A stretch of 64,000 bases of DNA from Trichomonas vaginalis G3 (taxonomy: Eukaryota > Parabasalia > Trichomonadida > Trichomonadidae), in NCBI RefSeq assembly GCF_026262505.1, contig NC_067208.1:19167962-19231961 (forward strand), read 5' to 3'. The notes under the pieces are model-generated. The model searched no databases. It was given only the letters and a program-made list of their open reading frames with translations, and was not told the DNA's origin. Positions 1 through 64,000 of the stretch are shown here, in pieces. The stretch's first letter is position 1. Each line of letters starts with the position of its first letter. Made by a program: the position numbers and the translations under genes.

Positions 1-18
1 CCTTCCACATATACTACT
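1..18. mobile_element. Terminus of a further Maverick element
   Basis: The first 18 bases match the outer end of the Maverick whose right terminus is at 24858-24875 in 17 of 18 positions, including the terminal CATATACTACT. The window therefore appears to open inside the last bases of a third Maverick. The bases after it, ATTATT at 19-24, would be its 6-bp target duplication, but the partner copy lies outside the window. The junction is about 100 bp upstream of the helicase gene start. Confidence 0.65.
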
Positions 19-82
19 ATTATTTTTTTCAGATAATCAATCTAATAATTGAATATAGTGTATTGAGAACTTGTTGGTCACT

Positions 83-97
83 TCATTTTTCTTCATT
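83..97 (+). promoter_or_regulatory. Inr-like sites upstream of helicase gene
   Basis: Two TCATT sequences (83-87 and 93-97) fit the trichomonad initiator consensus TCA-Y-(T/A), 26-40 bases upstream of the ATG at 123. The same core precedes the other host genes in this window. Confidence 0.5.
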
Positions 98-122
98 ATA
101 TTTAGAATAAGTTACAATCTAA

Positions 123-3100
123 ATGAGTGAAGAAAATATAATACCAAGAGTGCATTTATCAGAGATTGAATTATCAAACTCATTTATAAAAGATACTCTT
201 GAAGAGAAAAATCCTGAATGGTTAGAATCAAATGAATATGGCGATCCAATAATGAAATCAGTTGAAGGTCTAATTGAAAGCGAAGAAATAACCATCGCAA
301 GAAATGGGATAATTGCAGCAGTAACAAATGATTTCATTACGATTTCAGTTAGTCCTAAAAATACATTTCAATTAAAAAATTCAGTGAATGTTGCAATAAG
401 AATTCTAGAATCAATAGGAGATCATGATGCAATTGATTGCATACTTTCAAAGGTATCAAAAGATTTGATATCTCATAATAAAGTCATGGTTTCACCTGCT
501 CATATTGTACATGCTTTCTGTACAATTAAAGGTAAAGTATCAATTGTAAGTGGCTTTGTAGAAAAAGCAAACTCATACATTGCAATTAACAAAGAATCAA
601 ATTTATTTTATGCATTAATTCATTCTTTTGTTTTCGGAAATGAATACATAATATCAGATGGAGATGTACACAAATATCAAACATATGAAGAAACAACAAT
701 GATCAACTCATTACTCATTAGATACTCAATTTTCTATGATAGTGATGTTAAAGATAACAGACCAATGCGAATAGCATCATCGATGTATCAGGAAATTCCA
801 ATCATTAATGATTTAATAAATATGGGAGTTATTTCAAGCTTAGGAATCCCAATTGCCGATATTGTATCTACTTTCAATAGTCTTGAAGTTGCAACAAAGA
901 ATGACAAGGCGATTGCATTATATTTTGATAATATGGATAATATAGTTGCATATAGAAATCTCGATAACATTTCAAGAATAATATCCAATATAGATGGAAC
1001 AAACGCAGTCAAATTTTCTAAAATAGGCTTATTTATCTTGCATGGAGCCCAGAAAAAGATTGATCAGGCAGAAAATGCAATTATGAAAAGTTTATCATCA
1101 GGTGTTCAAAAAGAAATTACAACATACTCCGTTGATCTGCTTTCAAAAGTTTGTGAATATCTAACGGAAACATTTAAAGCAAGATTATCATCAATTCCAA
1201 TAAATTTTAATGATCCGATTGAAACCATGAAATTTATCACCAATATACTCTATAAAAAACCTCCGAATGATACACAATTATCATTTGCGAATTCAGCAAT
1301 ATTTGGTTCTAAATTTGATACTGATAATCAATCAAGAATATATTTCCTTACAACACCACCTGGTTCTGGAAAAACAGCATGTGAAATTCTTCCTGCAGTT
1401 CATGAAAGATTCAGAAATTTGGATTCTAAAATTGGTGAAGAAAGAGGGATTACAATTATTTCTACTTCATTAGTTCAGGTTTCGGCTCAAATCGCAACAA
1501 ATGCTAGTAAGATCATGTATGGCAAGGAAAAATGGATACGTATAAAACGCCTTGACGGTGGTATTAAAGAAGAGTCCAAAAATGATTATCATCAAAATCT
1601 CCTATTTAGGAAAAATGCATTCAAAGAAAGTATCGTTGACAGTAAATGGCTATACGATAATATAATAGGAAATCATGATATCCAACAAATTATAAAAGAG
1701 ATTATGGAAAAATTCCATATAGGAGATAATTCTCAGATTGAAAATGAAATTAAATCATTTTTTGAAGACGAGAAACTCTTCAAGAAAAATGTAATCAGCA
1801 ATATATTTGATGGATTTAACTCACAAGGAAAGAATATTGCAGATTGTATTGTTGGCACATATGAAATGGTTGTTTCTGCGTTATCATATTCTTTAATGAT
1901 AGGGAATTCACATGAGTTAATTAAGAAAATCAAATATATTGTGATCGATGAATGGGATACCATTTTTAGAGTTACAACGATGAATGATGAAAAGAAAACT
2001 CTAATACAAACAATGAATCAGAGATTTTCAACATCTTATGCATTAATTGCGCTTGCAATTTTAATCATGAGAGTGAATCCATCCACAAAATTAATACTTG
2101 CATCTGGAACTGGATCAGACATGCTTTCACAATGTGAAAAAAATTATGAGGCAGATGTCCAATCAAATATGCTTGAACCTTTATTGCGTCCTATTTTTTC
2201 CTTTGGAGAATATGAATCGATTTTAAAAAAGATCGAAGAATTGTCAAACAATTCCAACAACGAAAACGCAAAATTGACAAAAAACATTTTGATCAATAAA
2301 ATCAAAAAAATTGAAAATATTATGGCTGAGAAGATTTCGAGGGTAATTAAAATTTCTCCAGATAATATTTGGGGAACACGAAAATTATCATCGATTCCAC
2401 GTTCCACTCTTAGGTCAGTCACCCAAATTCATTCTACATCAAACTTTTTATTTTGTGAAAGGTGTACTAATGATGGTATTATTAGAGCATCATATGCAAT
2501 GAAATCATCAAATACAAATGATCATGTTCTGAATACAATTATGCATTTGTGTTCAATGCTTTTGATTGATATGAATATTGCCAAAACAATTAAGAATCTC
2601 AAGCAAAATCCATCAATGAATTCATGGACATTCCTTATTTCAACCATTATATGTATTCTCACTAGACGAGCTCCTGCTATCAGCAACAAAATTACATTAA
2701 TCTTTGTTCAGAAAAAAGAACTTCATATTGGAATGTTAATTTTAATTGGGATTATAATTCTCATTCTTGGAAAATACAATAAATTTGATTATGATGCGTA
2801 CTCAATTAGAGCACCTCCAAATGATGATTTTTTGGATACAATTGCAGCAATTTCTTCAAAACCAATAAAAACTATTTCAAAATACGCATCAATTGCTTCC
2901 CAAAACAAAATTTATTCAATCAATCATATTATTGATAAATGCAGTATTACAAAAGAAGATTATGTAAAGATTAAGTTAATAACGAGTATTGATGAAGTTG
3001 ATTTTGTTGCTTATGCGATTACCATTGATCTATTAAAAGCTTTCTTCGAAATCGATCATATTTGGAATGTTTGCGAATTGTCTATCAAAAATGGAATCAT

Positions 3101-3812
3101 TTCTGTTACACGTGAAACGACAAGCCAGAGCAATATGAATAATTATATTGCTAACAGAGATGTAAAACGTTTTCCACTGATTGCTATTTGCACTTCAAAA
3201 CTTGGTGAAGGTGTCGATTTATCTAATGTAGGACCTGCTTTTGTGTTGGCACAAAACCAGTCTTACAATGCACCATCAAGCAGAGATTGTGAACAATGGA
3301 TTGGAAGAGGATTCAGAAATTCTTATCTTTCTCTTGGTTGTCCAATTAATCAACCTTACTATGATGACCATAGGAATTTTTGTGCAGATAATCAAAATAA
3401 ATTTATAATTTCCCACACTGCAGTTTATAATGGCTTCCTTTCAACTCAAATTGCAAGGAGAATAGTATCAATTGATGCCTTTTCTCAAATTATTAAAAAG
3501 GATAATAATCAATTCAATTTAGTTGATTTTCTTCCAAAAGCATTTTCTAATATGACAATTTCCTATTATTCTCCAATTATATTAGAAAATCTTCAAAATA
3601 TTGATGGATCTCCTTTGCTGGAATCGATAAAATCTGCAATTGAAATGCTTACAATTCCAGCAAAGATGGTAATTAGGAAAACAAACATGTTTAGCTTGAA
3701 CTTGAGAGATATTACTCAGAATGTACCAGATTTAATTGCGACGGATACATTAAATATTTCATGTAATGTCTGGCCAATTATTATATCATCAATGTTTATG
3801 GCACTTGTATGA
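123..3812 (+). CDS. Large SF2-helicase-like protein (1229 aa)
   Basis: This looks like a superfamily 2 nucleic-acid-dependent ATPase. The visible motifs are a Walker A (PPGSGKT, G414-T418), a DEAD-type Walker B written DEWD (residues 609-612), a motif V-like GEGVDL near residue 1027, and a motif VI-like QWIGRGFR (1058-1065) with both arginines. The ~400 residues before Walker A match no family I recognise. The arrangement recalls SecA/DEAD-type helicases, but the substrate is unknown. It is intact here, and its C-terminal part recurs in the right arm at 62695-64000. The stop at 3810-3812 is a TGA, and the frame stays open beyond it into the next gene with no ATG for 23 codons. The original product may therefore have been longer. 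A host function is inferred only from the host-type initiator and the location outside both elements. Confidence 0.8.
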   Translation: MSEENIIPRVHLSEIELSNSFIKDTLEEKNPEWLESNEYGDPIMKSVEGLIESEEITIARNGIIAAVTNDFITISVSPKNTFQLKNSVNVAIRILESIGDHDAIDCILSKVSKDLISHNKVMVSPAHIVHAFCTIKGKVSIVSGFVEKANSYIAINKESNLFYALIHSFVFGNEYIISDGDVHKYQTYEETTMINSLLIRYSIFYDSDVKDNRPMRIASSMYQEIPIINDLINMGVISSLGIPIADIVSTFNSLEVATKNDKAIALYFDNMDNIVAYRNLDNISRIISNIDGTNAVKFSKIGLFILHGAQKKIDQAENAIMKSLSSGVQKEITTYSVDLLSKVCEYLTETFKARLSSIPINFNDPIETMKFITNILYKKPPNDTQLSFANSAIFGSKFDTDNQSRIYFLTTPPGSGKTACEILPAVHERFRNLDSKIGEERGITIISTSLVQVSAQIATNASKIMYGKEKWIRIKRLDGGIKEESKNDYHQNLLFRKNAFKESIVDSKWLYDNIIGNHDIQQIIKEIMEKFHIGDNSQIENEIKSFFEDEKLFKKNVISNIFDGFNSQGKNIADCIVGTYEMVVSALSYSLMIGNSHELIKKIKYIVIDEWDTIFRVTTMNDEKKTLIQTMNQRFSTSYALIALAILIMRVNPSTKLILASGTGSDMLSQCEKNYEADVQSNMLEPLLRPIFSFGEYESILKKIEELSNNSNNENAKLTKNILINKIKKIENIMAEKISRVIKISPDNIWGTRKLSSIPRSTLRSVTQIHSTSNFLFCERCTNDGIIRASYAMKSSNTNDHVLNTIMHLCSMLLIDMNIAKTIKNLKQNPSMNSWTFLISTIICILTRRAPAISNKITLIFVQKKELHIGMLILIGIIILILGKYNKFDYDAYSIRAPPNDDFLDTIAAISSKPIKTISKYASIASQNKIYSINHIIDKCSITKEDYVKIKLITSIDEVDFVAYAITIDLLKAFFEIDHIWNVCELSIKNGIISVTRETTSQSNMNNYIANRDVKRFPLIAICTSKLGEGVDLSNVGPAFVLAQNQSYNAPSSRDCEQWIGRGFRNSYLSLGCPINQPYYDDHRNFCADNQNKFIISHTAVYNGFLSTQIARRIVSIDAFSQIIKKDNNQFNLVDFLPKAFSNMTISYYSPIILENLQNIDGSPLLESIKSAIEMLTIPAKMVIRKTNMFSLNLRDITQNVPDLIATDTLNISCNVWPIIISSMFMALV

Positions 3813-3881
3813 AGCTGCCAATTCGAAGAAATTAAACAATTTCCTTTGATTCAGCTTACAAAATCAATTGCAGAGAGTACG

Positions 3882-4907
3882 ATGATGATTGCACCTATTT
3901 CAATCATAAATGATATCAATATGAATGATCTTTGGAAATCAATTTTGGATTGCATCAAAACTCTTGATATTGAATCTGCAACAAAGCAATTATCGCAATT
4001 ATCATTAAGCTTTCCAGATATATTAAATTATAGATCTGTATCCGATTTTTGTTATAAAATTGGATTCGAAATAGCCGAATTTAAAGGAGTCGCAACATTG
4101 TATTTTATATTAATAGTTGGGTCTTTAACTTCAAATATTAATATGGATGCATTCGGACCAACTCCAGAAGGATTCACATATCAAGAAGAATTGCCATTTA
4201 TCATTGATAGCAGAATATCAATGAAGTATGCAAAAAATGTCATGAATATTTTTGACTTAATAGTAACAATGGGATTTGGAGTTAATTTGAAAAATATAGG
4301 AATAACAAATCGCCAAAATTCAAGATATTACAAAGCATATGAAGCAAGCAGTATTCGTATTTCTCCATGTAATTGCATGCCATCTATGTTTTACATGTGC
4401 AAAGAGTTCAATCCATTCATGATGAAAATCGGACCAAATAATCAGGTGATTATGAATTACGAAAAAGAAGAAGATGTTTTCAGATGCTTTGAATCATGCT
4501 GCAATGCAATATTATCTTTAAGCAAGGAAGATGTTACAATGTTCCAACATTATGACAATAATGTGGAAGGAGCGGTATACAAAACTCGATTTAATAATAT
4601 CTTTGAGCTTTTAATCAAGAGAACTAAATCAATGCATGATCCAAGGTTAGAGTTATTTAGTATTGGGATGAGTAAGTTATGTGAAATCTTTCAATCAATT
4701 AAGGCTCATGCCGATAATTTGTCTGACAACATGTCTCCGTTTTTATCACTTATTAACGGTTTTTGTTCGAATTTGTTACCTCAGTTTTCCAGAGATAATA
4801 ATGATGATGATTCAATTGCAGAAAATTTCTCCAAATTCATTGAAAAAACTCTTGATAATATTGGCGTTATTGATTATGATGCTTCTATTATAATTTCAAA
4901 AATTTGA
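3882..4907 (+). CDS. Unrecognised host-family protein (~341 aa)
   Basis: I do not recognise a family. The open frame is the same frame as the helicase gene and begins directly after that gene's TGA at 3810. The first ATG pair is at 3882, which I use as the start. It may instead be the severed C-terminal part of a ~1600-aa ancestor. The protein is helix-rich with several cysteines (a CNC near the middle, an ESCC later) and has no signal peptide. The right-arm copy (61600-62628) differs by one residue in the shared frame, so the two are very recent duplicates. It ends in TGA at 4905-4907. Confidence 0.65.
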   Translation: MMIAPISIINDINMNDLWKSILDCIKTLDIESATKQLSQLSLSFPDILNYRSVSDFCYKIGFEIAEFKGVATLYFILIVGSLTSNINMDAFGPTPEGFTYQEELPFIIDSRISMKYAKNVMNIFDLIVTMGFGVNLKNIGITNRQNSRYYKAYEASSIRISPCNCMPSMFYMCKEFNPFMMKIGPNNQVIMNYEKEEDVFRCFESCCNAILSLSKEDVTMFQHYDNNVEGAVYKTRFNNIFELLIKRTKSMHDPRLELFSIGMSKLCEIFQSIKAHADNLSDNMSPFLSLINGFCSNLLPQFSRDNNDDDSIAENFSKFIEKTLDNIGVIDYDASIIISKI

Positions 4908-5242
4908 ATAATAACGTTATTTTAATAAAATGATTTATTATTTTTTTTAAACAGCAATATTATTTTTATTTATTTCTAAAAAAAGTGGTATGGTTACTAA
5001 CAATATACTCGCTAAATGGTAAAATTAACATTAGTCTTTTCATGTTGATTCTATAAAGTTTTTTTTTAATATTTAGATGTTTACATTAAGAGTACACATA
5101 TACCGATATGAAATTAGTTCAAATTTCTGACATTGGGCGTGAATCAACATTAAAAATTACCTTAGACTGCAGAATTTAAGGCTGTGTCATACGGCTGTAA
5201 ATGAACTCATAATATAGTCATAAATATTCTTTTTATTTATTT
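4908..5242. other. Intergenic host sequence
   Basis: These 335 AT-rich bases lie between convergent genes. I see no open frame, repeat array or RNA gene. The same sequence recurs in inverted orientation at about 61266-61599 in the right arm, so it belongs to the duplicated unit. Confidence 0.6.
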
Positions 5243-5509
5243 CTAAAAAATTATATGTCTAAGCTGATCTGCAGCATATTTAATCGAATCATGTTGATTA
5301 GAGATCGTTATTACAACTCTGGAGTGGTTATTTATTAATGTTTCCAAAGTAGTAGTAAAGTCGCAAGGAAACAATTCTTTTTCAATCAATACAATTAGTT
5401 TTGGGCAAAGTAATCTATAAAATAAGAATTGTGGTGAATGTAAATTTTTCATAATAATGTGAAACAGATTCAAAGCATGACAATTTTTAGGAAAATCCTG
5501 AGATAGCAT
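5243..5509 (-). pseudogene. In-frame tail beyond the TGA of the 235-aa gene
   Basis: This 88-codon frame from its first ATG is in the same reading frame as the upstream 235-aa gene. Only that gene's TGA (5588-5590) separates them, and the frame stays open for about 26 further codons before the first ATG. It therefore reads like the C-terminal third of a longer ancestral protein cut off by one stop codon. Both arms carry the same TGA, so the change predates the duplication. Translation of this part alone, or by readthrough, cannot be judged from sequence. Confidence 0.5.
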
Positions 5510-5587
5510 CTGAAGTAGATAAGAAAAATAGTTATTATTGTTAAAATAATTGCTTAACTCCGTGTTAATGATGTTATAATTAGCATT

Positions 5588-6295
5588 TCAAGAAATATTG
5601 GCATCAAATTTTGATATGATCCATCTAAAAAATTCATCTATCAAATCGACATAATCATCTTCAAGATTAGTAACTATTTGGTTTTTTATTATATTGATTT
5701 GAAAATGTTTATACTTGTTGATAATGCATGAATATTTCAAAACTTTTGTTTCATCAGCATTTATTGAATCTGCATACCACAACCAATAATATAATGGGAT
5801 TGTTGCTTCATTAAATAAAATAATGGAGTCTTTATTTAGTTGAATAAATCCATATTGATAAGGGTGAAAATTGATTGATTTTGAATTTGTAAAATAGAAT
5901 GCAAATAATGATTCATTTTTGAAAAACTGTCTACTTAAGAATTCTATATGCTTTTCAAGAATTAAGTCATTTGATTCCATTAGCATATCCCCATTTTTGG
6001 AAAGAGTCTCTAAAATTTTCAAACAGTAATTTGTGTCAAAAGTTACTTCGTGATGATGATCATTAATGTAGTTAAAGATGTTGACAAAAATCATTTCTAA
6101 TATCTTCATATTGCGATCATTGACGTTAATGCCAATGAGAGATTCATCAATTGTAAATGGAACTGAAACAAATTTGGAATATTTGGAAATTACAAAATAC
6201 AAATCGATGTCATCTCCACTCATTTTCCTGCATAATAATTTAATTATGTTTCCTGCAATTAAAGAAAATCTATGGTCATTGAATGTCAGAGACAT
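5588..6295 (-). CDS. Unrecognised host-family protein (235 aa)
   Basis: The start at 6295 lies just downstream of TCATTA and TCATTT initiator-like sites (complement of 6303-6313), which supports this choice. The protein is soluble, rich in Asn, Ile and Asp, and has no motif I can name. It is divergent from the 440-aa gene, with only 143 bases between the two starts, so the pair probably shares a promoter region. The right-arm copy (60214-60920) has lost one base and is frameshifted, leaving this as the intact copy. It ends in TGA, but the frame continues open downstream. Confidence 0.65.
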   Translation of the reverse strand: MSLTFNDHRFSLIAGNIIKLLCRKMSGDDIDLYFVISKYSKFVSVPFTIDESLIGINVNDRNMKILEMIFVNIFNYINDHHHEVTFDTNYCLKILETLSKNGDMLMESNDLILEKHIEFLSRQFFKNESLFAFYFTNSKSINFHPYQYGFIQLNKDSIILFNEATIPLYYWLWYADSINADETKVLKYSCIINKYKHFQINIIKNQIVTNLEDDYVDLIDEFFRWIISKFDANIS

Positions 6296-6438
6296 TTAAA
6301 AATAATGAAATGAATATCATTCAATATTAGGTGAAGATTTTTTTTAAAAATATTCATTAAGTTTATACTAATATTTATAAATATTATATTAAGTTTTGAA
6401 TAGTTAAGAATATTTGTGTTCACTTCATTTTTCAAAGA
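6296..6438. promoter_or_regulatory. Divergent promoter region
   Basis: A 143-base AT-rich gap separates two divergent host genes. Initiator-like TCATT lies at 6425-6429, ten bases before the ATG at 6439. TCATTA and TCATTT on the other strand (6303-6313) lie just before the ATG at 6295. The region is duplicated at 60071-60213. Confidence 0.6.
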
Positions 6439-7761
6439 ATGAACTATAAATACTGCTCAGATGATTTTGACAAATCATTTATTGATGATAAATCTATTCC
6501 AAATAAATGCAAAAAAAGTATCCCGTTTAATAGCATTATATCAGAAGCATACCAAATTGCAATGAATTGTAACATAGAATACACGAATGTTAACTATGAA
6601 AGAGGGATCAGTTTGTGCTACAAATATATAAGTGAATTCCATGAACCACTTTCCATACTAATTGCAGCTGTTCATCAATATGTGCATATATACAATAAAA
6701 GTGTTAAATCAATGATAGAAATAGATGATAATTATAGTTTAAATGATGAATTAGAAAACATTGATGAATTCGGAACCACAAGAAAAAATGAGCACTTAGG
6801 AATAGGAAGATTTCAATTCATATTTGAAAATGGAAAATTTCATAGCACAGGAAGTTCAGGAATAGTAACAAAAGTTCCCTCTTTTTCTATTTTAAAATCC
6901 AGTTCTGGAATAATGGATATTGATGCATCATTACCGGTGTGCTTTAACTCTATTATTTTGACACATATTAGTCCTGAGATGTGGGATGAAGATTTTTTAG
7001 AAAATGATGAATCAAAATGTAATCAAAGCTTAATAGAATTTATCTCTAATATCGAAGATATCCAATTACACATTCCTTGGACATTGGCTTTAAGTCAATC
7101 AATGAGATCAATGTTCACTCCATTTAACTTTCTTGAACAGATTAACAGTTTTTCAGATAGTACGATATACGGATGCATAATGGCGATTGAAAATGATTAC
7201 TACAAGTTATGGAATGATTTGTCAATTTCAATTTTTAAAGCATTTGCAAATGCAGAGCTATCAACAAATAGTGAGGAAAATTTAAATAATGAGATAATTA
7301 TTCGAAATAATAGTTGTGGAGATGGCAATATTGAATCTAAATATTATATTGATTTTCAAGATAGTGTCGAAGCGATCATGGATTTATTATATGAAAGAAA
7401 TGAATTTTTTGCAATGGATCATCAAATTTCTTCCGCAAATAATGAAGAAATCAAACCTGTATATATCATTGGAATTGATTCATTGAAAACATTTTTCATT
7501 GGAGCATTATACGAAAGAATTGATTGCATGATGACGGATAATGCATCGTTTTTCGAATGCTTTGTTCATTCAATTTATTTGAATGACAGCTCAATTTCAA
7601 TTATTGATGTTGCTAACATGATATTCCATGATATTATCGATACAAGAGAGTGGAAAGATATTGAAAGAATATTAGATTTGGACACTATCGATTTTTTCAA
7701 TGGAGTTTTTTGCATGATAAGGATTTACATTAAGTGTTTATCAAACTTCTTAACAATTTAG
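6439..7761 (+). CDS. Unrecognised host-family protein (440 aa)
   Basis: This is the intact copy of the gene that is split by the 25-kb element in the right arm. It starts ten bases after a TCATT initiator. No family is recognised. The protein is acidic, with no transmembrane segment and no obvious catalytic motif. It differs from the right-arm copy at a few residues only. Bases 7644-7648 (AAGAG, the complement of CTCTT) are the unoccupied equivalent of the target site duplicated around element 2, so this gene shows what the disrupted copy looked like before insertion. The stop is TAG. Confidence 0.75.
   Translation: MNYKYCSDDFDKSFIDDKSIPNKCKKSIPFNSIISEAYQIAMNCNIEYTNVNYERGISLCYKYISEFHEPLSILIAAVHQYVHIYNKSVKSMIEIDDNYSLNDELENIDEFGTTRKNEHLGIGRFQFIFENGKFHSTGSSGIVTKVPSFSILKSSSGIMDIDASLPVCFNSIILTHISPEMWDEDFLENDESKCNQSLIEFISNIEDIQLHIPWTLALSQSMRSMFTPFNFLEQINSFSDSTIYGCIMAIENDYYKLWNDLSISIFKAFANAELSTNSEENLNNEIIIRNNSCGDGNIESKYYIDFQDSVEAIMDLLYERNEFFAMDHQISSANNEEIKPVYIIGIDSLKTFFIGALYERIDCMMTDNASFFECFVHSIYLNDSSISIIDVANMIFHDIIDTREWKDIERILDLDTIDFFNGVFCMIRIYIKCLSNFLTI
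7644..7648. other. Empty target site for element 2
   Basis: AAGAG here is the single-copy form of the CTCTT duplicated at 33877-33881 and 58861-58865 in the opposite arm. Flanking bases on both sides match the two flanks of element 2. Confidence 0.9.
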
Positions 7762-8113
7762 AAATGATGTGAATGTGATATACTTAAAACAAGAAAATAT
7801 TTTAATTTTAAATTTATTATTAATATTATTAAAGATGAACTTATACTCACTTGATACCCTCTCATTTTTTTGATACTCTCTTACTTGTGAAGCATATCTA
7901 ATAAAATGATCATATTTTTTTATTATTATTTTCATTTTTGATTTATTAATCATATGATCATATTATGCCAAATCATAGTATTTATCAGATTTGCAAAAAA
8001 TATAAGACATTGTCTCTCACACCAAAAAAAAAATACAGAATAGCAAGTATAAGTCAGTAAACGATCTTTACTCGTTTTTTCATCTCTGATTTAAAGTGAA
8101 TACGAATGAAGTA
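7762..8113. other. Intergenic host sequence
   Basis: These AT-rich bases lie between the 440-aa gene and the Maverick. They are duplicated at about 33412-33763. A short reverse frame (67 aa, 7750-7953) exists in both copies but has no initiator-like site and an unremarkable lysine-rich product, so I do not call it a gene. Confidence 0.5.
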
Positions 8114-8119
8114 AATATA
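8114..8119. other. Target site duplication, left of Maverick
   Basis: AATATA directly precedes the Maverick terminus and matches AATATA at 24876-24881. Maverick insertions typically make a 5-6 bp duplication. Confidence 0.93.
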
Positions 8120-8396
8120 AGTAGTATATGTGAAAGGGTTTAGTGACTTTTTTTGTTACATCTATATATAGACGATGCATTAAAATATAATTTATAAACA
8201 CATTAAAAAAATTAACATTAATTTTAAAATAATTTATTTTTTCATCTTTTATAAAAGAAGCTATATATATAGATGATGTCAGATATTCCGCGATTAATTA
8301 AACATTGTTTAAATCCTGAATGGGTTAAACTTCAATTTAAAAATTCATGTCTTACATTTTTTGAATAATTTATTTTTTTATTTAATGATAAATGAG
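8120..8396. repeat. Left terminal inverted repeat (internally deleted)
   Basis: The outer 225 bases (8120-8344) match 24651-24875 in inverted orientation. Bases 8345-8396 then match 24062-24115, skipping 537 bases that the right repeat still has. The junction lies at a short AT-rich repeat (TTTAAAAAT) present at both ends of the missing segment. The inner boundary falls at the shared ATGAG start of the first gene. Confidence 0.88.
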
Positions 8397-8970
8397 TGTC
8401 ACAACTAACAACGTTAAAAAATTAGGATTCACAAACGAGGAAATAAAGGATATATTAGAGGAGGCAGGTTATGAAGTTAGTAAATATTATTTAAGAAATT
8501 GTCAAAAATTTGCCGAGTTATTAAATGATTTAGATTATGATGGAAAAATGAATAAAGATGATGTTATAAATTTCTTATATCCTACATCTGAAGAAGAAAA
8601 ACCTAAAGAACCTGATGTTTTCCCTGAATATTATGAAGAACGGATTAAAGATGATGAATATGATGAAATTGAAAGACTGGAAAAAATAAGAGATGAAATA
8701 GATGAAAAAATTAAGGAATTAAGAGAAGTTGAAAAATATAATGAAAATGAAGTAGAGGGTTTAATGAATATCCCAGCTTCAGAATCAGAAGTACAGAAAT
8801 CTCATGAAGAAAGATATAAAAATTATGTCTCAGAATCAACACAAAATTTATTAGATGGTGAAATAAACGAAACACTTTCAGAAGAAGGTACTAAATTTAT
8901 TCGTAAACATAAGTTACAATTTATTGATAATGAAGAATACCCCTGTATATTACTTTCACCTCCTCTTTGA
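8392..8970 (+). CDS. Acidic Maverick protein, 5' part (192 aa)
   Basis: This is the first gene of the rightward cluster. Its ATG lies at the inner edge of the left terminal repeat and is preceded by the T-rich stretch seen before other genes of this element. The product is very acidic, with a helical Glu/Lys-rich middle (about residues 60-115) that may form a coiled coil. The N-terminus contains a LNDLDYDGKMNKDDV stretch that resembles an EF-hand-like acidic loop, which is only a resemblance. The frame overlaps the next one by 47 bases near a CCCC run at 8941-8944, and the two probably form one frameshifted gene. No function is assigned. Confidence 0.5.
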   Translation: MSVTTNNVKKLGFTNEEIKDILEEAGYEVSKYYLRNCQKFAELLNDLDYDGKMNKDDVINFLYPTSEEEKPKEPDVFPEYYEERIKDDEYDEIERLEKIRDEIDEKIKELREVEKYNENEVEGLMNIPASESEVQKSHEERYKNYVSESTQNLLDGEINETLSEEGTKFIRKHKLQFIDNEEYPCILLSPPL

Positions 8971-9499
8971 TTCTGAGAAATTCAAAAAAGCTCTTAAAAA
9001 CGTGACATATGCAACAAATACGATTAAGAAAGAAGATCATGATATTTACACAAATTATTATTTAAATAAATGCACAGGTGTTGATAAAGTTTTTGATTTG
9101 TTAGATAAAATATCAAAAGAAACAATTGGAACCTATAAAATTTTGTGTGATTGTGGTTTCATTATTGAAGATACCAATAATGTTTCATATGAAAGAACAG
9201 CACCGAAGGAAGACGAAGTGGAAAGGTCTATACCATTCGTTATTAAGAATATAAAAGATATGAAAACTTATAAGCATTATATTTATTCATTTATTTCAGA
9301 AAAAATGGAAGCAACCCATAAAACATCATCTCATCATTTTATAGCTATTCATACATTCCTTTTCAAAGTTGTGAAATTAAATAAGACAGGAATTAGATTT
9401 AATGTATCAGGGTACGCATTCTTGAGTAAATTAAAATGTATTCGTCACGTCGCAGATGATAAAAATTTATGTGTTCTTAATTCATTTTATGGACTTTAA
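8924..9499 (+). CDS. Maverick protein, 3' part of the frameshifted gene (191 aa)
   Basis: No upstream motif precedes the nominal ATG at 8924, and the convincing protein-like sequence begins near 8965. I therefore read it as the continuation of the preceding 192-aa frame after a frameshift. It has paired cysteines (a CDCG near residue 86) and ends CVLNSFYGL. Its place directly upstream of the polymerase suggests a replication-associated or polymerase N-terminal role, but I do not recognise a family. Confidence 0.5.
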   Translation: MIMKNTPVYYFHLLFDSEKFKKALKNVTYATNTIKKEDHDIYTNYYLNKCTGVDKVFDLLDKISKETIGTYKILCDCGFIIEDTNNVSYERTAPKEDEVERSIPFVIKNIKDMKTYKHYIYSFISEKMEATHKTSSHHFIAIHTFLFKVVKLNKTGIRFNVSGYAFLSKLKCIRHVADDKNLCVLNSFYGL

Positions 9500-9548
9500 A
9501 AAAATAAACTTTATTTTTATTTATTTTTTAATTTTTATTCTTACATAA

Positions 9549-10131
9549 ATGAACAAAAATGGAACAGCTAAAATGAATGATAATCAAATTAGAGCAGAAG
9601 GTAGAAGGTTATTTAAACGCTTCTTTATAACATTCCTGATGGTGTTAATCCTAAAACTCGTAGAAGTTATTTAAACGAAGCAATAGATGCATATGAAGGG
9701 TTTGACATTTCATCAGAAAGTGAGAGGTTAGCAAGAATGTTAAAAATATTGATTTTTATTATTGTGACCCTCAACCAGAAGACGTAGACATTAACAAGGT
9801 AGACTTTCCATTAGTGGAATCAATAATGATAGATCCAGAATTTGAAACAGTAAATATTTTATTAACACAGAGTCCATGTGGAAAACTTCACGCTGACAGA
9901 ATAACAGACGTTGAAGCACTCACCGGCTATAGAGTTTGCCCCTTTTGCAAAGAAGAAGTATATTCTATCCGTGATGATCCAGAAAGGAAAAACCAAAGAA
10001 GATTTTTAAAACATTGTGAGAAATGTAAAGAAAATAATGGAAGATTAATTCAAGACGTTCAATTGCAAAACACACAACAACCATATGCACCACACATATC
10101 ACGAAACAGAAGATATATCAATGGCTATTAG
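9549..10131 (+). pseudogene. Broken N-terminal region of the DNA polymerase
   Basis: An ATG at 9549 opens a frame that shifts near 9628 and again near 9738, then stays open to 10131 (the last 105 codons from 9814 have their own ATG). The last part contains a zinc-finger-like CPFC...H...C..C cluster that commonly precedes the exonuclease domain in Maverick polymerases. At about 10105-10130 the sense frame appears to pass into the 961-aa polymerase frame, which has no ATG of its own at its start. I read the segment as the polymerase N-terminus, disrupted by at least three frameshifts. Confidence 0.6.
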
Positions 10132-10139
10132 CACATAAT

Positions 10140-13025
10140 TTGCAGGAATATTATAAACCAACAAGATATTATATTACTTTTGACTTCGAAACATTAGAGA
10201 CTAAAGAAGAACTTCAACTTTCTGAATGTGCAACTTTGAATGCTTACTTAAAACCATTCATGGTATCATCAACGGTTAAATTAAAGCCGCAAAGCGGCGA
10301 GGTCGTAGACCGTGATAAAACATATACGAGGAATTTTTGCTTAACTTCAAGTGATTCTTTTATTTCTGATTGGATTGAGTTTTTATTTTCAACCTGTTCA
10401 TTAGTTGCTAAATCAAATATTGAACAATATGAAGAATTAATGAAGCCGCAAACATTAAATGAGAAACAAAAGGAAGCATTTAAAGAACTTCTAGATGAGG
10501 AATTCAATAAAGTGAATATCATAGGTTTTAATTCGGGAAAGTTTGATTTAAATTTAATTCTTCGTGATTTAAACACTGCAAAATGGAAAATAAAATCAAT
10601 GCTGGGTTCATCTTCTCAATTTAAGCAAATCATTGTAAAGAAAACAAACGTTCCATATGAATTGAGATTTATTGACATCAGAAATTATATAGCGGGTGGG
10701 ACATTAGACCAATTCACTCGAGATTTCGGAAACAATAAATCACGTGTTAAATCCTTTTTCCCTTATCAATTCATCACGTGGGAAAATTACGAAGAAGAAT
10801 TATATAAAGAGGAACCATTCACGAAAGATTCATTTTATTCAGCATTAACTCAAGAAACTATATCAGATAGTGATTATCAAATATATCTCAATGATGCTAA
10901 AAATTTTAAGAATAGATTAGAATATTTTATTCATTATTGCAATAAAGATGTTGAAATTATGATTGACCCAATTGATAAAATTATTGAAGAAACATTTGTT
11001 TATAAAATTGACATGCTTCATAATCTTTCTTTATCATCGAATGCATCAATGATTCGTTACGCTTTAGCATATAAAGACTTTAATCCTAATGAAAAATATC
11101 CAGAAGAAGAAAATGTGGAATCAAGTTTTGAATTAACGAAAAAGTATTGGAAATATAAAATTGAATCATATAAGAAACAAGATGAAAAAGCAGAAAGAGA
11201 TACTAAAAATAATGTTTCAATGGATGATTTTCAATACTATCACGATTTAATCCTTTCATCTAAATGCAAAATGTGTGGTAAAGCGTTTACATATGCAAAT
11301 AAACTAACATTAGATAGAATCGATAATGAAAAACCACATACCAAAGAAAATTGTCAGTTAATGTGTTGTTATTGCAATGTCGTAAAATCAAATAAAGATG
11401 AGGATGTTCAACGTTTAAGAATCAATTTAAGAAATTATGCATTAAAAAATAATTTACCAATGACTTTAGATTCAGTTGAAGCTTATCACATTCTCCGTAA
11501 TGGAATTACTGGTGGTCTATCAAATGTTCAACATCGTGTTAATCTTAAAGGAATCACGCACATTAATAAACTTTCATATAGTCCAGAAACTAAAACTGTA
11601 TCAAATGAGGACACCACCAACATTATGACTCATTTTGTTGGAGTTGACTTTAATTCATTATATCCTTCATCATTTTCATCTAATCCTCATGATTTCATTC
11701 AATATACTAACCATAAAATGTATATGCCGGGAAGATTGAATGGTGTTATCATTTGTGATACAGCAACAAAGAAAGCAAAAGCATTGGGAATAATTAGAAA
11801 GAAAAATACTTTATTCGTGGCTGAAGTAAAGGGTCACATTGATGAAAAATACATTAATGATTACATAAACTTTTTACCGATAATAAGAAACTTAGATATT
11901 ATCACAGATGAAAAAACAATTGGCAGTTTTATGTATAATTACATGAAATCAAACAATCTACCAGTTGACCAGAAACAGAGAAAATTAACTCAGTTAGCAT
12001 CAACACACAACCAATATCAACCATTTTCTTCTTATTATCTTTGGTATCTAATAGACAGATTTCATTTTATCATTGATGACATTCAATCAATTTTAACATT
12101 TACGAAAAATACTTGTTTTAATGAATTTGCGAACGAATTTATGAACGAAAGACAAAAGGCTGAATTAGAAGGAAATAAAGGAAAAAGTTTATTTTGCAAG
12201 ATTTCACTTAATGGATCATATGGTTACGATGCAATGAATACACAAAATTACGCAAAGACTAAAATAATGAATGCACAGAAGGCACGCGTTGCATGTATGT
12301 CAAATAAGTTTAAAAACATAAGAGAAATAGGTGAAGATACGTATCAAGTGATGCTTAAAGATAGATTTTATAGATGTGATACATGTTTACAAGAGGCATT
12401 CTTCACTTTAGATAATGCTAAATACTGGTATTTGGTTTTCATTTATGATTTTATGTATAAATGCATGGATGTTAATCGTTTTCATTTCATTGAAGGTGAT
12501 ACTGATTCATCTTATTGGGCTATTGCTGGCGATCCAAGTCTTCCTAACACTCAAGCATTTCAAGCAATTGTAACCGATAAACAATTTTATGATAAAAACA
12601 TTTACAAATTCGCACCTTTTGATTTCTTCTGTTTTGATGAGAAATTTAAACCTAAATTAAAGAATAAAGCTGAAGAAAAAGCACATGAGAAGAAGTTATT
12701 GGGTTTAGCAATTGAGAAACAAGGTGATAACATGGTTGCTTTATGCCCTAAGTGTTATACTTCATTCAACGGTTCAATTGATGGAGGTGATTTTAAAAAG
12801 ATTGCACAAAAAATGAAAGGTGTTAGTTTACGACAAAATAAACAATTAACACCTAAAAATTATTTGGATATAATAAATGATAAAGTGATATTTGATGGTC
12901 AGAATATTAATTTACAACTTAAAAACGGGTCAATGACTCGCTTAACAATTGGTAAGACTGCATTAACAGGAGCACACACTAAGGCTGTATGTTGTGAAAA
13001 TGGATGTTGTATGCCATTTATTTAA
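10140..13025 (+). CDS. Family B, protein-primed-type DNA polymerase with HNH insert
   Basis: This is the replicative polymerase of the Maverick. Exonuclease motifs are DFE (D15, E17), NSGKFD (D136) and YCNKD (Y266, D270). Polymerase motifs are A, DFNSLYPS (D503); B, KISLNGSYG (687-695); and C, GDTDSS (D787, D789). A TGG before motif A may be the YxGG-type element of protein-primed enzymes. Between the exonuclease and palm regions lies an HNH-like zinc domain: C376, C379, DRID (392-395), H400, C409/C410 and YCN (411-413). The first codon of the listed frame is TTG, because the natural start is upstream in a frameshifted region. The frame is otherwise uninterrupted for 961 codons. It acts with the integrase and capsid genes in a virus-like life cycle. 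Confidence 0.92.
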   Translation: MQEYYKPTRYYITFDFETLETKEELQLSECATLNAYLKPFMVSSTVKLKPQSGEVVDRDKTYTRNFCLTSSDSFISDWIEFLFSTCSLVAKSNIEQYEELMKPQTLNEKQKEAFKELLDEEFNKVNIIGFNSGKFDLNLILRDLNTAKWKIKSMLGSSSQFKQIIVKKTNVPYELRFIDIRNYIAGGTLDQFTRDFGNNKSRVKSFFPYQFITWENYEEELYKEEPFTKDSFYSALTQETISDSDYQIYLNDAKNFKNRLEYFIHYCNKDVEIMIDPIDKIIEETFVYKIDMLHNLSLSSNASMIRYALAYKDFNPNEKYPEEENVESSFELTKKYWKYKIESYKKQDEKAERDTKNNVSMDDFQYYHDLILSSKCKMCGKAFTYANKLTLDRIDNEKPHTKENCQLMCCYCNVVKSNKDEDVQRLRINLRNYALKNNLPMTLDSVEAYHILRNGITGGLSNVQHRVNLKGITHINKLSYSPETKTVSNEDTTNIMTHFVGVDFNSLYPSSFSSNPHDFIQYTNHKMYMPGRLNGVIICDTATKKAKALGIIRKKNTLFVAEVKGHIDEKYINDYINFLPIIRNLDIITDEKTIGSFMYNYMKSNNLPVDQKQRKLTQLASTHNQYQPFSSYYLWYLIDRFHFIIDDIQSILTFTKNTCFNEFANEFMNERQKAELEGNKGKSLFCKISLNGSYGYDAMNTQNYAKTKIMNAQKARVACMSNKFKNIREIGEDTYQVMLKDRFYRCDTCLQEAFFTLDNAKYWYLVFIYDFMYKCMDVNRFHFIEGDTDSSYWAIAGDPSLPNTQAFQAIVTDKQFYDKNIYKFAPFDFFCFDEKFKPKLKNKAEEKAHEKKLLGLAIEKQGDNMVALCPKCYTSFNGSIDGGDFKKIAQKMKGVSLRQNKQLTPKNYLDIINDKVIFDGQNINLQLKNGSMTRLTIGKTALTGAHTKAVCCENGCCMPFI

Positions 13026-13126
13026 TGAAATGCCACAGAAGAGACAAAAGGAACCGTTAATAATGGTTTTGTACTATGATTCAAAGAGGTGGGCACCCTT
13101 AAAACATTTATTTTATTTTTATATAA

Positions 13127-13507
13127 ATGGATAACACAGATTTAAAAATTTTAATTGATGATTTAGTATTTAATCAAAATTTTCTTGATTATTATGATTT
13201 AAAAGCATATCTCCAAAAATATAATAAAAATATAACGGGTGATGATATGGATTATTATTATTCGTATTATAAAAATGAAATTTTGAAATATCATGATAAA
13301 ATAATTTCTGAAATTAAAGACAAAATTAAAAATAATGAATATACAAAGGGAAAAACTAAATCACAGCTTAAACAGTTGAAAGATTTCAAAAATAAAGTAT
13401 TAACAGAAGAAGATATTGATGAATTATATAAATTATATAATCCCGAGCCGCAAAAGCCAAAGGAACAAAACAAATGGTACAAAACGCCCAGGTCCTTCAG
13501 ACCATAA
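13127..13507 (+). CDS. Small helical Maverick protein before integrase (126 aa)
   Basis: The ATG at 13127 follows the T-rich TTTATTTTTATATAA stretch used before several genes of this element. The product is highly charged and helical, rich in Tyr, Asp and Lys. It overlaps the integrase frame by 34 bases in a different frame. It may be a separate gene or the N-terminal part of the integrase after a frameshift. I favour the second possibility weakly, because the integrase ATG at 13474 has no such upstream motif. Confidence 0.55.
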   Translation: MDNTDLKILIDDLVFNQNFLDYYDLKAYLQKYNKNITGDDMDYYYSYYKNEILKYHDKIISEIKDKIKNNEYTKGKTKSQLKQLKDFKNKVLTEEDIDELYKLYNPEPQKPKEQNKWYKTPRSFRP

Positions 13508-14646
13508 ATGATGTACAAGCTTTAATTTATGATTCATTAGTTAAACCATATTCAGCCCGACTTTTAAATGAAGATCAACTTTTGGAATTCATCCTTCAAC
13601 ATAAACTCGAAGCGGGAAAGTATATCAAACCTTTATATACAGCATATTTAAAACAAATGAATAGAATACATCCAGAATTAATGAAAGGAGGAATGAAATC
13701 CAAAATCAAAGCAGATAAAATTAAACCACTTACAACACCAAAACCTCCAACGACAGTAGTACCTCCTCCTTCAGTTAATCCTTCATCATTCACTTTATTA
13801 TATCCATTTCAAACATTAAAGAAGCAAAAAGATTTTAAAAAGGATTTCAAGATATTAAATAAACCAATTGACCCAAAAATTCAACCGTTAAAGGAAAAAT
13901 TTAGTCGCCCTTCATTTGCACTATATCCATATTCATACGAAATCGATCATCTGGAATATTCAAAAGGAAACGTTACTTATTTATTTGCCATTAACATTAA
14001 CACCAGATATTTATATTGCATTCCGGTGAAAGGGAAAACAGAACAGGAAACAAGAAGAGCTATACAATACTTACTAGATCATGAAAGAGTAGATAATATA
14101 AGGGGTGATGGTGATAAAGGATTTCAGGCAGCTATGGCTCATTATTTCCCACAAATTAATTTTTACTTTTCATCCTCTCCATATACGTTTCATAATAAAA
14201 TAGTTGATGTGGTAATGAGAACTCTTAGAGATGCGTTAGGGGTTAACGGTCAGATATACTGGGATGGAAATCATGACTCCATCATACAGCAGTTAGTATA
14301 TTATTACAATAATACATGGCATAGAACTATAAACATGAAACCAGTGGAAATGAAAAATGATATTTCAAAAGAATGGGAATATATTAGAAAGCAAATGGAA
14401 AGGTTAAATGATGTTAAACGTGAACAAATTAATTCGGGGCTCATGAATTTTAAACAAGGGAATAAAGTTTTAATTCATCTCGATTATGGAAAAACTGATA
14501 AATCAATGACAAAAAGAAGACGAAGATTTGACACAATAGCTGAATTTGTTAGATATATTAACGGCAATGCATTAGTTGAAGTTGACAATAAATTAATAGA
14601 AATTCCGATTTATTTTATTACTCCATTATATTTAAATAATATTTAA
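13474..14646 (+). CDS. rve-family Maverick integrase (390 aa)
   Basis: This retroviral-type integrase would insert element DNA into the genome. The catalytic core shows a first acidic residue in YEIDHLEY (D158) and a second in GDGDKGF (D212). The third carboxylate position is in NKIVDVVMRTLRD, where the residue is Asp (D245) rather than the usual Glu, 33 residues on. A YYNNTWHRTI stretch follows, as in other rve integrases, and a basic C-terminal region with a possible SH3/chromo-like fold ends the protein. The N-terminal ~130 residues are proline- and lysine-rich. The perfect 6-bp target duplication of this element shows that an enzyme of this type acted here. Confidence 0.88.
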   Translation: MVQNAQVLQTINDVQALIYDSLVKPYSARLLNEDQLLEFILQHKLEAGKYIKPLYTAYLKQMNRIHPELMKGGMKSKIKADKIKPLTTPKPPTTVVPPPSVNPSSFTLLYPFQTLKKQKDFKKDFKILNKPIDPKIQPLKEKFSRPSFALYPYSYEIDHLEYSKGNVTYLFAININTRYLYCIPVKGKTEQETRRAIQYLLDHERVDNIRGDGDKGFQAAMAHYFPQINFYFSSSPYTFHNKIVDVVMRTLRDALGVNGQIYWDGNHDSIIQQLVYYYNNTWHRTINMKPVEMKNDISKEWEYIRKQMERLNDVKREQINSGLMNFKQGNKVLIHLDYGKTDKSMTKRRRRFDTIAEFVRYINGNALVEVDNKLIEIPIYFITPLYLNNI

Positions 14647-14666
14647 TTTTTTTATTTCGTAAGAAA

Positions 14667-14930
14667 ATGAGTGACAACAAAGCAGTCAAGAGTCCAGACA
14701 ATGAATATAAAAAGAAACTAAACAGAATTAAATCAAAAATATGCTATTACAAAAAGAAGTCGCAATGCAGTGGGGTTGAAAATGATAAAGAAATAATCGA
14801 AAAATTAGAAACTTACCGTTCAATCATTAAACTGAGTGAAGCAAAAATAAAAGAATTTAATAGAATAAATAAATTGATTGGAAGAGATGAATTTAATAAA
14901 GATGAATTTTTAAACTCAATCCAAATTTAA
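14667..14930 (+). CDS. Small basic coiled-coil protein (87 aa)
   Basis: This short gene lies 20 bases after the integrase stop. The ATG is preceded by TTTTTTTATTTCGTAAGAAA, similar to other starts in the element. The product is lysine-rich and predicted helical, with a CYYKKKSQC stretch in the middle. It overlaps the 3' end of a small convergent gene by four bases. Function unknown. Confidence 0.6.
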   Translation: MSDNKAVKSPDNEYKKKLNRIKSKICYYKKKSQCSGVENDKEIIEKLETYRSIIKLSEAKIKEFNRINKLIGRDEFNKDEFLNSIQI

Positions 14931-15091
14931 TTTTTATTCCTCTTCGACAACGTCTCTCTTTCCATCATTACTGCATAACCACATTTTCTCAATTTTAGTG
15001 GTTTGTTATTTTTAACATGTTCTTGCATCATTTTTATCATTTCCTCCCTTGTTATGATTCGTGGTAAATTTTGAGCTTGTGGGGTATTCAT
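14927..15091 (-). CDS. Small leftward protein (54 aa)
   Basis: An uninterrupted 54-codon reverse frame starts at 15091 and ends in TAA at 14927. It is preceded (on its strand) by an AT-rich TTTTTATCATAA sequence of the kind found before other genes of this element. The product is basic and methionine-rich, with ITREEMIKMMQEH followed by a LKLRKCGYAVM segment. It may be a small regulatory or virion peptide, and no family is recognised. Confidence 0.5.
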   Translation of the reverse strand: MNTPQAQNLPRIITREEMIKMMQEHVKNNKPLKLRKCGYAVMMERETLSKRNKN

Positions 15092-15144
15092 TTATGATAA
15101 AAATAAAAATTTGTTATCACTTATTTTATCGTTAATGTTTTTAG

Positions 15145-15175
15145 GTTATTCAATAATTAATTATTTTTGAATAAC
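15145..15175. other. Intergenic stem-loop
   Basis: GTTATTCAA (15145-15153) pairs with TTGAATAAC (15167-15175) across a 13-base AT spacer. It lies between the small leftward gene and the tRNA-like sequence. It could be a terminator or protein-binding palindrome. Confidence 0.45.
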
Positions 15176-15226
15176 TGGGAAATAAATTTACGTCAAATAT
15201 GCAATTTATAAAATCTTATGTCGACA

Positions 15227-15298
15227 GGCTACGTAGCACAGTGGTCTAAGGTGGTGTTATGGGGGTTAGGGTCTGTGGTTCGAACCGCGACGGCGCCG
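15227..15298 (+). tRNA. tRNA-like sequence, degenerate
   Basis: An A-box-like TAGCACAGTGG (15234-15244), a B-box-like GGTTCGAACC (15277-15286) and a following TTTT run (15301-15304) give the layout of a Pol III gene. The acceptor ends GGCTACG and CGGCGCC pair at five of seven positions, and the distance from TTCGA to the discriminator is the standard 20 bases. The anticodon arm does not pair convincingly, and the T stem pairs only if the loop is six bases. The 5' half resembles a leucine-type tRNA. It is probably a pseudo-tRNA or a tRNA-derived transcript carried by the Maverick. Confidence 0.45.
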
Positions 15299-15362
15299 TA
15301 TTTTCTTATTTTCTTTGTTTGTCTTGTTTGTCGTGAATAAAAAGTGTCATAAAAGTGCTCTA

Positions 15363-15438
15363 TCTTCCACGGGAATAAATAAAAAATTTACTTTATTTCT
15401 TCTTTATTTCTTCTTTATTTCTTTGTTCCCGTGGAAGA
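15363..15438. repeat. 13-bp inverted repeat around a T-rich direct repeat
   Basis: TCTTCCACGGGAA (15363-15375) is the exact complement of TTCCCGTGGAAGA (15426-15438). The spacer holds three near-copies of TTTATTTCTTC. CTCGTGGAAG recurs at about 15518. The role is unknown; it may be a cis-acting structure next to the tRNA-like sequence. Confidence 0.55.
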
Positions 15439-15535
15439 AGGGTTTTGCTGTTTTTCTCAGCCGAAATCAATGATTTTTTCATTTTTGGAATCCTTAGCGA
15501 ATGAGGAATCTTTTCTCTCGTGGAAGCTTTGAACA

Positions 15536-15800
15536 AAAATATATTTTAGGTGAAAAAACAGGTGAAATCTCACCTCTTCACCTAAACATTATTTTTGGAT
15601 CATTTACGCTCATTACGAAGAAATCATGACAAAACATTTACGATGAAGAAATCATGACAAATCATTTACGCTCATGTTTGACAAAGAATATACATTCATT
15701 ACGATGAAGAAGTCATGACAAAGAAACGATGAATGATCATGACAAAACATTAACGTAAACATTAACGTAAACATTAACGTAACCATTAACGTAACCATTT
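15536..15800. repeat. Noncoding repeat block shared with element 2
   Basis: The block contains AAAAATATATTTTAGGTG (about 15537) and several copies of CATGACAAA followed by CATTTACG or AACATTAACG. It ends with a 12-bp tandem repeat (CATTAACGTAAA, 15748-15800, four to five copies). The same word families occur in element 2 at 46700-46880, 48690-49410 and 50260-50570, although most genes of the two elements differ. The block lies just downstream of the collar gene, which is also shared. Confidence 0.6.
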
Positions 15801-15866
15801 ATTTCTGCAGTTCATCCATTACTTCATTACCTAATTAATTACAGACATAAAATATATTTAGTTCAT

Positions 15867-17138
15867 TCATTGAACTCTATACCATGCGTAAACTGTCATA
15901 AATGGCGGCATGTAATCTTTACTTTGTCCCGTTGTTTGTGTATATCCTGAAACGCGATGTGTATGGTTTCCTCCTCCCTCAGTGTTACTCCAGTAACAAT
16001 CTATAGCAAACTTAACGTTGTCTTTAACATCATATCCTTTACCTTTTATCATTGCTGACCAATCCCAATATCTATGCTTATGCCAACCCGCTTGAGATGT
16101 ACTTAAATCTATGTAGTGACTATGTGCAGGTAAATTTTCACCTGAAATCGTTTTACTTCCTCCTGTTTCCTTTGAAGAGTTTGCACAATACAAAAACCTG
16201 TCAACTATTTGTTCCCACGTACCGAAACCCAGAACTGTTGCTGGATTTGTTGAGTTCATTGACGTATAAATAGAGCCTATAGGATATAATGTTTGAAGTA
16301 TTTCTGTCTTTAATGTTTGAAGCTCTTTTTTGTCTGCTTTCTTGTCATATAAATCTTGAGCAGTGAATTTAATATTATGTTCATCCTTCATGACATAAAC
16401 ATCTTTACATCTAATGTTTCTCATCGTCGTTATGTCGTCATCCGATGTTAAACCTTGTGGAAAGTTAGGAGGTTTACAATATAATACATCCCCACCAGTT
16501 TCTTCAACCGTTCCTTCAATACTTTCTATAGCAACAGTTGTAAAACTTGTATGTGTATGGTTCTTATCTGCCTTCTTCTCTAACTCATTGTTAACATAAG
16601 TTTTATCTGCTTTAAGGTCTAAACATTCTGAAACCCATCCTGTATCAGCTTTAGTTTTAAGAATCTTCGATGTCCGTTCATGATACCATTCAACCCTTTC
16701 TATAATTTCATTATCTTTTTCATTAACATATTCCTTCTCTGCCTTCTTCATTAATTCACTAGCCACAAGTCCCTTATCTGCTTTCTTCATTATGTCATTT
16801 AGGAAACCTTTTATGAATTCCTCATTTAAATTAAATCTTCCAATCTTCAAAACTTTAGGAAATGCATTTAATGCGTAATATCTTTGTTCTTCTGGTGGAA
16901 TTGATGTTATATCATCCGTTATTCCTTTAATTTTTGAATTCATAAATAAAATTTCTTTTATATTTGATATCACTGCACCACCTTTGCAAACGAATTCGAA
17001 ATGGTCATTTTTCAATACTATCTCCAAATCTCCATATTTCAACATTTGCGTTTGTTCTGCCGTCTTTGAATTATATGCATATATGGCGTATGTAATGGTC
17101 TGTGCCTTAAGTTGTTGTGGTTGCTGTTGTTTAATCAT
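15867..17138 (-). CDS. Tail-fibre-like protein with phage-collar-type C-terminus (423 aa)
   Basis: The C-terminal ~130 residues (from about 290) carry PIGSIYTSMN, GGSKTISGENLPAHSH and a TGQSKDYMPPF ending. These are typical of phage tail-collar or baseplate gp10-type receptor-binding domains. The middle has repeated KADK and a NHTHT segment (about residue 195), as in trimeric fibre shafts. The first ~130 residues are less regular. It is probably a surface fibre of the virion used for attachment. The collar portion is over 90% identical at DNA level to that of element 2 (54390-54755), while the upstream regions differ. The start at 17138 follows a T/A-rich TTTTTAAATCATAATAA. Confidence 0.8.
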   Translation of the reverse strand: MIKQQQPQQLKAQTITYAIYAYNSKTAEQTQMLKYGDLEIVLKNDHFEFVCKGGAVISNIKEILFMNSKIKGITDDITSIPPEEQRYYALNAFPKVLKIGRFNLNEEFIKGFLNDIMKKADKGLVASELMKKAEKEYVNEKDNEIIERVEWYHERTSKILKTKADTGWVSECLDLKADKTYVNNELEKKADKNHTHTSFTTVAIESIEGTVEETGGDVLYCKPPNFPQGLTSDDDITTMRNIRCKDVYVMKDEHNIKFTAQDLYDKKADKKELQTLKTEILQTLYPIGSIYTSMNSTNPATVLGFGTWEQIVDRFLYCANSSKETGGSKTISGENLPAHSHYIDLSTSQAGWHKHRYWDWSAMIKGKGYDVKDNVKFAIDCYWSNTEGGGNHTHRVSGYTQTTGQSKDYMPPFMTVYAWYRVQ

Positions 17139-17162
17139 TTATTATGATTTAAAAATAAATAT

Positions 17163-17873
17163 TTAATCCGTTATCTCATCACCTATTTTTTCTATTTGAA
17201 ATTGCCATAATATTTCATTCATGAATTCTAAATCACAATCAAATAGGTCGGTTACTCTAAATTTAATATTTGATAAATCTTTTGAATGAAGAATAAATGA
17301 ATTCCCAGATAATTGAAACGGATATGATAAAGAAAATATGTTTAAGTTGATGGATAAAATGTTTTGTATTGATGGGTAAGAGTTAGGGTCTAATGTTTGA
17401 TGTGAAAATCTCATTGGGGTATTAACTTTATCACATTTGATTAAAATGAAATTGGAACCAGTGTCAGAATACAAAACATCCCCAACATCTTTTTCAAAAT
17501 TTAATATCCCCAACAATGAACGAAGATGAGGAGTACAAAATTTAATTTTCAGCGGAAATTTAATAAGGTTATTTATTTCATCAAGTTCAAAAAGTTTATC
17601 AGGTTTTGATTTAAAATTTTCTTCATACCATACGATAAATGATTCATTTAAATAACTTAAAATCATGTTAATATCCCATTTCGTTATCACATTATTTATA
17701 TACATATCATATGTTTTTTCAAGGTCATCTTTAATAAATGATATATAATCTGAAGGGTCTAAAAGAATGGGATTAAATTTACCACTCACAGAAACGAGAG
17801 TAACATTATAAATTCCACTAACTGTTAAATTTAATTCACAGCTATTATTCGAAATAATATTGATAATTGACAT
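17163..17873 (-). CDS. Beta-rich virion protein candidate (236 aa)
   Basis: The gene is divergent from the 159-aa gene, with 20 bases between starts, and lies directly before the fibre gene on the same strand. Alternating hydrophobic residues suggest a beta-sandwich, and a FRVTDLFDCDLEF motif stands near the C-terminus. The position among structural genes and the size would suit a minor capsid (penton-type single jelly roll) protein. That is inference from context rather than a recognised motif. Confidence 0.55.
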   Translation of the reverse strand: MSIINIISNNSCELNLTVSGIYNVTLVSVSGKFNPILLDPSDYISFIKDDLEKTYDMYINNVITKWDINMILSYLNESFIVWYEENFKSKPDKLFELDEINNLIKFPLKIKFCTPHLRSLLGILNFEKDVGDVLYSDTGSNFILIKCDKVNTPMRFSHQTLDPNSYPSIQNILSINLNIFSLSYPFQLSGNSFILHSKDLSNIKFRVTDLFDCDLEFMNEILWQFQIEKIGDEITD

Positions 17874-17893
17874 TTTTTATTACGATTAAAAAT

Positions 17894-18373
17894 ATGGTAA
17901 AGCGTTATTTTCCAGTGATAAATAAAACTAGAATAAGATTACCTCAAGAATTCATAAATTCAACGAATAAGAAATTCATTCATGTTATAAATTTTAGTGT
18001 TTTCAGAAAATATGAGTCAATGTCATATTCATCATCGGGTTATATTTCACTTCATTCGAATTTAGTTCAATCAAACCCATATAATGACCATTTCATAAGA
18101 TTTTCAGATGGTATTAAAAATGCAATTGATAGATTAAAATATGAACAGATTGACAATATCGAATTTTTGGAATTTTGGTTTAAATATCCTGATGGAAAAA
18201 AGATTGAAGTTAAAGATAAAGCTGATACTATAACAAAAACAATTACAATGACCGATCCAGATAGTGGGGAACAAAAAGAAATAAAACAAACGATAGAAAC
18301 TGGTGAAAGGTCAATTATTATTGATTATGATTCAAAGGATTATTATTCAATAATGTTAATGCTTGAATATTAA
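17894..18373 (+). CDS. Beta-rich structural protein candidate (159 aa)
   Basis: I place the start at the ATG at 17894, which follows TTTTTATTACGATTAAAAAT; the longer frame would need a TTG at 17867. The protein contains alternating hydrophobic strands, a FLEFWFKYPDGKK segment and a Thr-rich hairpin (about residues 100-130). No family is recognised. It converges on the 227-aa gene with a four-base overlap. Confidence 0.55.
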   Translation: MVKRYFPVINKTRIRLPQEFINSTNKKFIHVINFSVFRKYESMSYSSSGYISLHSNLVQSNPYNDHFIRFSDGIKNAIDRLKYEQIDNIEFLEFWFKYPDGKKIEVKDKADTITKTITMTDPDSGEQKEIKQTIETGERSIIIDYDSKDYYSIMLMLEY

Positions 18374-19053
18374 ATGGCCTTAACAAAGAATTTTTCAAGT
18401 GATATTTTATATTCATCAACTATTTTATTATAAATATCATTATAAGTTAAATGAAGTTCAGTTGTTGTTCCGTTCTTTGATATCTTAATTGTGCTAATAT
18501 CCTTTATAGGATTTATTTTTGCAACTGTTCCGCAGCATGAAACCTCATCATCTATGAAAAATTGAATCTTAACGTCTGAATCCTGAACATCACAAAGAAT
18601 GGCGATAATGTGAATTAATGATTCATAAGGTAAAATAATTAAACCGGATTGATCAATTAAATTTATTATTGAATCATAATTATTAATTATTATATCACGG
18701 TAAATTTTCATTAATTCTGAATTAATGTCTATTTTATATGGCGTATTGCGACTGTAATCGTAGATTCCTGAGTTCTCGATGTTTGATGAAAGAGGTGGGG
18801 GGTATGTTGGATAAGTGGGAATTTCAACAGGTTCTTTACCGGGTTCAGATAAAATGATTGGGTCTTCATTCTCCTCATTCTTTGGTAAGTCACGAGTTAA
18901 TAAATTTGGTTGAGTTGCTGACTTTGTTAATTCAGGGCTAACATTAACTTTAACATTTTGAATAATTCGTGATTTATCATCATTTACGTTATAACCAACC
19001 GTAATCTCTGCTTTTGCGTTTGTGTTCTTTTGACTTGTGAAACGTCTTCTCAT
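18370..19053 (-). CDS. Maverick protein with proline-rich N-terminus (227 aa)
   Basis: The N-terminal ~95 residues look disordered, with a basic MRRRF start and a PTYPTYPPPL segment (about residues 79-88) that resembles the short proline/tyrosine late-budding motifs of enveloped viruses. The C-terminal half is folded-looking, with CDVQDSDVKI, a CC pair and a helical end. It lies in the leftward structural cluster between the 299-aa virion protein and the 236-aa protein. The role is unknown; a minor virion or assembly protein is plausible. Confidence 0.55.
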   Translation of the reverse strand: MRRRFTSQKNTNAKAEITVGYNVNDDKSRIIQNVKVNVSPELTKSATQPNLLTRDLPKNEENEDPIILSEPGKEPVEIPTYPTYPPPLSSNIENSGIYDYSRNTPYKIDINSELMKIYRDIIINNYDSIINLIDQSGLIILPYESLIHIIAILCDVQDSDVKIQFFIDDEVSCCGTVAKINPIKDISTIKISKNGTTTELHLTYNDIYNKIVDEYKISLEKFFVKAI

Positions 19054-19136
19054 TTATAATTGAATAAAAAAAGAAAAATATATTTAAAGTTTTATTTAGT
19101 TGTTACGGTAATATCCCAAGGTTCATCATTGTTTGC

Positions 19137-20036
19137 TTATACTTTCTTTGTAACTGCACCAATTATGTTATTGATATTGCTTTGAGTTTCTTCCAGTCTT
19201 ATTTTATCATTTACAATATCTTTAATCATTTCATTACATGCATTCTTAAAACCATCTGATTTTTCTAATTTACGTCTATCACTTTCTTTAATTAAATCAA
19301 AGTTATAACCTTGTTGAGAATAAAGTGGTTTCTTTATCAATTCCTTGAACGCTTCTGAAAGTGAAGATGAAGAAATTCTTGCCACTTGAATTGGTTTAAA
19401 TTCTGCTTTCATTGCTTCTTTCTGTTCATTGAACACTGGATCGAATAAAGCAACTTTAAAGAATTTCTTAGCTGGAATTTCAGGTCTCAAATTTGTATAT
19501 TGACCATCAAACTGATTAACATATCGTGGTAATCCATCCGGTCCCTCTTCAATAGCATTTAATTCTTCATTGAAATAAGAATATGGATTATGACGGTATG
19601 AATTAATTGGACCATTTTCACCTTCTCCAATGTATTGTTTAACAGCTTTTCCATTTTCATCAAATTGCATAGGATAACGTTCATTATATGCTTTACGTTT
19701 AGGATAATCAGATATAGTTAATTTATACCCATTTATGACTTTAATATTACCTTGACCATCAGTAACGAAAACTTCATTTATACCATCAGGTTTTCCATTT
19801 GGACCCGTAATGTCTGCTTCGTGTGCTTCCCAATTTGGACCATGACGTTTGGCATATGCTTGAGCTTCTGGTAATGTTAAAACGTTTCTCATTTGTTTAA
19901 CATCCTTTTGAAGACCAGCAACAATGTGGACTAATTCTTTCATTCCGTCTGGAACTTTCATAGTTCTATTATATGCACCCTTTTTGTTTGTCCCTTGTTT
20001 TAATGGAACCTGTAGAAGATTTGCTATTTCTGTCAT
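19137..20036 (-). CDS. Conserved Maverick virion-associated protein (299 aa)
   Basis: The middle carries [19 protein letters not shown] followed by [11 protein letters not shown]. This Asp/Gly-rich, calcium-loop-like arrangement is one I associate with structural proteins of Mavericks and related large DNA viruses. The N-terminal ~60 residues are helical, and the C-terminal ~90 residues are a likely coiled coil ([11 protein letters not shown]). It sits between the packaging ATPase and a proline-rich protein in the leftward late cluster. The start follows TTTTTTATTTATAATTAAAC. I am confident it is a real gene, less so about its role. Confidence 0.65.
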
Positions 20037-20076
20037 GTTTAATTATAAATAAAAAATAAAAATTAATTATAAAAAG

Positions 20077-20655
20077 TTAATCAAATTTAACACTTCCTTT
20101 ATTTAAATCAACTATTATTTTTCCATGTTCACCTAATTGCTGATATTGTGTGTAAAGTTCATTAATGCTCATTGGTAAATTCACTTGATAAAGCATAACG
20201 TTCAACTGTTGACGACTAAACCCACTGAAAATGAAAAGGGTGGACAGGTTTGATTTAATGTTTGTGCTTAATGCTTTGAAGTATTGAACAGCCATGAAGA
20301 ATGAACACTGAATGTGTCGACATTGAGTTAATAACTGATTAAAATATGATTTCTCATTTGTTATTAGTTTTGATTTCACTGCATCATCTAGAAAAATGAG
20401 TGAATGCAAAAATTCTCTATCAAAATTTGAAATAGAAAGTGTTTCAAATAATTCATCCCGTTGTTTATCAATAATTTTATCCTCTAATCCTTGCTTCTTG
20501 ATTGTATTATATAATTCTTTATACATTAAAAAGTTTTTTAAATAATCTTCTGCTTCTTCTTGTGATAAATAAATAATTGGAATTTTGATTAAATGCTTTA
20601 AAGATTCAAATGTATTATCTGAAGGTGAACCTGAACGGTTGATATAAATTAACAC
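20077..20655 (-). CDS. Packaging ATPase, C-terminal part (192 aa)
   Basis: This frame carries the Walker B of an FtsK/HerA-type (A32-like) genome-packaging ATPase: SLIFLDDAV with D90 and D91. A QCRHIQCSFFMAVQYFKAL segment follows, as in other members (sensor region with Gln). The Walker A lies in the preceding short frame (20649-20837), so the gene is split by a frameshift near 20650. In the virus-like cycle the enzyme would pump element DNA into capsids made from the neighbouring capsid gene. Confidence 0.8.
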   Translation of the reverse strand: MLIYINRSGSPSDNTFESLKHLIKIPIIYLSQEEAEDYLKNFLMYKELYNTIKKQGLEDKIIDKQRDELFETLSISNFDREFLHSLIFLDDAVKSKLITNEKSYFNQLLTQCRHIQCSFFMAVQYFKALSTNIKSNLSTLFIFSGFSRQQLNVMLYQVNLPMSINELYTQYQQLGEHGKIIVDLNKGSVKFD

Positions 20656-20837
20656 ATGTGAATGGGGGAAGTGTTAGCAATAATGATAATTTGTTTTAAT
20701 ATCGTTAATGTTTTACCTTTATTTTGTTTACCAATTGCTGCAGTGATTGAATTTAAGTAACATTCAGAATATGGAATTTTCATTAATTTTTCCTTAGATA
20801 GAGCATTTCTATTATCACTCAATGCTTCATTAATCAT
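20649..20837 (-). CDS. Packaging ATPase, N-terminal part with Walker A (62 aa)
   Basis: GKQNKGKT (residues 36-43) is the P-loop of the ATPase continued in the adjacent frame, with seven bases of overlap. Protein-like sequence in this frame extends further upstream to about 20900 without an ATG, so a second break near the true start is likely. Confidence 0.7.
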   Translation of the reverse strand: MINEALSDNRNALSKEKLMKIPYSECYLNSITAAIGKQNKGKTLTILKQIIIIANTSPIHMC

Positions 20838-20926
20838 ATCATCTACGTATGTATTATATACTCCCGCTAATTCTTCATAAGGGGTGATGAATTTAAATCC
20901 ATTTAATCAAAAATAAATTTATAATT

Positions 20927-21259
20927 TTATACATTTCTATTCATCAATATTTCATCATATGAACTTCTATACTGCGGTGGTGTACCTGTTGGATGATATT
21001 TCAAACCTTCATCCGGTGTCCATGTCCAATATGTAGTCCTAGTAAACCAAACCTGAGGAGGATTTGTCACTTTTGAACAGTAAGTGTCATTTTCACCCTG
21101 AATGATTGGATAAGCTTTCACTTGTACTGTAACTTGTGAGTTGAAAGTTTCTAATCCATCAAAGAATATACCCGCTCCATCACGTTGAACTGGAATAGTG
21201 CATAAGAATGAAGTTTGGTCTTTCCATGTTCTAGCTAATGGGCGTGCCATTATCATCAT
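20927..21259 (-). CDS. Major capsid protein, C-terminal fragment (110 aa)
   Basis: This is the third frame of the disrupted capsid gene. It continues the protein from the 63-aa middle fragment after a frameshift near 21240-21255. Beta-rich sequence ending PQYRSSYDEILMNRNV would complete the second jelly roll. Its initial MMIMARPLA is probably not a natural start. Confidence 0.6.
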   Translation of the reverse strand: MMIMARPLARTWKDQTSFLCTIPVQRDGAGIFFDGLETFNSQVTVQVKAYPIIQGENDTYCSKVTNPPQVWFTRTTYWTWTPDEGLKYHPTGTPPQYRSSYDEILMNRNV

Positions 21260-21422
21260 TCAGTGGTCTAGTTAATGAGTCCTCGTATTCTTCTGTGCAT
21301 TCATTCACTCCATCTAAATCAGAAGCTTGAAGCATACGTGTAAAGAATATGTCGCCCACTGTGGTCATCGCTTGATCGGGGAAGTTTCTGGAATCTATAG
21401 TGACCTGAAGACCTCGAAGCAT
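21231..21422 (-). CDS. Major capsid protein, middle fragment (63 aa)
   Basis: The sequence LRGLQVTIDSRNFPDQ begins immediately after the end of the 378-aa frame and runs into the C-terminal fragment. It is the link between the two, out of frame with both. No separate gene is implied. Confidence 0.6.
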   Translation of the reverse strand: MLRGLQVTIDSRNFPDQAMTTVGDIFFTRMLQASDLDGVNECTEEYEDSLTRPLNDDNGTPIS

Positions 21423-21430
21423 TGGATTTT

Positions 21431-22567
21431 CTAAAACGTTCTTTGCATTGCATTCTTCGGAAATGTTAACACAACATCTGTAACATTATGAAGAGCGTAT
21501 GAGAAATCTGAGCTGATACCTTCAGGAGTGATGCAACCTCCATTTAGTGAACGAACGTCAATATGTTGAGCTGGAATCATGAATGGATCTTCCTTACTGA
21601 ATAAACGTGGTATTGCTTTAACTGATTCTTCAATTAAACCGTATCCTGGTGTAATGCATTTATCCTCTAAAACTTCCATCTTTGTGCATGAAATAATAAC
21701 GTCATCAACTGTTGCGTCAGCAGATGTAGCGGCTAAGCTTGTAATTAATTTGGTAGGAAGTCCGATTTGTTGGAATTTGCGATCATATTTATAAACATGA
21801 TTCATAATCTTTTCATAATTTTCATCAGTTATCTTTTCATAAACGTAATTTTGTAAATCAGCAACTCTTAACGGGTCAACCTGACAAAATACTAAAGTAT
21901 CCCTGAAAACATAATATTTAAGAATGATTTCACCAAATGATTTAGGATAATCATCGAACGCCTGAAATGCTAACAAATCATTTACCGGAATAATCATATC
22001 AAAAGTGATATCAACTTCTTCATTTGCTTTCTTGAAAACTTCTGAAGGGTCAATATATTTACCACATACTGAGTTATCATATTTTTGAACATTATTATAT
22101 AACGAATGAACAAACTTTTTAACTTTCCTTTCTGATTTTGGTTTATATGTTGCAAATGCGAAAGATTCACGGGCGCAATCCATCTGAAGATAACCGGCAT
22201 CACCTCTTTCGGTTTCTACTTCTAATTGTTTAAAGCTTTGATTTGATGATTTGTAACCAACGAATAAACGCATGCATTTAAAAGCGGCATCGCATGTGAA
22301 AGCTTTATTTGAAACTAGAGTTGCTTTAACTTTGCGTTTAATATATGTGTCACCTAATTGGTTCACATCATGAGCCGGATTTGTAATTCTTAAATGAGTT
22401 TGTTTATCATCAAAATATGGAGCATCAGAGTCATAGCATGAACTTTCAAGTTCTCTATAATATCTTCTACCGTCATTCTTTGCGAATATTTCATTTATCT
22501 TTTCGAATGAATGAAACACATTTCCATTAATCGGTTTGGTGTTTGGCACTAAATAGTTAGTCGTCAT
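21431..22567 (-). CDS. Major capsid protein (double jelly-roll type), N-terminal 378 aa
   Basis: I infer the Maverick major capsid protein from position (beside the ATPase and the 299-aa virion protein), from the total length once the two downstream fragments are counted (about 540 codons), and from its beta-rich sequence. The segment DMIIPVNDLLAFQAFDDYP is like the loop-strand region of other Maverick capsid proteins. The start at 22567 follows TTTTTTATTTATTAATAA, the usual leader of this element. The frame stops at 21431, and the rest of the protein lies in two other frames, so this copy cannot make a complete capsid protein unless the frameshifts are sequence errors. Confidence 0.72.
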   Translation of the reverse strand: MTTNYLVPNTKPINGNVFHSFEKINEIFAKNDGRRYYRELESSCYDSDAPYFDDKQTHLRITNPAHDVNQLGDTYIKRKVKATLVSNKAFTCDAAFKCMRLFVGYKSSNQSFKQLEVETERGDAGYLQMDCARESFAFATYKPKSERKVKKFVHSLYNNVQKYDNSVCGKYIDPSEVFKKANEEVDITFDMIIPVNDLLAFQAFDDYPKSFGEIILKYYVFRDTLVFCQVDPLRVADLQNYVYEKITDENYEKIMNHVYKYDRKFQQIGLPTKLITSLAATSADATVDDVIISCTKMEVLEDKCITPGYGLIEESVKAIPRLFSKEDPFMIPAQHIDVRSLNGGCITPEGISSDFSYALHNVTDVVLTFPKNAMQRTF

Positions 22568-22636
22568 TTATTAATAAATAAAAAATCAAAATTAAAAGAT
22601 GAAAATGAATTTTTAATTTTAATGAAATAATCAACT

Positions 22637-22852
22637 ATGGCTGCAGGATTCTTTAAGAAACTGTGGGATAAAGTAAAAAGAGGAGCGCATAAAGTTTGGG
22701 AAACAATGAAGAAAGGAGCAAATTGGATATTTAAGAATAAAGAAGCAATTAGTGACGTTGCTGAATCAATAACGCCAAAAGCTGCCCCAATAAGAGAAAT
22801 TTTAAATAAAGGAGAAAAAGTTTATCAAAGACTACAACCGATACTAAGATAA
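22637..22852 (+). CDS. Small amphipathic virion peptide A (71 aa)
   Basis: The protein begins MAAGFFKKLWDKVKRG, an amphipathic basic helix, followed by further Lys-rich helices. The first 11 residues are identical to those of the convergent neighbour at 22877-23113. Such peptides recall membrane-active minor capsid proteins (adenovirus pVI-like), which is an analogy rather than homology. It is divergent from the capsid gene. Confidence 0.65.
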   Translation: MAAGFFKKLWDKVKRGAHKVWETMKKGANWIFKNKEAISDVAESITPKAAPIREILNKGEKVYQRLQPILR

Positions 22853-22876
22853 AAATAATATTTATTTATTTTTCCA

Positions 22877-23113
22877 CTATCCACCCCCTATTTTATTAAG
22901 TATTCCTTCAGCAATTCCACCAATTGCGTTACCTGCTTGTGCTCCCATCGCTGGATTACCTGCTTTTGTACCTAATACTCCACCTATGATAGTTCCTGCC
23001 GTTTTCGCTACTGGTGCCAAAAAGTTTGCAACGGGTTTAATAATATTTTTATGAACCCAACCTGCAGCTTTCTTAATTCCATCCCATAATTTTTTAAAGA
23101 ATCCTGCCGCCAT
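22877..23113 (-). CDS. Small amphipathic virion peptide B (78 aa)
   Basis: It starts MAAGFFKKLWDGIKKAAG, the same N-terminus as peptide A. A hydrophobic Gly/Ala-rich stretch follows (about residues 30-75, with TIIGGVLG and NAIGGIAEG), which could insert in a membrane. It converges on peptide A with 24 bases between. A role in membrane penetration or virion-core packing is inferred from composition. Element 2 has analogous small proteins at 53015-53416 and 56992-57230. Confidence 0.65.
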   Translation of the reverse strand: MAAGFFKKLWDGIKKAAGWVHKNIIKPVANFLAPVAKTAGTIIGGVLGTKAGNPAMGAQAGNAIGGIAEGILNKIGGG

Positions 23114-23179
23114 TTCTGATTTAATATTAATTAAAAAATATATTTTATCACTTATATTCTAATTTTTATTTTATAATAA

Positions 23180-23560
23180 ATGAAACCAATTTTAAAAATA
23201 AATGAAACAAAGGAGGAAGAAATAAATGAAAGTGAAAATGTTCAACAAAAAATAAACGTTGTTAAACCAATTACTGAAATAAAAATTTTTTCATCTGTTG
23301 AAGAATTTAATAACTATTATGCTAATAATAAAAAATTATTTGAAGAATTGACAACGTGTAAATTGAATAAAATGTTTAAAGTTAATGGATTCAAAATTTC
23401 AAAAATAAAAGGAGTGGTTAGTTTGAAATCTATTCCTCAATCAAGAATCACCTCATTAATGAAAATAGATGATTTAACAAAAAGAATAGAAGAGATTGAA
23501 GAAAGAATAAATCAGATAATTGATATCATAAATCATGACTCGTTGAGCCCGGGTCCTTAA
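23180..23560 (+). CDS. Unrecognised Maverick protein (126 aa)
   Basis: The ATG follows TTTTTATTTTATAATAA. The N-terminus is acidic and disordered. The middle holds CKLNKMFKVNGFKISKIKG, and the end is a leucine/isoleucine coiled coil (about residues 95-118). It converges on the 159-aa gene, with stacked hairpins between. Function unknown. Confidence 0.6.
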   Translation: MKPILKINETKEEEINESENVQQKINVVKPITEIKIFSSVEEFNNYYANNKKLFEELTTCKLNKMFKVNGFKISKIKGVVSLKSIPQSRITSLMKIDDLTKRIEEIEERINQIIDIINHDSLSPGP

Positions 23561-23595
23561 AGCCCAAGGCACAAAGTGCCCAGGACTTAAAGTCC
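23551..23595. terminator. Stacked hairpins between convergent genes
   Basis: GGCAC AAA GTGCC (23568-23580) and the palindrome GGACTTAAAGTCC (23583-23595) lie between the two stop codons, inside a GC-rich island unlike the surroundings. A bidirectional 3'-end signal is the simplest reading. Confidence 0.5.
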
Positions 23596-24066
23596 ATCAC
23601 TGAGTTCAAGGTTATATTCATCAAATATTTCATTATTAAATGCAACTTCTGCTAGTTTATTTATTTTTTCAATACGATCATTTGAAAGTCTATCGTTTAA
23701 TTTTTTCTGAAGTTTTTCATTTTCTAGTTCTGAAACTTTATTTGGATGATATTTAAACCCGTTAAATTCTTTTTCCTCAGTTTTGATCATTAATTTACAA
23801 AGAACTTTTGTGGTTGGAATTCGTTTAAACCATTTATCATTAATATTTGTTATAAATTCAATATTCGGAATTAATTCCCAAATTTTTGCATTTTCAATTA
23901 ATTTATTATCAAATGCAAAAGCAATAGGTTTAATATTAAACTTACCTTTATAATATAAACTTTCTACATAATCATCGAAATAAACATCTACTTGTTTAAC
24001 ATTTTCAAGAATTGGTGAAAGAACATCCATTAATTGATTGACGGTTACGAATCTTGATCCGCTCAT
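23587..24066 (-). CDS. Unrecognised Maverick protein (159 aa)
   Basis: The start at 24066 is at the inner edge of the right terminal repeat, mirroring the first gene at the left end; both starts share ATGAG and the identical leader TTTATTTAATGATAA. The protein is mixed alpha/beta, with a VDVYFDDYVESLYYKG strand-rich N-terminus and a Lys-rich coiled coil at about residues 115-145. No family is recognised. Expression is probably driven from the terminal repeat. Confidence 0.6.
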   Translation of the reverse strand: MSGSRFVTVNQLMDVLSPILENVKQVDVYFDDYVESLYYKGKFNIKPIAFAFDNKLIENAKIWELIPNIEFITNINDKWFKRIPTTKVLCKLMIKTEEKEFNGFKYHPNKVSELENEKLQKKLNDRLSNDRIEKINKLAEVAFNNEIFDEYNLELSDGL

Positions 24067-24875
24067 TTATCATTAAATAAAAAAATAAATTATTCAAAAA
24101 ATGTAAGACATGAATTTTTAAAATTTATTTTTTATTCATGAAAATAATTATTTCTAATTTCTTTTACTCTCTCGTACATACTAGATTTAAAGAATTCAGA
24201 ACTTTTACCATAATCTCCTAAATGTTTTCTTATCCCTAACGTGTGCCAGTTATTATATGAAACTGAATAAACTTTATCTTTATCTTTACACCTTTCATCA
24301 CTTCCAATATATTTATATTTCAATTTTGATTTATTGGTTTCATATTCATTAGCGTTTAATAATTCACAGTCTTCCTTTTTAAATAAATGTTTTATGTATT
24401 CAGGATTTAATACTCTACGTTTATATGCTCCTAACTTAGTTCTAAAGGTTTTTCTACAAAATTTAGGAATTCCATCCTCTTTAATGTCATCAATGATTTC
24501 CATTTCATTATTTTCAATTTCTTCTTCTCGTTTATGAGGTCTTTGATTATGACTCCATTGATTCCATGAAATTAAATATTCTTTATCATTATATTTATAC
24601 CTCATTAGCTTATTTTGGCTTTCATATTCATTTAATAATTCACAATCTTCATTTTTAAATTGAAGTTTAACCCATTCAGGATTTAAACAATGTTTAATTA
24701 ATCGCGGAATATCTGACATCATCTATATATATAGCTTCTTTTATAAAAGATGAAAAAATAAATTATTTTAAAATTAATGTTAATTTTTTTAATGTGTTTA
24801 TAAATTATATTTTAATGCATCGTCTATATATAGATGTAACAAAAAAAGTCACTAAACCCTTTCACATATACTACT
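24062..24875. repeat. Right terminal inverted repeat (814 bp, complete form)
   Basis: The outer 225 bases and the inner 54 bases match the left terminal repeat in inverted orientation. The 537 bases between (about 24114-24650) are missing on the left. The repeat contains the whole 196-aa gene, so an undeleted element would carry one copy at each end. Confidence 0.85.
24132..24722 (-). CDS. Terminal-repeat-encoded tandem-repeat protein (196 aa)
   Basis: The protein has two copies of a ~45-residue unit. Each copy runs LNPE(W/Y)..., an (E/K)EDCELLN segment, then a (L/M)(R/K)YKY strand and an S(W/Y)N(Q/N)W ending (about residues 12-57 and 105-160). The pattern resembles the DUF723-type repeats found in phage and large-virus DNA-binding or endonuclease-associated proteins. 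The gene lies within the right terminal repeat; its first ~70 bases also remain in the left repeat (8275-8344). Its location suggests a role at the element ends, for example terminus recognition or regulation, but this is inference. Confidence 0.65.
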   Translation of the reverse strand: MMSDIPRLIKHCLNPEWVKLQFKNEDCELLNEYESQNKLMRYKYNDKEYLISWNQWSHNQRPHKREEEIENNEMEIIDDIKEDGIPKFCRKTFRTKLGAYKRRVLNPEYIKHLFKKEDCELLNANEYETNKSKLKYKYIGSDERCKDKDKVYSVSYNNWHTLGIRKHLGDYGKSSEFFKSSMYERVKEIRNNYFHE

Positions 24876-24881
24876 AATATA
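24876..24881. other. Target site duplication, right of Maverick
   Basis: AATATA directly follows the right terminus and matches 8114-8119. Confidence 0.93.
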
Positions 24882-25039
24882 GTATATTCAATATGAATCG
24901 CAATTTTAATATTATTTAACACAATGAATTAAATAAATGATGTACTATGCATTGTATAAAATAAATTGAGAATAACAATTGAATCATTTTTAATGTGTTT
25001 GAATTTTATTGCTCACAATTATTTCTGCGCTTCATAAAA

Positions 25040-25044
25040 TCATT
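25040..25044 (+). promoter_or_regulatory. Inr-like site before the 274-aa gene copy
   Basis: TCATT lies eight bases before the ATG at 25052 and fits the trichomonad initiator. The same site precedes the right-arm copy at 33235. Confidence 0.55.
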
Positions 25045-25051
25045 TTTATAA

Positions 25052-25876
25052 ATGAATGAGCATTCACCAGCTCAGTAATCAGCTAGTGGAAAAACAGAAT
25101 CAGTGCACAATGCTAACTTTTGGTCTCCAGAACTGATATATCCTGAAAATACGGTTCCTGAAGTTTTGTTCCGTAGGATCATAACAAGAATGATGTCTAG
25201 TGGTGAATCATTTTGCAGTGTTAGTGAAGCAGAAAGGCAAAATATGTTAATAGGTCCAACATTGTTTGCACTGTCAAAGATGAAAAAGCCATTATTTTAT
25301 AATATCTCTGTCGTTTACGTCGATAATGGATATCCTGAGTTATACATGAAATCAAATTTTACAAAAAAAGACAATTTCATTTTCCCATTCAACTTATTTG
25401 ACTGGATCAAGCTATACAATGCTTCAGGAAAAATAGAAATTTTCTGCGCCAAAATTGACGTTGATGATGCTATTCTATTTTGCAAATGGCTTCCAATTAT
25501 CTACTACGATGTGATTGAAGACATCTATCAGAGATATCAATTAATTAAAAATAATAAACATGTAATGTCATCCCTTGAAATGGACAAGATGCTGCAAATA
25601 GAAATTGTTCATGGGTGCATGGATAAGGATGCTTTATGGGAAACACAAATATCAGAAATTATAATTCATTGCATCAACCATCCAGATGAATCTACCAAGA
25701 TAAATTATAAAGCCCTCATGGATGAGAAAAGTACTCCTGAATCCGATGTTGAAGTTGACATCTTGAGTAGTACAGTTAAATGGGTGAGTAACGCTAATAT
25801 TTCAAAAACAATGATAAATATCTATGATATTGAACAGCTTTTTTCAGGATCACCAAATCTTGATTTGGATTATTAA
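25052..25876 (+). pseudogene. 274-codon host gene with early nonsense codon (left arm)
   Basis: The frame runs from the ATG at 25052 to TAA at 25876. Codon 9 is TAA (25076-25078), where the right-arm copy has GAA. An internal ATG at 25103-25108 would give a 257-aa product lacking the first residues, so partial function is possible. There are three other residue differences from the right-arm copy. The protein has an acidic C-terminal half and no recognised domain. It is the innermost gene of the inverted arm. Confidence 0.75.
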
Positions 25877-26081
25877 AATGAAAACATTTAATAAACATTT
25901 GAAATTAATGAAACATATAACTTTCATGATAACATTTTAATCCCTATAAATATATAATAACAAGCATCATATAAAACAGTAACATTTATAAGCATATAAT
26001 GATGAAAAATGGTTTTATTAGTAATAACTCTTAACATTAAAATATTTACATACATAATACAAATAAAAATACATTTATTTG

Positions 26082-29000
26082 ACTTATTCTCTTTGTTGGT
26101 CATTCCATCTCGACCACTATTTTTGGAATGACGATAGGTCTTATTTGGCCTTACAGTGGACCCTTTATTCATGTCGACTCCTATCAGGACTTCTAAAATA
26201 TGGGAAACAAGTTCAGAAGGAGGATTGACACCACCACCATCAAACACACAAACATCTCATTTTATTACAGTTGATCAGTACAATAAAACAGTTACTGAGC
26301 TTCAAAATCAGTTATTTAATTATAAAATGAAAATTGACGATCTAAGAATACATAACAATGAGGAAATTATACGATTAAAAAAGATAATTGCAAAATATGA
26401 AGGACCGTCAAATGAAATATTAACAAAAAACTCAACATCAAGTAGCAATTCATCACTATCTCCAAATTCACCAAGTAGAGAAGGTAATTTAGCTAGATCT
26501 TTAATAGATTCTAGTAGCAGTTTTTTAAATCATAACGATTTGATCGAAAAACTCGAAATAGCATCGAAAGAAAACGATGAATTACGAAAAGAAATAGAAG
26601 GATTTCATGAACTTTCTAGATCTCTACAAAATCAGCTTGATGAAAAAATAAATCAATGCGATGCACTAGTTAATGAAAAAAAGTCATCAGATAAAAATAT
26701 CGATCAACTGAAAAAACAAATTGAGCAGCTTAAATCACAATTTAAATTAGAAACCTCAAGATATGAAAAACAAATCGATGTTTACGAGCTTGAACTTGCA
26801 AAATTAGCAGATGAACATAATAATAAGAATGATCAATCTAATACATCAAATTCTGAATCTGAAATCAATAAATTAAAACAACAATTGATTAAATTACAAA
26901 ATGATTTGGATGAAGAGCGAGTAAAGAGTGTAGCAACCGAAGACAGACTAACAAAATTCAGAGAGGAGTCATCAAAAGCTATTTCAACATTAAAATCCCA
27001 AAATTCAAATCTTCAAGAGCAGCTTTCCCTTTCAAAGATAGAGCAAAACTCTGCTCAAAATGCTGGAAATGATGAATTATTGAAGATAAAATCAGAAATC
27101 GATGACAAAAACAACGAAATTAAAAATCTCCAACAAGAAATTTCAAATTTTGAGGAAGAAAATGCGAATTTAAATGCTAAAATAACAGAATTAGAGAAGT
27201 CTGCAAAGAAATCAATACAAACAATTTCGATTCTCGAGAAAGAAATTGATGATTTATCTGAAGAATTAGAAAAGCAACAAGTGACGAAGACAGAATCTAA
27301 TTCAGATGATTTTCAGAAGCAAGTTGAAGCAGTGAGACTCGTGAAAGAGGAAAATGATCAATTAAGGGACCAAATCAATCAGCTGACAGTATACAAAGAA
27401 AAAATGAACTCAATTCTAAAAGAAAACCAAAATCTCAAGTCGGAGTACATCAAAATGAAGGACGAGAACACATTACTAAGAGAAGAAAATGAGAGAATTA
27501 TGGAAGAATCAAATGCCGCGAAAGAAAATCTCAAGAAAGAGAACGAAAACCAGAAAAATGAAATTTCATCACTAACAAATGAAGATGAACTTTATAAACT
27601 TAGAGAAGAAAATGACAAATTAATTAAAAGCAGGGAGGCACAGAATGAAATCATTCAGAAACTCAATAATGAAATGAATCAAATGAAAGAGAAAGAAAAA
27701 GATTTCGACAAATTGGCACAAGAAAAGAAATTACTCAAAGATGAAAATGATAGATTAATTAACTCAGAAATGGAGGAGTTGGATAAATACAAGAAAGAAA
27801 ACCAAGATCTCAACAATGAATTACAAAGAATCAAAAACGAAAGACAGGAGAATGAAAATAAGGAAAATAATTTGAAACAAGGAAACGAACAACTCAACGA
27901 AGAATTGCAAAGAACAAAACAAACAGTAATAAACAAAGAAGAAGAACTTAAGAAAGTACGAGATGAAGCTGACAAATTAAGAAAAAAAATAGAAGAGTTA
28001 AAAGAGAAACAACAAAATCAAATTAACGACAACGAAGAACTAAGGAAAGAAATTAAATCAAGTGAAGAAAAAATGAAAGAAATTCAATCAGAGAATGAAA
28101 TTCTGAAGAAGCAGATAGAGAAAGAAGATGAAAATTCATCAAATATCAGCGATGATTTACAGAAATTAGTGAATAAATCACTGGTAAAAGAATCAATCGA
28201 TGAAAATAATGATGTGGAAACAATCGAAAATCTAAAGAAGGAAATCGAAGATCTGAAAAAAGAGAAGGATAATTTTGATTCAATCAGTATAGAAAATGAA
28301 GATCTTAGAAGTCAAGTAGAAGTATTAATAAAAGTAGAAGATGAAAGAAATCAAATGTCAGAAGAACTTGAAAAACTAAGAGCAAATTACAATGAACTTC
28401 AATCGCAGATTTCGAAACAAAATTTTGAAAATAATAAAGAGACTATTGAAAAATTGATTGGAGAAAAATCTAAACTTCAAGAAGAATTAGAGTCAATTAA
28501 GAATGAACTAGATTCAATCCAAGTAGAGAAAATTGAGTCAGAGAATGAATCAAGCTCAAAGATCATTGCCTTAACAGAAGAGATTGATGAACTCAAGAAT
28601 CAAATTAATAATATATCAGAACAGAAATCAACATTAGAATTCACAATTGATGAAATCAAAGCCCAAAACGAATCAGAAATTTCGCAGCTTAAGAAAGAGA
28701 ATGAAGATTTAAATAGTAAAATAGAGAGCTTATCTAAAGAAAATAATGAACTTAAGACTGAAATCGAAAATATCCAAAATTCCCATTCATTAAGCCTGCT
28801 AGAAACAGAGATGAACAACAAATTAACGAATCTTAATGAGGAAAATGATATGCTGAAGAATGAAAACGAAAACATCAAAAGAGAAAAAGAAGAAACTCTA
28901 GCTGAAAACAAATCACTAAAAGATACATTAGATTTCTTCGAGAAGAATTTGACAAAAATTAATGAACAAAACAAAGATAAAACCGAAGAATTAGATAAAC

Positions 29001-32000
29001 AAAAGAGAATCGTGCTGACTTTGACAGGCGAAAATAATGAATTGAAATCTAAACTAGATAAAATTAAAAATGATTATGAATTATTGCAAAAAGAGAATGA
29101 AAAACTCGAATCAGATATTGACAATCCCCAAAATTTGAGCTTACTTGAAGAGATGAACAGCAAACTTACTGCATTAACAGAAGAAAATAAAAAACTTAAG
29201 GAAGAAATAGAAGATTTACAAGCAGAAAATGAAGCACTTCAAAACACACATTCATTAAGCTTGTTAGAAACAGAAATGAATTCAAAGCTTACAAGTTTGA
29301 CTGAAGAAAATGGAAAACTCAAAAAAGAAAACGAAAAACTTAAGATTGATTTACAAAATAATTCAATAGAAAAAGAATTAAAATTAAAATTAACAAAACT
29401 TACAGAAGAAAACGAGAAACTTGGCAAAGAAAGCAAAGAATTAAAACAAATTATTGATCAAATGAATGATACTCACTCATTAAGTCTTCTTGAAACAGAG
29501 ATGAATAATAAACTCGCTTCCTTATCTGAAGAAAACAACAAACTCAAAGAAGAAAACAACAAACTCACGAAATCAAATGAAAAAGCAAAGACAGAGTATC
29601 AATCTCTCAAAACAATTGTTGATGAATACGGAAACGATTACGAAGAAATGAAACAAAAAATCGAAGATCTTAGCTTCGAAAATCAAAATATGCATTCGAA
29701 AATTGAGTTCTTAACACAAGAAAACAAAGAAATGAAAGATGAAATTGCTAAATTAAACCAAAACAGCGGAGATGATGACTACAACAAACAAGAAGTGATT
29801 GAATTAAGAGATGAAAATGAATCATTAATACACGAAAATTCGAATCTAAAACTTGAAATTGAAAAAATGAAATCAAAGTTAACAACTTTTTCACCGAAAG
29901 AAAAAGTAGAAATTCTTCAACAAGAAATAGCACAATTAACATCCAAAAATAAAGAATTAGAAGAAGAAATAAATCAATTAAAGAACAACAACAGCAGCTT
30001 TTTATCTTATAGCTCCCTTCTTAAAACTCCTCAACCACAGACATCAAAAAAGGGAATAAAATTAATAAATACAACATCAGTTCTGTCGACAAACAAAAAT
30101 GAAAGTGATGAGAATCTTGAAAACTTGAATGAAAGTTTGTTGCAGACTATCGAAAATCTGAGACATGAAAATGATAATTTGACTCAAGAGAATATTAAAT
30201 TGAAATCTCAGAAATCTCTGAAACTTCTTCAAGACATTAAATCACAGCTTGAGTTAAAAGACAACGAAATTAATGAACTAAAATCCAAAATTAATGATCT
30301 GAGCGAGAAAAATGAGCAAATCACCAAAATCAACGAGAGCTTACAGCTTCGTTCATCACCAACAAAAACAAAGAGCCTCGAATTGGAAAGAGATAAATTG
30401 CTTGAAAGAGCTGCCAAAGCAGAGTTAGAATTAGAAGATATTAAATCCAGACTCGATTCACTAGCAAAGGAAAACGACACCCTCAAGCTAAGACCTTCTC
30501 CAAGAAAGGTTAAAAGCGTTGAAGCAGAAAGAGATAACCTACTTGCAAGAACAACCAAGGCAGAACTTGATTTAGAGGATGCTAAAACAAAAATCAATGA
30601 TTTGACCAAAGAAAATAACATTCTCAAGCAAAGACCTTCCCCAACAAAGACTAAGCATATTCAAATAGAAAGGGATCATTTACTTGATAGAGCAACAAAA
30701 GCCGAGAAGCAACTGGAGGAAATGAAAGAAAATATTTCTGAATTGAGTATTGCAAAAGAAGAATTAGATTCACAACTTGCAAATTGCCAAAAGGAAATTA
30801 ACAGAATGACAGAAGTAGATGAGAATCTTAAGAAAAAATTAAACGATATGGACATTATTTCTGATGCTGTATCGAAAATAAGTAGAGCAAAGGACCAAAA
30901 AGAATTGAATACAAAGATCGAAGAACTGCAAAAAGAAAATCAGAAATTACAAACAAAGAATGCTGAACTAGCAGAAGAAATAAATTCTAGTAAATTTTCT
31001 CCAAGACAAAGCAAAACAATTCAAGAATTTAGACAGAAATTCGAAGAAATTTCCAAAGAAAATGAAAAACTAAACAAAAGAATTTCTGAATTGGAGTTTG
31101 AGAGGAATAGCAACAACACTTCAACAAAGATAAACCGTCAAAAGATATCAGAGCTGGAAAATATTAATTTTTCAATGCAGAAGCAAATAGTTTCTCTCGA
31201 AAACGAAAAAAAATTCACCAAAAACAAAATAGCCGAATTAGAGAATGAAAAATTAATTCTAAATAATAGAATTGATTCATTAATTTCAAATAAGTCTTCT
31301 CCAGAGAATGAAATAAGGCAAATGTCACAAACAATCGAAGGATTGAAAAATACAATTACAGATCTTACAAAGCAAATCAGAAAATTGCAAAAGGAGAATG
31401 ACACTCTTAGGGAAAGCTCAATGATGATTGCAGGGGAAGAAAGCAAAGAAGAAACTAAACTCAAAGAAGAAATCGCAGAACTTAAATTCCGTTTGTCACA
31501 AATGCAATCAGAGTTAATAAATGCAAATTCTAAGCTTTCGGATGCAATTAGTTCGGACAGACAAAACTTCAGCAATAATACTGATGAAGTAACTAAAGCT
31601 AACGAGAATAAAATCAAATCATTAAATACAAAATTGAAAAAACTATCAGAAGAGAAAAAGAAACTTCAAAATCAAAACAATAAACTTTTGCAAGATCTTG
31701 AAAAATTTAGATCAGAATATGAAAATATAAGAAGTTTCATTGATCAAAAAGGAGATAAAGAACAAAAAGATGAAGAATACACTTTGCTTCAAGAAAAATA
31801 CATTCAACTCCAGAAAGAATCAATTTCATTGAATTCACAATTAAATGAATTACAGTCATCAAGAAAGACAATTAGAACATTGCAAAGGAAACTTAAATCT
31901 CTTGAAAATAATGCAAATTCAATAATGGAAACAGACAGACATTGCCATTGTTCCGAAGCATTAGAACAATTTAAACAAGAAGTGCTAGAGTTAAAGGAAA

Positions 32001-32205
32001 TTATCCTCAAAAACGACGAAGCTTCATCTAAGATTTCAAAACAGATATCATCTCAAAGCGATGAGATCAAATTATTAAGAATTCATTCAAAAGTAACCGA
32101 TTCAACAGAAAAATTGGCAAGGATGACAACAAAAGCAATCAGTAATACTGCACATTTTATTTCAGAACAACACAACGAATTAATGATAAAAATGAGAGAA
32201 TGAGC
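26082..32205. other. Unique spacer between the inverted arms
   Basis: Left-arm similarity ends at 26081 and right-arm similarity starts at 32206. The coiled-coil gene fills the spacer almost exactly: its stop codon ends two bases before the right arm, and only 89 bases lie upstream of its ATG. Confidence 0.85.
26171..32203 (+). CDS. Giant coiled-coil protein (2010 aa)
   Basis: I use the ATG at 26171; the frame also opens at a GTG at 26156. After a ~40-residue Ser/Thr/Pro-rich head, nearly the whole protein is a heptad-type coiled coil rich in Glu, Lys, Asn and Leu. It contains four copies of a SLLE(TE)MN.KL..L.EEN unit (near residues 875, 990, 1030 and 1105). It also has three ~42-residue repeats with an R.SP(T/R)K motif (from residue 1394), which are candidate proline-directed kinase sites. 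A HCHC near residue 1925 is the only Cys/His cluster. Trichomonad genomes have many such proteins, often labelled viral A-type inclusion protein, though that name is only descriptive. A cytoskeletal or centrosomal scaffold role is plausible. The frame is intact over 6 kb. Confidence 0.9.
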   Translation: MSTPIRTSKIWETSSEGGLTPPPSNTQTSHFITVDQYNKTVTELQNQLFNYKMKIDDLRIHNNEEIIRLKKIIAKYEGPSNEILTKNSTSSSNSSLSPNSPSREGNLARSLIDSSSSFLNHNDLIEKLEIASKENDELRKEIEGFHELSRSLQNQLDEKINQCDALVNEKKSSDKNIDQLKKQIEQLKSQFKLETSRYEKQIDVYELELAKLADEHNNKNDQSNTSNSESEINKLKQQLIKLQNDLDEERVKSVATEDRLTKFREESSKAISTLKSQNSNLQEQLSLSKIEQNSAQNAGNDELLKIKSEIDDKNNEIKNLQQEISNFEEENANLNAKITELEKSAKKSIQTISILEKEIDDLSEELEKQQVTKTESNSDDFQKQVEAVRLVKEENDQLRDQINQLTVYKEKMNSILKENQNLKSEYIKMKDENTLLREENERIMEESNAAKENLKKENENQKNEISSLTNEDELYKLREENDKLIKSREAQNEIIQKLNNEMNQMKEKEKDFDKLAQEKKLLKDENDRLINSEMEELDKYKKENQDLNNELQRIKNERQENENKENNLKQGNEQLNEELQRTKQTVINKEEELKKVRDEADKLRKKIEELKEKQQNQINDNEELRKEIKSSEEKMKEIQSENEILKKQIEKEDENSSNISDDLQKLVNKSLVKESIDENNDVETIENLKKEIEDLKKEKDNFDSISIENEDLRSQVEVLIKVEDERNQMSEELEKLRANYNELQSQISKQNFENNKETIEKLIGEKSKLQEELESIKNELDSIQVEKIESENESSSKIIALTEEIDELKNQINNISEQKSTLEFTIDEIKAQNESEISQLKKENEDLNSKIESLSKENNELKTEIENIQNSHSLSLLETEMNNKLTNLNEENDMLKNENENIKREKEETLAENKSLKDTLDFFEKNLTKINEQNKDKTEELDKQKRIVLTLTGENNELKSKLDKIKNDYELLQKENEKLESDIDNPQNLSLLEEMNSKLTALTEENKKLKEEIEDLQAENEALQNTHSLSLLETEMNSKLTSLTEENGKLKKENEKLKIDLQNNSIEKELKLKLTKLTEENEKLGKESKELKQIIDQMNDTHSLSLLETEMNNKLASLSEENNKLKEENNKLTKSNEKAKTEYQSLKTIVDEYGNDYEEMKQKIEDLSFENQNMHSKIEFLTQENKEMKDEIAKLNQNSGDDDYNKQEVIELRDENESLIHENSNLKLEIEKMKSKLTTFSPKEKVEILQQEIAQLTSKNKELEEEINQLKNNNSSFLSYSSLLKTPQPQTSKKGIKLINTTSVLSTNKNESDENLENLNESLLQTIENLRHENDNLTQENIKLKSQKSLKLLQDIKSQLELKDNEINELKSKINDLSEKNEQITKINESLQLRSSPTKTKSLELERDKLLERAAKAELELEDIKSRLDSLAKENDTLKLRPSPRKVKSVEAERDNLLARTTKAELDLEDAKTKINDLTKENNILKQRPSPTKTKHIQIERDHLLDRATKAEKQLEEMKENISELSIAKEELDSQLANCQKEINRMTEVDENLKKKLNDMDIISDAVSKISRAKDQKELNTKIEELQKENQKLQTKNAELAEEINSSKFSPRQSKTIQEFRQKFEEISKENEKLNKRISELEFERNSNNTSTKINRQKISELENINFSMQKQIVSLENEKKFTKNKIAELENEKLILNNRIDSLISNKSSPENEIRQMSQTIEGLKNTITDLTKQIRKLQKENDTLRESSMMIAGEESKEETKLKEEIAELKFRLSQMQSELINANSKLSDAISSDRQNFSNNTDEVTKANENKIKSLNTKLKKLSEEKKKLQNQNNKLLQDLEKFRSEYENIRSFIDQKGDKEQKDEEYTLLQEKYIQLQKESISLNSQLNELQSSRKTIRTLQRKLKSLENNANSIMETDRHCHCSEALEQFKQEVLELKEIILKNDEASSKISKQISSQSDEIKLLRIHSKVTDSTEKLARMTTKAISNTAHFISEQHNELMIKMRE

Positions 32206-32410
32206 CAAATAAATGTATTTTTATTTGTATTATGTATGTAAATATTTTAATGTTAAGAGTTATTACTAATAAAACCATTTTTCATCATTATATGCTTATA
32301 AATGTTACTGTTTTATATGATGCTTGTTATTATATATTTATAGGGATTAAAATGTTATCATGAAAGTTATATGTTTCATTAATTTCAAATGTTTATTAAA
32401 TGTTTTCATT

Positions 32411-33235
32411 TTAATAATCCAAATCAAGATTTGGTGATCCTGAAAAAAGCCGTTCAATATCATAGATATCTATCATTGTTTTTGAAATATTAGCGTTACT
32501 CACACATTTAACTGTACTACTCAAGATGTCAACTTCAACATCGGATTCAGGAGTACTTTTCTCATCCATGAGGGCTTTATAATTTATCTTGGTAGATTCA
32601 TCTGGATGGTTGATGCAATGAATTATAATTTCTGATATTTGTGTTTCCCATAAAGCATCCTTATCCATGCACCCATGAACAATTTCTATTTGCAGCATCT
32701 TGTCCATTTCAAGGGATGACATTACATGTTTATTATTTTTAATTAATTGATATCTCTGATAGATGTCTTCAATCACATCGTAGTAGATAATTGGAAGCCA
32801 TTTGCAAAATAGAATAGCATCATCAACGTCAATTTTGGCGCAGAAAATTTCTATTTTTCCTGAAGCATTGTATAGCTTGATCCAGTCAAATAAGTTGAAT
32901 GGGAAAATGAAATTGTCTTTTTTTGTAAAATTTGATTTCATGTATAACTCAGGATATCCATTATCGACGTAAACGACAGAGATATTATAAAATAATGGCT
33001 TTTTCATCTTTGACAGTGCAAACAATGTTGGACCTATTAACATATTTTGCCTTTCTGCTTCACTAACACTGCAAAATGATTCACCACTAGACATCATTCT
33101 TGTTATGATCCTACGGAACAAAACTTCAGGAACCGTATTTTCAGGATATATCAGTTCTGGAGACCAAAAGTTAGCATTGTGCACTGATTCTGTTTTTCCA
33201 CTAGCTGATTCCTGAGCTGGTGAATGCTCATTCAT
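32411..33235 (-). CDS. Unrecognised host-family protein (274 aa), intact copy
   Basis: This is the intact right-arm counterpart of the nonsense-bearing gene at 25052. It starts eight bases after an initiator-like TCATT (reverse strand, about 33243-33247). The N-terminus is Ser/Glu-rich, and the middle alternates hydrophobic segments (FNLFDWIKLY, CKWLPIIYYD). No signal peptide or catalytic motif is evident. Its function is unknown. Confidence 0.75.
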   Translation of the reverse strand: MNEHSPAQESASGKTESVHNANFWSPELIYPENTVPEVLFRRIITRMMSSGESFCSVSEAERQNMLIGPTLFALSKMKKPLFYNISVVYVDNGYPELYMKSNFTKKDNFIFPFNLFDWIKLYNASGKIEIFCAKIDVDDAILFCKWLPIIYYDVIEDIYQRYQLIKNNKHVMSSLEMDKMLQIEIVHGCMDKDALWETQISEIIIHCINHPDESTKINYKALMDEKSTPESDVEVDILSSTVKCVSNANISKTMIDIYDIERLFSGSPNLDLDY

Positions 33236-33405
33236 TTATAAAAATGATTTTATGAAGCGCAGAAATAATTGTGAGCAATAAAATTCAGACACATTAAAAA
33301 TGATTCAATTGTTATTCTCGATTTATTTTATACAATGCATAGTACATCATTTATTTAATTCATTGTGTTAAATAATATTAAAATTGCGATTCATATTGAA
33401 TATAC

Positions 33406-33411
33406 TATATT
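33406..33411. other. Empty target site for the Maverick
   Basis: TATATT (the complement of AATATA) occurs once here, with both flanks matching the two flanks of element 1 in the opposite arm. It shows the pre-insertion state and confirms the element ends to the base. Confidence 0.93.
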
Positions 33412-33763
33412 TACTTCATTCGTATTCACTTTAAATCAGAGATGAAAAAACGAGTAAAGATCGTTTACTGACTCATACTTGCTATTCTGTATTTTTTTTT
33501 TGGTGTGAGAGACAATGTCTTATATTTTTTGCAAATCTGATAAATACTATGATTTGGCATAATATGATCATATGATTAATAAATCAAAAATGAAAATAAT
33601 AATAAAAAAATATGATCATTTTATTAGATATGCTTCACAAGTAAGAGAGTATCAAAAAAATGAGAGGGTATCAAGTGAGTATAAGTTCATCTTTAATAAT
33701 ATTAATAATAAATTTAAAATTAAAATATTTTCTTGTTTTAGGTATATCACATTCACATCATTT

Positions 33764-33881
33764 CTAAATTGTTAAGAAGTTTGATAAACACTTAATGTAA
33801 ATCCTTATCATGCAAAAAACTCCATTGAAAAAATCGATAGTGTCCAAATCTAATATTCTTTCAATATCTTTCCACTCTCTT
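33764..33881 (-). pseudogene. 3' fragment of the 440-aa gene cut by element 2
   Basis: This segment encodes the last ~38 residues of the gene intact at 6439-7761, ending in the same TAG. The rest of the gene lies 25 kb away at 58861-60070. The break falls exactly at the CTCTT duplication. Confidence 0.85.
33877..33881. other. Target site duplication, left of element 2
   Basis: CTCTT here and at 58861-58865 flank element 2. The uninterrupted gene copy has a single complement at 7644-7648. Confidence 0.85.
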
Positions 33882-34041
33882 AAAAAAAAAAAAAAAAAAA
33901 AAAAGGTAGTGGGGCTTCCAGGGGCTGCGCCCCTTCTAGCCCTGAAGATGTTTAGTATAACTTTGTCCGGACAAGTAAGGGTCTATCGTCGCTACAGGAA
34001 AAGTTACAGGCGTTCTAAGGAAGTATACTTTGAGAAGCCTT
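33882..34041. repeat. Left terminal inverted repeat of element 2
   Basis: After 23 A residues, GGTAGTGGGGC starts ~137 bases that match the right terminus in inverted orientation. A hairpin GGGGC TGC GCCCC follows (about 33919-33931). The right repeat has GGCAC TTC GTGCC at the same place, so the stem sequence changes but pairing is kept. Confidence 0.85.
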
Positions 34042-34169
34042 TTCCCCATTATAGAACGATAGGACAGTTATTTTACAAAACTGACAACACTTTGACCGAG
34101 TAGTTTTTTGTGCTGAACAAATAGTGTCATATAAACATCTGTCAAAAACTGTTTTTTACTTCACTTAAA

Positions 34170-34961
34170 ATGCCACGTAAGCTACGTAAGAATATACGTA
34201 AGAGGAAGAGAGCATTGAAACATCCAATAGTAAAACTGACACCACAACAACAGTTGCAACAACAAATTATGAATGACCCCACTATGTTGCAACAAATGTC
34301 AAGCAATCCTATGCTTTTAAACCGAGTTCTTGGTGCACAGAGTGGAGGTTTAAGAGCGGCACTTTTAGCGAAAATGGCAGGCTATGGTGGAGCTGCAGAC
34401 GGAACAGCCTATAACCCTCAAAGTCAAATGAATTTGAGTTCACTCAAAAATCAAATATCAGATGTCAAAAAGTCAAACATAGACATACAGAAGCAAATAA
34501 GTGAAAACGAAAAGAAACTAGAATATGACAGACACACAAAGAAACTCAATGAGTTAAACGTAGAGAAAAAGAAGAAAGAAGAACAACTGAAAGAACTAAG
34601 TACAGAGGAATATGCGAAAAAAGTGTCAGAAAAAGCAGCAGAAGTAGCAAAAATGGAACAAGATGTTGTAAATTTGAAAAACCATACTACTCAATATAAA
34701 GTACTGAAAGATGAAGAAATAAAACAAAAAGCCCTGAAGACATATATGGATAGCGATGAGTATAAAAAAGAAGTTGAAGCAAATGTAAAGGCAGAAAAAC
34801 TTTTACAGTTGCAAAACCAAACCGTACAGTATGAAAACTTAGCACAAGAAAGTAAAAATAACGACGCAGCCATGCAAAAGGCAATGAAAAGCGCAGAATA
34901 TATAAAAGCTAACAATGACTGGTTAGATGCCAAGCCAACGCTAAAGCAGCCCAACTTATAG
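34170..34961 (+). CDS. Large element-2 protein, N-terminal part (263 aa)
   Basis: The protein starts with a strongly basic segment (MPRKLRKNIRKRKR), then Gln-rich and Gly/Ala-rich parts (to about residue 90) and a long coiled coil (about 95-230). The stop at 34961 comes from a frameshift near 34930-34945, since the adjacent frame continues the coiled coil into the 477-aa frame with no ATG until 35015. The basic head could bind DNA or an acidic partner in the virion. No family is recognised. Confidence 0.65.
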   Translation: MPRKLRKNIRKRKRALKHPIVKLTPQQQLQQQIMNDPTMLQQMSSNPMLLNRVLGAQSGGLRAALLAKMAGYGGAADGTAYNPQSQMNLSSLKNQISDVKKSNIDIQKQISENEKKLEYDRHTKKLNELNVEKKKKEEQLKELSTEEYAKKVSEKAAEVAKMEQDVVNLKNHTTQYKVLKDEEIKQKALKTYMDSDEYKKEVEANVKAEKLLQLQNQTVQYENLAQESKNNDAAMQKAMKSAEYIKANNDWLDAKPTLKQPNL

Positions 34962-35014
34962 GGTCAATAAGGACAAAAATACAAGCGGATGAAGACAGTT
35001 CAAATGAAGCTTTA

Positions 35015-36448
35015 ATGAATGCTGACTTTAAGAACGCCTTCGAAGCTCTTCATAGTAAGGTGAAACTAGTGAACGACTTCTCATCTGGAAAGAAACTGAA
35101 GTCTGAAGGTTTCGACAAAGAGTTAAGAGAAGTAGCACAAAATATGACGAAAATAACAGATGCAGCAACGAGACAGGCAGTTCAAAGTGCCTATGACGCC
35201 GTTAGAGCAACTGTTGTGGAAAGTCAAGAAAAAGAGTTACAACAGACCAAAACAGACCTAGTAAATGCTTTCTTAAAAACGAAAAGTCAGGTAGGACACT
35301 ATGCTGCAGATGGAACATATGTGCCAGCTGGTGGAACTTATATACCAGCTGGTGGAACTTATATACTAGCTAGTGGAACTTATATACCACCAAACCCTCC
35401 AAGAGAAGCACCTGCACCAGGACTACCTAAAACATTTACATCGTCACATGGACACAGACACAGGCATGCACCAAAACCAACACAACAACCAACAGTTCAA
35501 AATCCAGCACAACCACAACCAGCACAGCAACCAACAGTTCAAAACACTGCACCACAACCAACAGTTCAAAACACTGCACCACAACCAACAGTTCAAAACA
35601 CTGCACCACAACCAACAGTTCAAAACCCTGCACAACAACAACCACAAACAGAGCAAGGACATAAAAGAAGTAGAGAACAAGGAAACCAAGATTTCTTAAA
35701 AATGCTTAAAGAAGACTATGGTTACCCAGCTACTCTTGACTTTAGTGACAGATATAAAGAAGCTATTAGAAAGTTCAAGGAAGGAAATACTGACCCGAAC
35801 CTATTTAGCTTTATGGCTCAGCACCAAATGGGATATAATTTCAAACCTGGAAAATACAAGCTCGCTAAGGGATATGATTTAATAGCATATCATCCAAATG
35901 ACATGACTGAATTTACTCCGAGATATTTGGTGTCAGAGCTAAATGACAATTCAACTCTCTTCATGAAACGCGTAAAAAATAGAGACGGAACGAAAGAAGA
36001 AAGGTTTATGAGTCCGGATGACTTAGATAGGGAACTTGTTAAAAACGGTCTCGGAATATATGAAATGCCAGCAGATGAGGTACAAGAAACTCCACAGGAA
36101 GAAGTTCAGATACAACCAGACATGGAAGAAATAGTTCAGCAACAACAGCTAGAAGAGCCAGAAGGAAACGAACAAGTCCCTCCTTTGGAAACTAACTTCA
36201 CAGAACTAGATGAAGATTTGGAACAGCCGAAAAATCTTGACCCTCAACAAGAGTATGAGGTGAATATGGAATCTTTCCAAGAGTCTAAGAAAAATTCGGC
36301 TGACATGGTAGAAGAATATCGAAAAATGTTTGCCGACATACAAAAGACTCCAACATCAGATGAAAATATTCAGCATAGAATGGAAGAACTGAAAGAAAAT
36401 GTACACAAATACAACAACCCTTTTTACTTACGAGCATATAACGTTTAA
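35015..36448 (+). CDS. Large element-2 protein, middle part (477 aa)
   Basis: This continues the 263-aa frame. It contains four tandem copies of a GTY(I/V)PAG-like 8-residue repeat (about residues 104-135) and four copies of TAPQPTVQN (about 166-205) coded by 27-bp repeats. The C-terminal part (from ~230) is acidic and folded-looking. It ends in TAA at 36446-36448, and the same frame stays open afterwards. The repeats suggest a flexible linker or surface-exposed region of a structural protein. Confidence 0.65.
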   Translation: MNADFKNAFEALHSKVKLVNDFSSGKKLKSEGFDKELREVAQNMTKITDAATRQAVQSAYDAVRATVVESQEKELQQTKTDLVNAFLKTKSQVGHYAADGTYVPAGGTYIPAGGTYILASGTYIPPNPPREAPAPGLPKTFTSSHGHRHRHAPKPTQQPTVQNPAQPQPAQQPTVQNTAPQPTVQNTAPQPTVQNTAPQPTVQNPAQQQPQTEQGHKRSREQGNQDFLKMLKEDYGYPATLDFSDRYKEAIRKFKEGNTDPNLFSFMAQHQMGYNFKPGKYKLAKGYDLIAYHPNDMTEFTPRYLVSELNDNSTLFMKRVKNRDGTKEERFMSPDDLDRELVKNGLGIYEMPADEVQETPQEEVQIQPDMEEIVQQQQLEEPEGNEQVPPLETNFTELDEDLEQPKNLDPQQEYEVNMESFQESKKNSADMVEEYRKMFADIQKTPTSDENIQHRMEELKENVHKYNNPFYLRAYNV

Positions 36449-36451
36449 TCT

Positions 36452-37558
36452 TTGGATGAACTCGGTGAAAATAAAAGGTTAAATTTCAACAAAACATATA
36501 GAAATGAAACATTGTTTAAAGTTCATTCAGAACCTAACCAATATGGAAACAAACCTACTTTTGTTTCTGCAGACGATGGAACTACAATGAGATGGGGTCA
36601 TAAAGCTAACCCGGATAGGTGGTTCATAAACTTACAACCACAATTCCAAGAAGTTGTAGACGCAATGGAAGTCAATGGTGAACCAGATATAGCTGGTATT
36701 TTAAGCGCGGCTTTAATGCCATTGAAAGATATGAAACATGCAGATATTTTGGACCAGTATGAAATGAACATGGCTGATGGAAATATAACACCTGACGTTC
36801 TAGAACATTTATCTCAAAGAACTACACAGAACCATAGAGATGGTATATTTGGTGAAGAGTTTAGAAAGAAAGTTAGGGAGAGCGAAGGAAGAGAACCTAT
36901 TGTACATGACCTTGCAAACGAAAGTTTACAAAATGTCATAAAAACTTACTTTGCAGACAATGAACCGAGAAGGGATGAATATTTAAGAAAACTCAAATGG
37001 ACAGTACCAAATGAAATGTTAGTATTGAAAAACATGTTCCTTGACAAAATAAAACCAACTACAGAAATAAATGACGCAAGACTGAAAGATTGGGTAAAAG
37101 CTTTCCCATTCACAAAAGATATTGTTGGTAACATGGAAAGAAAACCAGAATGGCTACAAAAACATATATTTGGAAACGAGCTTATTCCATATGGACAAGC
37201 TCTGTTTGAAGAGCTTGAACCGGAAACTCAGGAAAGAGTCATGCAAACAATACGCGAAGACTCAAATACAAACTATGACAAAATCTTTCTAGGATATAGG
37301 TTACCTGAGATGGGCGACCAGAGCCTAAAGGCAAAAAGGACACGTGAAATTTGCAACATACTAGGTGAACATGAGGCAAAGATGCAACAACTTGAAGCAG
37401 AGGGCAAGTTACCAAAGAAGAAGAGAAGAGTAGAACAAAGTGAAAGTAGTGAAGATGCAACTAGTGAAAGTAGTGGCAATGAAGGAAAAAGAAGAGTTAA
37501 AAACTCAGTCAGGAAGAAAGTAAAGCTTGGTCCGAGTGGGTTCTATTATGACACATAA
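36452..37558 (+). CDS. Large element-2 protein, C-terminal part (368 aa)
   Basis: The frame is the same as the 477-aa frame, separated from it by one TAA, and begins without an ATG. It is most simply the rest of one ~1120-residue protein after a nonsense change. It is acidic to mixed and alpha-helical, with a basic tail (KKKRRVEQS, then KNSVRKKVKLG) that could be a nuclear localisation signal. The position just upstream of the capsid gene suggests a virion or scaffold protein. Confidence 0.6.
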   Translation: MDELGENKRLNFNKTYRNETLFKVHSEPNQYGNKPTFVSADDGTTMRWGHKANPDRWFINLQPQFQEVVDAMEVNGEPDIAGILSAALMPLKDMKHADILDQYEMNMADGNITPDVLEHLSQRTTQNHRDGIFGEEFRKKVRESEGREPIVHDLANESLQNVIKTYFADNEPRRDEYLRKLKWTVPNEMLVLKNMFLDKIKPTTEINDARLKDWVKAFPFTKDIVGNMERKPEWLQKHIFGNELIPYGQALFEELEPETQERVMQTIREDSNTNYDKIFLGYRLPEMGDQSLKAKRTREICNILGEHEAKMQQLEAEGKLPKKKRRVEQSESSEDATSESSGNEGKRRVKNSVRKKVKLGPSGFYYDT

Positions 37559-37590
37559 ATTCAACTATTCTATATTTTTACCCATATGAA

Positions 37591-39150
37591 ATGTACGCCG
37601 CTCAGAATATAACGCCAACAGTTTTGGATGCCATGAATGGAAACGTTTCCGAATGGTATAACGAATGCGACAATGCCATTAGAAGGTCAGAAATAGTTCC
37701 TGGAACTTACGAATATACAACTGCTGTTTCTTATGGAAACGTAGGTGAGTTTGGAGAAGGTTCTTCAACAAGTAGATATTGCTTGCGACAGGTTTCATAT
37801 AATTTCTATTGACAACTCATTCTTATACGTGGAACAAGACATTGAAATAAAACCTTCTGCCAAGTTGTCTGACAAGAAAGGTTGCAATGGAATTTTCTAT
37901 GTCGGATACCAATATGCTCCAGAAGTTTTCATGGGATATAAGATATATTCTAACTCTGACTTAGTTCAAACAGTAACATGGGCAAACTATGAATGGTTCG
38001 CTTGAGAAACTCAGTACAACCACAAGCTAGAGAACAAACAGACCAGTATGCAACTATTGAGAAAATAAGAAGACTTGACCCTAACGTTCAGGAGTTTATG
38101 TTAACCTTTCTGGTTCAGATGGAAATGCTGTCACTAAAGTAAAACTGAAACTTAGAGTTCCTTTGTCATCTTTCCTCATCTTCAGGTTTTTAAGATACTT
38201 GCCAAACTGGGCAGGAAAAATTTCTATTGAACTTACTCCAAGCAAAAATAACTTAGTCATTGCACCAACACAAGACCCATTCACTCTTACAGAAGTAGTG
38301 GGAACAAATAAAACGTCATTCGCCGACTTTTGCAAAGACAAAGTTGACTTAGACTTTGGTTTCTCAAACCTCAACACTGAAGTAAACTATTATTTCAATG
38401 CTGCTGGAACTGCTTGGGACCCAGTTAAGTTCACATGCGAAAAGTTTGAATGCAAGAGAATAGAAAGCAGACTTGCAGTCTATATGTTGGACCCAGATAT
38501 TTCAAATGCTTTAGCTGCCAAATATATTGCAGTTCCACTTATGTTCCCTATACACCAAATATCTGTCAAAGACTTTGCAGGTGAAGTTGGAAACCAAAGT
38601 GCTGACCCAGGTGCAAGAACAGATATTGCTTTAACACTGCAATGAAACATGCAGATACTATGTTTGTACTGTTCAGACGAACTATAAATGACTATTCTTG
38701 TTTCTACAACCCCGGTATTAAATATCATATAAACATAGATGGCAAATATTATCCAAGAGAAGAATATTCTACAGTTGAGGATATGAGGTCATACAACTTG
38801 ACATTAGATGCTATGAACTTTAACAACAACTTCACAACAACCATTAACCCTGAAATGCAAAGTTCTATTATGCCATATGTGAAAGTATGGACTCATACAG
38901 GAGGTCAAAAACTCAATATACAAATGGAGACCGTTCAAACTTTTGGCTTGGCATTCCATTTGCTGACTCAGAAGACTTTATGGGTGGTATTTCAACTGTT
39001 GGTACTGTACAAATACAATATACTGGTGACAGAGACGGTCCATATGAACTGAGAGCAAAGAAGTTTACAAAACCAATAGCACTTTTCACGGAAGATGCTC
39101 TTTTGAAGATTCGTTCGATGAAACCTGCTGGGGCTCCTCAGATTGCATAA
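37591..39150 (+). pseudogene. Major capsid protein of element 2, multiply frameshifted
   Basis: About 520 codons of capsid-like sequence are spread over several frames: 37591-37812, 37745-38005, about 38006-38110, 38163-38645, 38642-39052 and 38887-39150. Features I associate with Maverick double-jelly-roll capsids include DNSFLYVEQDIEI, a YSNSDLVQT...YEWF segment, and a LRYLPNWAGKISIEL strand-helix-strand. At least five frameshifts would have to be crossed, so no complete capsid protein is made from this copy. The product is dissimilar in detail to the capsid gene of element 1. Confidence 0.72.
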
Positions 39151-39503
39151 CGACAGCTTCCATCGAGCAGATTTTGGCAGCAGGTCAGTAAGTTGTTCTT
39201 GAACTGACTTCTCTCCGTCAAATATTGACAGTACGCCAGTTTTGACATAATATTGTATTATAAACTTACCTTTAGAAATATCTGTAAGTTTTGAAGTTAT
39301 ATTTTTGTCTGCTTCAAGAACTTTCACCATTTCAGTTATCCAACTTTCTTTGCTTTATGAAAATATTTTGGTTCAGCAAAGACTGCTATTCTATAACATT
39401 TTCCATTGTTTGTATAAAGAACTATTCTGTCAATGTATTTGTATTGTTTGTGTGTGTAAACTTTGTTCTGCTTCAATTCGAAGAGATACTCGAATACGTC
39501 CAT
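39151..39503 (-). pseudogene. Leftward gene fragment antisense to capsid tail region
   Basis: On the reverse strand an ATG at 39503 opens a frame with KQYKYIDRIVLYTNNGKCY. It shifts near 39335 and continues in the 112-aa frame (MVKVLEADKNITSKL...). The protein-like part ends near 39150, where it meets the capsid gene from the other side. The reading is lysine-rich, mixed alpha/beta and unrecognised. The forward frames over this interval look like its shadow. Confidence 0.5.
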
Positions 39504-39521
39504 ATTTTTATTCGAAGTAAA

Positions 39522-40063
39522 ATGTCATTTCCGAAAAATAGAAGCGTGAGTGTTTCAAAAGGTTTAATGGGGTGGCAGATGTGAAGTTAAATTCACAACT
39601 CAAACAAACAGTCAAAGTGTTATTGTCAATGTCAAAGAAAGAGATGTTGAAGTGGGGAAACCATACGAAGACCAAGATGGTATAAAATAGTTTCCTGTAA
39701 AAGAACCAACATACCCTGAAGTTAGCAGAGACTTAAGTTCTGTTGCAGATATTCGAAACGACTACCAAAAACTGAAAGACAAACTTCAAACTCAGGAGAA
39801 GATTTGTCAAGCTTTAGGTATAATGTTAAACTTGGTCGAACACAACCCTGTAAAAGTGAACTCATATGTCATTGCCCTCATGAAGTTTTGAAAGAACTAT
39901 TGAAACTTTTGACAGAGGCAGACGATATAAACATCAAAGAAATAGAACCGACATTAGTTGCTGTGGTGTTTCATATAATGCCATTGACAAGATATACGTT
40001 ATGAAAGGAGGTGAAACGTTGAACTTAAAATATAGTTTCCCAGACGTTATAAAAAATATTTGA
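39522..40063 (+). pseudogene. Degenerate structural or accessory gene
   Basis: An ATG at 39522 starts a short frame that shifts near 39575. A second frame then runs through VIVNVKERDVEVGKPY, an internal TAG, and a coiled coil (DYQKLKDKLQTQEK) to about 39890. Two further shifts lead to a C-terminus ending at TGA 40061-40063. About 180 codons in total. It lies between two capsid-type genes, so a virion role is likely but unproven. Confidence 0.5.
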
Positions 40064-40101
40064 CGACCACAACATTTCATTAAAATTTATTTGCTAAGTA
40101 A

Positions 40102-40895
40102 ATGGCAGAAGACACAATGGTTTATACTATTACGACTAAAAACCCTGAGTCATATAATTCTATAAACAAACTTACAAAGTCCTCAAGGACGATATTGTAA
40201 CTAACCTTAAACACAATGACGACTAAAGCCTGTTTTGCTCTTTTGACACCAGAAGATTTTATTGTTGTGAATGGTAAAAAATACTCCTTTGAAGATACTT
40301 ACTCAGATATACCACCAACAGGTTTTGTTGACTTATTAATACTTTAAGGACGAGTGTAACATGTGCTGCAACTAGAGCAGGTTTCATTATGTTTGGATGT
40401 CCGACTGAGTTTACTATAAAAATATGAGCTATAAATACAAAACTTATATCTGGTTTTTACTACCAACAGTTTCCTATAACAGGAAAAGGTGTCATACAAG
40501 GAATGTCTGTTCCATTGACTTTAAGCACACCTATTTTATATATTGTTTCAAACTTAGGTTCAAAGTGCTATTCGAATGTCGACAGAAACTACTATGACCA
40601 AAAGATACTTATGCGTATAAACAACACTTTCTCTGCTGGTTTGCCTATTGTTCATTCGAATGCAGAATTTTCAACCTTAGTAAATTCAAACACTTTGGCA
40701 AGTATAACGTTGACATTAGTTGACGCAAACTTTGTTCCTGTAAAACTTTTATGTCCTATGTATTTGTCAATGACGGCAGAAAGTTTCGAATTGGAAGATG
40801 CAACTGGTGAAAGTATTGTATTACAAGAACAACTTCAACAACAAATAGCTCAAGAACAACAAATGCAACAAATGCAACAAATAGCTCAAGAATAA
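40102..40895 (+). pseudogene. Minor capsid (penton-type) protein, frameshifted
   Basis: The ATG at 40102 begins MAEDTMVYTITTKNPESYN. The frame breaks near 40160, 40345 and 40440, and the last 130 codons (40503-40895) are clean. Near its end, SITLTLVDANFVPVKLLCP resembles the conserved tail of Polinton minor capsid (penton) proteins, followed by a Gln-rich extension (QQIAQEQQMQQ). The identification rests on that motif and on the position after the major capsid gene. Confidence 0.6.
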
Positions 40896-40896
40896 A

Positions 40897-40925
40897 AAAA
40901 AATATTTTTTTTTATTTTTATAAAA
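40897..40925 (+). promoter_or_regulatory. Element-2 promoter-like motif
   Basis: An A-run, then AATATTTTTTTTTATTTTTAT directly before the ATG at 40926. The same A-run/TATTTTTTTATTTTTAT layout precedes at least six other genes of this element. Confidence 0.55.
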
Positions 40926-41129
40926 ATGTACAGAATAGATGTTTCAGATTTTTATGACTTCCAAGCATTCAGAAATATGTGTCCATTTCGAGACTATAAC
41001 AAAGCAGTCGAGAATTTGAAACGTTTAGTCATTTATGTCGACTCTGCCCCAGAATGTTATGTTATGAAAGAATGGGATGTAGTCTTTAACAAACCTAAAG
41101 CGACAATAGTTTTCAGAACAAGAATGTAA
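40926..41129 (+). CDS. SF3 helicase gene, 5' part (67 aa)
   Basis: The start follows the element-2 promoter-like motif immediately, whereas the downstream 331-aa frame has none. Protein-like sequence passes from this frame into the helicase frame near 41120, so I read this as the helicase N-terminus split by a frameshift. Confidence 0.6.
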   Translation: MYRIDVSDFYDFQAFRNMCPFRDYNKAVENLKRLVIYVDSAPECYVMKEWDVVFNKPKATIVFRTRM

Positions 41130-41166
41130 ACAGAAACTTAAGAAAATAAAAGTCGTACAAGTTGGC

Positions 41167-42162
41167 ATGAAGATGTTAGATGCTTGGGATATCTTATTGT
41201 CAAAACTTGAAGATTTTTCAGTTCGAGGTATAAAGTTCTATACACCTTCTCCAAACTTCTATTCTATCTTCACTGGATATAAATACGAACAAGTAGAATG
41301 GAAAGAAAATGTTATAGAAGCTTGGTTAGACCATGTCAAAGAAATTATATGCAATGGAAACGAAAGAGTCTATGAGTATATCTTATGTTGGTTTGCAAAC
41401 ATCTTACAACATCCAAGTGCTAAAAATGAAACTGCTCTCATTATAATTGGAAAACAAGGAACAGGTAAGAACACTTTCTTTACAGATATCTTATGCAAAC
41501 TGTTAGAAGGTTATTCGAACCCGAATATGACAAACTTAGAAAACATCTGCGGTAAATTTAACTCTTCAATAGAGAATATGAAACTTATAGTATGTAACGA
41601 ACTTCAAAGTATAGATACAACAAAAGTTTTGAACTCAGATGCTTTGAAGAGTCTTATAACAGACAAAGTTGGTGTTGTTGAAAGAAAGTATAAAGACCAA
41701 AGAGTTTGTGAAAATGTTGCAAATTTCATTATGGTTTCAAACAATGCTGTTCCGATGAAGTTAGAAAGTTCTGACAGAAGATATGTAGTTGTCAGAACGT
41801 CAGAAGCTCATATGCAAGATACAGAATATTTTGACGACTTAGCAGAAACTTTGACATCTGACTTTTACAACCACTTGTTCTCATATTTTATGACATTAGA
41901 TATTTCAAAGTTCAATCCAAGACAAATTCCACATACCGAAGAGAGACAAACATTGTTAGAAGCAAACAAGAGTGTATATGAACTGTTCATAGATGAAACT
42001 GACTTTGAGTGTTTAGATGAAAGGTCATTGTACGATTCGTATAAACAATATTGTCAAGAGTATGGTTATATGACAGCGTCTAAACGAACATTCTTGGCAA
42101 ATGTCAAAAGTCTTTTAGACGTACAGAATGGTGTATATACAAAGAAAAATTTTTCTGAGTAA
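41167..42162 (+). CDS. Superfamily 3 (D5-like) helicase (331 aa)
   Basis: This is a viral-type replicative helicase. Walker A is GKQGTGKN (95-102), the Walker B region is LIVCNE (140-145), and motif C is FIMVSNN with N193 (187-193), in the close spacing typical of SF3. The YEYILCWFANILQ helix just before Walker A also fits D5-type proteins. No primase domain is visible upstream, although part of the N-terminus is in a different frame (40926-41129). With no family B polymerase in this element, the helicase suggests that replication depends on a host or helper polymerase. The C-terminal ~60 residues look like a winged-helix (YDSYKQYCQEYGYMTASKR). Confidence 0.88.
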   Translation: MKMLDAWDILLSKLEDFSVRGIKFYTPSPNFYSIFTGYKYEQVEWKENVIEAWLDHVKEIICNGNERVYEYILCWFANILQHPSAKNETALIIIGKQGTGKNTFFTDILCKLLEGYSNPNMTNLENICGKFNSSIENMKLIVCNELQSIDTTKVLNSDALKSLITDKVGVVERKYKDQRVCENVANFIMVSNNAVPMKLESSDRRYVVVRTSEAHMQDTEYFDDLAETLTSDFYNHLFSYFMTLDISKFNPRQIPHTEERQTLLEANKSVYELFIDETDFECLDERSLYDSYKQYCQEYGYMTASKRTFLANVKSLLDVQNGVYTKKNFSE

Positions 42163-42164
42163 AT

Positions 42165-42198
42165 TTTAAAAAAAAATATTTTTTTATCCGATAGAAAG
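42165..42198 (+). promoter_or_regulatory. Element-2 promoter-like motif
   Basis: An A-run followed by TATTTTTTTATCC lies just before the ATG at 42199. Confidence 0.45.
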
Positions 42199-42618
42199 AT
42201 GACAAAATTCATCTCAGTAAACAAGTACATGTCAGGACTTAAAGAAGAACTAGACCCATTCACATATTTGAATGTTTACTTCTACCATTTTGAAAAGTCT
42301 TCATTCAGCAAAGTTTGGAACATCGAACCAGTTAAGTTTGCTATTGTGACTAAAAATGGTGCGAAATTTGAAGACTTAGACATAGAAGGTTTGTTAGCAG
42401 TCAAAGAAAGTTTTTGACAGAAGGTTCTCAAAACTCGAAGAAGGTAAAGCATACAAACTTGTTATACCTTATGAACAAAGAAAGCAGACGACTATGAATA
42501 TTATGAATCTAAGATAGTTGAAGTTCAAGGTAAATTGGGTAAAAGATTTTTAGAGTCTAAGCCAGTGTTTGCTCCTAAAGAGGAAGAGAACATTGACATT
42601 GACCCAGAAATGTTCTAA
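42199..42618 (+). pseudogene. Small replication-module gene, frameshifted (~138 codons)
   Basis: An intact frame of 72 codons (42199-42417) is followed, after shifts near 42415 and 42482, by a conserved-looking end with KIVEVQGKLGKRFLESKP and an acidic tail ending at TAA 42616-42618. The acidic C-terminus and the place next to the helicase would suit a single-strand DNA-binding protein, but I see no diagnostic motif. Confidence 0.5.
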
Positions 42619-42634
42619 AAATAAAATTTTATTT

Positions 42635-43083
42635 TTACATGTCAAATTTCTTCTTCTCTGGTTCAGGTTCTTTCTTCTCTTCTTCTAACTACTTCTTTTT
42701 TCTTCTTTTCTCTCTTCTTCTTTCTGGTGGAGTTATGTCAAACTTCTCAGAACCATATTTTTGTAAAAGTTCTTTGTCCTTTAATAGCTCTTCTATTCTG
42801 TTTTCTATTTCATCTTCAAGAACAGTGCATGTGTTTCTTTGCATTCTAAGAAGTTTTGTTGGAACTTCATCTTTCCAATCGGCGTCATCTCTGTCAACAA
42901 GTCTGTCATTGACAAATTTTAAGACTTCTCTGCTTAATGTTTTATGGTTCTTGTCATATTCCCAGAAACAGAACTTTAGAACAAATTCACCTTTCTTGTT
43001 TACACTATGTAAGATTTTATGGTCGACAGATGTTTTGCTGTCGAAAAGCTTGTCTCGAATATAGATGGCGAATCGCTAGACAT
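42635..43083 (-). pseudogene. Leftward charged protein gene, frameshifted (~148 codons)
   Basis: On the reverse strand an ATG at 43083 follows the divergent AT-rich promoter shared with the ATPase. The frame shifts within the first ~20 codons, then reads KGEFVLKFCFWEYDKNHK... and DDADWKDEVPTKLLRMQRN. It meets one TAG in the Lys/Arg/Glu-rich tail and ends at TAA 42635. The Lys/Glu-rich C-terminus explains the striking TCTTCTTC runs on the forward strand. No family is recognised. Confidence 0.55.
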
Positions 43084-43120
43084 TTTCTAAAAGATAAAAA
43101 TTTTAATTTTTTCTAAAAAT
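43084..43120. promoter_or_regulatory. Divergent promoter of element 2
   Basis: 37 bases of A/T-only runs (TAAAAGATAAAAATTTTAAT, then TTTTTCTAAAAAT) separate two divergent starts at 43083 and 43121. Confidence 0.5.
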
Positions 43121-43994
43121 ATGTTAGAAAAAAAGTTTGCTGACATTGACAAGAAATTTGAGAATGTTTTAAATAAGAACAAGAGGAAGTTGGAAAATGC
43201 TCAGATAAAACCCATACATGACAAGTTCTTATTTGCTCAGAATGGTATAACAGGTCTAATTGCACCACCTGGGTCGGGTAAGACTTTCACTTATCTTAAA
43301 ATGGCTGCACAACAACAAGAACTAGATGAGAAGAACCCATTCTATGAGTTAGTTGTCATTTGTAGTACTTCGGGTCAATTTGACCAAACCGTCAATTCGT
43401 TCAAAGATATTATAAAGAAGTCTAAGTTAGTATGTATAAAAGACTCTGAGTTGTTAGATTGGATAAAGAAGTACCAAAGAAAGTTTGAAGTACAATGCTT
43501 ATAATGAGTATGTCAATTCGAAGTTTAAAGACCCAAATGAGGAAATGCAGAGAATATTAGAGAAGAAACACTTCAGAAACAAACAGAAAGAGATAGAATA
43601 CATTTCGAAGAAATTGCAATCTTACGATTGGAAGACATACCCTCATAGATGTCTTCTTATCTTAGATGACTTTGCTTCTCATCCTTTGTTAAAGAACAGA
43701 GAACAAGATATGTGTCGAATTCTTAAGAAGCTCAGACACTTTAACATCTCTGTTGTCATTTGTGTACAGACAGCCAAGAGTTTAAGTAAGGATGTAAAGA
43801 GAATACTTACTGATATTATACTTTTCCCCGGATTGTCCGAGGACGATTTCATGGAACTTATGAAAGAGTCCATGGCAGGTAAGTTTGACAGACATGAACT
43901 ATGGGAGAAGTACAAAGTCATACAAGACCCTCATACTTCTTTCAGAATTCATATCTACGCAAACAAAGTTCAAATTGTAAAAAGTCAAGCTTGA
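43121..43994 (+). pseudogene. Packaging ATPase, split by a frameshift
   Basis: The first frame (43121-43504) carries Walker A APPGSGKT (48-55). The second (43485-43994) carries Walker B CLLILDDF, with the Asp pair at its residues 61-62, a VVICVQTAKSL segment typical of the A32/FtsK packaging ATPases, and a FPGLSEDDF helix. The frames overlap by 20 bases, and the break is near 43490. The enzyme would package element DNA. It is a different sequence from the ATPase of element 1. Confidence 0.82.
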
Positions 43995-44499
43995 AAAATG
44001 TAAGTGTTTAGTCTTAGTCTGTTGTGGTGCTGGGGCTGTCGGTTCTTCTGGCTTTGGAAGACATTCAGGAAGAGGAACGTCGGACATTCGTTTGTGTCCT
44101 GTCGGAAGGAAGAACTTTTCCTGTTGGAAGGAAAAACTTTTCCAGTTGTCGGGAAATTTTTTTCCAGCTGTCGGGAAATTTTTTTCCTGTCTGAAGGAAA
44201 AATTTTTTCTGTCGTTCGACCAAAAAGTTCTCAATTTTCGAAAATTTGAATGGTTTACGGACGAACAACAGGAAATTTTTTTCCAGTTGTCGGGAAATTT
44301 TTTTCCAGTTGTCGGGAAGAACTTGGAATGTCGGAAGGAAGAACTTGGAATGTTGGAAGGAAGAACTTGGAATGTCGGATGGAAGAACTTGGAATGTCGG
44401 ATGGAAGGACTCGGAATGCCAGAAGGATTTGACAAGACAATTTACCTTATAGAGCTACCTGAGCCATCTGAAGTCAAGCTTGAAAAATAAATGGTTCAT
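43995..44499. repeat. Repeat-rich region after the ATPase
   Basis: Two tandem families alternate. One is TTTTCCAGTTGTCGGGAAATTT-like (about 44140-44310, also at 44098-44130). The other is GAAGAACTTGGAATGTCGGA-like, about 20 bp (44328-44405). GTCGGACATTCGTTTGTG at about 44079 recurs at 50157-50210. The end (44419-44490) reads as a short frame containing TIYLIELPE. Its DNA is nearly identical over ~18 bases to the start of the 48274 gene, so it may be a remnant of a related gene. GTCAAGCTTGAAAAAT flanks the region at 43983 and 44473 as a direct repeat. Confidence 0.55.
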
Positions 44500-45306
44500 C
44501 TACTCTACTTGTTTGAAGTTGTCAAAATACTCTGTTATTTTTTCTTTCAGTAGCGGCAAGTCTTCTTTGAATGTAAGAATTGTACAACCTTTAATATCAT
44601 AGTGTGTTTGAGGTAACGTATCTTGAACTATTTGTTTCACATCTTCATTTGGTGTCATTGAAATCGGTAAGTTTTCGCGATAGAACCAATTTCTGTCAGA
44701 TTTGTAAATCTTAGCAAGGTCGTAAAAGCTTTTGTTGTTTCTTCTGACTAAATGCAACATAACCATATCTCTGTCTTCTTCATTTTCCATCTCTTCAGTA
44801 TAAATCATATACTTATAGTTCTTTTCCTTTCCTTTTGGTACCGAACGTGGTATTCTTTTCTGAAGGCTTTTGTCTTTTGCTTCAAGCTTGTTTTCTATCT
44901 CTTCACGTTCTTGTCTATGAATTTCATCTAACATCATGAAAATATAACAAGCATAACGAGGTGAAGCCCACATTGCAACAGCATTTACTAAAAGTCTATG
45001 TACATACCAGCCTCTCAAACCATTTGACAAATTTTTACGATTTTCGTACGGAATCTCGACCCGCGGTTTTCCTCGGGTCGCAAGCATATGAGGAAATTCT
45101 TCTAAAAGTTCTTTTGTCTGTTGGTTTTCAAACCAATGATGTGCTTGCTTTGTAGAACGAAGAGCATTCAAAATACTTTGCATTTGGTACATATCGTCTT
45201 TGACCGAACGAATGAGACGTAACTGTTTGTTATACTGTATGTACTCATATTCTTCATTTATGGCTTCATGGACTATAACTGTTGTTGTGTTCTCGGTTGT
45301 TGACAT
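44500..45306 (-). CDS. KilA-N/Bro-like regulator (268 aa)
   Basis: The ATG at 45306 is chosen over an upstream in-frame TTG. Residues ~25-125 have the character of a KilA-N DNA-binding domain: a RLIRSVKDDMYQMQSIL start, a WFENQQTKELLEEF helix and a YVHRLLVNAVAMWASPRYA segment that closely matches the 220-aa KilA-N protein of this element. A coiled coil follows (EIENKLEAKDKSLQKR), then a C-terminal domain of ~110 residues with YKYMIYTEE. Such proteins usually act as DNA-binding regulators in large DNA viruses and phages. The gene lies leftward, behind an element-2 promoter motif. Confidence 0.7.
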   Translation of the reverse strand: MSTTENTTTVIVHEAINEEYEYIQYNKQLRLIRSVKDDMYQMQSILNALRSTKQAHHWFENQQTKELLEEFPHMLATRGKPRVEIPYENRKNLSNGLRGWYVHRLLVNAVAMWASPRYACYIFMMLDEIHRQEREEIENKLEAKDKSLQKRIPRSVPKGKEKNYKYMIYTEEMENEEDRDMVMLHLVRRNNKSFYDLAKIYKSDRNWFYRENLPISMTPNEDVKQIVQDTLPQTHYDIKGCTILTFKEDLPLLKEKITEYFDNFKQVE

Positions 45307-45345
45307 ATCTGTCTTTACATACAAAATAAAAAAAATATTTTATAA
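45307..45345 (-). promoter_or_regulatory. Element-2 promoter-like motif
   Basis: On the reverse strand TTTTTTATAAAATATTTTTT, then TTATTTTGTA, leads into the ATG at 45306. It is almost identical to the leader of the next gene at 46022-46052. Confidence 0.55.
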
Positions 45346-45394
45346 AAAATTAGCGTTATTTCCTGACTTTCACAAAAGACCAAAAATAAACGCT

Positions 45395-46009
45395 TTACAT
45401 GTATTTTTCAGCAACTTCGTCAAATAATTTTATAGCTTTATCTATCTCATCTACTTCAAACGTTTCTTTACCTTTCGTGGGAGCACCATACATTTTCTCA
45501 AACTTTTCAAGTAGTTCTGTTTCAGCAGCTCTCATATCATTAACAAACACAACCTTGACTCTATTGACTGTACTGTCATATCTTTGAGTTATATTATATG
45601 TTCTTCCTATCTTATATCTTTTTGTGTTGAAGTCCTTCGGTTTCTGAACGATGTAAAGTAAGCCCTCACTGCAACGTTCCGTATCGAATGAACCATATGT
45701 TATGAAGTTATATCCAACAACTGGGTCAATCCATAACAAAACTATTGGTATAAGACTTTTGTCTATAAGATATGCTCTTGTTCCATGAAATGCTACTGAT
45801 ATCATAAGCTCAGGATTTCTTGTCAAAATTTTCTGAGTAGAAGCAGTTCTAACCCAGTCGTGGGATGTTTTCTTTCCAGATAGTGTTAGAATGTCTGACA
45901 AAGAATATTTTTTGTATTTCTTTGAGTATCTTACGTTTAAATCACCAATTCGAACCACTTTGGTGTCATTGTCTATCTTTCTAACTGTTTCAAACTCAGT
46001 GTTTGTCAT
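45395..46009 (-). CDS. KilA-N protein fused to GIY-YIG/T5orf172 domain (204 aa)
   Basis: The N-terminal half has KilA-N character (YSKKYKKYSLSDILTL at about 28-43, and FHGTRAYLIDKSLIPIVLLW at 74-93). The C-terminal half has the GIY-YIG-type T5orf172 signature: LLYIVQ (117-122), YKIGRT (132-137) and a candidate catalytic Glu163 in AAETELLEKF. The combination is typical of viral Bro-like or nuclease-linked regulators. It may cut or bind DNA. The start follows the element-2 leader. Confidence 0.78.
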   Translation of the reverse strand: MTNTEFETVRKIDNDTKVVRIGDLNVRYSKKYKKYSLSDILTLSGKKTSHDWVRTASTQKILTRNPELMISVAFHGTRAYLIDKSLIPIVLLWIDPVVGYNFITYGSFDTERCSEGLLYIVQKPKDFNTKRYKIGRTYNITQRYDSTVNRVKVVFVNDMRAAETELLEKFEKMYGAPTKGKETFEVDEIDKAIKLFDEVAEKYM

Positions 46010-46052
46010 TTTCTGTTTCTTACATACAAAATAAAAAAAATATTTTATAAAA
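46010..46052 (-). promoter_or_regulatory. Element-2 promoter-like motif
   Basis: On the reverse strand TTTTTTATAAAATATTTTTT, then TTATTTTGTATGTAAG, leads into the ATG at 46009. Next to it (46055-46098) is a TTTTTTCTAT...TTAAGGAAATTCATGA segment that recurs at 47850-47880 and 48660-48685. Confidence 0.55.
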
Positions 46053-46094
46053 AACTAACTTTATTTTTTCTATTTTGTATCTTAAGGAAATTCA

Positions 46095-46720
46095 TGAAAT
46101 TTGGTCATTTTTTTCATGATTTCAGGGATTTTAGGCGACCAGGTTTTTTTCCCTACTCGCAATTTTTCACGATTTTCATGAGTTTTAGGCGAGTAAGATT
46201 TTTTCCCTACTCGCAATTTTTCACGATTTTCATGAGTTTTAGACAACCCCGAAAAAAGTCGGTCTAGAGAAATTTCACGATTTCAGGGATTTTTTTGACG
46301 AAGTGTCAAAGTTCTCTTCGTAAAAAAATAACAGTTATATAATGAAATTTGGTCATTTTTTCACGATTTTCATGAGTTTTTTGACGAAGTGTCAAAGTTC
46401 TCTTCGTAAAAAAATAACAGTTATATAATGAAATTTGGTCATTTTTTCACGATTTTCATGAGTTTTTTGACGAAGTGTCAAAGTTCTCTTCGTAAAAAAA
46501 TAACATATATAATGAAATTTGGTCATTTTTTCACGATTTTCATGAGTTTTTTGACGAAGTGTCAAAGTTCTCTTCGTAAAAAAATAACAGTTATATAATG
46601 AAATTTGGTCATTTTTTCACGATTTTCATGAGTTTTTTTACGAAGAGTAAAAGTTCTCTTCGTAAAAAAATAACAGTTATATAATGAAATTTGGTCATTT
46701 TTTTCAGCAAAAATATATTT
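46095..46720. repeat. 86-bp tandem repeat with internal hairpin
   Basis: Units start with GAAATTTGGTC at 46344, 46430, 46514, 46600 and 46686 (four full copies of 86, 84, 86 and 86 bp, then a partial), with degenerate copies upstream to 46095. Each unit carries ACGAAG...CTTCGT with a 12-base loop. The one degenerate unit near 46640 changes GACGAAGTGTC to TACGAAGAGTA. It is noncoding and may be an origin or regulatory array. Confidence 0.75.
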
Positions 46721-46907
46721 TAGGGTAGATGGTTTTTAGGTGTCACCAGGTCCCTCGGTCCCTCGGTCAACTAACATCTTTTTGAAAATGGTGACAACAT
46801 GACATTTTGACAACAACACAGGAAATAAACTTCTTCGTATATGTTTTGTCATGATTTCATCGTCAATGAGCGTAAATCAGACAAAAATATATTTCTACCA
46901 TAAAGTT
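46721..46907. repeat. Copy of the shared noncoding repeat family
   Basis: AAAAATATATTTTAGGG, GGTCCCTCGGTCCCTCGGTC, GTTTTGTCATGATTTC and related words form the reverse-oriented relative of 48690-48870 and 49240-49420. They enclose the 46908-49448 segment as inverted repeats. Confidence 0.6.
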
Positions 46908-47804
46908 TCACAAGCGTTTTACATGGTATATGTTGTGATGGTTCATGACTTTAAACAGTTTTGTAGCTTCTATTTCTTCTTTTAGTACATCGAATGTTTT
47001 AACAATGCCGAAAGTTTCTTTATATTTCTTCTTGACATCAGATAGAAGGAAATCTTCTGCTGTTGGATAGTTTTTGTTCAGAAATGTCAACATGTCCATT
47101 TTATCTTCTGCTGGTTTCTCTACTTCTTTCTTTAAGTCAGCATAGTCGTTTCTCATACGTTCTATCTCTTTGACGGAGTAGTTATATTTCTTCATTGCTG
47201 CTTTACATTTTGAACATTGTGGGTTCATTTTAGCATTGTACATTGAAACCTTACCTGCTAAAACAACTAAGGCGTAAATGGTTTTCTTTAACTCAAAAGT
47301 TGCTGGTTTTATCTGTTCATTCCATACTTTACCTCTTCTATCTTTATCTCTTATCTGCCATACACATTTTGCAACTAACGAAACAAAGTTGTCGTAGGTC
47401 TTAAATTCTTCAGATTTATATATGTCAATGAAATATACCATATCGCAGTCTTTGTGGTTGCAATGAAATCCAAGAAACTCATAGTTTACATTACGTATGA
47501 ACTTCTTTATTTCTACTGAGTCGGTTGCTTTGACTTCTATTTCTTCAAATTCTGGAATAGTGAGCTTTTGTTGCTGTATTTCAGGAAGTTTAGGTAGATG
47601 GTCAATAATATCCTGCATTTCGTAAAGATACTGTTCATTTGTTTCATCTTTTGCACTACAGTCTAAATCTCCTTGGAGAAGTTCCTGCTTTATCTTCTGG
47701 ATTTCTGTTTCGAAAGTATATGAAGAAGGAATGAAGCTTTTCATCTCTACTAACATTGATGTTGGGTTCATGACTAAAGAGTTTGGTGCTGTTGTTGCTA
47801 ACAT
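46908..47804 (-). CDS. Zinc-binding-like element-2 protein (298 aa)
   Basis: The protein has two Cys/His clusters: FHCNHKDCD (about residues 124-132) and QCSKCK (about 199-204). Together they could hold a structural zinc. The rest is helical, with a Lys/Glu-rich coiled coil (about 208-235). The start is preceded by the element-2 leader motif. It lies between the 86-bp array and the 22-bp operator-like array, so a regulatory or replication-initiator role is worth considering, but I do not recognise the family. Confidence 0.6.
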   Translation of the reverse strand: MLATTAPNSLVMNPTSMLVEMKSFIPSSYTFETEIQKIKQELLQGDLDCSAKDETNEQYLYEMQDIIDHLPKLPEIQQQKLTIPEFEEIEVKATDSVEIKKFIRNVNYEFLGFHCNHKDCDMVYFIDIYKSEEFKTYDNFVSLVAKCVWQIRDKDRRGKVWNEQIKPATFELKKTIYALVVLAGKVSMYNAKMNPQCSKCKAAMKKYNYSVKEIERMRNDYADLKKEVEKPAEDKMDMLTFLNKNYPTAEDFLLSDVKKKYKETFGIVKTFDVLKEEIEATKLFKVMNHHNIYHVKRL

Positions 47805-47845
47805 GTTCTTACAATAAAAATAAAAAAATATTTTTTTAAAAAAAC
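47805..47845 (-). promoter_or_regulatory. Element-2 promoter-like motif
   Basis: On the reverse strand TTTTTTTAAAAAAATATTTT, then TTTATTTTTATTGTAAGAAC, runs into the ATG at 47804. Confidence 0.55.
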
Positions 47846-47896
47846 TAACTTTATTTTTTCTATCTTAAGGAAATTCATGAAAATTCAACGGACATT

Positions 47897-48272
47897 GTTC
47901 TGAAACAGTACAAATATTGTTCTGAAACAGTACAAATATTGTTCTGAAACAGTACAAATATTGTTCTGAAACAGTACAAATATTGTTCTGAAACAGTACA
48001 AATATTGTTCTGAAACAGTACAAATATTGTTCTGAAACAGTACAAATATTGTTCTGAATCAGAACAAATATTGTTCTGAAACAGAAAATTTTTCTCACAA
48101 ATTGAGAGCTTTGACGGGAAATATTGTTCTGAATCAGAACAAATATTGTTCTGAAACAGTACAAATATTGTTCTGAAACAGTACAAATATTGTTCTGAAA
48201 CAGTACAAATATTGTTCTGAAACAGTACAAGACTAGTTCTGAAACAGTACAAGACTAGTTCTGAAACAGAAC
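47897..48272. repeat. Array of 16 operator-like 22-bp repeats
   Basis: GTTCTGAA occurs 16 times: nine copies at exact 22-bp steps (47897-48073), a 53-bp step, then seven copies at exact 22-bp steps (48126-48258). The unit is AAATATTGTTCTGAAACAGT + AC. Its core is an imperfect palindrome (GTTCTGA-A-ACAGTAC), and two units have the near-perfect form GTTCTGAATCAGAAC. The last copy ends two bases before the ATG at 48274. Near two helical turns per step would place all sites on one DNA face, as expected of an operator or iteron array. Confidence 0.85.
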
Positions 48273-48273
48273 A

Positions 48274-48639
48274 ATGGACAACATCGAGCCATTAGATGAG
48301 GCAATTTACCTTATAGAGATAAATGAAGTTGTTAAGCAGTACTTGGGCAAGGACAAAGCCAACAAGTCCCTCGGCTTCTGGTTGTCTGGAAGAGGTGCCT
48401 TGAATCTCGAGACTTCGACTGGAATTCCAATTCAAATACCAGACGGGACAGCCTACGACAACATAAAGGAGATGAAGAAAGAAGCTCTTCTCAAGTTCTT
48501 TGCCAAGCGTCCTTGGATACTACTTCCAAACAGAGAGAACCCTTTCCCAAGAATGAACCAAATTCTCCGAGGACTCTTACACTTCTCGGGTCAGCCGTTC
48601 TACATAACTACAGAAGGTGACATCCAACCAGTTCAGTAA
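48274..48639 (+). CDS. Small protein directly after the operator array (121 aa)
   Basis: The ATG abuts the last 22-bp repeat. The protein starts MDNIEPLDEAIYLIEINEVV and is folded-looking, with GFWLSGRGALNLETSTG and a HFSGQPFYITTEGDI end. Codon use is less AT-biased than in the neighbours (many GAG, CTC and AAG codons), which suggests recent acquisition. A short relative of its N-terminus survives at about 44431. Its place suggests that the array regulates it or that it regulates the array. It may be a small DNA-binding protein, but no motif proves this. Confidence 0.65.
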   Translation: MDNIEPLDEAIYLIEINEVVKQYLGKDKANKSLGFWLSGRGALNLETSTGIPIQIPDGTAYDNIKEMKKEALLKFFAKRPWILLPNRENPFPRMNQILRGLLHFSGQPFYITTEGDIQPVQ

Positions 48640-49440
48640 ACATCTCATTTTAACTCACTTTTTTCTATCTTAAGGAAATTCATGAAAATTCAACGGGTGA
48701 CAAAACATATACGAAGAAGTCATGACAAAACATATACGAAGAAGTCATGACAAAACATATACGAAGAAGAAGTTTATTTCCTGGACTGTTGTCAAAATGT
48801 CATGTTGTCACACTTTTTCAGAGAAGTTAAAATGACCGAGGGACTGAGGGACCGAGGGACCTGGTGACACCTTCAGTTCTTCAAAACATATACGATGAAG
48901 TCTTGACAAAACAAGCATTTTGTGAAGAATATACCAACCGCCGGAATTCCGCGGGTTGCTTTTTATACAAAATTCAACGGGTGACAAAACATATACGAAG
49001 AAGTCATGACAAAACATATACGAAGAAGAAGTTTATTTCCTGGACTGTTGTCAAAATGTCATGTTGTCACACTTTTTCAGAGAAGTTAAAATGACCGAGG
49101 GACTGAGGGACCGAGGGACCTGGTGACACCTTCAGTTCTTCAAAACATATACGATGAAGTCTTGACAAAACAAGCATTTTGTGAAGAATATACCAACCGC
49201 CGGAATTCCGCGGGTTGCTTTTTATACAAAATTCAACGGGTGACAAAACATATACGAAGAAGTCATGACAAAACATTTACGAAGAAGAAGTTTATTTCCT
49301 GGACTGTTGTCAAAATGTCATGTTGTCACACTTTTTCAGAGAAGTTAAAATGACCGAGGGACCGAGGGACCGAGGGACCTGGTTCCACCTAAAAACCATC
49401 TACCCTAAAATATATTTTTGCCGAATTCAATAAAAATAAA
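48640..49440. repeat. Tandem 259-bp duplication with KilA-N gene fragments
   Basis: A unit of 259 bp is repeated nearly exactly, with AAAATTCAACGGGTGACAAA at about 48967 and 49226. It contains CATGACAAAACATATACGAA words, the GACCGAGGGAC triplet and a ~65-bp piece of the nearby KilA-N gene (from AAGCATTTTGTGAAG to TTTTTATACAAAATTC). AAAATATATTTTTGCCG ends the block. No credible gene is seen; the short frames are repeat by-products. Confidence 0.75.
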
Positions 49441-49448
49441 TGGTTCAT

Positions 49449-50111
49449 TTACTCACAATATTTTTGTACAAAACGACCCCAAACTTTTAACTTCTTTTCT
49501 GCAGCTTCAAATGCTATCTTAGCGAGTTCATATTCTCTAAATTCTCTCTTTAAATCTTCTTGTTCCCATTGGTCTAGTTCGTATGGAGAATCTTTATAAC
49601 CATAACACATCTCATGTTCATGTTCTATTTGTTTTTCATGCATTTTTCTAACTTCTTGTTCGAACAAAGGTTTAGCATTCTCTACTGTATCTTCAAGTTC
49701 TTCTTCATCTAATTTCTCATGAACTTTCTTGTCTATGGAGTCCATAATTTTTCCAACTGCTATGCAATATTTTGGAGAAGCCCACATTGCTATATAGTTT
49801 ACAAGTCTTGGGTCTACATACGTTCCTCTAACCTGTTTGATTTCATCAGGAATTCCTGCATGAATTTTGTATAAAAAGCAACCCGCGGAATTCCGCGGGT
49901 TGGTATATTCTTCACAAAATGCCTTAAAATACTCTTCCCAGGACTTATTTTCCAACAACCTTCTAAAGTCTTTCCTAAACTGCTGACACATATTTGTTGC
50001 ATTTATATAACCATCCTTGTCTCTACGTAAGACTTCAATACCGTTGTAAGTGCCTTTTGTGAATGTTTCGCCATTAGATTTGTTCGTGAACGTTTTTGCT
50101 TCGACTGTCAT
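49449..50111 (-). CDS. KilA-N domain protein (220 aa)
   Basis: This is a clear KilA-N DNA-binding protein. GYINATNMC (34-42) is the family hallmark, followed by a FRRLLENKSWEEYF helix and a TYVDPRLVNYIAMWASPKYC segment (about 96-115). A coiled coil and an acidic helical C-terminus follow. Codons for NPRNSAG lie in a perfect 22-bp palindrome (49880-49901) that is copied in nearby noncoding repeats. The start is just downstream of a TATTTTTTATTTTTATTGTA leader. It is likely a transcription regulator of the element, perhaps binding the palindromic repeats. Confidence 0.82.
   Translation of the reverse strand: MTVEAKTFTNKSNGETFTKGTYNGIEVLRRDKDGYINATNMCQQFRKDFRRLLENKSWEEYFKAFCEEYTNPRNSAGCFLYKIHAGIPDEIKQVRGTYVDPRLVNYIAMWASPKYCIAVGKIMDSIDKKVHEKLDEEELEDTVENAKPLFEQEVRKMHEKQIEHEHEMCYGYKDSPYELDQWEQEDLKREFREYELAKIAFEAAEKKLKVWGRFVQKYCE
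49880..49901. other. Perfect 22-bp palindrome in the KilA-N gene
   Basis: AACCCGCGGAAT + TCCGCGGGTT is its own reverse complement. A second perfect copy stands at 50362-50383 and degenerate copies near 48945 and 49204. Confidence 0.8.
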
Positions 50112-50573
50112 TTCAGTTCTTACAATAAAAATAAAAAATATTTTTGGGTGGTACGTCGGACATTCGTTTGTGGCTTAACCGTCGGACATTCGTTTGTGGC
50201 TTAACCGTCGGACATTGTCTTGAAACAGTATAAGACTAGTTCTGAGATCTCACCATCTAACCTAAAATATATTTTTGCCGAAAAAAATGAGTTTTGGTTG
50301 AAAAATACGGTGAACCAAAAGTGGCTCGACCTCAAAACAAGCATTTTGTGAAGAATATACCAACCCGCGGAATTCCGCGGGTTGCTTTTTATACAAAATT
50401 CAACGGGTGAAAGAATACGATGAAGAAGTCATGACAAAACATTTACGTACATGTTTGACAAAACATTTACGATGAAGTTTATTTCCTGGACTGTTGTCTA
50501 AATGTCATGTTGTCACACTTTTTCAGAGAAGTTAAAATGACCGAGGGACCTGGTTCCACCTAAAATATATTTT
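50112..50573. repeat. Intergenic repeats and promoter between leftward genes
   Basis: Near 50112-50146 is the leader of the KilA-N gene. Then three GTCGGACATT copies, two of them GTCGGACATTCGTTTGTG (50157-50215), one degenerate 22-bp-array unit (about 50216), a palindrome with KilA-N gene fragment (about 50335-50400), CATGACAAAACATTTACG and GACCGAGGGACC, ending ACCTAAAATATATTTTTC. No gene is seen. Confidence 0.6.
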
Positions 50574-51434
50574 TCAATACTTTTTCAGCACTTTTCCGTA
50601 GTTATATATGAAAGACAATTCGAGATAAAAGTCATAGTACAATGGTATTATATGCTGCACACCATTTGTTGTGAACCAAACTTGAAAGTCAGAGAAACTG
50701 TTACTAGGTGGTTCGTAGAATTTAGAAGCAAAGTCATAAACGTCCTTACCAATACATAGAAAACTATTGTTGCTTGAACTGAAACTTGCATGGCACATAA
50801 CATTTTGAGGGTCAAACACGTTTCTATAAACTGTCAAATCTGCTGGTGGATGTATAAATTGAAATGGACCATCTGGTGGTAATGGTTCGTTCTGGTTTAG
50901 TAACCGAAGAAATTGTGCCCAAGAACGTTTGTCTACTCCCCAAAATAAAAACTCCGTATCTCTTGGAGGGTTAATTTCAATCTTTTGAAATGAAACGGTG
51001 GAGTTCATCTTGTCATATTCTAGTTTCAGATAGTATGTTCCATTTAGTAAAGAGTCGTATTTTTCTTGAAATTCCCAATAGTATTTGTTTATTTGAGTTT
51101 GAAAGTCATTTAGAGTTTTTTCAAGACTTTCGTCTGAACGAACTGTAAAGATCCTCATTTCATCAAATTTGTCTATTAGACCATCAGAACCTTTATACTG
51201 CCCATGAAAATATACTGCGAACATAAACGCGTTAGTTCTATTTGAAAACAAAACTCTTCTAAATCCTATTGCCTTTGCATCTGAAGGACTTTGAAGCCAA
51301 CGAATTGGATAGTCAAACCTGTAAGCTCGGGATGAAATTTCTTCATCTGATATAGTCCTACCAGCATTTGTAAAGATATAGTCTAATGGTTTTGTATCTG
51401 CTACTTTTGTTCTTTGTTTTTCAACCTGAAGCAT
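50574..51434 (-). CDS. Element-2 structural protein candidate, copy 1 (286 aa)
   Basis: The sequence shares its whole layout with the broken gene at 56142-56987: TKPLD..FTN.G near the start, YRFDYP(I/L)RWL...KAIGFRR at about 43-65, then beta-rich repeats and a FYLELSFIYNY end. Two paralogues therefore exist in one element. The predicted fold is beta-rich. It could be a spike or minor capsid protein; no family is recognised. The ATG at 51434 follows TATATTTTTACATATATTAA. Confidence 0.62.
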   Translation of the reverse strand: MLQVEKQRTKVADTKPLDYIFTNAGRTISDEEISSRAYRFDYPIRWLQSPSDAKAIGFRRVLFSNRTNAFMFAVYFHGQYKGSDGLIDKFDEMRIFTVRSDESLEKTLNDFQTQINKYYWEFQEKYDSLLNGTYYLKLEYDKMNSTVSFQKIEINPPRDTEFLFWGVDKRSWAQFLRLLNQNEPLPPDGPFQFIHPPADLTVYRNVFDPQNVMCHASFSSSNNSFLCIGKDVYDFASKFYEPPSNSFSDFQVWFTTNGVQHIIPLYYDFYLELSFIYNYGKVLKKY

Positions 51435-51489
51435 TTAATATATGTAAAAATATATGGTTTAAAAAACGTTTTTACTTCATATTTCTCAT

Positions 51490-52194
51490 CTAACAAACAT
51501 GTTGTCTGACTGCTTGAGGGTTAGGTTGGTACCATTCGAACTTGACACTTGCAATTCCTTCAATTGCATTCAAAATGTCTGAGTCGGAGTCAACCATTTG
51601 TTCTCTCTTTGTAGTCTTGAAAGCGTCAAGAAGTTTTGCGGCTGTTTGTTCATTGCCATGTGCATAGTAAATGTGACCATCCAAATCCGTTATAGTCAAT
51701 CTGAGATTGTGTCCTTTCTTATTTCCGTCTTGTATGGCAGCAAGTACACCCATGAAGCCTTCTTTGTTCTTTCCTTCGTCAAAGTTTACTGTAAAGGTTC
51801 GACCAGATGTAATTTGACTTCTAACTTCACGGTACTTTTCATATGCATATCTTGTTCTTTCCATGGGAGCATGTGTGTCTTCACCTTTTCCTTTTTTCCT
51901 TCTCAAAGGATGCAATTGTTCGTCATGTTTCCAGTAGAATCTGGCAAAGCCGTCGTGTCCTTCAACTTGAGGTTCACTAACATCGAAAGGCATGTCCATA
52001 AGACGTTCTTCTTCTAACCTCTCTAGTCTGTTTGGATAATTTGCACGTGCTGTTTCCAAATCCATTTCGTAGCGAAGACCAGACAATTTGTCATAGACTT
52101 TTATGGGTCTTCCCTTCCTATATTTAAACTTCTTCGAAACTCTCCAACCATAACTTTGCAACTCTGCTTTTATTCTAGCAGATTTTCTATCCAT
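51490..52194 (-). CDS. Basic element-2 protein (234 aa)
   Basis: I choose the ATG at 52194, because the longer frame needs a TTG and would run back through the promoter-like motif at 52206-52232. The N-terminus is basic (MDRKSARIKAELQ, then KKFKYRKGRP), and the middle contains PLRRKKGKGEDTH. The C-terminal ~90 residues include a beta-strand pair around LRLTITDLDGHIYYAHG. It may be a nucleic-acid-binding virion protein. Function unknown. Confidence 0.6.
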   Translation of the reverse strand: MDRKSARIKAELQSYGWRVSKKFKYRKGRPIKVYDKLSGLRYEMDLETARANYPNRLERLEEERLMDMPFDVSEPQVEGHDGFARFYWKHDEQLHPLRRKKGKGEDTHAPMERTRYAYEKYREVRSQITSGRTFTVNFDEGKNKEGFMGVLAAIQDGNKKGHNLRLTITDLDGHIYYAHGNEQTAAKLLDAFKTTKREQMVDSDSDILNAIEGIASVKFEWYQPNPQAVRQHVC

Positions 52195-52199
52195 TCTAT

Positions 52200-52235
52200 A
52201 TGGGGCATTTTTATAAAAATAAAAAAATATTTTTT
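52200..52235 (-). promoter_or_regulatory. Element-2 promoter-like motif
   Basis: On the reverse strand an A-run, then TATTTTTTTATTTTTATAAAA, lies directly upstream of the start at 52194. Confidence 0.5.
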
Positions 52236-52238
52236 TCT

Positions 52239-52823
52239 TTACTTTACATAACCGCCTGCTGCCATAAGTCTTTGACGCCAACCCATACCAGCTAATGAAG
52301 GTTGACTTGGTTTAGTTTGGAAACTAAACTTTGGTTTTGGTTTATCTTCAGTTTTTGGTTTCTCTTCTTCTATCGGTTTTTCGTCACTTTTCGGTTCCTT
52401 TGACTTTACTTCACTTGCAGGAACAGTTGTGTCGTCAACATCTTCATAAATATCATATGCCATTTGTTTTTGTTTTCCTTTCAACTTTTTGTGTTTGTTG
52501 TAAAGTTTAGAATATTTCGACTCTAAGTCAATGAGATGTTCTATAATGAACTGTTGGTCAGTGAAGTAAACTTTTCCATCTGTTGTCTCGAAAGCTCCTT
52601 CAGACTTCAATATTTTATTTGTGAGAGTCTGTTTCTTTTTTGAGATACTAGCCGTTCCATTTTTATGAAAAGTGACTTTATAGTTAGGGTTTGTATTTCC
52701 AGACCTGGCACTTTCTATTATTGAATTTTTCTCTTCATCTGTAAGTTCTTTGACAGGTTTTGACAATGGTTCTGAACTTTTTGTTTGTGGTGTCAAATCT
52801 ACCGTTTCAACTTCTTCGGTCAT
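52239..52823 (-). CDS. Lysine/proline-rich virion-type protein (194 aa)
   Basis: An acidic/Thr-rich head is followed by a coiled coil (about 95-130, SKYSKLYNKHKKLKGKQKQM) and a disordered Pro/Lys/Glu stretch (about 140-175). It closes with a conserved-looking tail GMGWRQRLMAAGGYVK. Short C-terminal tails of this kind often dock to a capsid partner, which is inference. The leader TTTTTTTACTGAGATGAA also precedes the next small gene. Confidence 0.6.
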   Translation of the reverse strand: MTEEVETVDLTPQTKSSEPLSKPVKELTDEEKNSIIESARSGNTNPNYKVTFHKNGTASISKKKQTLTNKILKSEGAFETTDGKVYFTDQQFIIEHLIDLESKYSKLYNKHKKLKGKQKQMAYDIYEDVDDTTVPASEVKSKEPKSDEKPIEEEKPKTEDKPKPKFSFQTKPSQPSLAGMGWRQRLMAAGGYVK

Positions 52824-52842
52824 TTCATCTCAGTAAAAAAAT

Positions 52843-52995
52843 TTAGTTTGGTTTGTTTTCAACTGGTTGTTGTTGTTTTTTAAGTCGGTCTAAAACTTCC
52901 TGAGGTATAGGAAGAACTTGACAAACACGTTGTGTAACTGCTGGAAGCCGACAAATCCATCTTGAACCCATTTGTCTCAATGCTGTATTGTTCAT
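52843..52995 (-). CDS. Small basic protein (50 aa)
   Basis: A clean 50-codon frame starts at 52995, after the leader TTTTTTACTGAGATGAA shared with the 194-aa gene. It contains CRLPAVTQRVCQVLPIPQEV and a Gln-rich tail. The shared leader and the tight spacing in a leftward late-type cluster support a real gene. Confidence 0.55.
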   Translation of the reverse strand: MNNTALRQMGSRWICRLPAVTQRVCQVLPIPQEVLDRLKKQQQPVENKPN

Positions 52996-53014
52996 TTCAT
53001 CTCAGTAAAAAACT

Positions 53015-53416
53015 TTACATTCCCCACGTTTGAGGCGGTTGAGGTTGGTTATTGTTTACCCACTGTTGTGCATGGTTATATCCTCTGTTAAAGAATCTTT
53101 CACCTTGGTCCATATAGTGTCCTGCTTGGTTATAGTAGTCATTTGCTTTGTTATAATAGTTTCCTGCTTGTCTTCCTACATTGTCCATCCATCCTTGAAC
53201 TTTTCCTCTTGTTTCAGGATTTGGAATAAGATTTGTTGCATCTCGTGCTACATCCCAACCTTTCTGTACAGTTTGTATAATAGGTTGTGCTTTCTCTTTA
53301 AGTATACCTAATGTACTCAAAATCTTCCTTCCAACTCCAAATACACCTCTGGCTATTGTTCCCACTGCGGGTAAAAATCTGGATGCAACTCCTGCTAACG
53401 CGCCAAATAAACCCAT
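53015..53416 (-). CDS. Amphipathic minor virion protein (133 aa)
   Basis: The protein starts MGLFGALAGVASRFLPAVG, an amphipathic hydrophobic helix, then IARGVFGVGRKILSTLG. After a linker it has Asn/Tyr-rich helices (YYNKANDYYNQAGHYM) and a proline-rich end. The type resembles membrane-lytic minor capsid proteins and the MAAGFFKKLW peptides of element 1. It lies 17 bases from the divergent integrase start. Confidence 0.62.
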   Translation of the reverse strand: MGLFGALAGVASRFLPAVGTIARGVFGVGRKILSTLGILKEKAQPIIQTVQKGWDVARDATNLIPNPETRGKVQGWMDNVGRQAGNYYNKANDYYNQAGHYMDQGERFFNRGYNHAQQWVNNNQPQPPQTWGM

Positions 53417-53433
53417 TTCTTATGGGTTAAAAA

Positions 53434-54393
53434 ATGACGAATCCAAACAAGGACCCCTATGTTTCTAAGGCAACAAAGAAAGCACTCATGATAAAAATCT
53501 TTAGTTCAACACCAAATGCTTGGTTTATGGATATCTTGGAAAACATTCCGAGAGTTAGAACAGATGGACCACCATACTGGCTAATATTTGTCGGTCAAAA
53601 CACAAGATACTGTGAAGCCATACCATTACAGTCCAAAAATATTTTAGATATCTTAGCAGCTTTGACAATATTTGTTGACAAATACCATCCAACAAAACTA
53701 ACATCTGACTGTGAAAGTTCTTTCAAATCAGACGATATTAAAAACTATCTGCGTTCAAAAAATGTAAACCAATATTTCATTGTCGACCAAAACCATTCTG
53801 CTCTTGGTGTCATTGACGGTTGTATAAAAATGTTAAGAGACTTAAACCAACCACAAGGTGGTGAAGCAAATGAAATGTCATATGACGACAAATATAGACA
53901 CTTCTCCATGGCAAAGATGAGACAAGTTTTAAATATTTACAATAGCCGTAAACAAAAAGGTTTGGGAAACCACTCCCCCGAAGAAATGAAAAACAACCCT
54001 GACTTAGAGAAAGACTATATATTTAATAATTTAGTCAAAAGAGACAAACAAGAAAGAATGCCGGGCTTCAAACTTCAGAAAGGTGACAAAGTAAAAATAG
54101 AAATACCTAAACGCGACCCATATGAAAATACTATTGACTATGACAACAATGGGAACTCGACAGGTACTCACATTCGTGTTCGTAAAAATAGAAGAAAGTA
54201 TACAAGAGAATATTATGAAGTTTTAGGCAAACATGGCAAAATGTACACACTGCAAGCAGAAGATAAAACTACTATTGCCAGACCTCGTTTCAAACTTGTC
54301 AAAGTTCAAGGTGGTATACTTTCAAAGACAGTTCCTAACAAATATAAGACAACTCCTGACGAATATGCTAAAGAAGTTGAAAATGACGACTAA
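53434..54393 (+). CDS. rve-family integrase of element 2 (319 aa)
   Basis: The catalytic core has its first Asp in WFMDILEN (D33) and its second in TSDCESSF (D92). The third acidic position is in ALGVIDGCIKMLRD, where the residue is Asp (D128), 36 residues on, rather than Glu. A FSMAKMRQVLNIYNSRKQ helix follows, with YNSR in the place of the usual YN..R. The C-terminal ~110 residues are basic and SH3-like (GFKLQKGDKVKIEIPKR). The N-terminal zinc domain is absent. It shares the Asp-for-Glu substitution with the integrase of element 1, although overall similarity is low. Confidence 0.88.
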   Translation: MTNPNKDPYVSKATKKALMIKIFSSTPNAWFMDILENIPRVRTDGPPYWLIFVGQNTRYCEAIPLQSKNILDILAALTIFVDKYHPTKLTSDCESSFKSDDIKNYLRSKNVNQYFIVDQNHSALGVIDGCIKMLRDLNQPQGGEANEMSYDDKYRHFSMAKMRQVLNIYNSRKQKGLGNHSPEEMKNNPDLEKDYIFNNLVKRDKQERMPGFKLQKGDKVKIEIPKRDPYENTIDYDNNGNSTGTHIRVRKNRRKYTREYYEVLGKHGKMYTLQAEDKTTIARPRFKLVKVQGGILSKTVPNKYKTTPDEYAKEVENDD

Positions 54394-55145
54394 GCAATTC
54401 TATACCATGCGTAAACTGTCATGTAAGGTGGCATGTAGTCTTTACTTTGTCCCGTTGTTTGCGTATATCCTGAAACGAAATGTGTATGGTTTCCTTCTCC
54501 CTGAGTGTCATCCCAGTAACAATTTATAGCAAACTTAACGTCGTCTTTAACATCATATCCTTTACCTTTTGTCATTGCTGACCAATCCCAATATCTATGC
54601 TTATGCCAACCTGCTTGAGATGTACTTAAATCTATGTAGTGACTGTGTGCAGGTAAATTTTCACCTGAAATCGTTTTACTTCCACCTGTTTCCTTTGAAG
54701 AGTTTGCACAATACAAAAACCTGTCGACTATTTGTTCCCATGCACCAACACCAAACATTACTTGAGGACCTCTTGCTTCCATAGATGTATAAATAGAACC
54801 TACTGGGTTCATTAAATCAAACATATGAGATATTATAGGATTGTCTCTTTTGAACTTAAAATATAGTGCAACTATTTCAGGTTTCTTCTGGTTTAAGTCA
54901 GAATATTTTTTATAATATAATCTTATGTTTTCAGGGTAGGTAAAATCTTGACTATAATATTTGTTTCTGTCATCTATATAATAGTATACTATTCTCGTTT
55001 TTTCTATTGCATTATATCTTTTATATCTATAAAAATCTAAATATAATGTTAGCTTTTGTTCATCTACATGTGGTGTTCTGTTGTCATCTCCATAGTCATA
55101 ATAGTATGGTGCTGGAGCTGGGTCAGGCAATGTCATATCTGTCAT
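54390..55145 (-). CDS. Tail-collar-type fibre tip protein (251 aa)
   Basis: The C-terminal ~140 residues begin at PVGSIYTSMEARG and carry GGSKTISGENLPAHSH, then a TGQSKDYMPPYM ending, the phage tail-collar/gp10-type domain. The DNA of the last ~120 residues is over 90% identical to that of the fibre gene in element 1 (15872-16232). The N-terminal 100 residues (Tyr-rich, DPAPAPYYYDYGDD) are unrelated. The 3' end overlaps the integrase end by four bases. It is a likely receptor-binding tip that works with the shaft protein encoded directly upstream. Confidence 0.8.
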   Translation of the reverse strand: MTDMTLPDPAPAPYYYDYGDDNRTPHVDEQKLTLYLDFYRYKRYNAIEKTRIVYYYIDDRNKYYSQDFTYPENIRLYYKKYSDLNQKKPEIVALYFKFKRDNPIISHMFDLMNPVGSIYTSMEARGPQVMFGVGAWEQIVDRFLYCANSSKETGGSKTISGENLPAHSHYIDLSTSQAGWHKHRYWDWSAMTKGKGYDVKDDVKFAINCYWDDTQGEGNHTHFVSGYTQTTGQSKDYMPPYMTVYAWYRIA

Positions 55146-55188
55146 TTCATAAACTCGGAAATATTTTTTTGTTCGTCTCCATATAAGT

Positions 55189-56123
55189 TTAAGTAGCAGT
55201 TGTTTCTAATGGAACTTTAACTTGTGTACCATCGTTCTTTTTATAGCTTACATACATTTCATTGTTATTTTTCGGAATGAGTTTATACCGTATACCATTT
55301 TTTAAGGAATGTACAAACTGCCATCTAAAATATTTGTTTTCTTCATTGAAAGAAAAGTCACCAACAATAGTTTCAATATTTTTTGTTCCAACTAAACTTT
55401 GGTATATTTCATTGACTAATGTTTTATCTGCTTTCTTTTCAAGGCTAACGTTTAAGGTCTTTATTTCAGAAGATGTATGTGTATGTCCAACGTCACTTTT
55501 CCTGTTTAAGGTTTCTTGTAAGTTTGCATATTTGCAATGGTATGTGTATGTCCAACGGCACTTTTCCTGTTTAAGGTTTCTTGTAAGTTTGCAATATTTG
55601 CAATGGTATGTGTATGTCCAACGTCACTTTTCCTGTTTAAGGTTTCTTGTAAGTTTGTAATATCAGATATAGTATGTGTATGAGTCTTTTTAGAATATTC
55701 GTTTTCAGCTCTTGTCACTTCACTTGACATTTTATTGTCAACATATGTTTTGTCTGCTAGTTCAGGATGAGTATGTTCTTTTGTTGCATAAGCTTTGTCA
55801 GCTCTTTCTTCTTCTTTTGCTATTGCATCGTCTACATATTCTTTGTCAGCTTTGTTGCCAACATCTGCTTTCAAAAGAAGTTCTTTTATAGGTTTCTCGT
55901 TTAAAGTTCCTTTTGTTGGATTTATACAGACAGTATTGTTCTTATTGTCTTGAAACAGAAACTCATCTGTCATTGGGTTTAAAGTCAGTTTTAAGTTTCC
56001 TTCTTTCAATGACTCAGATATCTTAGAATAGTTTGAAAAGTTTGTTGTGTTCTTATTTAGAGCTTGTATAATGAGTTGTCGGTTGTGTTGTATTTCTCTC
56101 ATAGACGCTGTTTCATTTGACAT
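55189..56123 (-). pseudogene. Fibre-shaft protein with HTHT repeats, frameshifted
   Basis: The first frame (55506-56123, 205 aa) has KADKEYVDDAI-type shaft repeats and three 22-26-residue units of the form GHTHTI(A/S).I.NLQETLNRKS, coded by ~66-bp DNA repeats. These give the His-x-His pattern of trimeric phage fibres. The frame breaks within the repeats near 55525, and the other frame continues through one more unit to a beta-rich end, closing at TAA 55189. The break may result from slippage in the repeats. It forms a shaft/tip pair with the collar gene 43 bases downstream. Confidence 0.75.
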
Positions 56124-56141
56124 TTTTATTCTAGATAAAAT

Positions 56142-56987
56142 ATGCTTTCAATAGAAAAAGAAAATTCAAGAGTTGCTACAACTAAACCATTAGATGAACT
56201 TTTTACTAATGTCGGTCAAAAGTTTGAGACAGAGACCGTAAAGCATGAAGGCTATCGTTTTGACTACCCGTTAAGATGGTTAAGAGACCCATCTGTCACA
56301 AAAGCTATTGGCTTTCGTAGAATGAAGTTCATTTCAGAAGCCATACATGGTTTCCCATTTACGGTCGGTTTGAAGTTCGATACTATAACAAAGAAAAACG
56401 TACGTATGAGAAATTTGAACAGGGAAAACTTTTACAAGTGAATTTGCTTGTAAACTTAGAAACAACTCTTCAAGCTTTTCAAGAAAAAATAAACGACATC
56501 TATATCGAATATGCAAACCAGTATAACATTGACGAGGGAGAGTACCATCTCGATATTATATATGACAGGAAAAATGCAACTGTTAAAATCAATAGAATAG
56601 AAGACCTTGGAGAAAACGTTTATATTTCTACAAATATAACAACTTGGCATGGTATAGATTTATGAGGATGTTAAATCAGCCTGCAGAATATCCAGTACAC
56701 CCGGACTTTTATGAAGTCGAAAACCCTAATGGAACATATGAAAATGTTTTCGACTCAGATGCTATTATAGTTCATGCTTCATTTTCTGGTGCACAAAACT
56801 CTTTTTATGCTTGGCAAATGACTTTTACGAAAAACCTACAAAGCTATATGAACCACCAAGTGGAAGTATTTCAGACTTTCAAGTATGGTTTACAACAGAT
56901 GGAAGAAAGAGAATAATTCCATTATATCATGCGTTTTACTTAGAACTTAGTTTCATATACAACTACTATCGAACGGTAAAAATATAA
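56142..56987 (+). pseudogene. Second copy of the 286-aa structural protein, frameshifted
   Basis: The gene is homologous along its length to 50574-51434, in the opposite orientation. Three frames carry it: 56142-56441, 56438-56665 and 56644-56916, with a last shift near 56915 leading to the end at TAA 56985-56987. Breaks are at about 56440, 56655 and 56915. The sequence is clearly diverged from copy 1, so it is an old paralogue or variant spike rather than a fresh duplicate. Confidence 0.7.
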
Positions 56988-56991
56988 TTTT

Positions 56992-57230
56992 TTAATACGG
57001 TTGAGGTGTTGGATTTGGTTGCCAACTAGACTGTGGTGCAGGTTCAGGCTGTTGTATAACAGGGGCTTGCTCTTCTGGTTCAGGGTCTTAGTATAATACC
57101 AACAAACTGACCTACTCTTTTACCAATATTTTGACTCCGTTCCAAATTCCTCTTCCTACGGTTTTTATTCCATTCCATATACCTCTCCAACATTTCGAAA
57201 GAAGTTTCCAATACTACTGAAGAAACCCAT
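56992..57230 (-). pseudogene. Small amphipathic protein, frameshifted
   Basis: The ATG at 57230 starts MGFFSSIGNFFRNVGE and then stops early. Other frames continue the amphipathic pattern (RGIWNGVKILVK), and a Pro/Gln-rich tail ends at 56992. It resembles the 133-aa protein at 53015 and the small peptides of element 1 in type. At least two breaks. Confidence 0.5.
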
Positions 57231-57248
57231 TTTACTATATGTAAAAAT

Positions 57249-57611
57249 CTAATGTCCACCTAGTCTCTTACGTTTCCTGTTGAGTTCCATAGCATTCTTT
57301 AACTGGAGCTCATACATTCTGTTTCTCCTCTGGTAGAAAACATATTCTGGGTCAACTCCTGTGTTCGCGTCATCTGCATAAAGTTGTTTATATCCCACTT
57401 CAGGGTTTGTATAAAACTCTTTCCATCTCATATTTGCATACCATGGTGGCAAACCTAACGCAGCGTCATTTGACATGGCAGTTTGCATTTGTACATCTGT
57501 TGGCACTTGACCATAGTTTGCCATTGCAGTTTGTATTCTAACTTCATTTGGAATATTCTCTGGGTTTGGTTGTCCAGGTTGCTGTGCATTCGCTAAGTTC
57601 TGTGCGTCCAT
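57249..57611 (-). CDS. Unrecognised element-2 protein (120 aa)
   Basis: A Gln/Asn/Pro-rich head contains two copies of a V(R/Q)(I/M)QTAM(A/S)N repeat (about residues 24-49). It is followed by a WYANMRWKEFYTNPEVGYKQ segment and a basic tail (NRKRKRLGGH). It lies in the leftward cluster near the right end. The basic tail could bind DNA. Function unknown. Confidence 0.6.
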   Translation of the reverse strand: MDAQNLANAQQPGQPNPENIPNEVRIQTAMANYGQVPTDVQMQTAMSNDAALGLPPWYANMRWKEFYTNPEVGYKQLYADDANTGVDPEYVFYQRRNRMYELQLKNAMELNRKRKRLGGH

Positions 57612-57634
57612 TTAATATTAGATAAAAATATCTC

Positions 57635-57766
57635 TTACGAGTACATATACTGGACATTTGCAGGCATTGGTTCATCTTCATATTCTCTATATCTTTCTGC
57701 CACGTCAAATAAATAAATGACACAATGGAAAAAACCTAAAACAAGTAGTCCTATTTCAAACCACAT
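57635..57766 (-). CDS. Tiny single-pass membrane protein (43 aa)
   Basis: A clean frame starts at 57766 with IGLLVLGFFHCVIYLF (about residues 5-20), a convincing transmembrane helix, followed by a charged tail. It overlaps the 3' end of the methyltransferase gene by 16 bases, an arrangement suggesting coupled expression. It may modify membranes in assembly or exit. Confidence 0.5.
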   Translation of the reverse strand: MWFEIGLLVLGFFHCVIYLFDVAERYREYEDEPMPANVQYMYS

Positions 57767-58569
57767 TTACTTACTAGTAAAATTTCTTTGTTATGACACT
57801 TTCTCCGGTTTATAGGACCTCTCTCATATTCTATCTTGTCATATCTAAACTCATAGTCATGTATGTCCTCTAACCATCTCATAACGGTTTCCAAACCACT
57901 TTTATCGGATGTAAAGTAAAAGCATGGATGGTTATGTAAAACGTCTAAAGTTTCTAAAGAGTCTCTCAAAGTCCAGTCTACTTGGTATTGAAAATCCCAT
58001 GTGTTATAGAACGGCGGGTCCACTATAAAGAAAACATTTTCCTTGTCTTTATATTTTTCATACAACTCTGTCCAATGACATCTCACAAACTCTATACCCT
58101 CAATATATTTTTCTATGTCCTCTTTGAAAACATTTGTATAGTTAAGATATAAAACTTTTGACATAAGTATTTCAATGTCATGAACTCTTATAGAACCACT
58201 ATATAATAGTCTAGCAGATATACTATCCCAGTCTATATATTCTGCTTTTTTCAAAACCTCTCTCACAATATTTTTCTTATCTAATGGTATACGTTCCATC
58301 TTACCTATAGGTATCTTTTCTTTTAACTCTTTCAATATATTGTTTGTGTCTGGTATATGTTTGAGACGGTCCATATAGTTGTCGAAGTCATTGCATATAA
58401 TCTTTGAGTCTGGGAATATTGTATGACATAAATGGGATATATAGAAACTTCCACCGAACAAATCTACAAATGTTAGACCATTCGGTAGTTTCTTAAGTTC
58501 TCTCAATAGAATATCTTTACATTTACTCTTATTTCCAAAGAAGGGTAACGGTGGTTTTGTAAAATTCAT
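57751..58569 (-). CDS. Dam-type (D12 class) DNA adenine-N6 methyltransferase (272 aa)
   Basis: The motifs follow the D12 class order. FFGNK (10-14) fits the N-terminal SAM-binding motif, FVDLFGGS (34-41) is motif I, CNDFD (59-63) is the acidic loop, and VDPPF (183-187) is the catalytic motif IV, with Phe in place of the common Tyr. The size is normal for the family. It would methylate adenines in DNA. Adenine methylation is known in Trichomonas vaginalis, and Dam-like genes there are linked to Mavericks. It is the outermost gene at the right end, starting about 116 bases inside the terminal repeat. Confidence 0.88.
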   Translation of the reverse strand: MNFTKPPLPFFGNKSKCKDILLRELKKLPNGLTFVDLFGGSFYISHLCHTIFPDSKIICNDFDNYMDRLKHIPDTNNILKELKEKIPIGKMERIPLDKKNIVREVLKKAEYIDWDSISARLLYSGSIRVHDIEILMSKVLYLNYTNVFKEDIEKYIEGIEFVRCHWTELYEKYKDKENVFFIVDPPFYNTWDFQYQVDWTLRDSLETLDVLHNHPCFYFTSDKSGLETVMRWLEDIHDYEFRYDKIEYERGPINRRKCHNKEILLVSKCGLK

Positions 58570-58685
58570 TTATATATAATAATAAAAATGTTTTTTTCCT
58601 GAAAAGTGACAGAAAAGTGACAAAACATGAAAACATATATAATTTGTGAAAAGCGACACATTATATAATGTTTTCGACCCAGAAG

Positions 58686-58820
58686 AAGGCTTCTCAAAGT
58701 ATACTTCCTTGGAACGCCTGTAACTTTTCCTGTAGCGACGATAGACCCTTACTTGTCCGGACAAAGTTATACTAAACATCTTCAGGGCTAGAGGGCACGA
58801 AGTGCCTGGAGGCCCCACTA

Positions 58821-58859
<39 letters not shown>

Positions 58860-58860
58860 C
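58686..58860. repeat. Right terminal inverted repeat of element 2
   Basis: It is the inverted match of 33882-34041. It ends in 37 T residues plus one C before the CTCTT duplication. The hairpin here is GGCAC(GAA)GTGCC as read on this strand, a different stem from the left terminus but equally paired. Confidence 0.85.
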
Positions 58861-58865
58861 CTCTT
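58861..58865. other. Target site duplication, right of element 2
   Basis: CTCTT here matches 33877-33881 and is followed by the continuing sequence of the interrupted host gene. Confidence 0.85.
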
Positions 58866-60070
58866 GTATTGATAATATCATGGAATATCATGTTAGCAAC
58901 ATCAATAATTGAAATTGAGCTGTCATTCAAATAAATTGAATGAACAAAGCATTCGAAAAACGATGCATTATCCGTCATCATGCAATCAATTCTTTCGTAT
59001 AATGCTCCAATGAAAAATGTTTTCAATGAATCAATTCCAATGATATATACAGGTTTGATTTCTTCATTATTTGCGGAAGAAATTTGATGTTCCATTGCAA
59101 AAAATTCATTTCTTTCATATAATAAATCCATGATCGCTTCGACACTATCTTGAAAATCAATATAATATTTAGATTCAATATTGCCATCTCCACAACTATT
59201 ATTTCGAATAATTATCTCATTATTTAAATTTTCCTCACTATTTGTTGATAGCTCTGCATTTGCAAATGCTTTAAAAATTGAAATTGACAAATCATTCCAT
59301 AACTTGTAGTAATCATTTTCAATCGCCATTATGCATCCGTATATCGTACTATCTGAAAAACTGTTAATCTGTTCAAGAAAGTTAAATGGAGTGAACATTG
59401 ATCTCATTGATTGACTTAAAGCCAATGTCCAAGGAATGTGTAATTGGATATCTCCGATATTAGAGATAAATTCTATTAAGCTTTGATTACATTTTGATTC
59501 ATCATTTTCTAAAAAATCTTCATCCCACATCTCAGGACTAATATGTGTCAAAATAATAGAGTTAAAGCACACCGGTAATGATGCATCAATATCCATTATT
59601 CCAGAACTGGATTTTAAAATAGAAAAAGAGGGAACTTTTGTTACTATTCCTGAACTTCCTGTGCTATGAAATTTTCCATTTTCAAATATGAATTGAAATC
59701 TTCCTATTCCTAAGTGCTCATTTTTTCTTGTGGTTCCGAATTCATCAATGTTTTCTAATTCATCATTTAAACTATAATTATCATCTATTTCTATCATTGA
59801 TTTAACACTTTTATTGTATATATGCACATATTGATGAACAGCTGCAATTAGTATGGAAAGTGGTTCATGGAATTCACTTATATATTTGTAGCACAAACTG
59901 ATCCCTCTTTCATAGTTAACATTCGTGTATTCTATGTTACAATTCATTGCAATTTGGTATGCTTCTGATATAATGCTATTAAACGGGATACTTTTTTTGC
60001 ATTTATTTGGAATAGATTTATCATCAATAAATGATTTGTCAAAATCATCTGAGCAGTATTTATAGTTCAT
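58861..60070 (-). pseudogene. 5' part of the 440-aa host gene, cut by element 2
   Basis: It encodes residues 1 to about 402 of the gene that is intact at 6439-7761, with a few substitutions. At the insertion the frame runs through the poly-T tract as a run of twelve lysines and then 17 element-coded residues, stopping at 58772, so a 432-aa chimera could be made. The promoter region with its initiator is intact. Confidence 0.82.
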
Positions 60071-60213
60071 TCTTTGAAAAATGAAGTGAACACAAATATT
60101 CTTAACTATTCAAAACTTAATATAATATTTATAAATATTAGTATAAACTTAATGAATATTTTTAAAAAAAATCTTCACCTAATATTGAATGATATTCATT
60201 TCATTATTTTTAA

Positions 60214-60920
60214 ATGTCTCTGACATTCAATGACCATAGATTTTCTTTAATTGCAGGAAACATAATTAAATTATTATGCAGGAAAATGAGTGGAGATGAC
60301 ATCGATTTGTATTTTGTAATTTCCAAATATTCCAAATTTGTTTCAGTTCCATTTACAATTGATGAATCTCTCATTGGCATTAACGTCAATGATCGCAATA
60401 TGAAGATATTAGAAATGATTTTTGTCAACATCTTTAACTACATTAATGATCATCATCACGAAGTAACTTTTGACACAAATTACTGTTTGAAAATTTTAGA
60501 GACTCTTTCCAAAAATGGGGATATGCTAATGGAATCAAATGACTTAATTCTTGAAAAGCATATAGAATTCTTAAGTAGACAGTTTTTCAAAAATGAATCA
60601 TTTTTGCATTCTATTTTACAAATTCAAAATCAATCAATTTTCACCCTTATCAATATGGATTTATTCAACTAAATAAAGACTCTATTATTTTATTTAATGA
60701 AGCAACAATCCCATTATATTATTGGTTGTGGTATGCAGATTCAATAAATGCTGATGAAACAAAAGTTTTGAAATATTCATGCATTATCAACAAGTATAAA
60801 CATTTTCAAATCAATATAATAAAAAACCAAATAGTTACTAATCTTGAAGATGATTATGTCGATTTGATAGATGAATTTTTTAGATGGATCATATCAAAAT
60901 TTGATGCCAATATTTCTTGA
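60214..60920 (+). pseudogene. 235-aa host gene copy with a one-base deletion
   Basis: The frame follows the intact left-arm gene to about residue 128, where one A is missing (about 60597-60603). It then stops at 60672; the correct frame resumes to 60920. The same TGA ends it as in the left arm. Confidence 0.75.
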
Positions 60921-60998
60921 AATGCTAATTATAACATCATTAACACGGAGTTAAGCAATTATTTTAACAATAATAACTATTTTTCTTATCTACTTCAG

Positions 60999-61265
60999 AT
61001 GCTATCTCAGGATTTTCCTAAAAATTGTCATGCTTTGAATCTGTTTCACATTATTATGAAAAATTTACATTCACCACAATTCTTATTTTATAGATTACTT
61101 TGCCCAAAACTAATTGTATTGATTGAAAAAGAATTGTTTCCTTGCGACTTTACTACTACTTTGGAAACATTAATAAATAACCACTCCAGAGTTGTAATAA
61201 CGATCTCTAATCAACATGATTCGATTAAATATGCTGCAGATCAGCTTAGACATATAATTTTTTAG
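60999..61265 (+). pseudogene. In-frame tail beyond the TGA (right-arm copy)
   Basis: It is identical in layout to 5243-5509: an 88-codon frame in the same frame as the resumed 235-aa sequence, separated by the TGA at 60918-60920 and about 26 open codons. Confidence 0.5.
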
Positions 61266-61599
61266 AAAGAAATAAAAAGAATATTTATGACTATATTATG
61301 AGTTCATTTACAGCCGTATGACACAGCCTTAAATTCTGCAGTCTAAGGTAATTTTTAATGTTGATTCACGCCCAATGTCAGAAATTTGAACTAATTTCAT
61401 ATCGGTAGATGTGTACTCTTAATGTAAACATCTAAATATTAAAAAAAACTTTATAGAATCAACATGAAAAGACTAATGTTAATTTTGCCATTTAGCGAGT
61501 ATATTGTTAGTAACCATACCACTTTTTTTAGAAATAAATAATAATAATATTGCTGTTTAAAAAAAATAATAAATCATTTTATTAAAATAACGTTATTAT
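61266..61599. other. Intergenic host sequence (right-arm copy)
   Basis: Reverse complement of 4908-5242, AT-rich. I see no gene or RNA in it. Confidence 0.55.
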
Positions 61600-62628
61600 T
61601 CAAATTTTTGAAATTATAATAGAAGCATCATAATCAATAACGCCAATATTATCAAGAGTTTTTTCAATGAATTTGGAGAAATTTTCTGCAATTGAATCAT
61701 CATCATTATTATCTCTGGAAAACTGAGGTAACAAATTCGAACAAAAACCGTTAATAAGTGATAAAAACGGAGACATGTTGTCAGACAAATTATCGGCATG
61801 AGCCTTAATTGATTGAAAGATTTCACATAACTTACTCATCCCAATACTAAATAACTCTAACCTTGGATCATGCATTGATTTAGTTCTCTTGATTAAAAGC
61901 TCAAAGATATTATTAAATCGAGTTTTGTATACCGCTCCTTCCACATTATTGTCATAATGTTGGAACATTGTAACATCTTCCTTGCTTAAAGATAATATTG
62001 CATTGCAGCATGATTCAAAGCATCTGAAAACATCTTCTTCTTTTTCGTAATTCATAATCACCTGATTATTTGGTCCGATTTTCATCATGAATGGATTGAA
62101 CTCTTTGCACATGTAAAACATAGATGGCATGCAATTACATGGAGAAATACGAATACTGCTTGCTTCATATGCTTTGTAATATCTTGAATTTTGGCGATTT
62201 GTTATTCCTATATTTTTCAAATTAACTCCAAATCCCATTGTTACTATTAAGTCAAAAATATTCATGACATTTTTTGCATACTTCATTGATATTCTGCTAT
62301 CAATGATAAATGGCAATTCTTCTTGATATGTGAATCCTTCTGGAGTTGGTCCGAATGCATCCATATTAATATTTGAAGTTAAAGACCCAACTATTAATAT
62401 AAAATACAATGTTGCGACTCCTTTAAATTCGGCTATTTCGAATCCAATTTTATAACAAAAATCGGATACAGATCTATAATTTAATATATCTGGAAAGCTT
62501 AATGATAATTGCGATAATTGCTTTGTTGCAGATTCAATATCAAGAGTTTTGATGCAATCCAAAATTGATTTCCAAAGATCATTCATATTGATATCATTTA
62601 TGATTGAAATAGGTGCAATCATCATCAT
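61600..62628 (-). CDS. Unrecognised host-family protein, right-arm copy
   Basis: It is nearly identical to 3882-4907. A Thr-to-Met change gives three consecutive ATG codons from 62628. As in the left arm, the frame is continuous with the helicase frame except for one TGA. Confidence 0.65.
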   Translation of the reverse strand: MMMIAPISIINDINMNDLWKSILDCIKTLDIESATKQLSQLSLSFPDILNYRSVSDFCYKIGFEIAEFKGVATLYFILIVGSLTSNINMDAFGPTPEGFTYQEELPFIIDSRISMKYAKNVMNIFDLIVTMGFGVNLKNIGITNRQNSRYYKAYEASSIRISPCNCMPSMFYMCKEFNPFMMKIGPNNQVIMNYEKEEDVFRCFESCCNAILSLSKEDVTMFQHYDNNVEGAVYKTRFNNIFELLIKRTKSMHDPRLELFSIGMSKLCEIFQSIKAHADNLSDNMSPFLSLINGFCSNLLPQFSRDNNDDDSIAENFSKFIEKTLDNIGVIDYDASIIISKI

Positions 62629-62694
62629 ACTCTCTGCAATTGATTTTGTAAGCTGAATCAAAGGAAATTGTTTAATTTCTTCGAATTGGCAGCT

Positions 62695-64000
62695 TCATAC
62701 AAGTGCCATAAACATTGATGATATAATAATTGGCCAGACATTACATGAAATGTTTAATGTATCCGTCGCAATTAAATCTGGTACATTCTGAGTAATATCT
62801 CTCAAGTTCAAGCTAAACATGTTTGTTTTCCTAATTACCATCTTTGCTGGAATTGTAAGCATTTCAATTGCAGATTTTATCGATTCCAGCAAAGGAGATC
62901 CATCAATATTTTGAAGATTTTCTAATATAATTGGAGAATAATAGGAAATTGTCATATTAGAAAATGCTTTTGGAAGAAAATCAACTAAATTGAATTGATT
63001 ATTATCCTTTTTAATAATTTGAGAAAAGGCATCAATTGATACTATTCTCCTTGCAATTTGAGTTGAAAGGAAGCCATTATAAACTGCAGTGTGGGAAATT
63101 ATAAATTTATTTTGATTGTCTGCACAAAAATTCCTATGGTCATCATAGTAAGGTTGATTAATTGGACAACCAAGAGAAAGATAAGAATTTCTGAATCCTC
63201 TTCCAATCCATTGTTCACAATCTCTGCTTGATGGTGCATTGTAAGACTGGTTTTGTGCCAACACAAAAGCAGGTCCTACATTAGATAAATCGACACCTTC
63301 ACCAAGTTTTGAAGTGCAAATAGCAATCAGTGGAAAACGTTTTACATCTCTGTTAGCAATATAATTATTCATATTGCTCTGGCTTGTCGTTTCACGTGTA
63401 ACAGAAATGATTCCATTTTTGATAGACAATTCGCAAACATTCCAAATATGATCGATTTCGAAGAAAGCTTTTAATAGATCAATGGTAATCGCATAAGCAA
63501 CAAAATCAACTTCATCAATACTCGTTATTAACTTAATCTTTACATAATCTTCTTTTGTAATACTGCATTTATCAATAATATGATTGATTGAATAAATTTT
63601 GTTTTGGGAAGCAATTGATGCGTATTTTGAAATAGTTTTTATTGGTTTTGAAGAAATTGCTGCAATTGTATCCAAAAAATCATCATTTGGAGGTGCTCTA
63701 ATTGAGTACGCATCATAATCAAATTTATTGTATTTTCCAAGAATGAGAATTATAATCCCAATTAAAATTAACATTCCAATATGAAGTTCTTTTTTCTGAA
63801 CAAAGATTAATGTAATTTTGTTGCTGATAGCAGGAGCTCGTCTAGTGAGAATACATATAATGGTTGAAATAAGGAATGTCCATGAATTCATTGATGGATT
63901 TTGCTTGAGATTCTTAATTGTTTTGGCAATATTCATATCAATCAAAAGCATTGAACACAAATGCATAATTGTATTCAGAACATGATCATTTGTATTTGAT
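62695..64000 (-). CDS. SF2-helicase-like protein, C-terminal part (runs off the window)
   Basis: This is the right-arm copy of the 1229-aa gene, covering its last ~434 residues with GEGVDL and the QWIGRGFR motif VI. It is open at the window edge in the correct frame, so a full copy probably continues. It ends in the same TGA followed by an open frame. Confidence 0.8.
   Translation of the reverse strand, partial: SNTNDHVLNTIMHLCSMLLIDMNIAKTIKNLKQNPSMNSWTFLISTIICILTRRAPAISNKITLIFVQKKELHIGMLILIGIIILILGKYNKFDYDAYSIRAPPNDDFLDTIAAISSKPIKTISKYASIASQNKIYSINHIIDKCSITKEDYVKIKLITSIDEVDFVAYAITIDLLKAFFEIDHIWNVCELSIKNGIISVTRETTSQSNMNNYIANRDVKRFPLIAICTSKLGEGVDLSNVGPAFVLAQNQSYNAPSSRDCEQWIGRGFRNSYLSLGCPINQPYYDDHRNFCADNQNKFIISHTAVYNGFLSTQIARRIVSIDAFSQIIKKDNNQFNLVDFLPKAFSNMTISYYSPIILENLQNIDGSPLLESIKSAIEMLTIPAKMVIRKTNMFSLNLRDITQNVPDLIATDTLNISCNVWPIIISSMFMALV

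Follow-up and report, generated by a model that had tools for sequence, protein, structure and literature searches.

The question raised by this locus is how a single window, a stretch of 64,000 nucleotides from Trichomonas vaginalis G3, came to contain two virus-like elements, each in both an occupied and an empty state. Both states of both elements are present, as an earlier note on this DNA had claimed. We consider it quite probable that an inverted duplication was followed by at least seven independent, ordinary insertions into one copy or the other.

Extent of the palindrome and its one-sided insertions

Kilobase-long inverted matches that are more than 99% identical are beyond chance. 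In the window they pair 2507-7648 with 58861-64000, 7644-8119 with 33406-33881, and 24876-26092 with 32195-33411, at 99.3-100% identity. The earlier note was right about the palindrome and the arms themselves, but it saw only part of the structure. When 40 kb were read on each side, the palindrome, which lies on contig C6, was found to run from -26374 to 71768 in window numbering (98 kb), with five more one-sided insertions. Moreover, the inner arm ends, given in that note as 26081 and 32206, are corrected to 26092 and 32195 by the inverted alignment. Two arms of about 12 kb flank a 6.1-kb spacer, which is filled by a coiled-coil-like ORF of 2015 codons (26156-32203). Over 11,970 aligned bases, 34 substitutions and 8 small indels separate the arms. 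The arm-spacer-arm joins and the insertion junctions come from a single assembly. No mobile element was recognised at the boundaries of the duplication, and the flank searches gave no second copy, among the candidates scored, of the unique DNA beyond the outer arm ends. Neither the Rfam scan nor the tRNA scan of the window gave a match. The features of the palindrome and its insertions are as follows.

112..121, + strand: empty site TTACAATCTA of the third insertion (1,905 bp); its end lies 1 bp ahead of the helicase start codon (ATG at 123)
2507..8119, + strand: left arm, outer part with its partner inside the window (inverted match to 58861-64000 and 33406-33881); it runs outward to -26374, with more insertions there
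7644..7648, + strand: empty site of element 2, a single CTCTT, within the 440-codon ORF 6439-7761
8114..8119, + strand: target duplication AATATA of element 1, left copy
8120..24875, + strand: element 1, a DNA-polymerase-B Maverick/Polinton of 16,756 bp, by ORF matches, TIRs and duplications
24876..24881, + strand: target duplication AATATA of element 1, right copy
24876..26092, + strand: left arm, inner part, 99.3% identical to 32195-33411 (8 substitutions in 1217)
26093..32194, + strand: spacer; a comparison over 144 kb gave it no inverted partner
32195..33881, - strand: right arm, inner part, inverted match to the left arm
33406..33411, - strand: empty site of element 1, a single AATATA, at the overlap of inverted matches
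33877..33881, + strand: target duplication CTCTT of element 2, left copy
33882..58860, + strand: element 2, of the primase-helicase Maverick subclass, 24,979 bp, with ends of A23 and T37 runs adjoining GGTAGTGGGGC
58861..58865, + strand: target duplication CTCTT of element 2, right copy
58861..64000, - strand: right arm, outer part within the window, an inverted match that runs on to 71768
66396-68300: the 1,905-bp insertion in the right arm, its target single at 112..121 in the left arm

In total, seven large insertions distinguish the arms, four of them in the left arm and three in the right. All seven are flanked by a target duplication of 4-10 bp (4, 5-6, 6, 8 or 10 bp), and in every case the opposite arm has exactly one intact copy of the target, without a footprint. 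Besides elements 1 and 2 there are five insertions, between 733 bp and 18.3 kb long, namely two polymerase-type Mavericks, one IS481EU-like element and two non-autonomous repeats. The arms thus hold three polymerase-type Mavericks (18.3, 16.8 and 4.4 kb). The 1,905-bp and 1,053-bp repeats each have at least 39 other scored copies in the genome, and the 733-bp insert has at least 38. The latter has TGT...ACA ends, a 41-bp TIR and a 4-bp duplication (CAGG). It fits the IS481EU transposons of parabasalids in termini, TIR length and duplication length, the available part of the source giving TNT..AYA termini, a TIR mostly below 50 bp and duplications of about 4, 15 or 25 bp (PMC10045372). Judged solely by its termini and duplication length, it may be called IS481EU-like.

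The two elements and their Maverick classes

The positions proposed in the earlier note were borne out for both elements. Element 1 lies in the left arm between two copies of AATATA, with the single intact target in the right arm, and element 2 lies in the right arm between two copies of CTCTT, with its single intact target in the left. The further claim that both element ends are fixed to the base holds for element 1, but for element 2 the right end can be placed only to within one base. An extra C stands before the right CTCTT, so the duplication is either 5 bp long with an additional base, or 6 bp long with one mismatch (TCTCTT/CCTCTT).

The TIRs of element 1 (8120-8344 and 24651-24875) are 225 bp long, start with AGTAGTATATG and show no differences. 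Its 961-codon ORF (10140-13025) matches PF03175 (E 4.7e-7, 29.5 bits, cut-off 25.8), and its A32-type packaging ATPase matches PF04665 with 25 bits against a cut-off of 22.8. The 18.3-kb and 4.4-kb inserts have ORFs and the TIR type in common with element 1. The A32-like ATPase of the 18.3-kb insert reaches 22.3 bits with PF04665, slightly below the cut-off of 22.8, and a polymerase match is absent from the 4.4-kb insert. The ORF 13474-14646, examined as an integrase candidate in element 1, has no Pfam match. Inside it, the stretch 13915-14481 is 23.6% similar to the integrase of element 2 over 212 aa (E 7e-5). A 546-aa family, examined as a candidate for the double jelly-roll capsid protein, had no match in Pfam, PDB or PHROG. 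Element 1 and the two inserts agree with the polymerase-class Mavericks/Polintons of T. vaginalis in TIRs beginning AGTAGTAT... and in 6-bp duplications, and element 1 and the 18.3-kb insert also in a family B DNA polymerase and an A32-like ATPase. There is no essential difference from this class, although the 4.4-kb copy is short and the capsid-like candidate of element 1 has a broken frame. As a control, exact 6-bp duplications were found in 10 of 10 other polymerase Mavericks checked, a set picked from about 15 pairs of TIR positions with equal scores at both ends in all ten. Dating element 1 by its nearest relative was tried and gave long partial matches of 94-98% among the 11 of 7,372 candidates that were scored, while a copy on C1 has identical TIRs; the outcome was not decisive.

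Element 2 carries genes for DUF4106, a D5-like primase-helicase, an rve-like integrase, KilA-N and Gp10_C. The primase-helicase matches PF19263 and PF05272 above the cut-off, and the integrase matches PF00665 (E 2.2e-7) with 31.5 bits, slightly under the cut-off of 32.6. NCBIfam gave two sub-cut-off matches for the primase-helicase and none for eight other proteins, and the DUF4106 protein had one weak match among PHROGs, to a PHROG of unknown function. The polymerase of element 1 found no match in element 2 (tblastn, E 1e-4). Element 2 resembles the primase-bearing Maverick subclass of T. vaginalis (Tv1.6-type ORF), as described in the accessible part of PMC7845603, in its D5/DUF5906 primase-helicase, KilA-N, rve-like integrase and length of about 25 kb. 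The termini of element 2 differ in being A/T runs of variable length with two hairpin-like versions; no description of such ends was found in that part of the source. A first look gave 2,331-2,595 candidate places for its relatives in the genome, of which at most the best 40 were scored per search. The duplications of other poly(A)-ended copies are not clean either. Seven end pairs of such copies were fetched, of which four could be parsed by pattern and three could not. In one of the four the 6-bp duplication is exact, provided that bases of the T run are counted (read by eye).

The TIR alignment of element 2 spans 160 bp, among them part of the A/T runs, and has 8 differences. Its two ends carry different versions of a short hairpin-like stretch, which by our reading occur 5 and 24 times among the 29 other ends listed, and a copy on C4 has the same combination. 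Because both versions occur elsewhere and the C4 copy has the same mixed pair, the differences predate the insertion, and dating element 2 by TIR divergence was therefore rejected.

Order of events and rival explanations

In the proposed sequence, a C6 segment with a helicase-like gene cluster would have become an inverted duplication around the 6.1-kb spacer. After the copies parted, at least seven insertions would have followed, comprising polymerase-type Mavericks of 18.3, 16.8 and 4.4 kb, the 25.0-kb primase-helicase Maverick, and inserts of 733, 1,905 and 1,053 bp. At each site the integrase or transposase of the element, or of a helper, would have cut the target with a stagger of 4, 5-6, 6, 8 or 10 bp, and gap repair would have produced the target duplication. 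The opposite arm, never hit, would keep the uncut target. Since the targets are single-copy and without footprints, the insertions came after the two arm copies parted. To this extent the earlier note's claim that they followed the host duplication stands; the point so dated is the common ancestor of the arms, however, and not necessarily the palindrome. That ancestor could have been a pair of alleles, and the insertions could predate the palindrome if haplotypes that already differed were joined. Over 1,099 bp (712+162+225), the TIRs of the three polymerase-type Mavericks are free of substitutions and differ by two gaps of one base. About 3.1 substitutions would be expected at arm age, because the arms differ by 34 in 11,970 (P about 0.04, hand arithmetic). 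The ratio of seven insertions to 34 substitutions is high, which hints at very recent mobile-element activity or at an arm similarity kept by conversion.

Such conversion would mean that old arms were kept near-identical, with tracts stopping at the large insertions, so the insertions may far predate the 0.28% divergence. We regard this as unlikely, although the ratio above favours it, as does a second inverted pair of the same gene cluster on C4, which shares about 68% DNA identity with C6 across the helicase and whose arms are 99.8% identical to each other (second block 99.0%). On the other hand, the C6 substitutions are distributed as if randomly (the longest stretch without a difference is 1,306 bp, P 0.56, and P for clustering is 0.11), the TIR divergence of the three Mavericks is not above that of the arms, and both C6 arms carry unrepaired lesions. 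The genes of C4 are ordered and oriented differently from those of C6, and therefore a single ancestral palindrome does not follow. The C4 main arms differ by 5 substitutions and 10 indels and the second block by 11 and 10, and these arms may themselves be unreliable. Because of the differing gene order and these indel-heavy differences, C4 was not used as proof of an ancient palindrome. Compared with conversion-homogenised palindromes such as those of the human Y, as presented in the available part of PMC6790999, C6 also has inverted arms of more than 99% identity, a spacer and genes in both arms. C6 differs in that its arms carry seven large one-sided insertions and conversion there is hypothetical. 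A more far-reaching idea, which we hold to be distinctly doubtful, is that the palindrome acts as a built-in allele pair in a genome treated as haploid. Conversion would keep the genes alike, insertions that it cannot cross would accumulate on one side, and every gene would keep at least one undamaged copy. If true, the locus would be a ready clock for insertion versus conversion versus gene loss.

The suggestion that the arms are two haplotypes, already differing by insertions as old presence/absence polymorphisms and joined later, is improbable. In the part of PMC4021607 available, mobile-element insertions are often polymorphic between isolates (Tvmar1), and from two arms alone alleles and duplicates are indistinguishable; the same source describes the T. 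vaginalis genome as haploid. Nevertheless, this account requires an extra joining step of homologous haplotypes, for which there is no direct evidence here. Very unlikely is an assembly artefact, by a fold-back read or a false join of two loci, even though the assembly also contains, on C3, a fold-back around a Maverick that resembles an artefact and extends at least 6 kb on each side. That fold-back shows 283 indel events and 56 substitutions (13 transitions). The corresponding counts for the C6 arms are 8 and 34 (25 transitions), in a comparison with one example whose artefact status is inferred. As assembled, the substitution-dominated pattern of C6 argues against an artefact. Furthermore, the C6 arms are separated by the 6.1-kb spacer and carry seven insertions, all different and all with proper target duplications. 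A fold-back read would put identical insertions in both arms. The argument is weaker against a false join of two separate real loci. That the insertions were once in both copies and then precisely lost from one is hardly credible. No support for such loss was found at the C6 locus, and all seven empty sites are single-target and footprint-free over element kinds with different duplication lengths. We know of no route for the precise loss of integrase-type elements. An inverted duplication followed by separate insertions is thus the preferred reading.

The mechanism is ordinary, and the two Maverick classes, like their recent activity, have been described before; it is the record that is unusually complete. 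As a natural record of a known process the locus is clear; it is not a new kind of system, and no report of T. vaginalis palindromes with such insertions was found in the open-licence literature searched. The filled and empty versions of each site, side by side in one haploid-type genome, define exactly the ends and target duplications of several kinds of mobile element at once. They also give a relative order, in which the arms part and at least seven insertions follow, against only 34 substitutions. This provides a local figure for the landing rate of Mavericks and small transposons in T. vaginalis, and the locus offers a simple strain test for homogenisation of its palindromes.

Host genes in the arms

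The host genes touched by the comparison are the following.

123..3812, + strand: helicase host gene, a 1229-codon DEAD/DEAH-helicase-like ORF, left arm
62695-66384: right-arm copy of the helicase ORF, partly beyond the window
6439..7761, + strand: host ORF of 440 codons, whole in the left arm
32411..33235, - strand: host ORF of 274 codons, complete in the right arm

The helicase-like protein had no match in PDB. The right-arm copy of the 440-codon ORF (58772-60070) is interrupted by element 2, and codon 9 is a stop in the left-arm copy of the 274-codon ORF. None of the genes is damaged on both sides, an outcome with a chance P of about 0.38 (hand arithmetic, five genes). Non-random damage between the arms is not claimed from this result or from a post hoc contrast in ORF hits. 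In that contrast, all three right-arm insertions lie in an ORF or at most 11 bp from an ATG, against none of the four left-arm insertions in an ORF (P about 0.03, post hoc and by hand).

A palindrome with seven occupied and empty sites

By comparing the sequence with itself, the inverted arms described in the earlier note were borne out, and reading 40 kb more on each side showed them to be longer than it had stated. In window coordinates (add 19167961 for the position on C6), the left arm spans -26374 to 26092 and the right arm 32195 to 71768; with the spacer, the palindrome measures 98 kb. The window is G000:C6:19167962-19231961 of a 180.9-Mb, 86-contig genome, and protein matches at the locus include TVAG_168400, TVAG_213560, and TVAGG3_0372470 of T. 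vaginalis G3. The arms differ by 34 substitutions and 8 indel events (1 to 12 bp) over 11,970 aligned bases, a count that excludes the large unpaired pieces and takes in a few duplicated target bases twice. No inverted match was found past the outer arm ends within the 144 kb compared. The unique flank, queried as 3,640 bp on the left and as 71769-71995 and 74001-80000 on the right (71996-74000 lay outside these queries), yielded dispersed repeats and no second copy among the 40 scored of each of 323, 119, and 274 genome-search candidates. Close to the arm's outer end (71346-71585; locus L009) is a dispersed repeat some 240 bp long and 79-94% identical. Each inner arm end (26060-26092 and 32195-32240) has a short inverted repeat, CAAATAAA...TTTATTTG, that could have seeded fold-back template switching.

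The seven inserts are every unpaired piece above 12 bp between the palindrome ends, with none omitted. All seven have their target bases on both flanks and a single copy of them in the opposite arm. This includes elements 1 and 2 (target bases AATATA and CTCTT, respectively), whose occupied and empty sites the earlier note had reported; these two are the only inserts complete within the window.

Insertions in the palindrome (coordinates; insert; arm; target duplication)
-24786..-6480; 18,307-bp insert; left; TAACAT
-6378..-5326; 1,053-bp insert; left; ATATTGAA
-4373..18; 4,392-bp insert; left; ATTATT
8120..24875; element 1, 16,756 bp; left; AATATA
33882..58860; element 2, 24,979 bp; right; CTCTT
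66396..68300; 1,905-bp insert; right; TTACAATCTA
69225..69957; 733-bp insert; right; CAGG

TGT..ACA termini and a 41-bp terminal inverted repeat (TIR; 2 mismatches) bound the 733-bp insert, which has a 4-bp duplication and at least 38 other scored copies (95-100%); its termini, TIR, and duplication resemble those given for T. vaginalis IS481EU elements (PMC10045372). The 1,053-bp insert combines an 8-bp duplication with a 21-bp TIR (2 mismatches) and has at least 39 other scored full-length copies (99-100%). For the 1,905-bp insert, the duplication measures 10 bp and no TIR is clear; at least 39 other copies were scored (97-99%), 34 of them full length.

Origin of the arms and order of events

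The 6-kb flanks of a poly(A)-ended Maverick at C3:14393725-14428006 (loci L081 and L082) are also inverted copies of each other. Between them, a global alignment counts 283 indel events, of which 248 involve a single base, and 56 substitutions, 13 of them transitions, while BLAST gives 254 gap openings and 93 mismatches; this looks like unpolished read sequence, a fold-back artefact of the assembly. The C6 arms show the opposite pattern, with 34 substitutions (25 transitions) and 8 indel events. Because of this pattern, the insertions that differ between arms, and the 6.1-kb spacer, the C6 palindrome is taken to be very probably real. Its arms may nevertheless have been evened out by gene conversion, as the helicase gene cluster recurs in another inverted pair at C4:39920338-39943374 (L014-L016), which has only about 68% DNA identity to C6 yet arms that match each other at 99.8% by BLAST (a second block at 99.0%). 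However, the C6 differences are unclustered (longest identical run, P 0.56; overall clustering, P 0.11), and the C4 pair has a gene order unlike C6 and indel-heavy arm differences.

Empty sites within duplicated DNA are a standard tool. Because these empty sites bear no footprints, insertion after the common ancestor of the arms is the simplest account for all seven. The earlier note's claim that the insertions followed a host duplication stands in this sense, but the palindrome need not have existed by then: two haplotypes could have been joined into it, with the insertions preceding the join. Were the three polymerase-type Mavericks (the 18.3- and 4.4-kb inserts and element 1) of the same age as the arms, their TIRs should carry about 3.1 substitutions in 1,099 bp. 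None was observed in these TIRs of 712, 162, and 225 bp (a single gap column occurs in each of the first two), which argues that these elements are no older than the arm split, unless their TIRs were otherwise homogenised.

T. vaginalis has about 5,000 Mavericks, 4,808 of them annotated, with subclasses set by ORF order, recent expansion, and polymorphism among strains (PMC7845603). Tvmar1 insertions are likewise polymorphic between isolates (PMC4021607), and repeats make up 66.57% of strain IR-78 (PMC12589397). By hand arithmetic, 4,808 elements in about 60 Mb of non-repeat DNA give some 2.4 Mavericks per 30 kb, against four here (P ~0.2); this is not extreme, so no special target preference is needed. 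The mechanism behind the insertions is ordinary. No palindrome with seven empty sites together was found in the open-licence literature searched, and the value of the locus lies in its completeness (seven of seven sites, at least four element kinds) and in the simple strain tests it makes possible.

Host genes in the arms

From outer to inner, the arm ORFs have 186, 1229, 353, 235, 440, and 274 codons. The 1229-codon ORF, which matches DEAD/DEAH helicases, is in frame with the 353-codon ORF in both arms, with a stop codon between them; the pair corresponds to a single 1596-codon ORF on C4, intact in one arm there and disrupted in the second. On the right side of the palindrome, element 2 interrupts the 440-codon ORF, the 186-codon ORF contains the 733-bp insert, the 1,905-bp insert is 11 bp off the helicase ATG (10 being the duplicated target), and a shortened 235-codon ORF coincides with a 1-bp difference. 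In the left arm, all four inserts are intergenic (between ORFs), and a stop at codon 9 interrupts the 274-codon ORF. None of the genes carries damage on both sides (chance P ~0.38, hand arithmetic).

Two Maverick classes and their proteins

Element 1 carries a family B DNA polymerase (PF03175), an A32-like ATPase, DUF4108, and a Gp10_C protein. The 18.3-kb insert matches the polymerase and Gp10_C, with an A32 match slightly below the cut-off and no match to the DUF4108 protein. Two ORFs, the leftmost and one of 546 aa, are common to element 1 and the 4.4-kb insert, which gave no match to the polymerase. All three elements have TIRs that start AGTAGTATA. As a control, ten of ten other polymerase-type elements, chosen by hand from about 15 TIR-position pairs and all with equal end scores, end in AGTAGTATATG and are flanked by exact 6-bp duplications.

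Element 2 carries DUF4106, a D5/DUF5906 primase-helicase, an rve-like integrase, two KilA-N proteins, DUF3839, DUF7777, a tail-repeat protein, and a Gp10_C protein; element 1's polymerase has no match within it. A primase ORF is known from Maverick Tv1.6 (PMC7845603). DUF4106 and primase stretches occur together in 15 of the 16 other copies of element 2's left 9 kb (17 scored of 2,331 candidates). Ends of this class are A/T runs of variable length (element 2 at 33882 and 58860; loci L017-L046 and L069-L078). A pattern of at least five A was present in 29 of 30 fetched end loci, with runs of 11-40, and a run as short as 7 occurs at one end in a further set. Behind the runs lies a short hairpin-like stretch in two versions, target duplications are unclean, and one end pair (L079/L080) lacks an A/T run. 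Within element 2, 46273-49499 is tandemly repetitive, the units measuring 22, 84-86, and 259 bp. At its right end, a 272-codon ORF (57751-58569) without a Pfam match is presumably adenine DNA methylase-like, by its motif.

DUF4106 is named as the T. vaginalis Maverick capsid protein (PMC10120064). The DUF4106 here looks Gln/Pro-rich and helix-biased, judged on composition only. Separate from it, a frame-broken stretch of element 2 matches the 546-aa family profile (pieces at E ~1e-9 and 5e-9, a third at 0.045, calculated over frames of the 144-kb stretch only). The family's ORF is intact in the 18.3-kb and 4.4-kb Mavericks; element 1 has a broken version.

DUF4106 and 546-aa family loci
34170-36448; DUF4106, element 2
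37745-39049; frame-broken 546-aa family match, element 2
20930-22567; element 1
L006:6929-8569; fetched locus

The 546-aa family may be a candidate capsid protein common to both Maverick classes. The Gp10_C genes of the two classes (15873-16279 and 54396-54802) are 89% identical across 407 bp, which suggests that genes have been exchanged between them.
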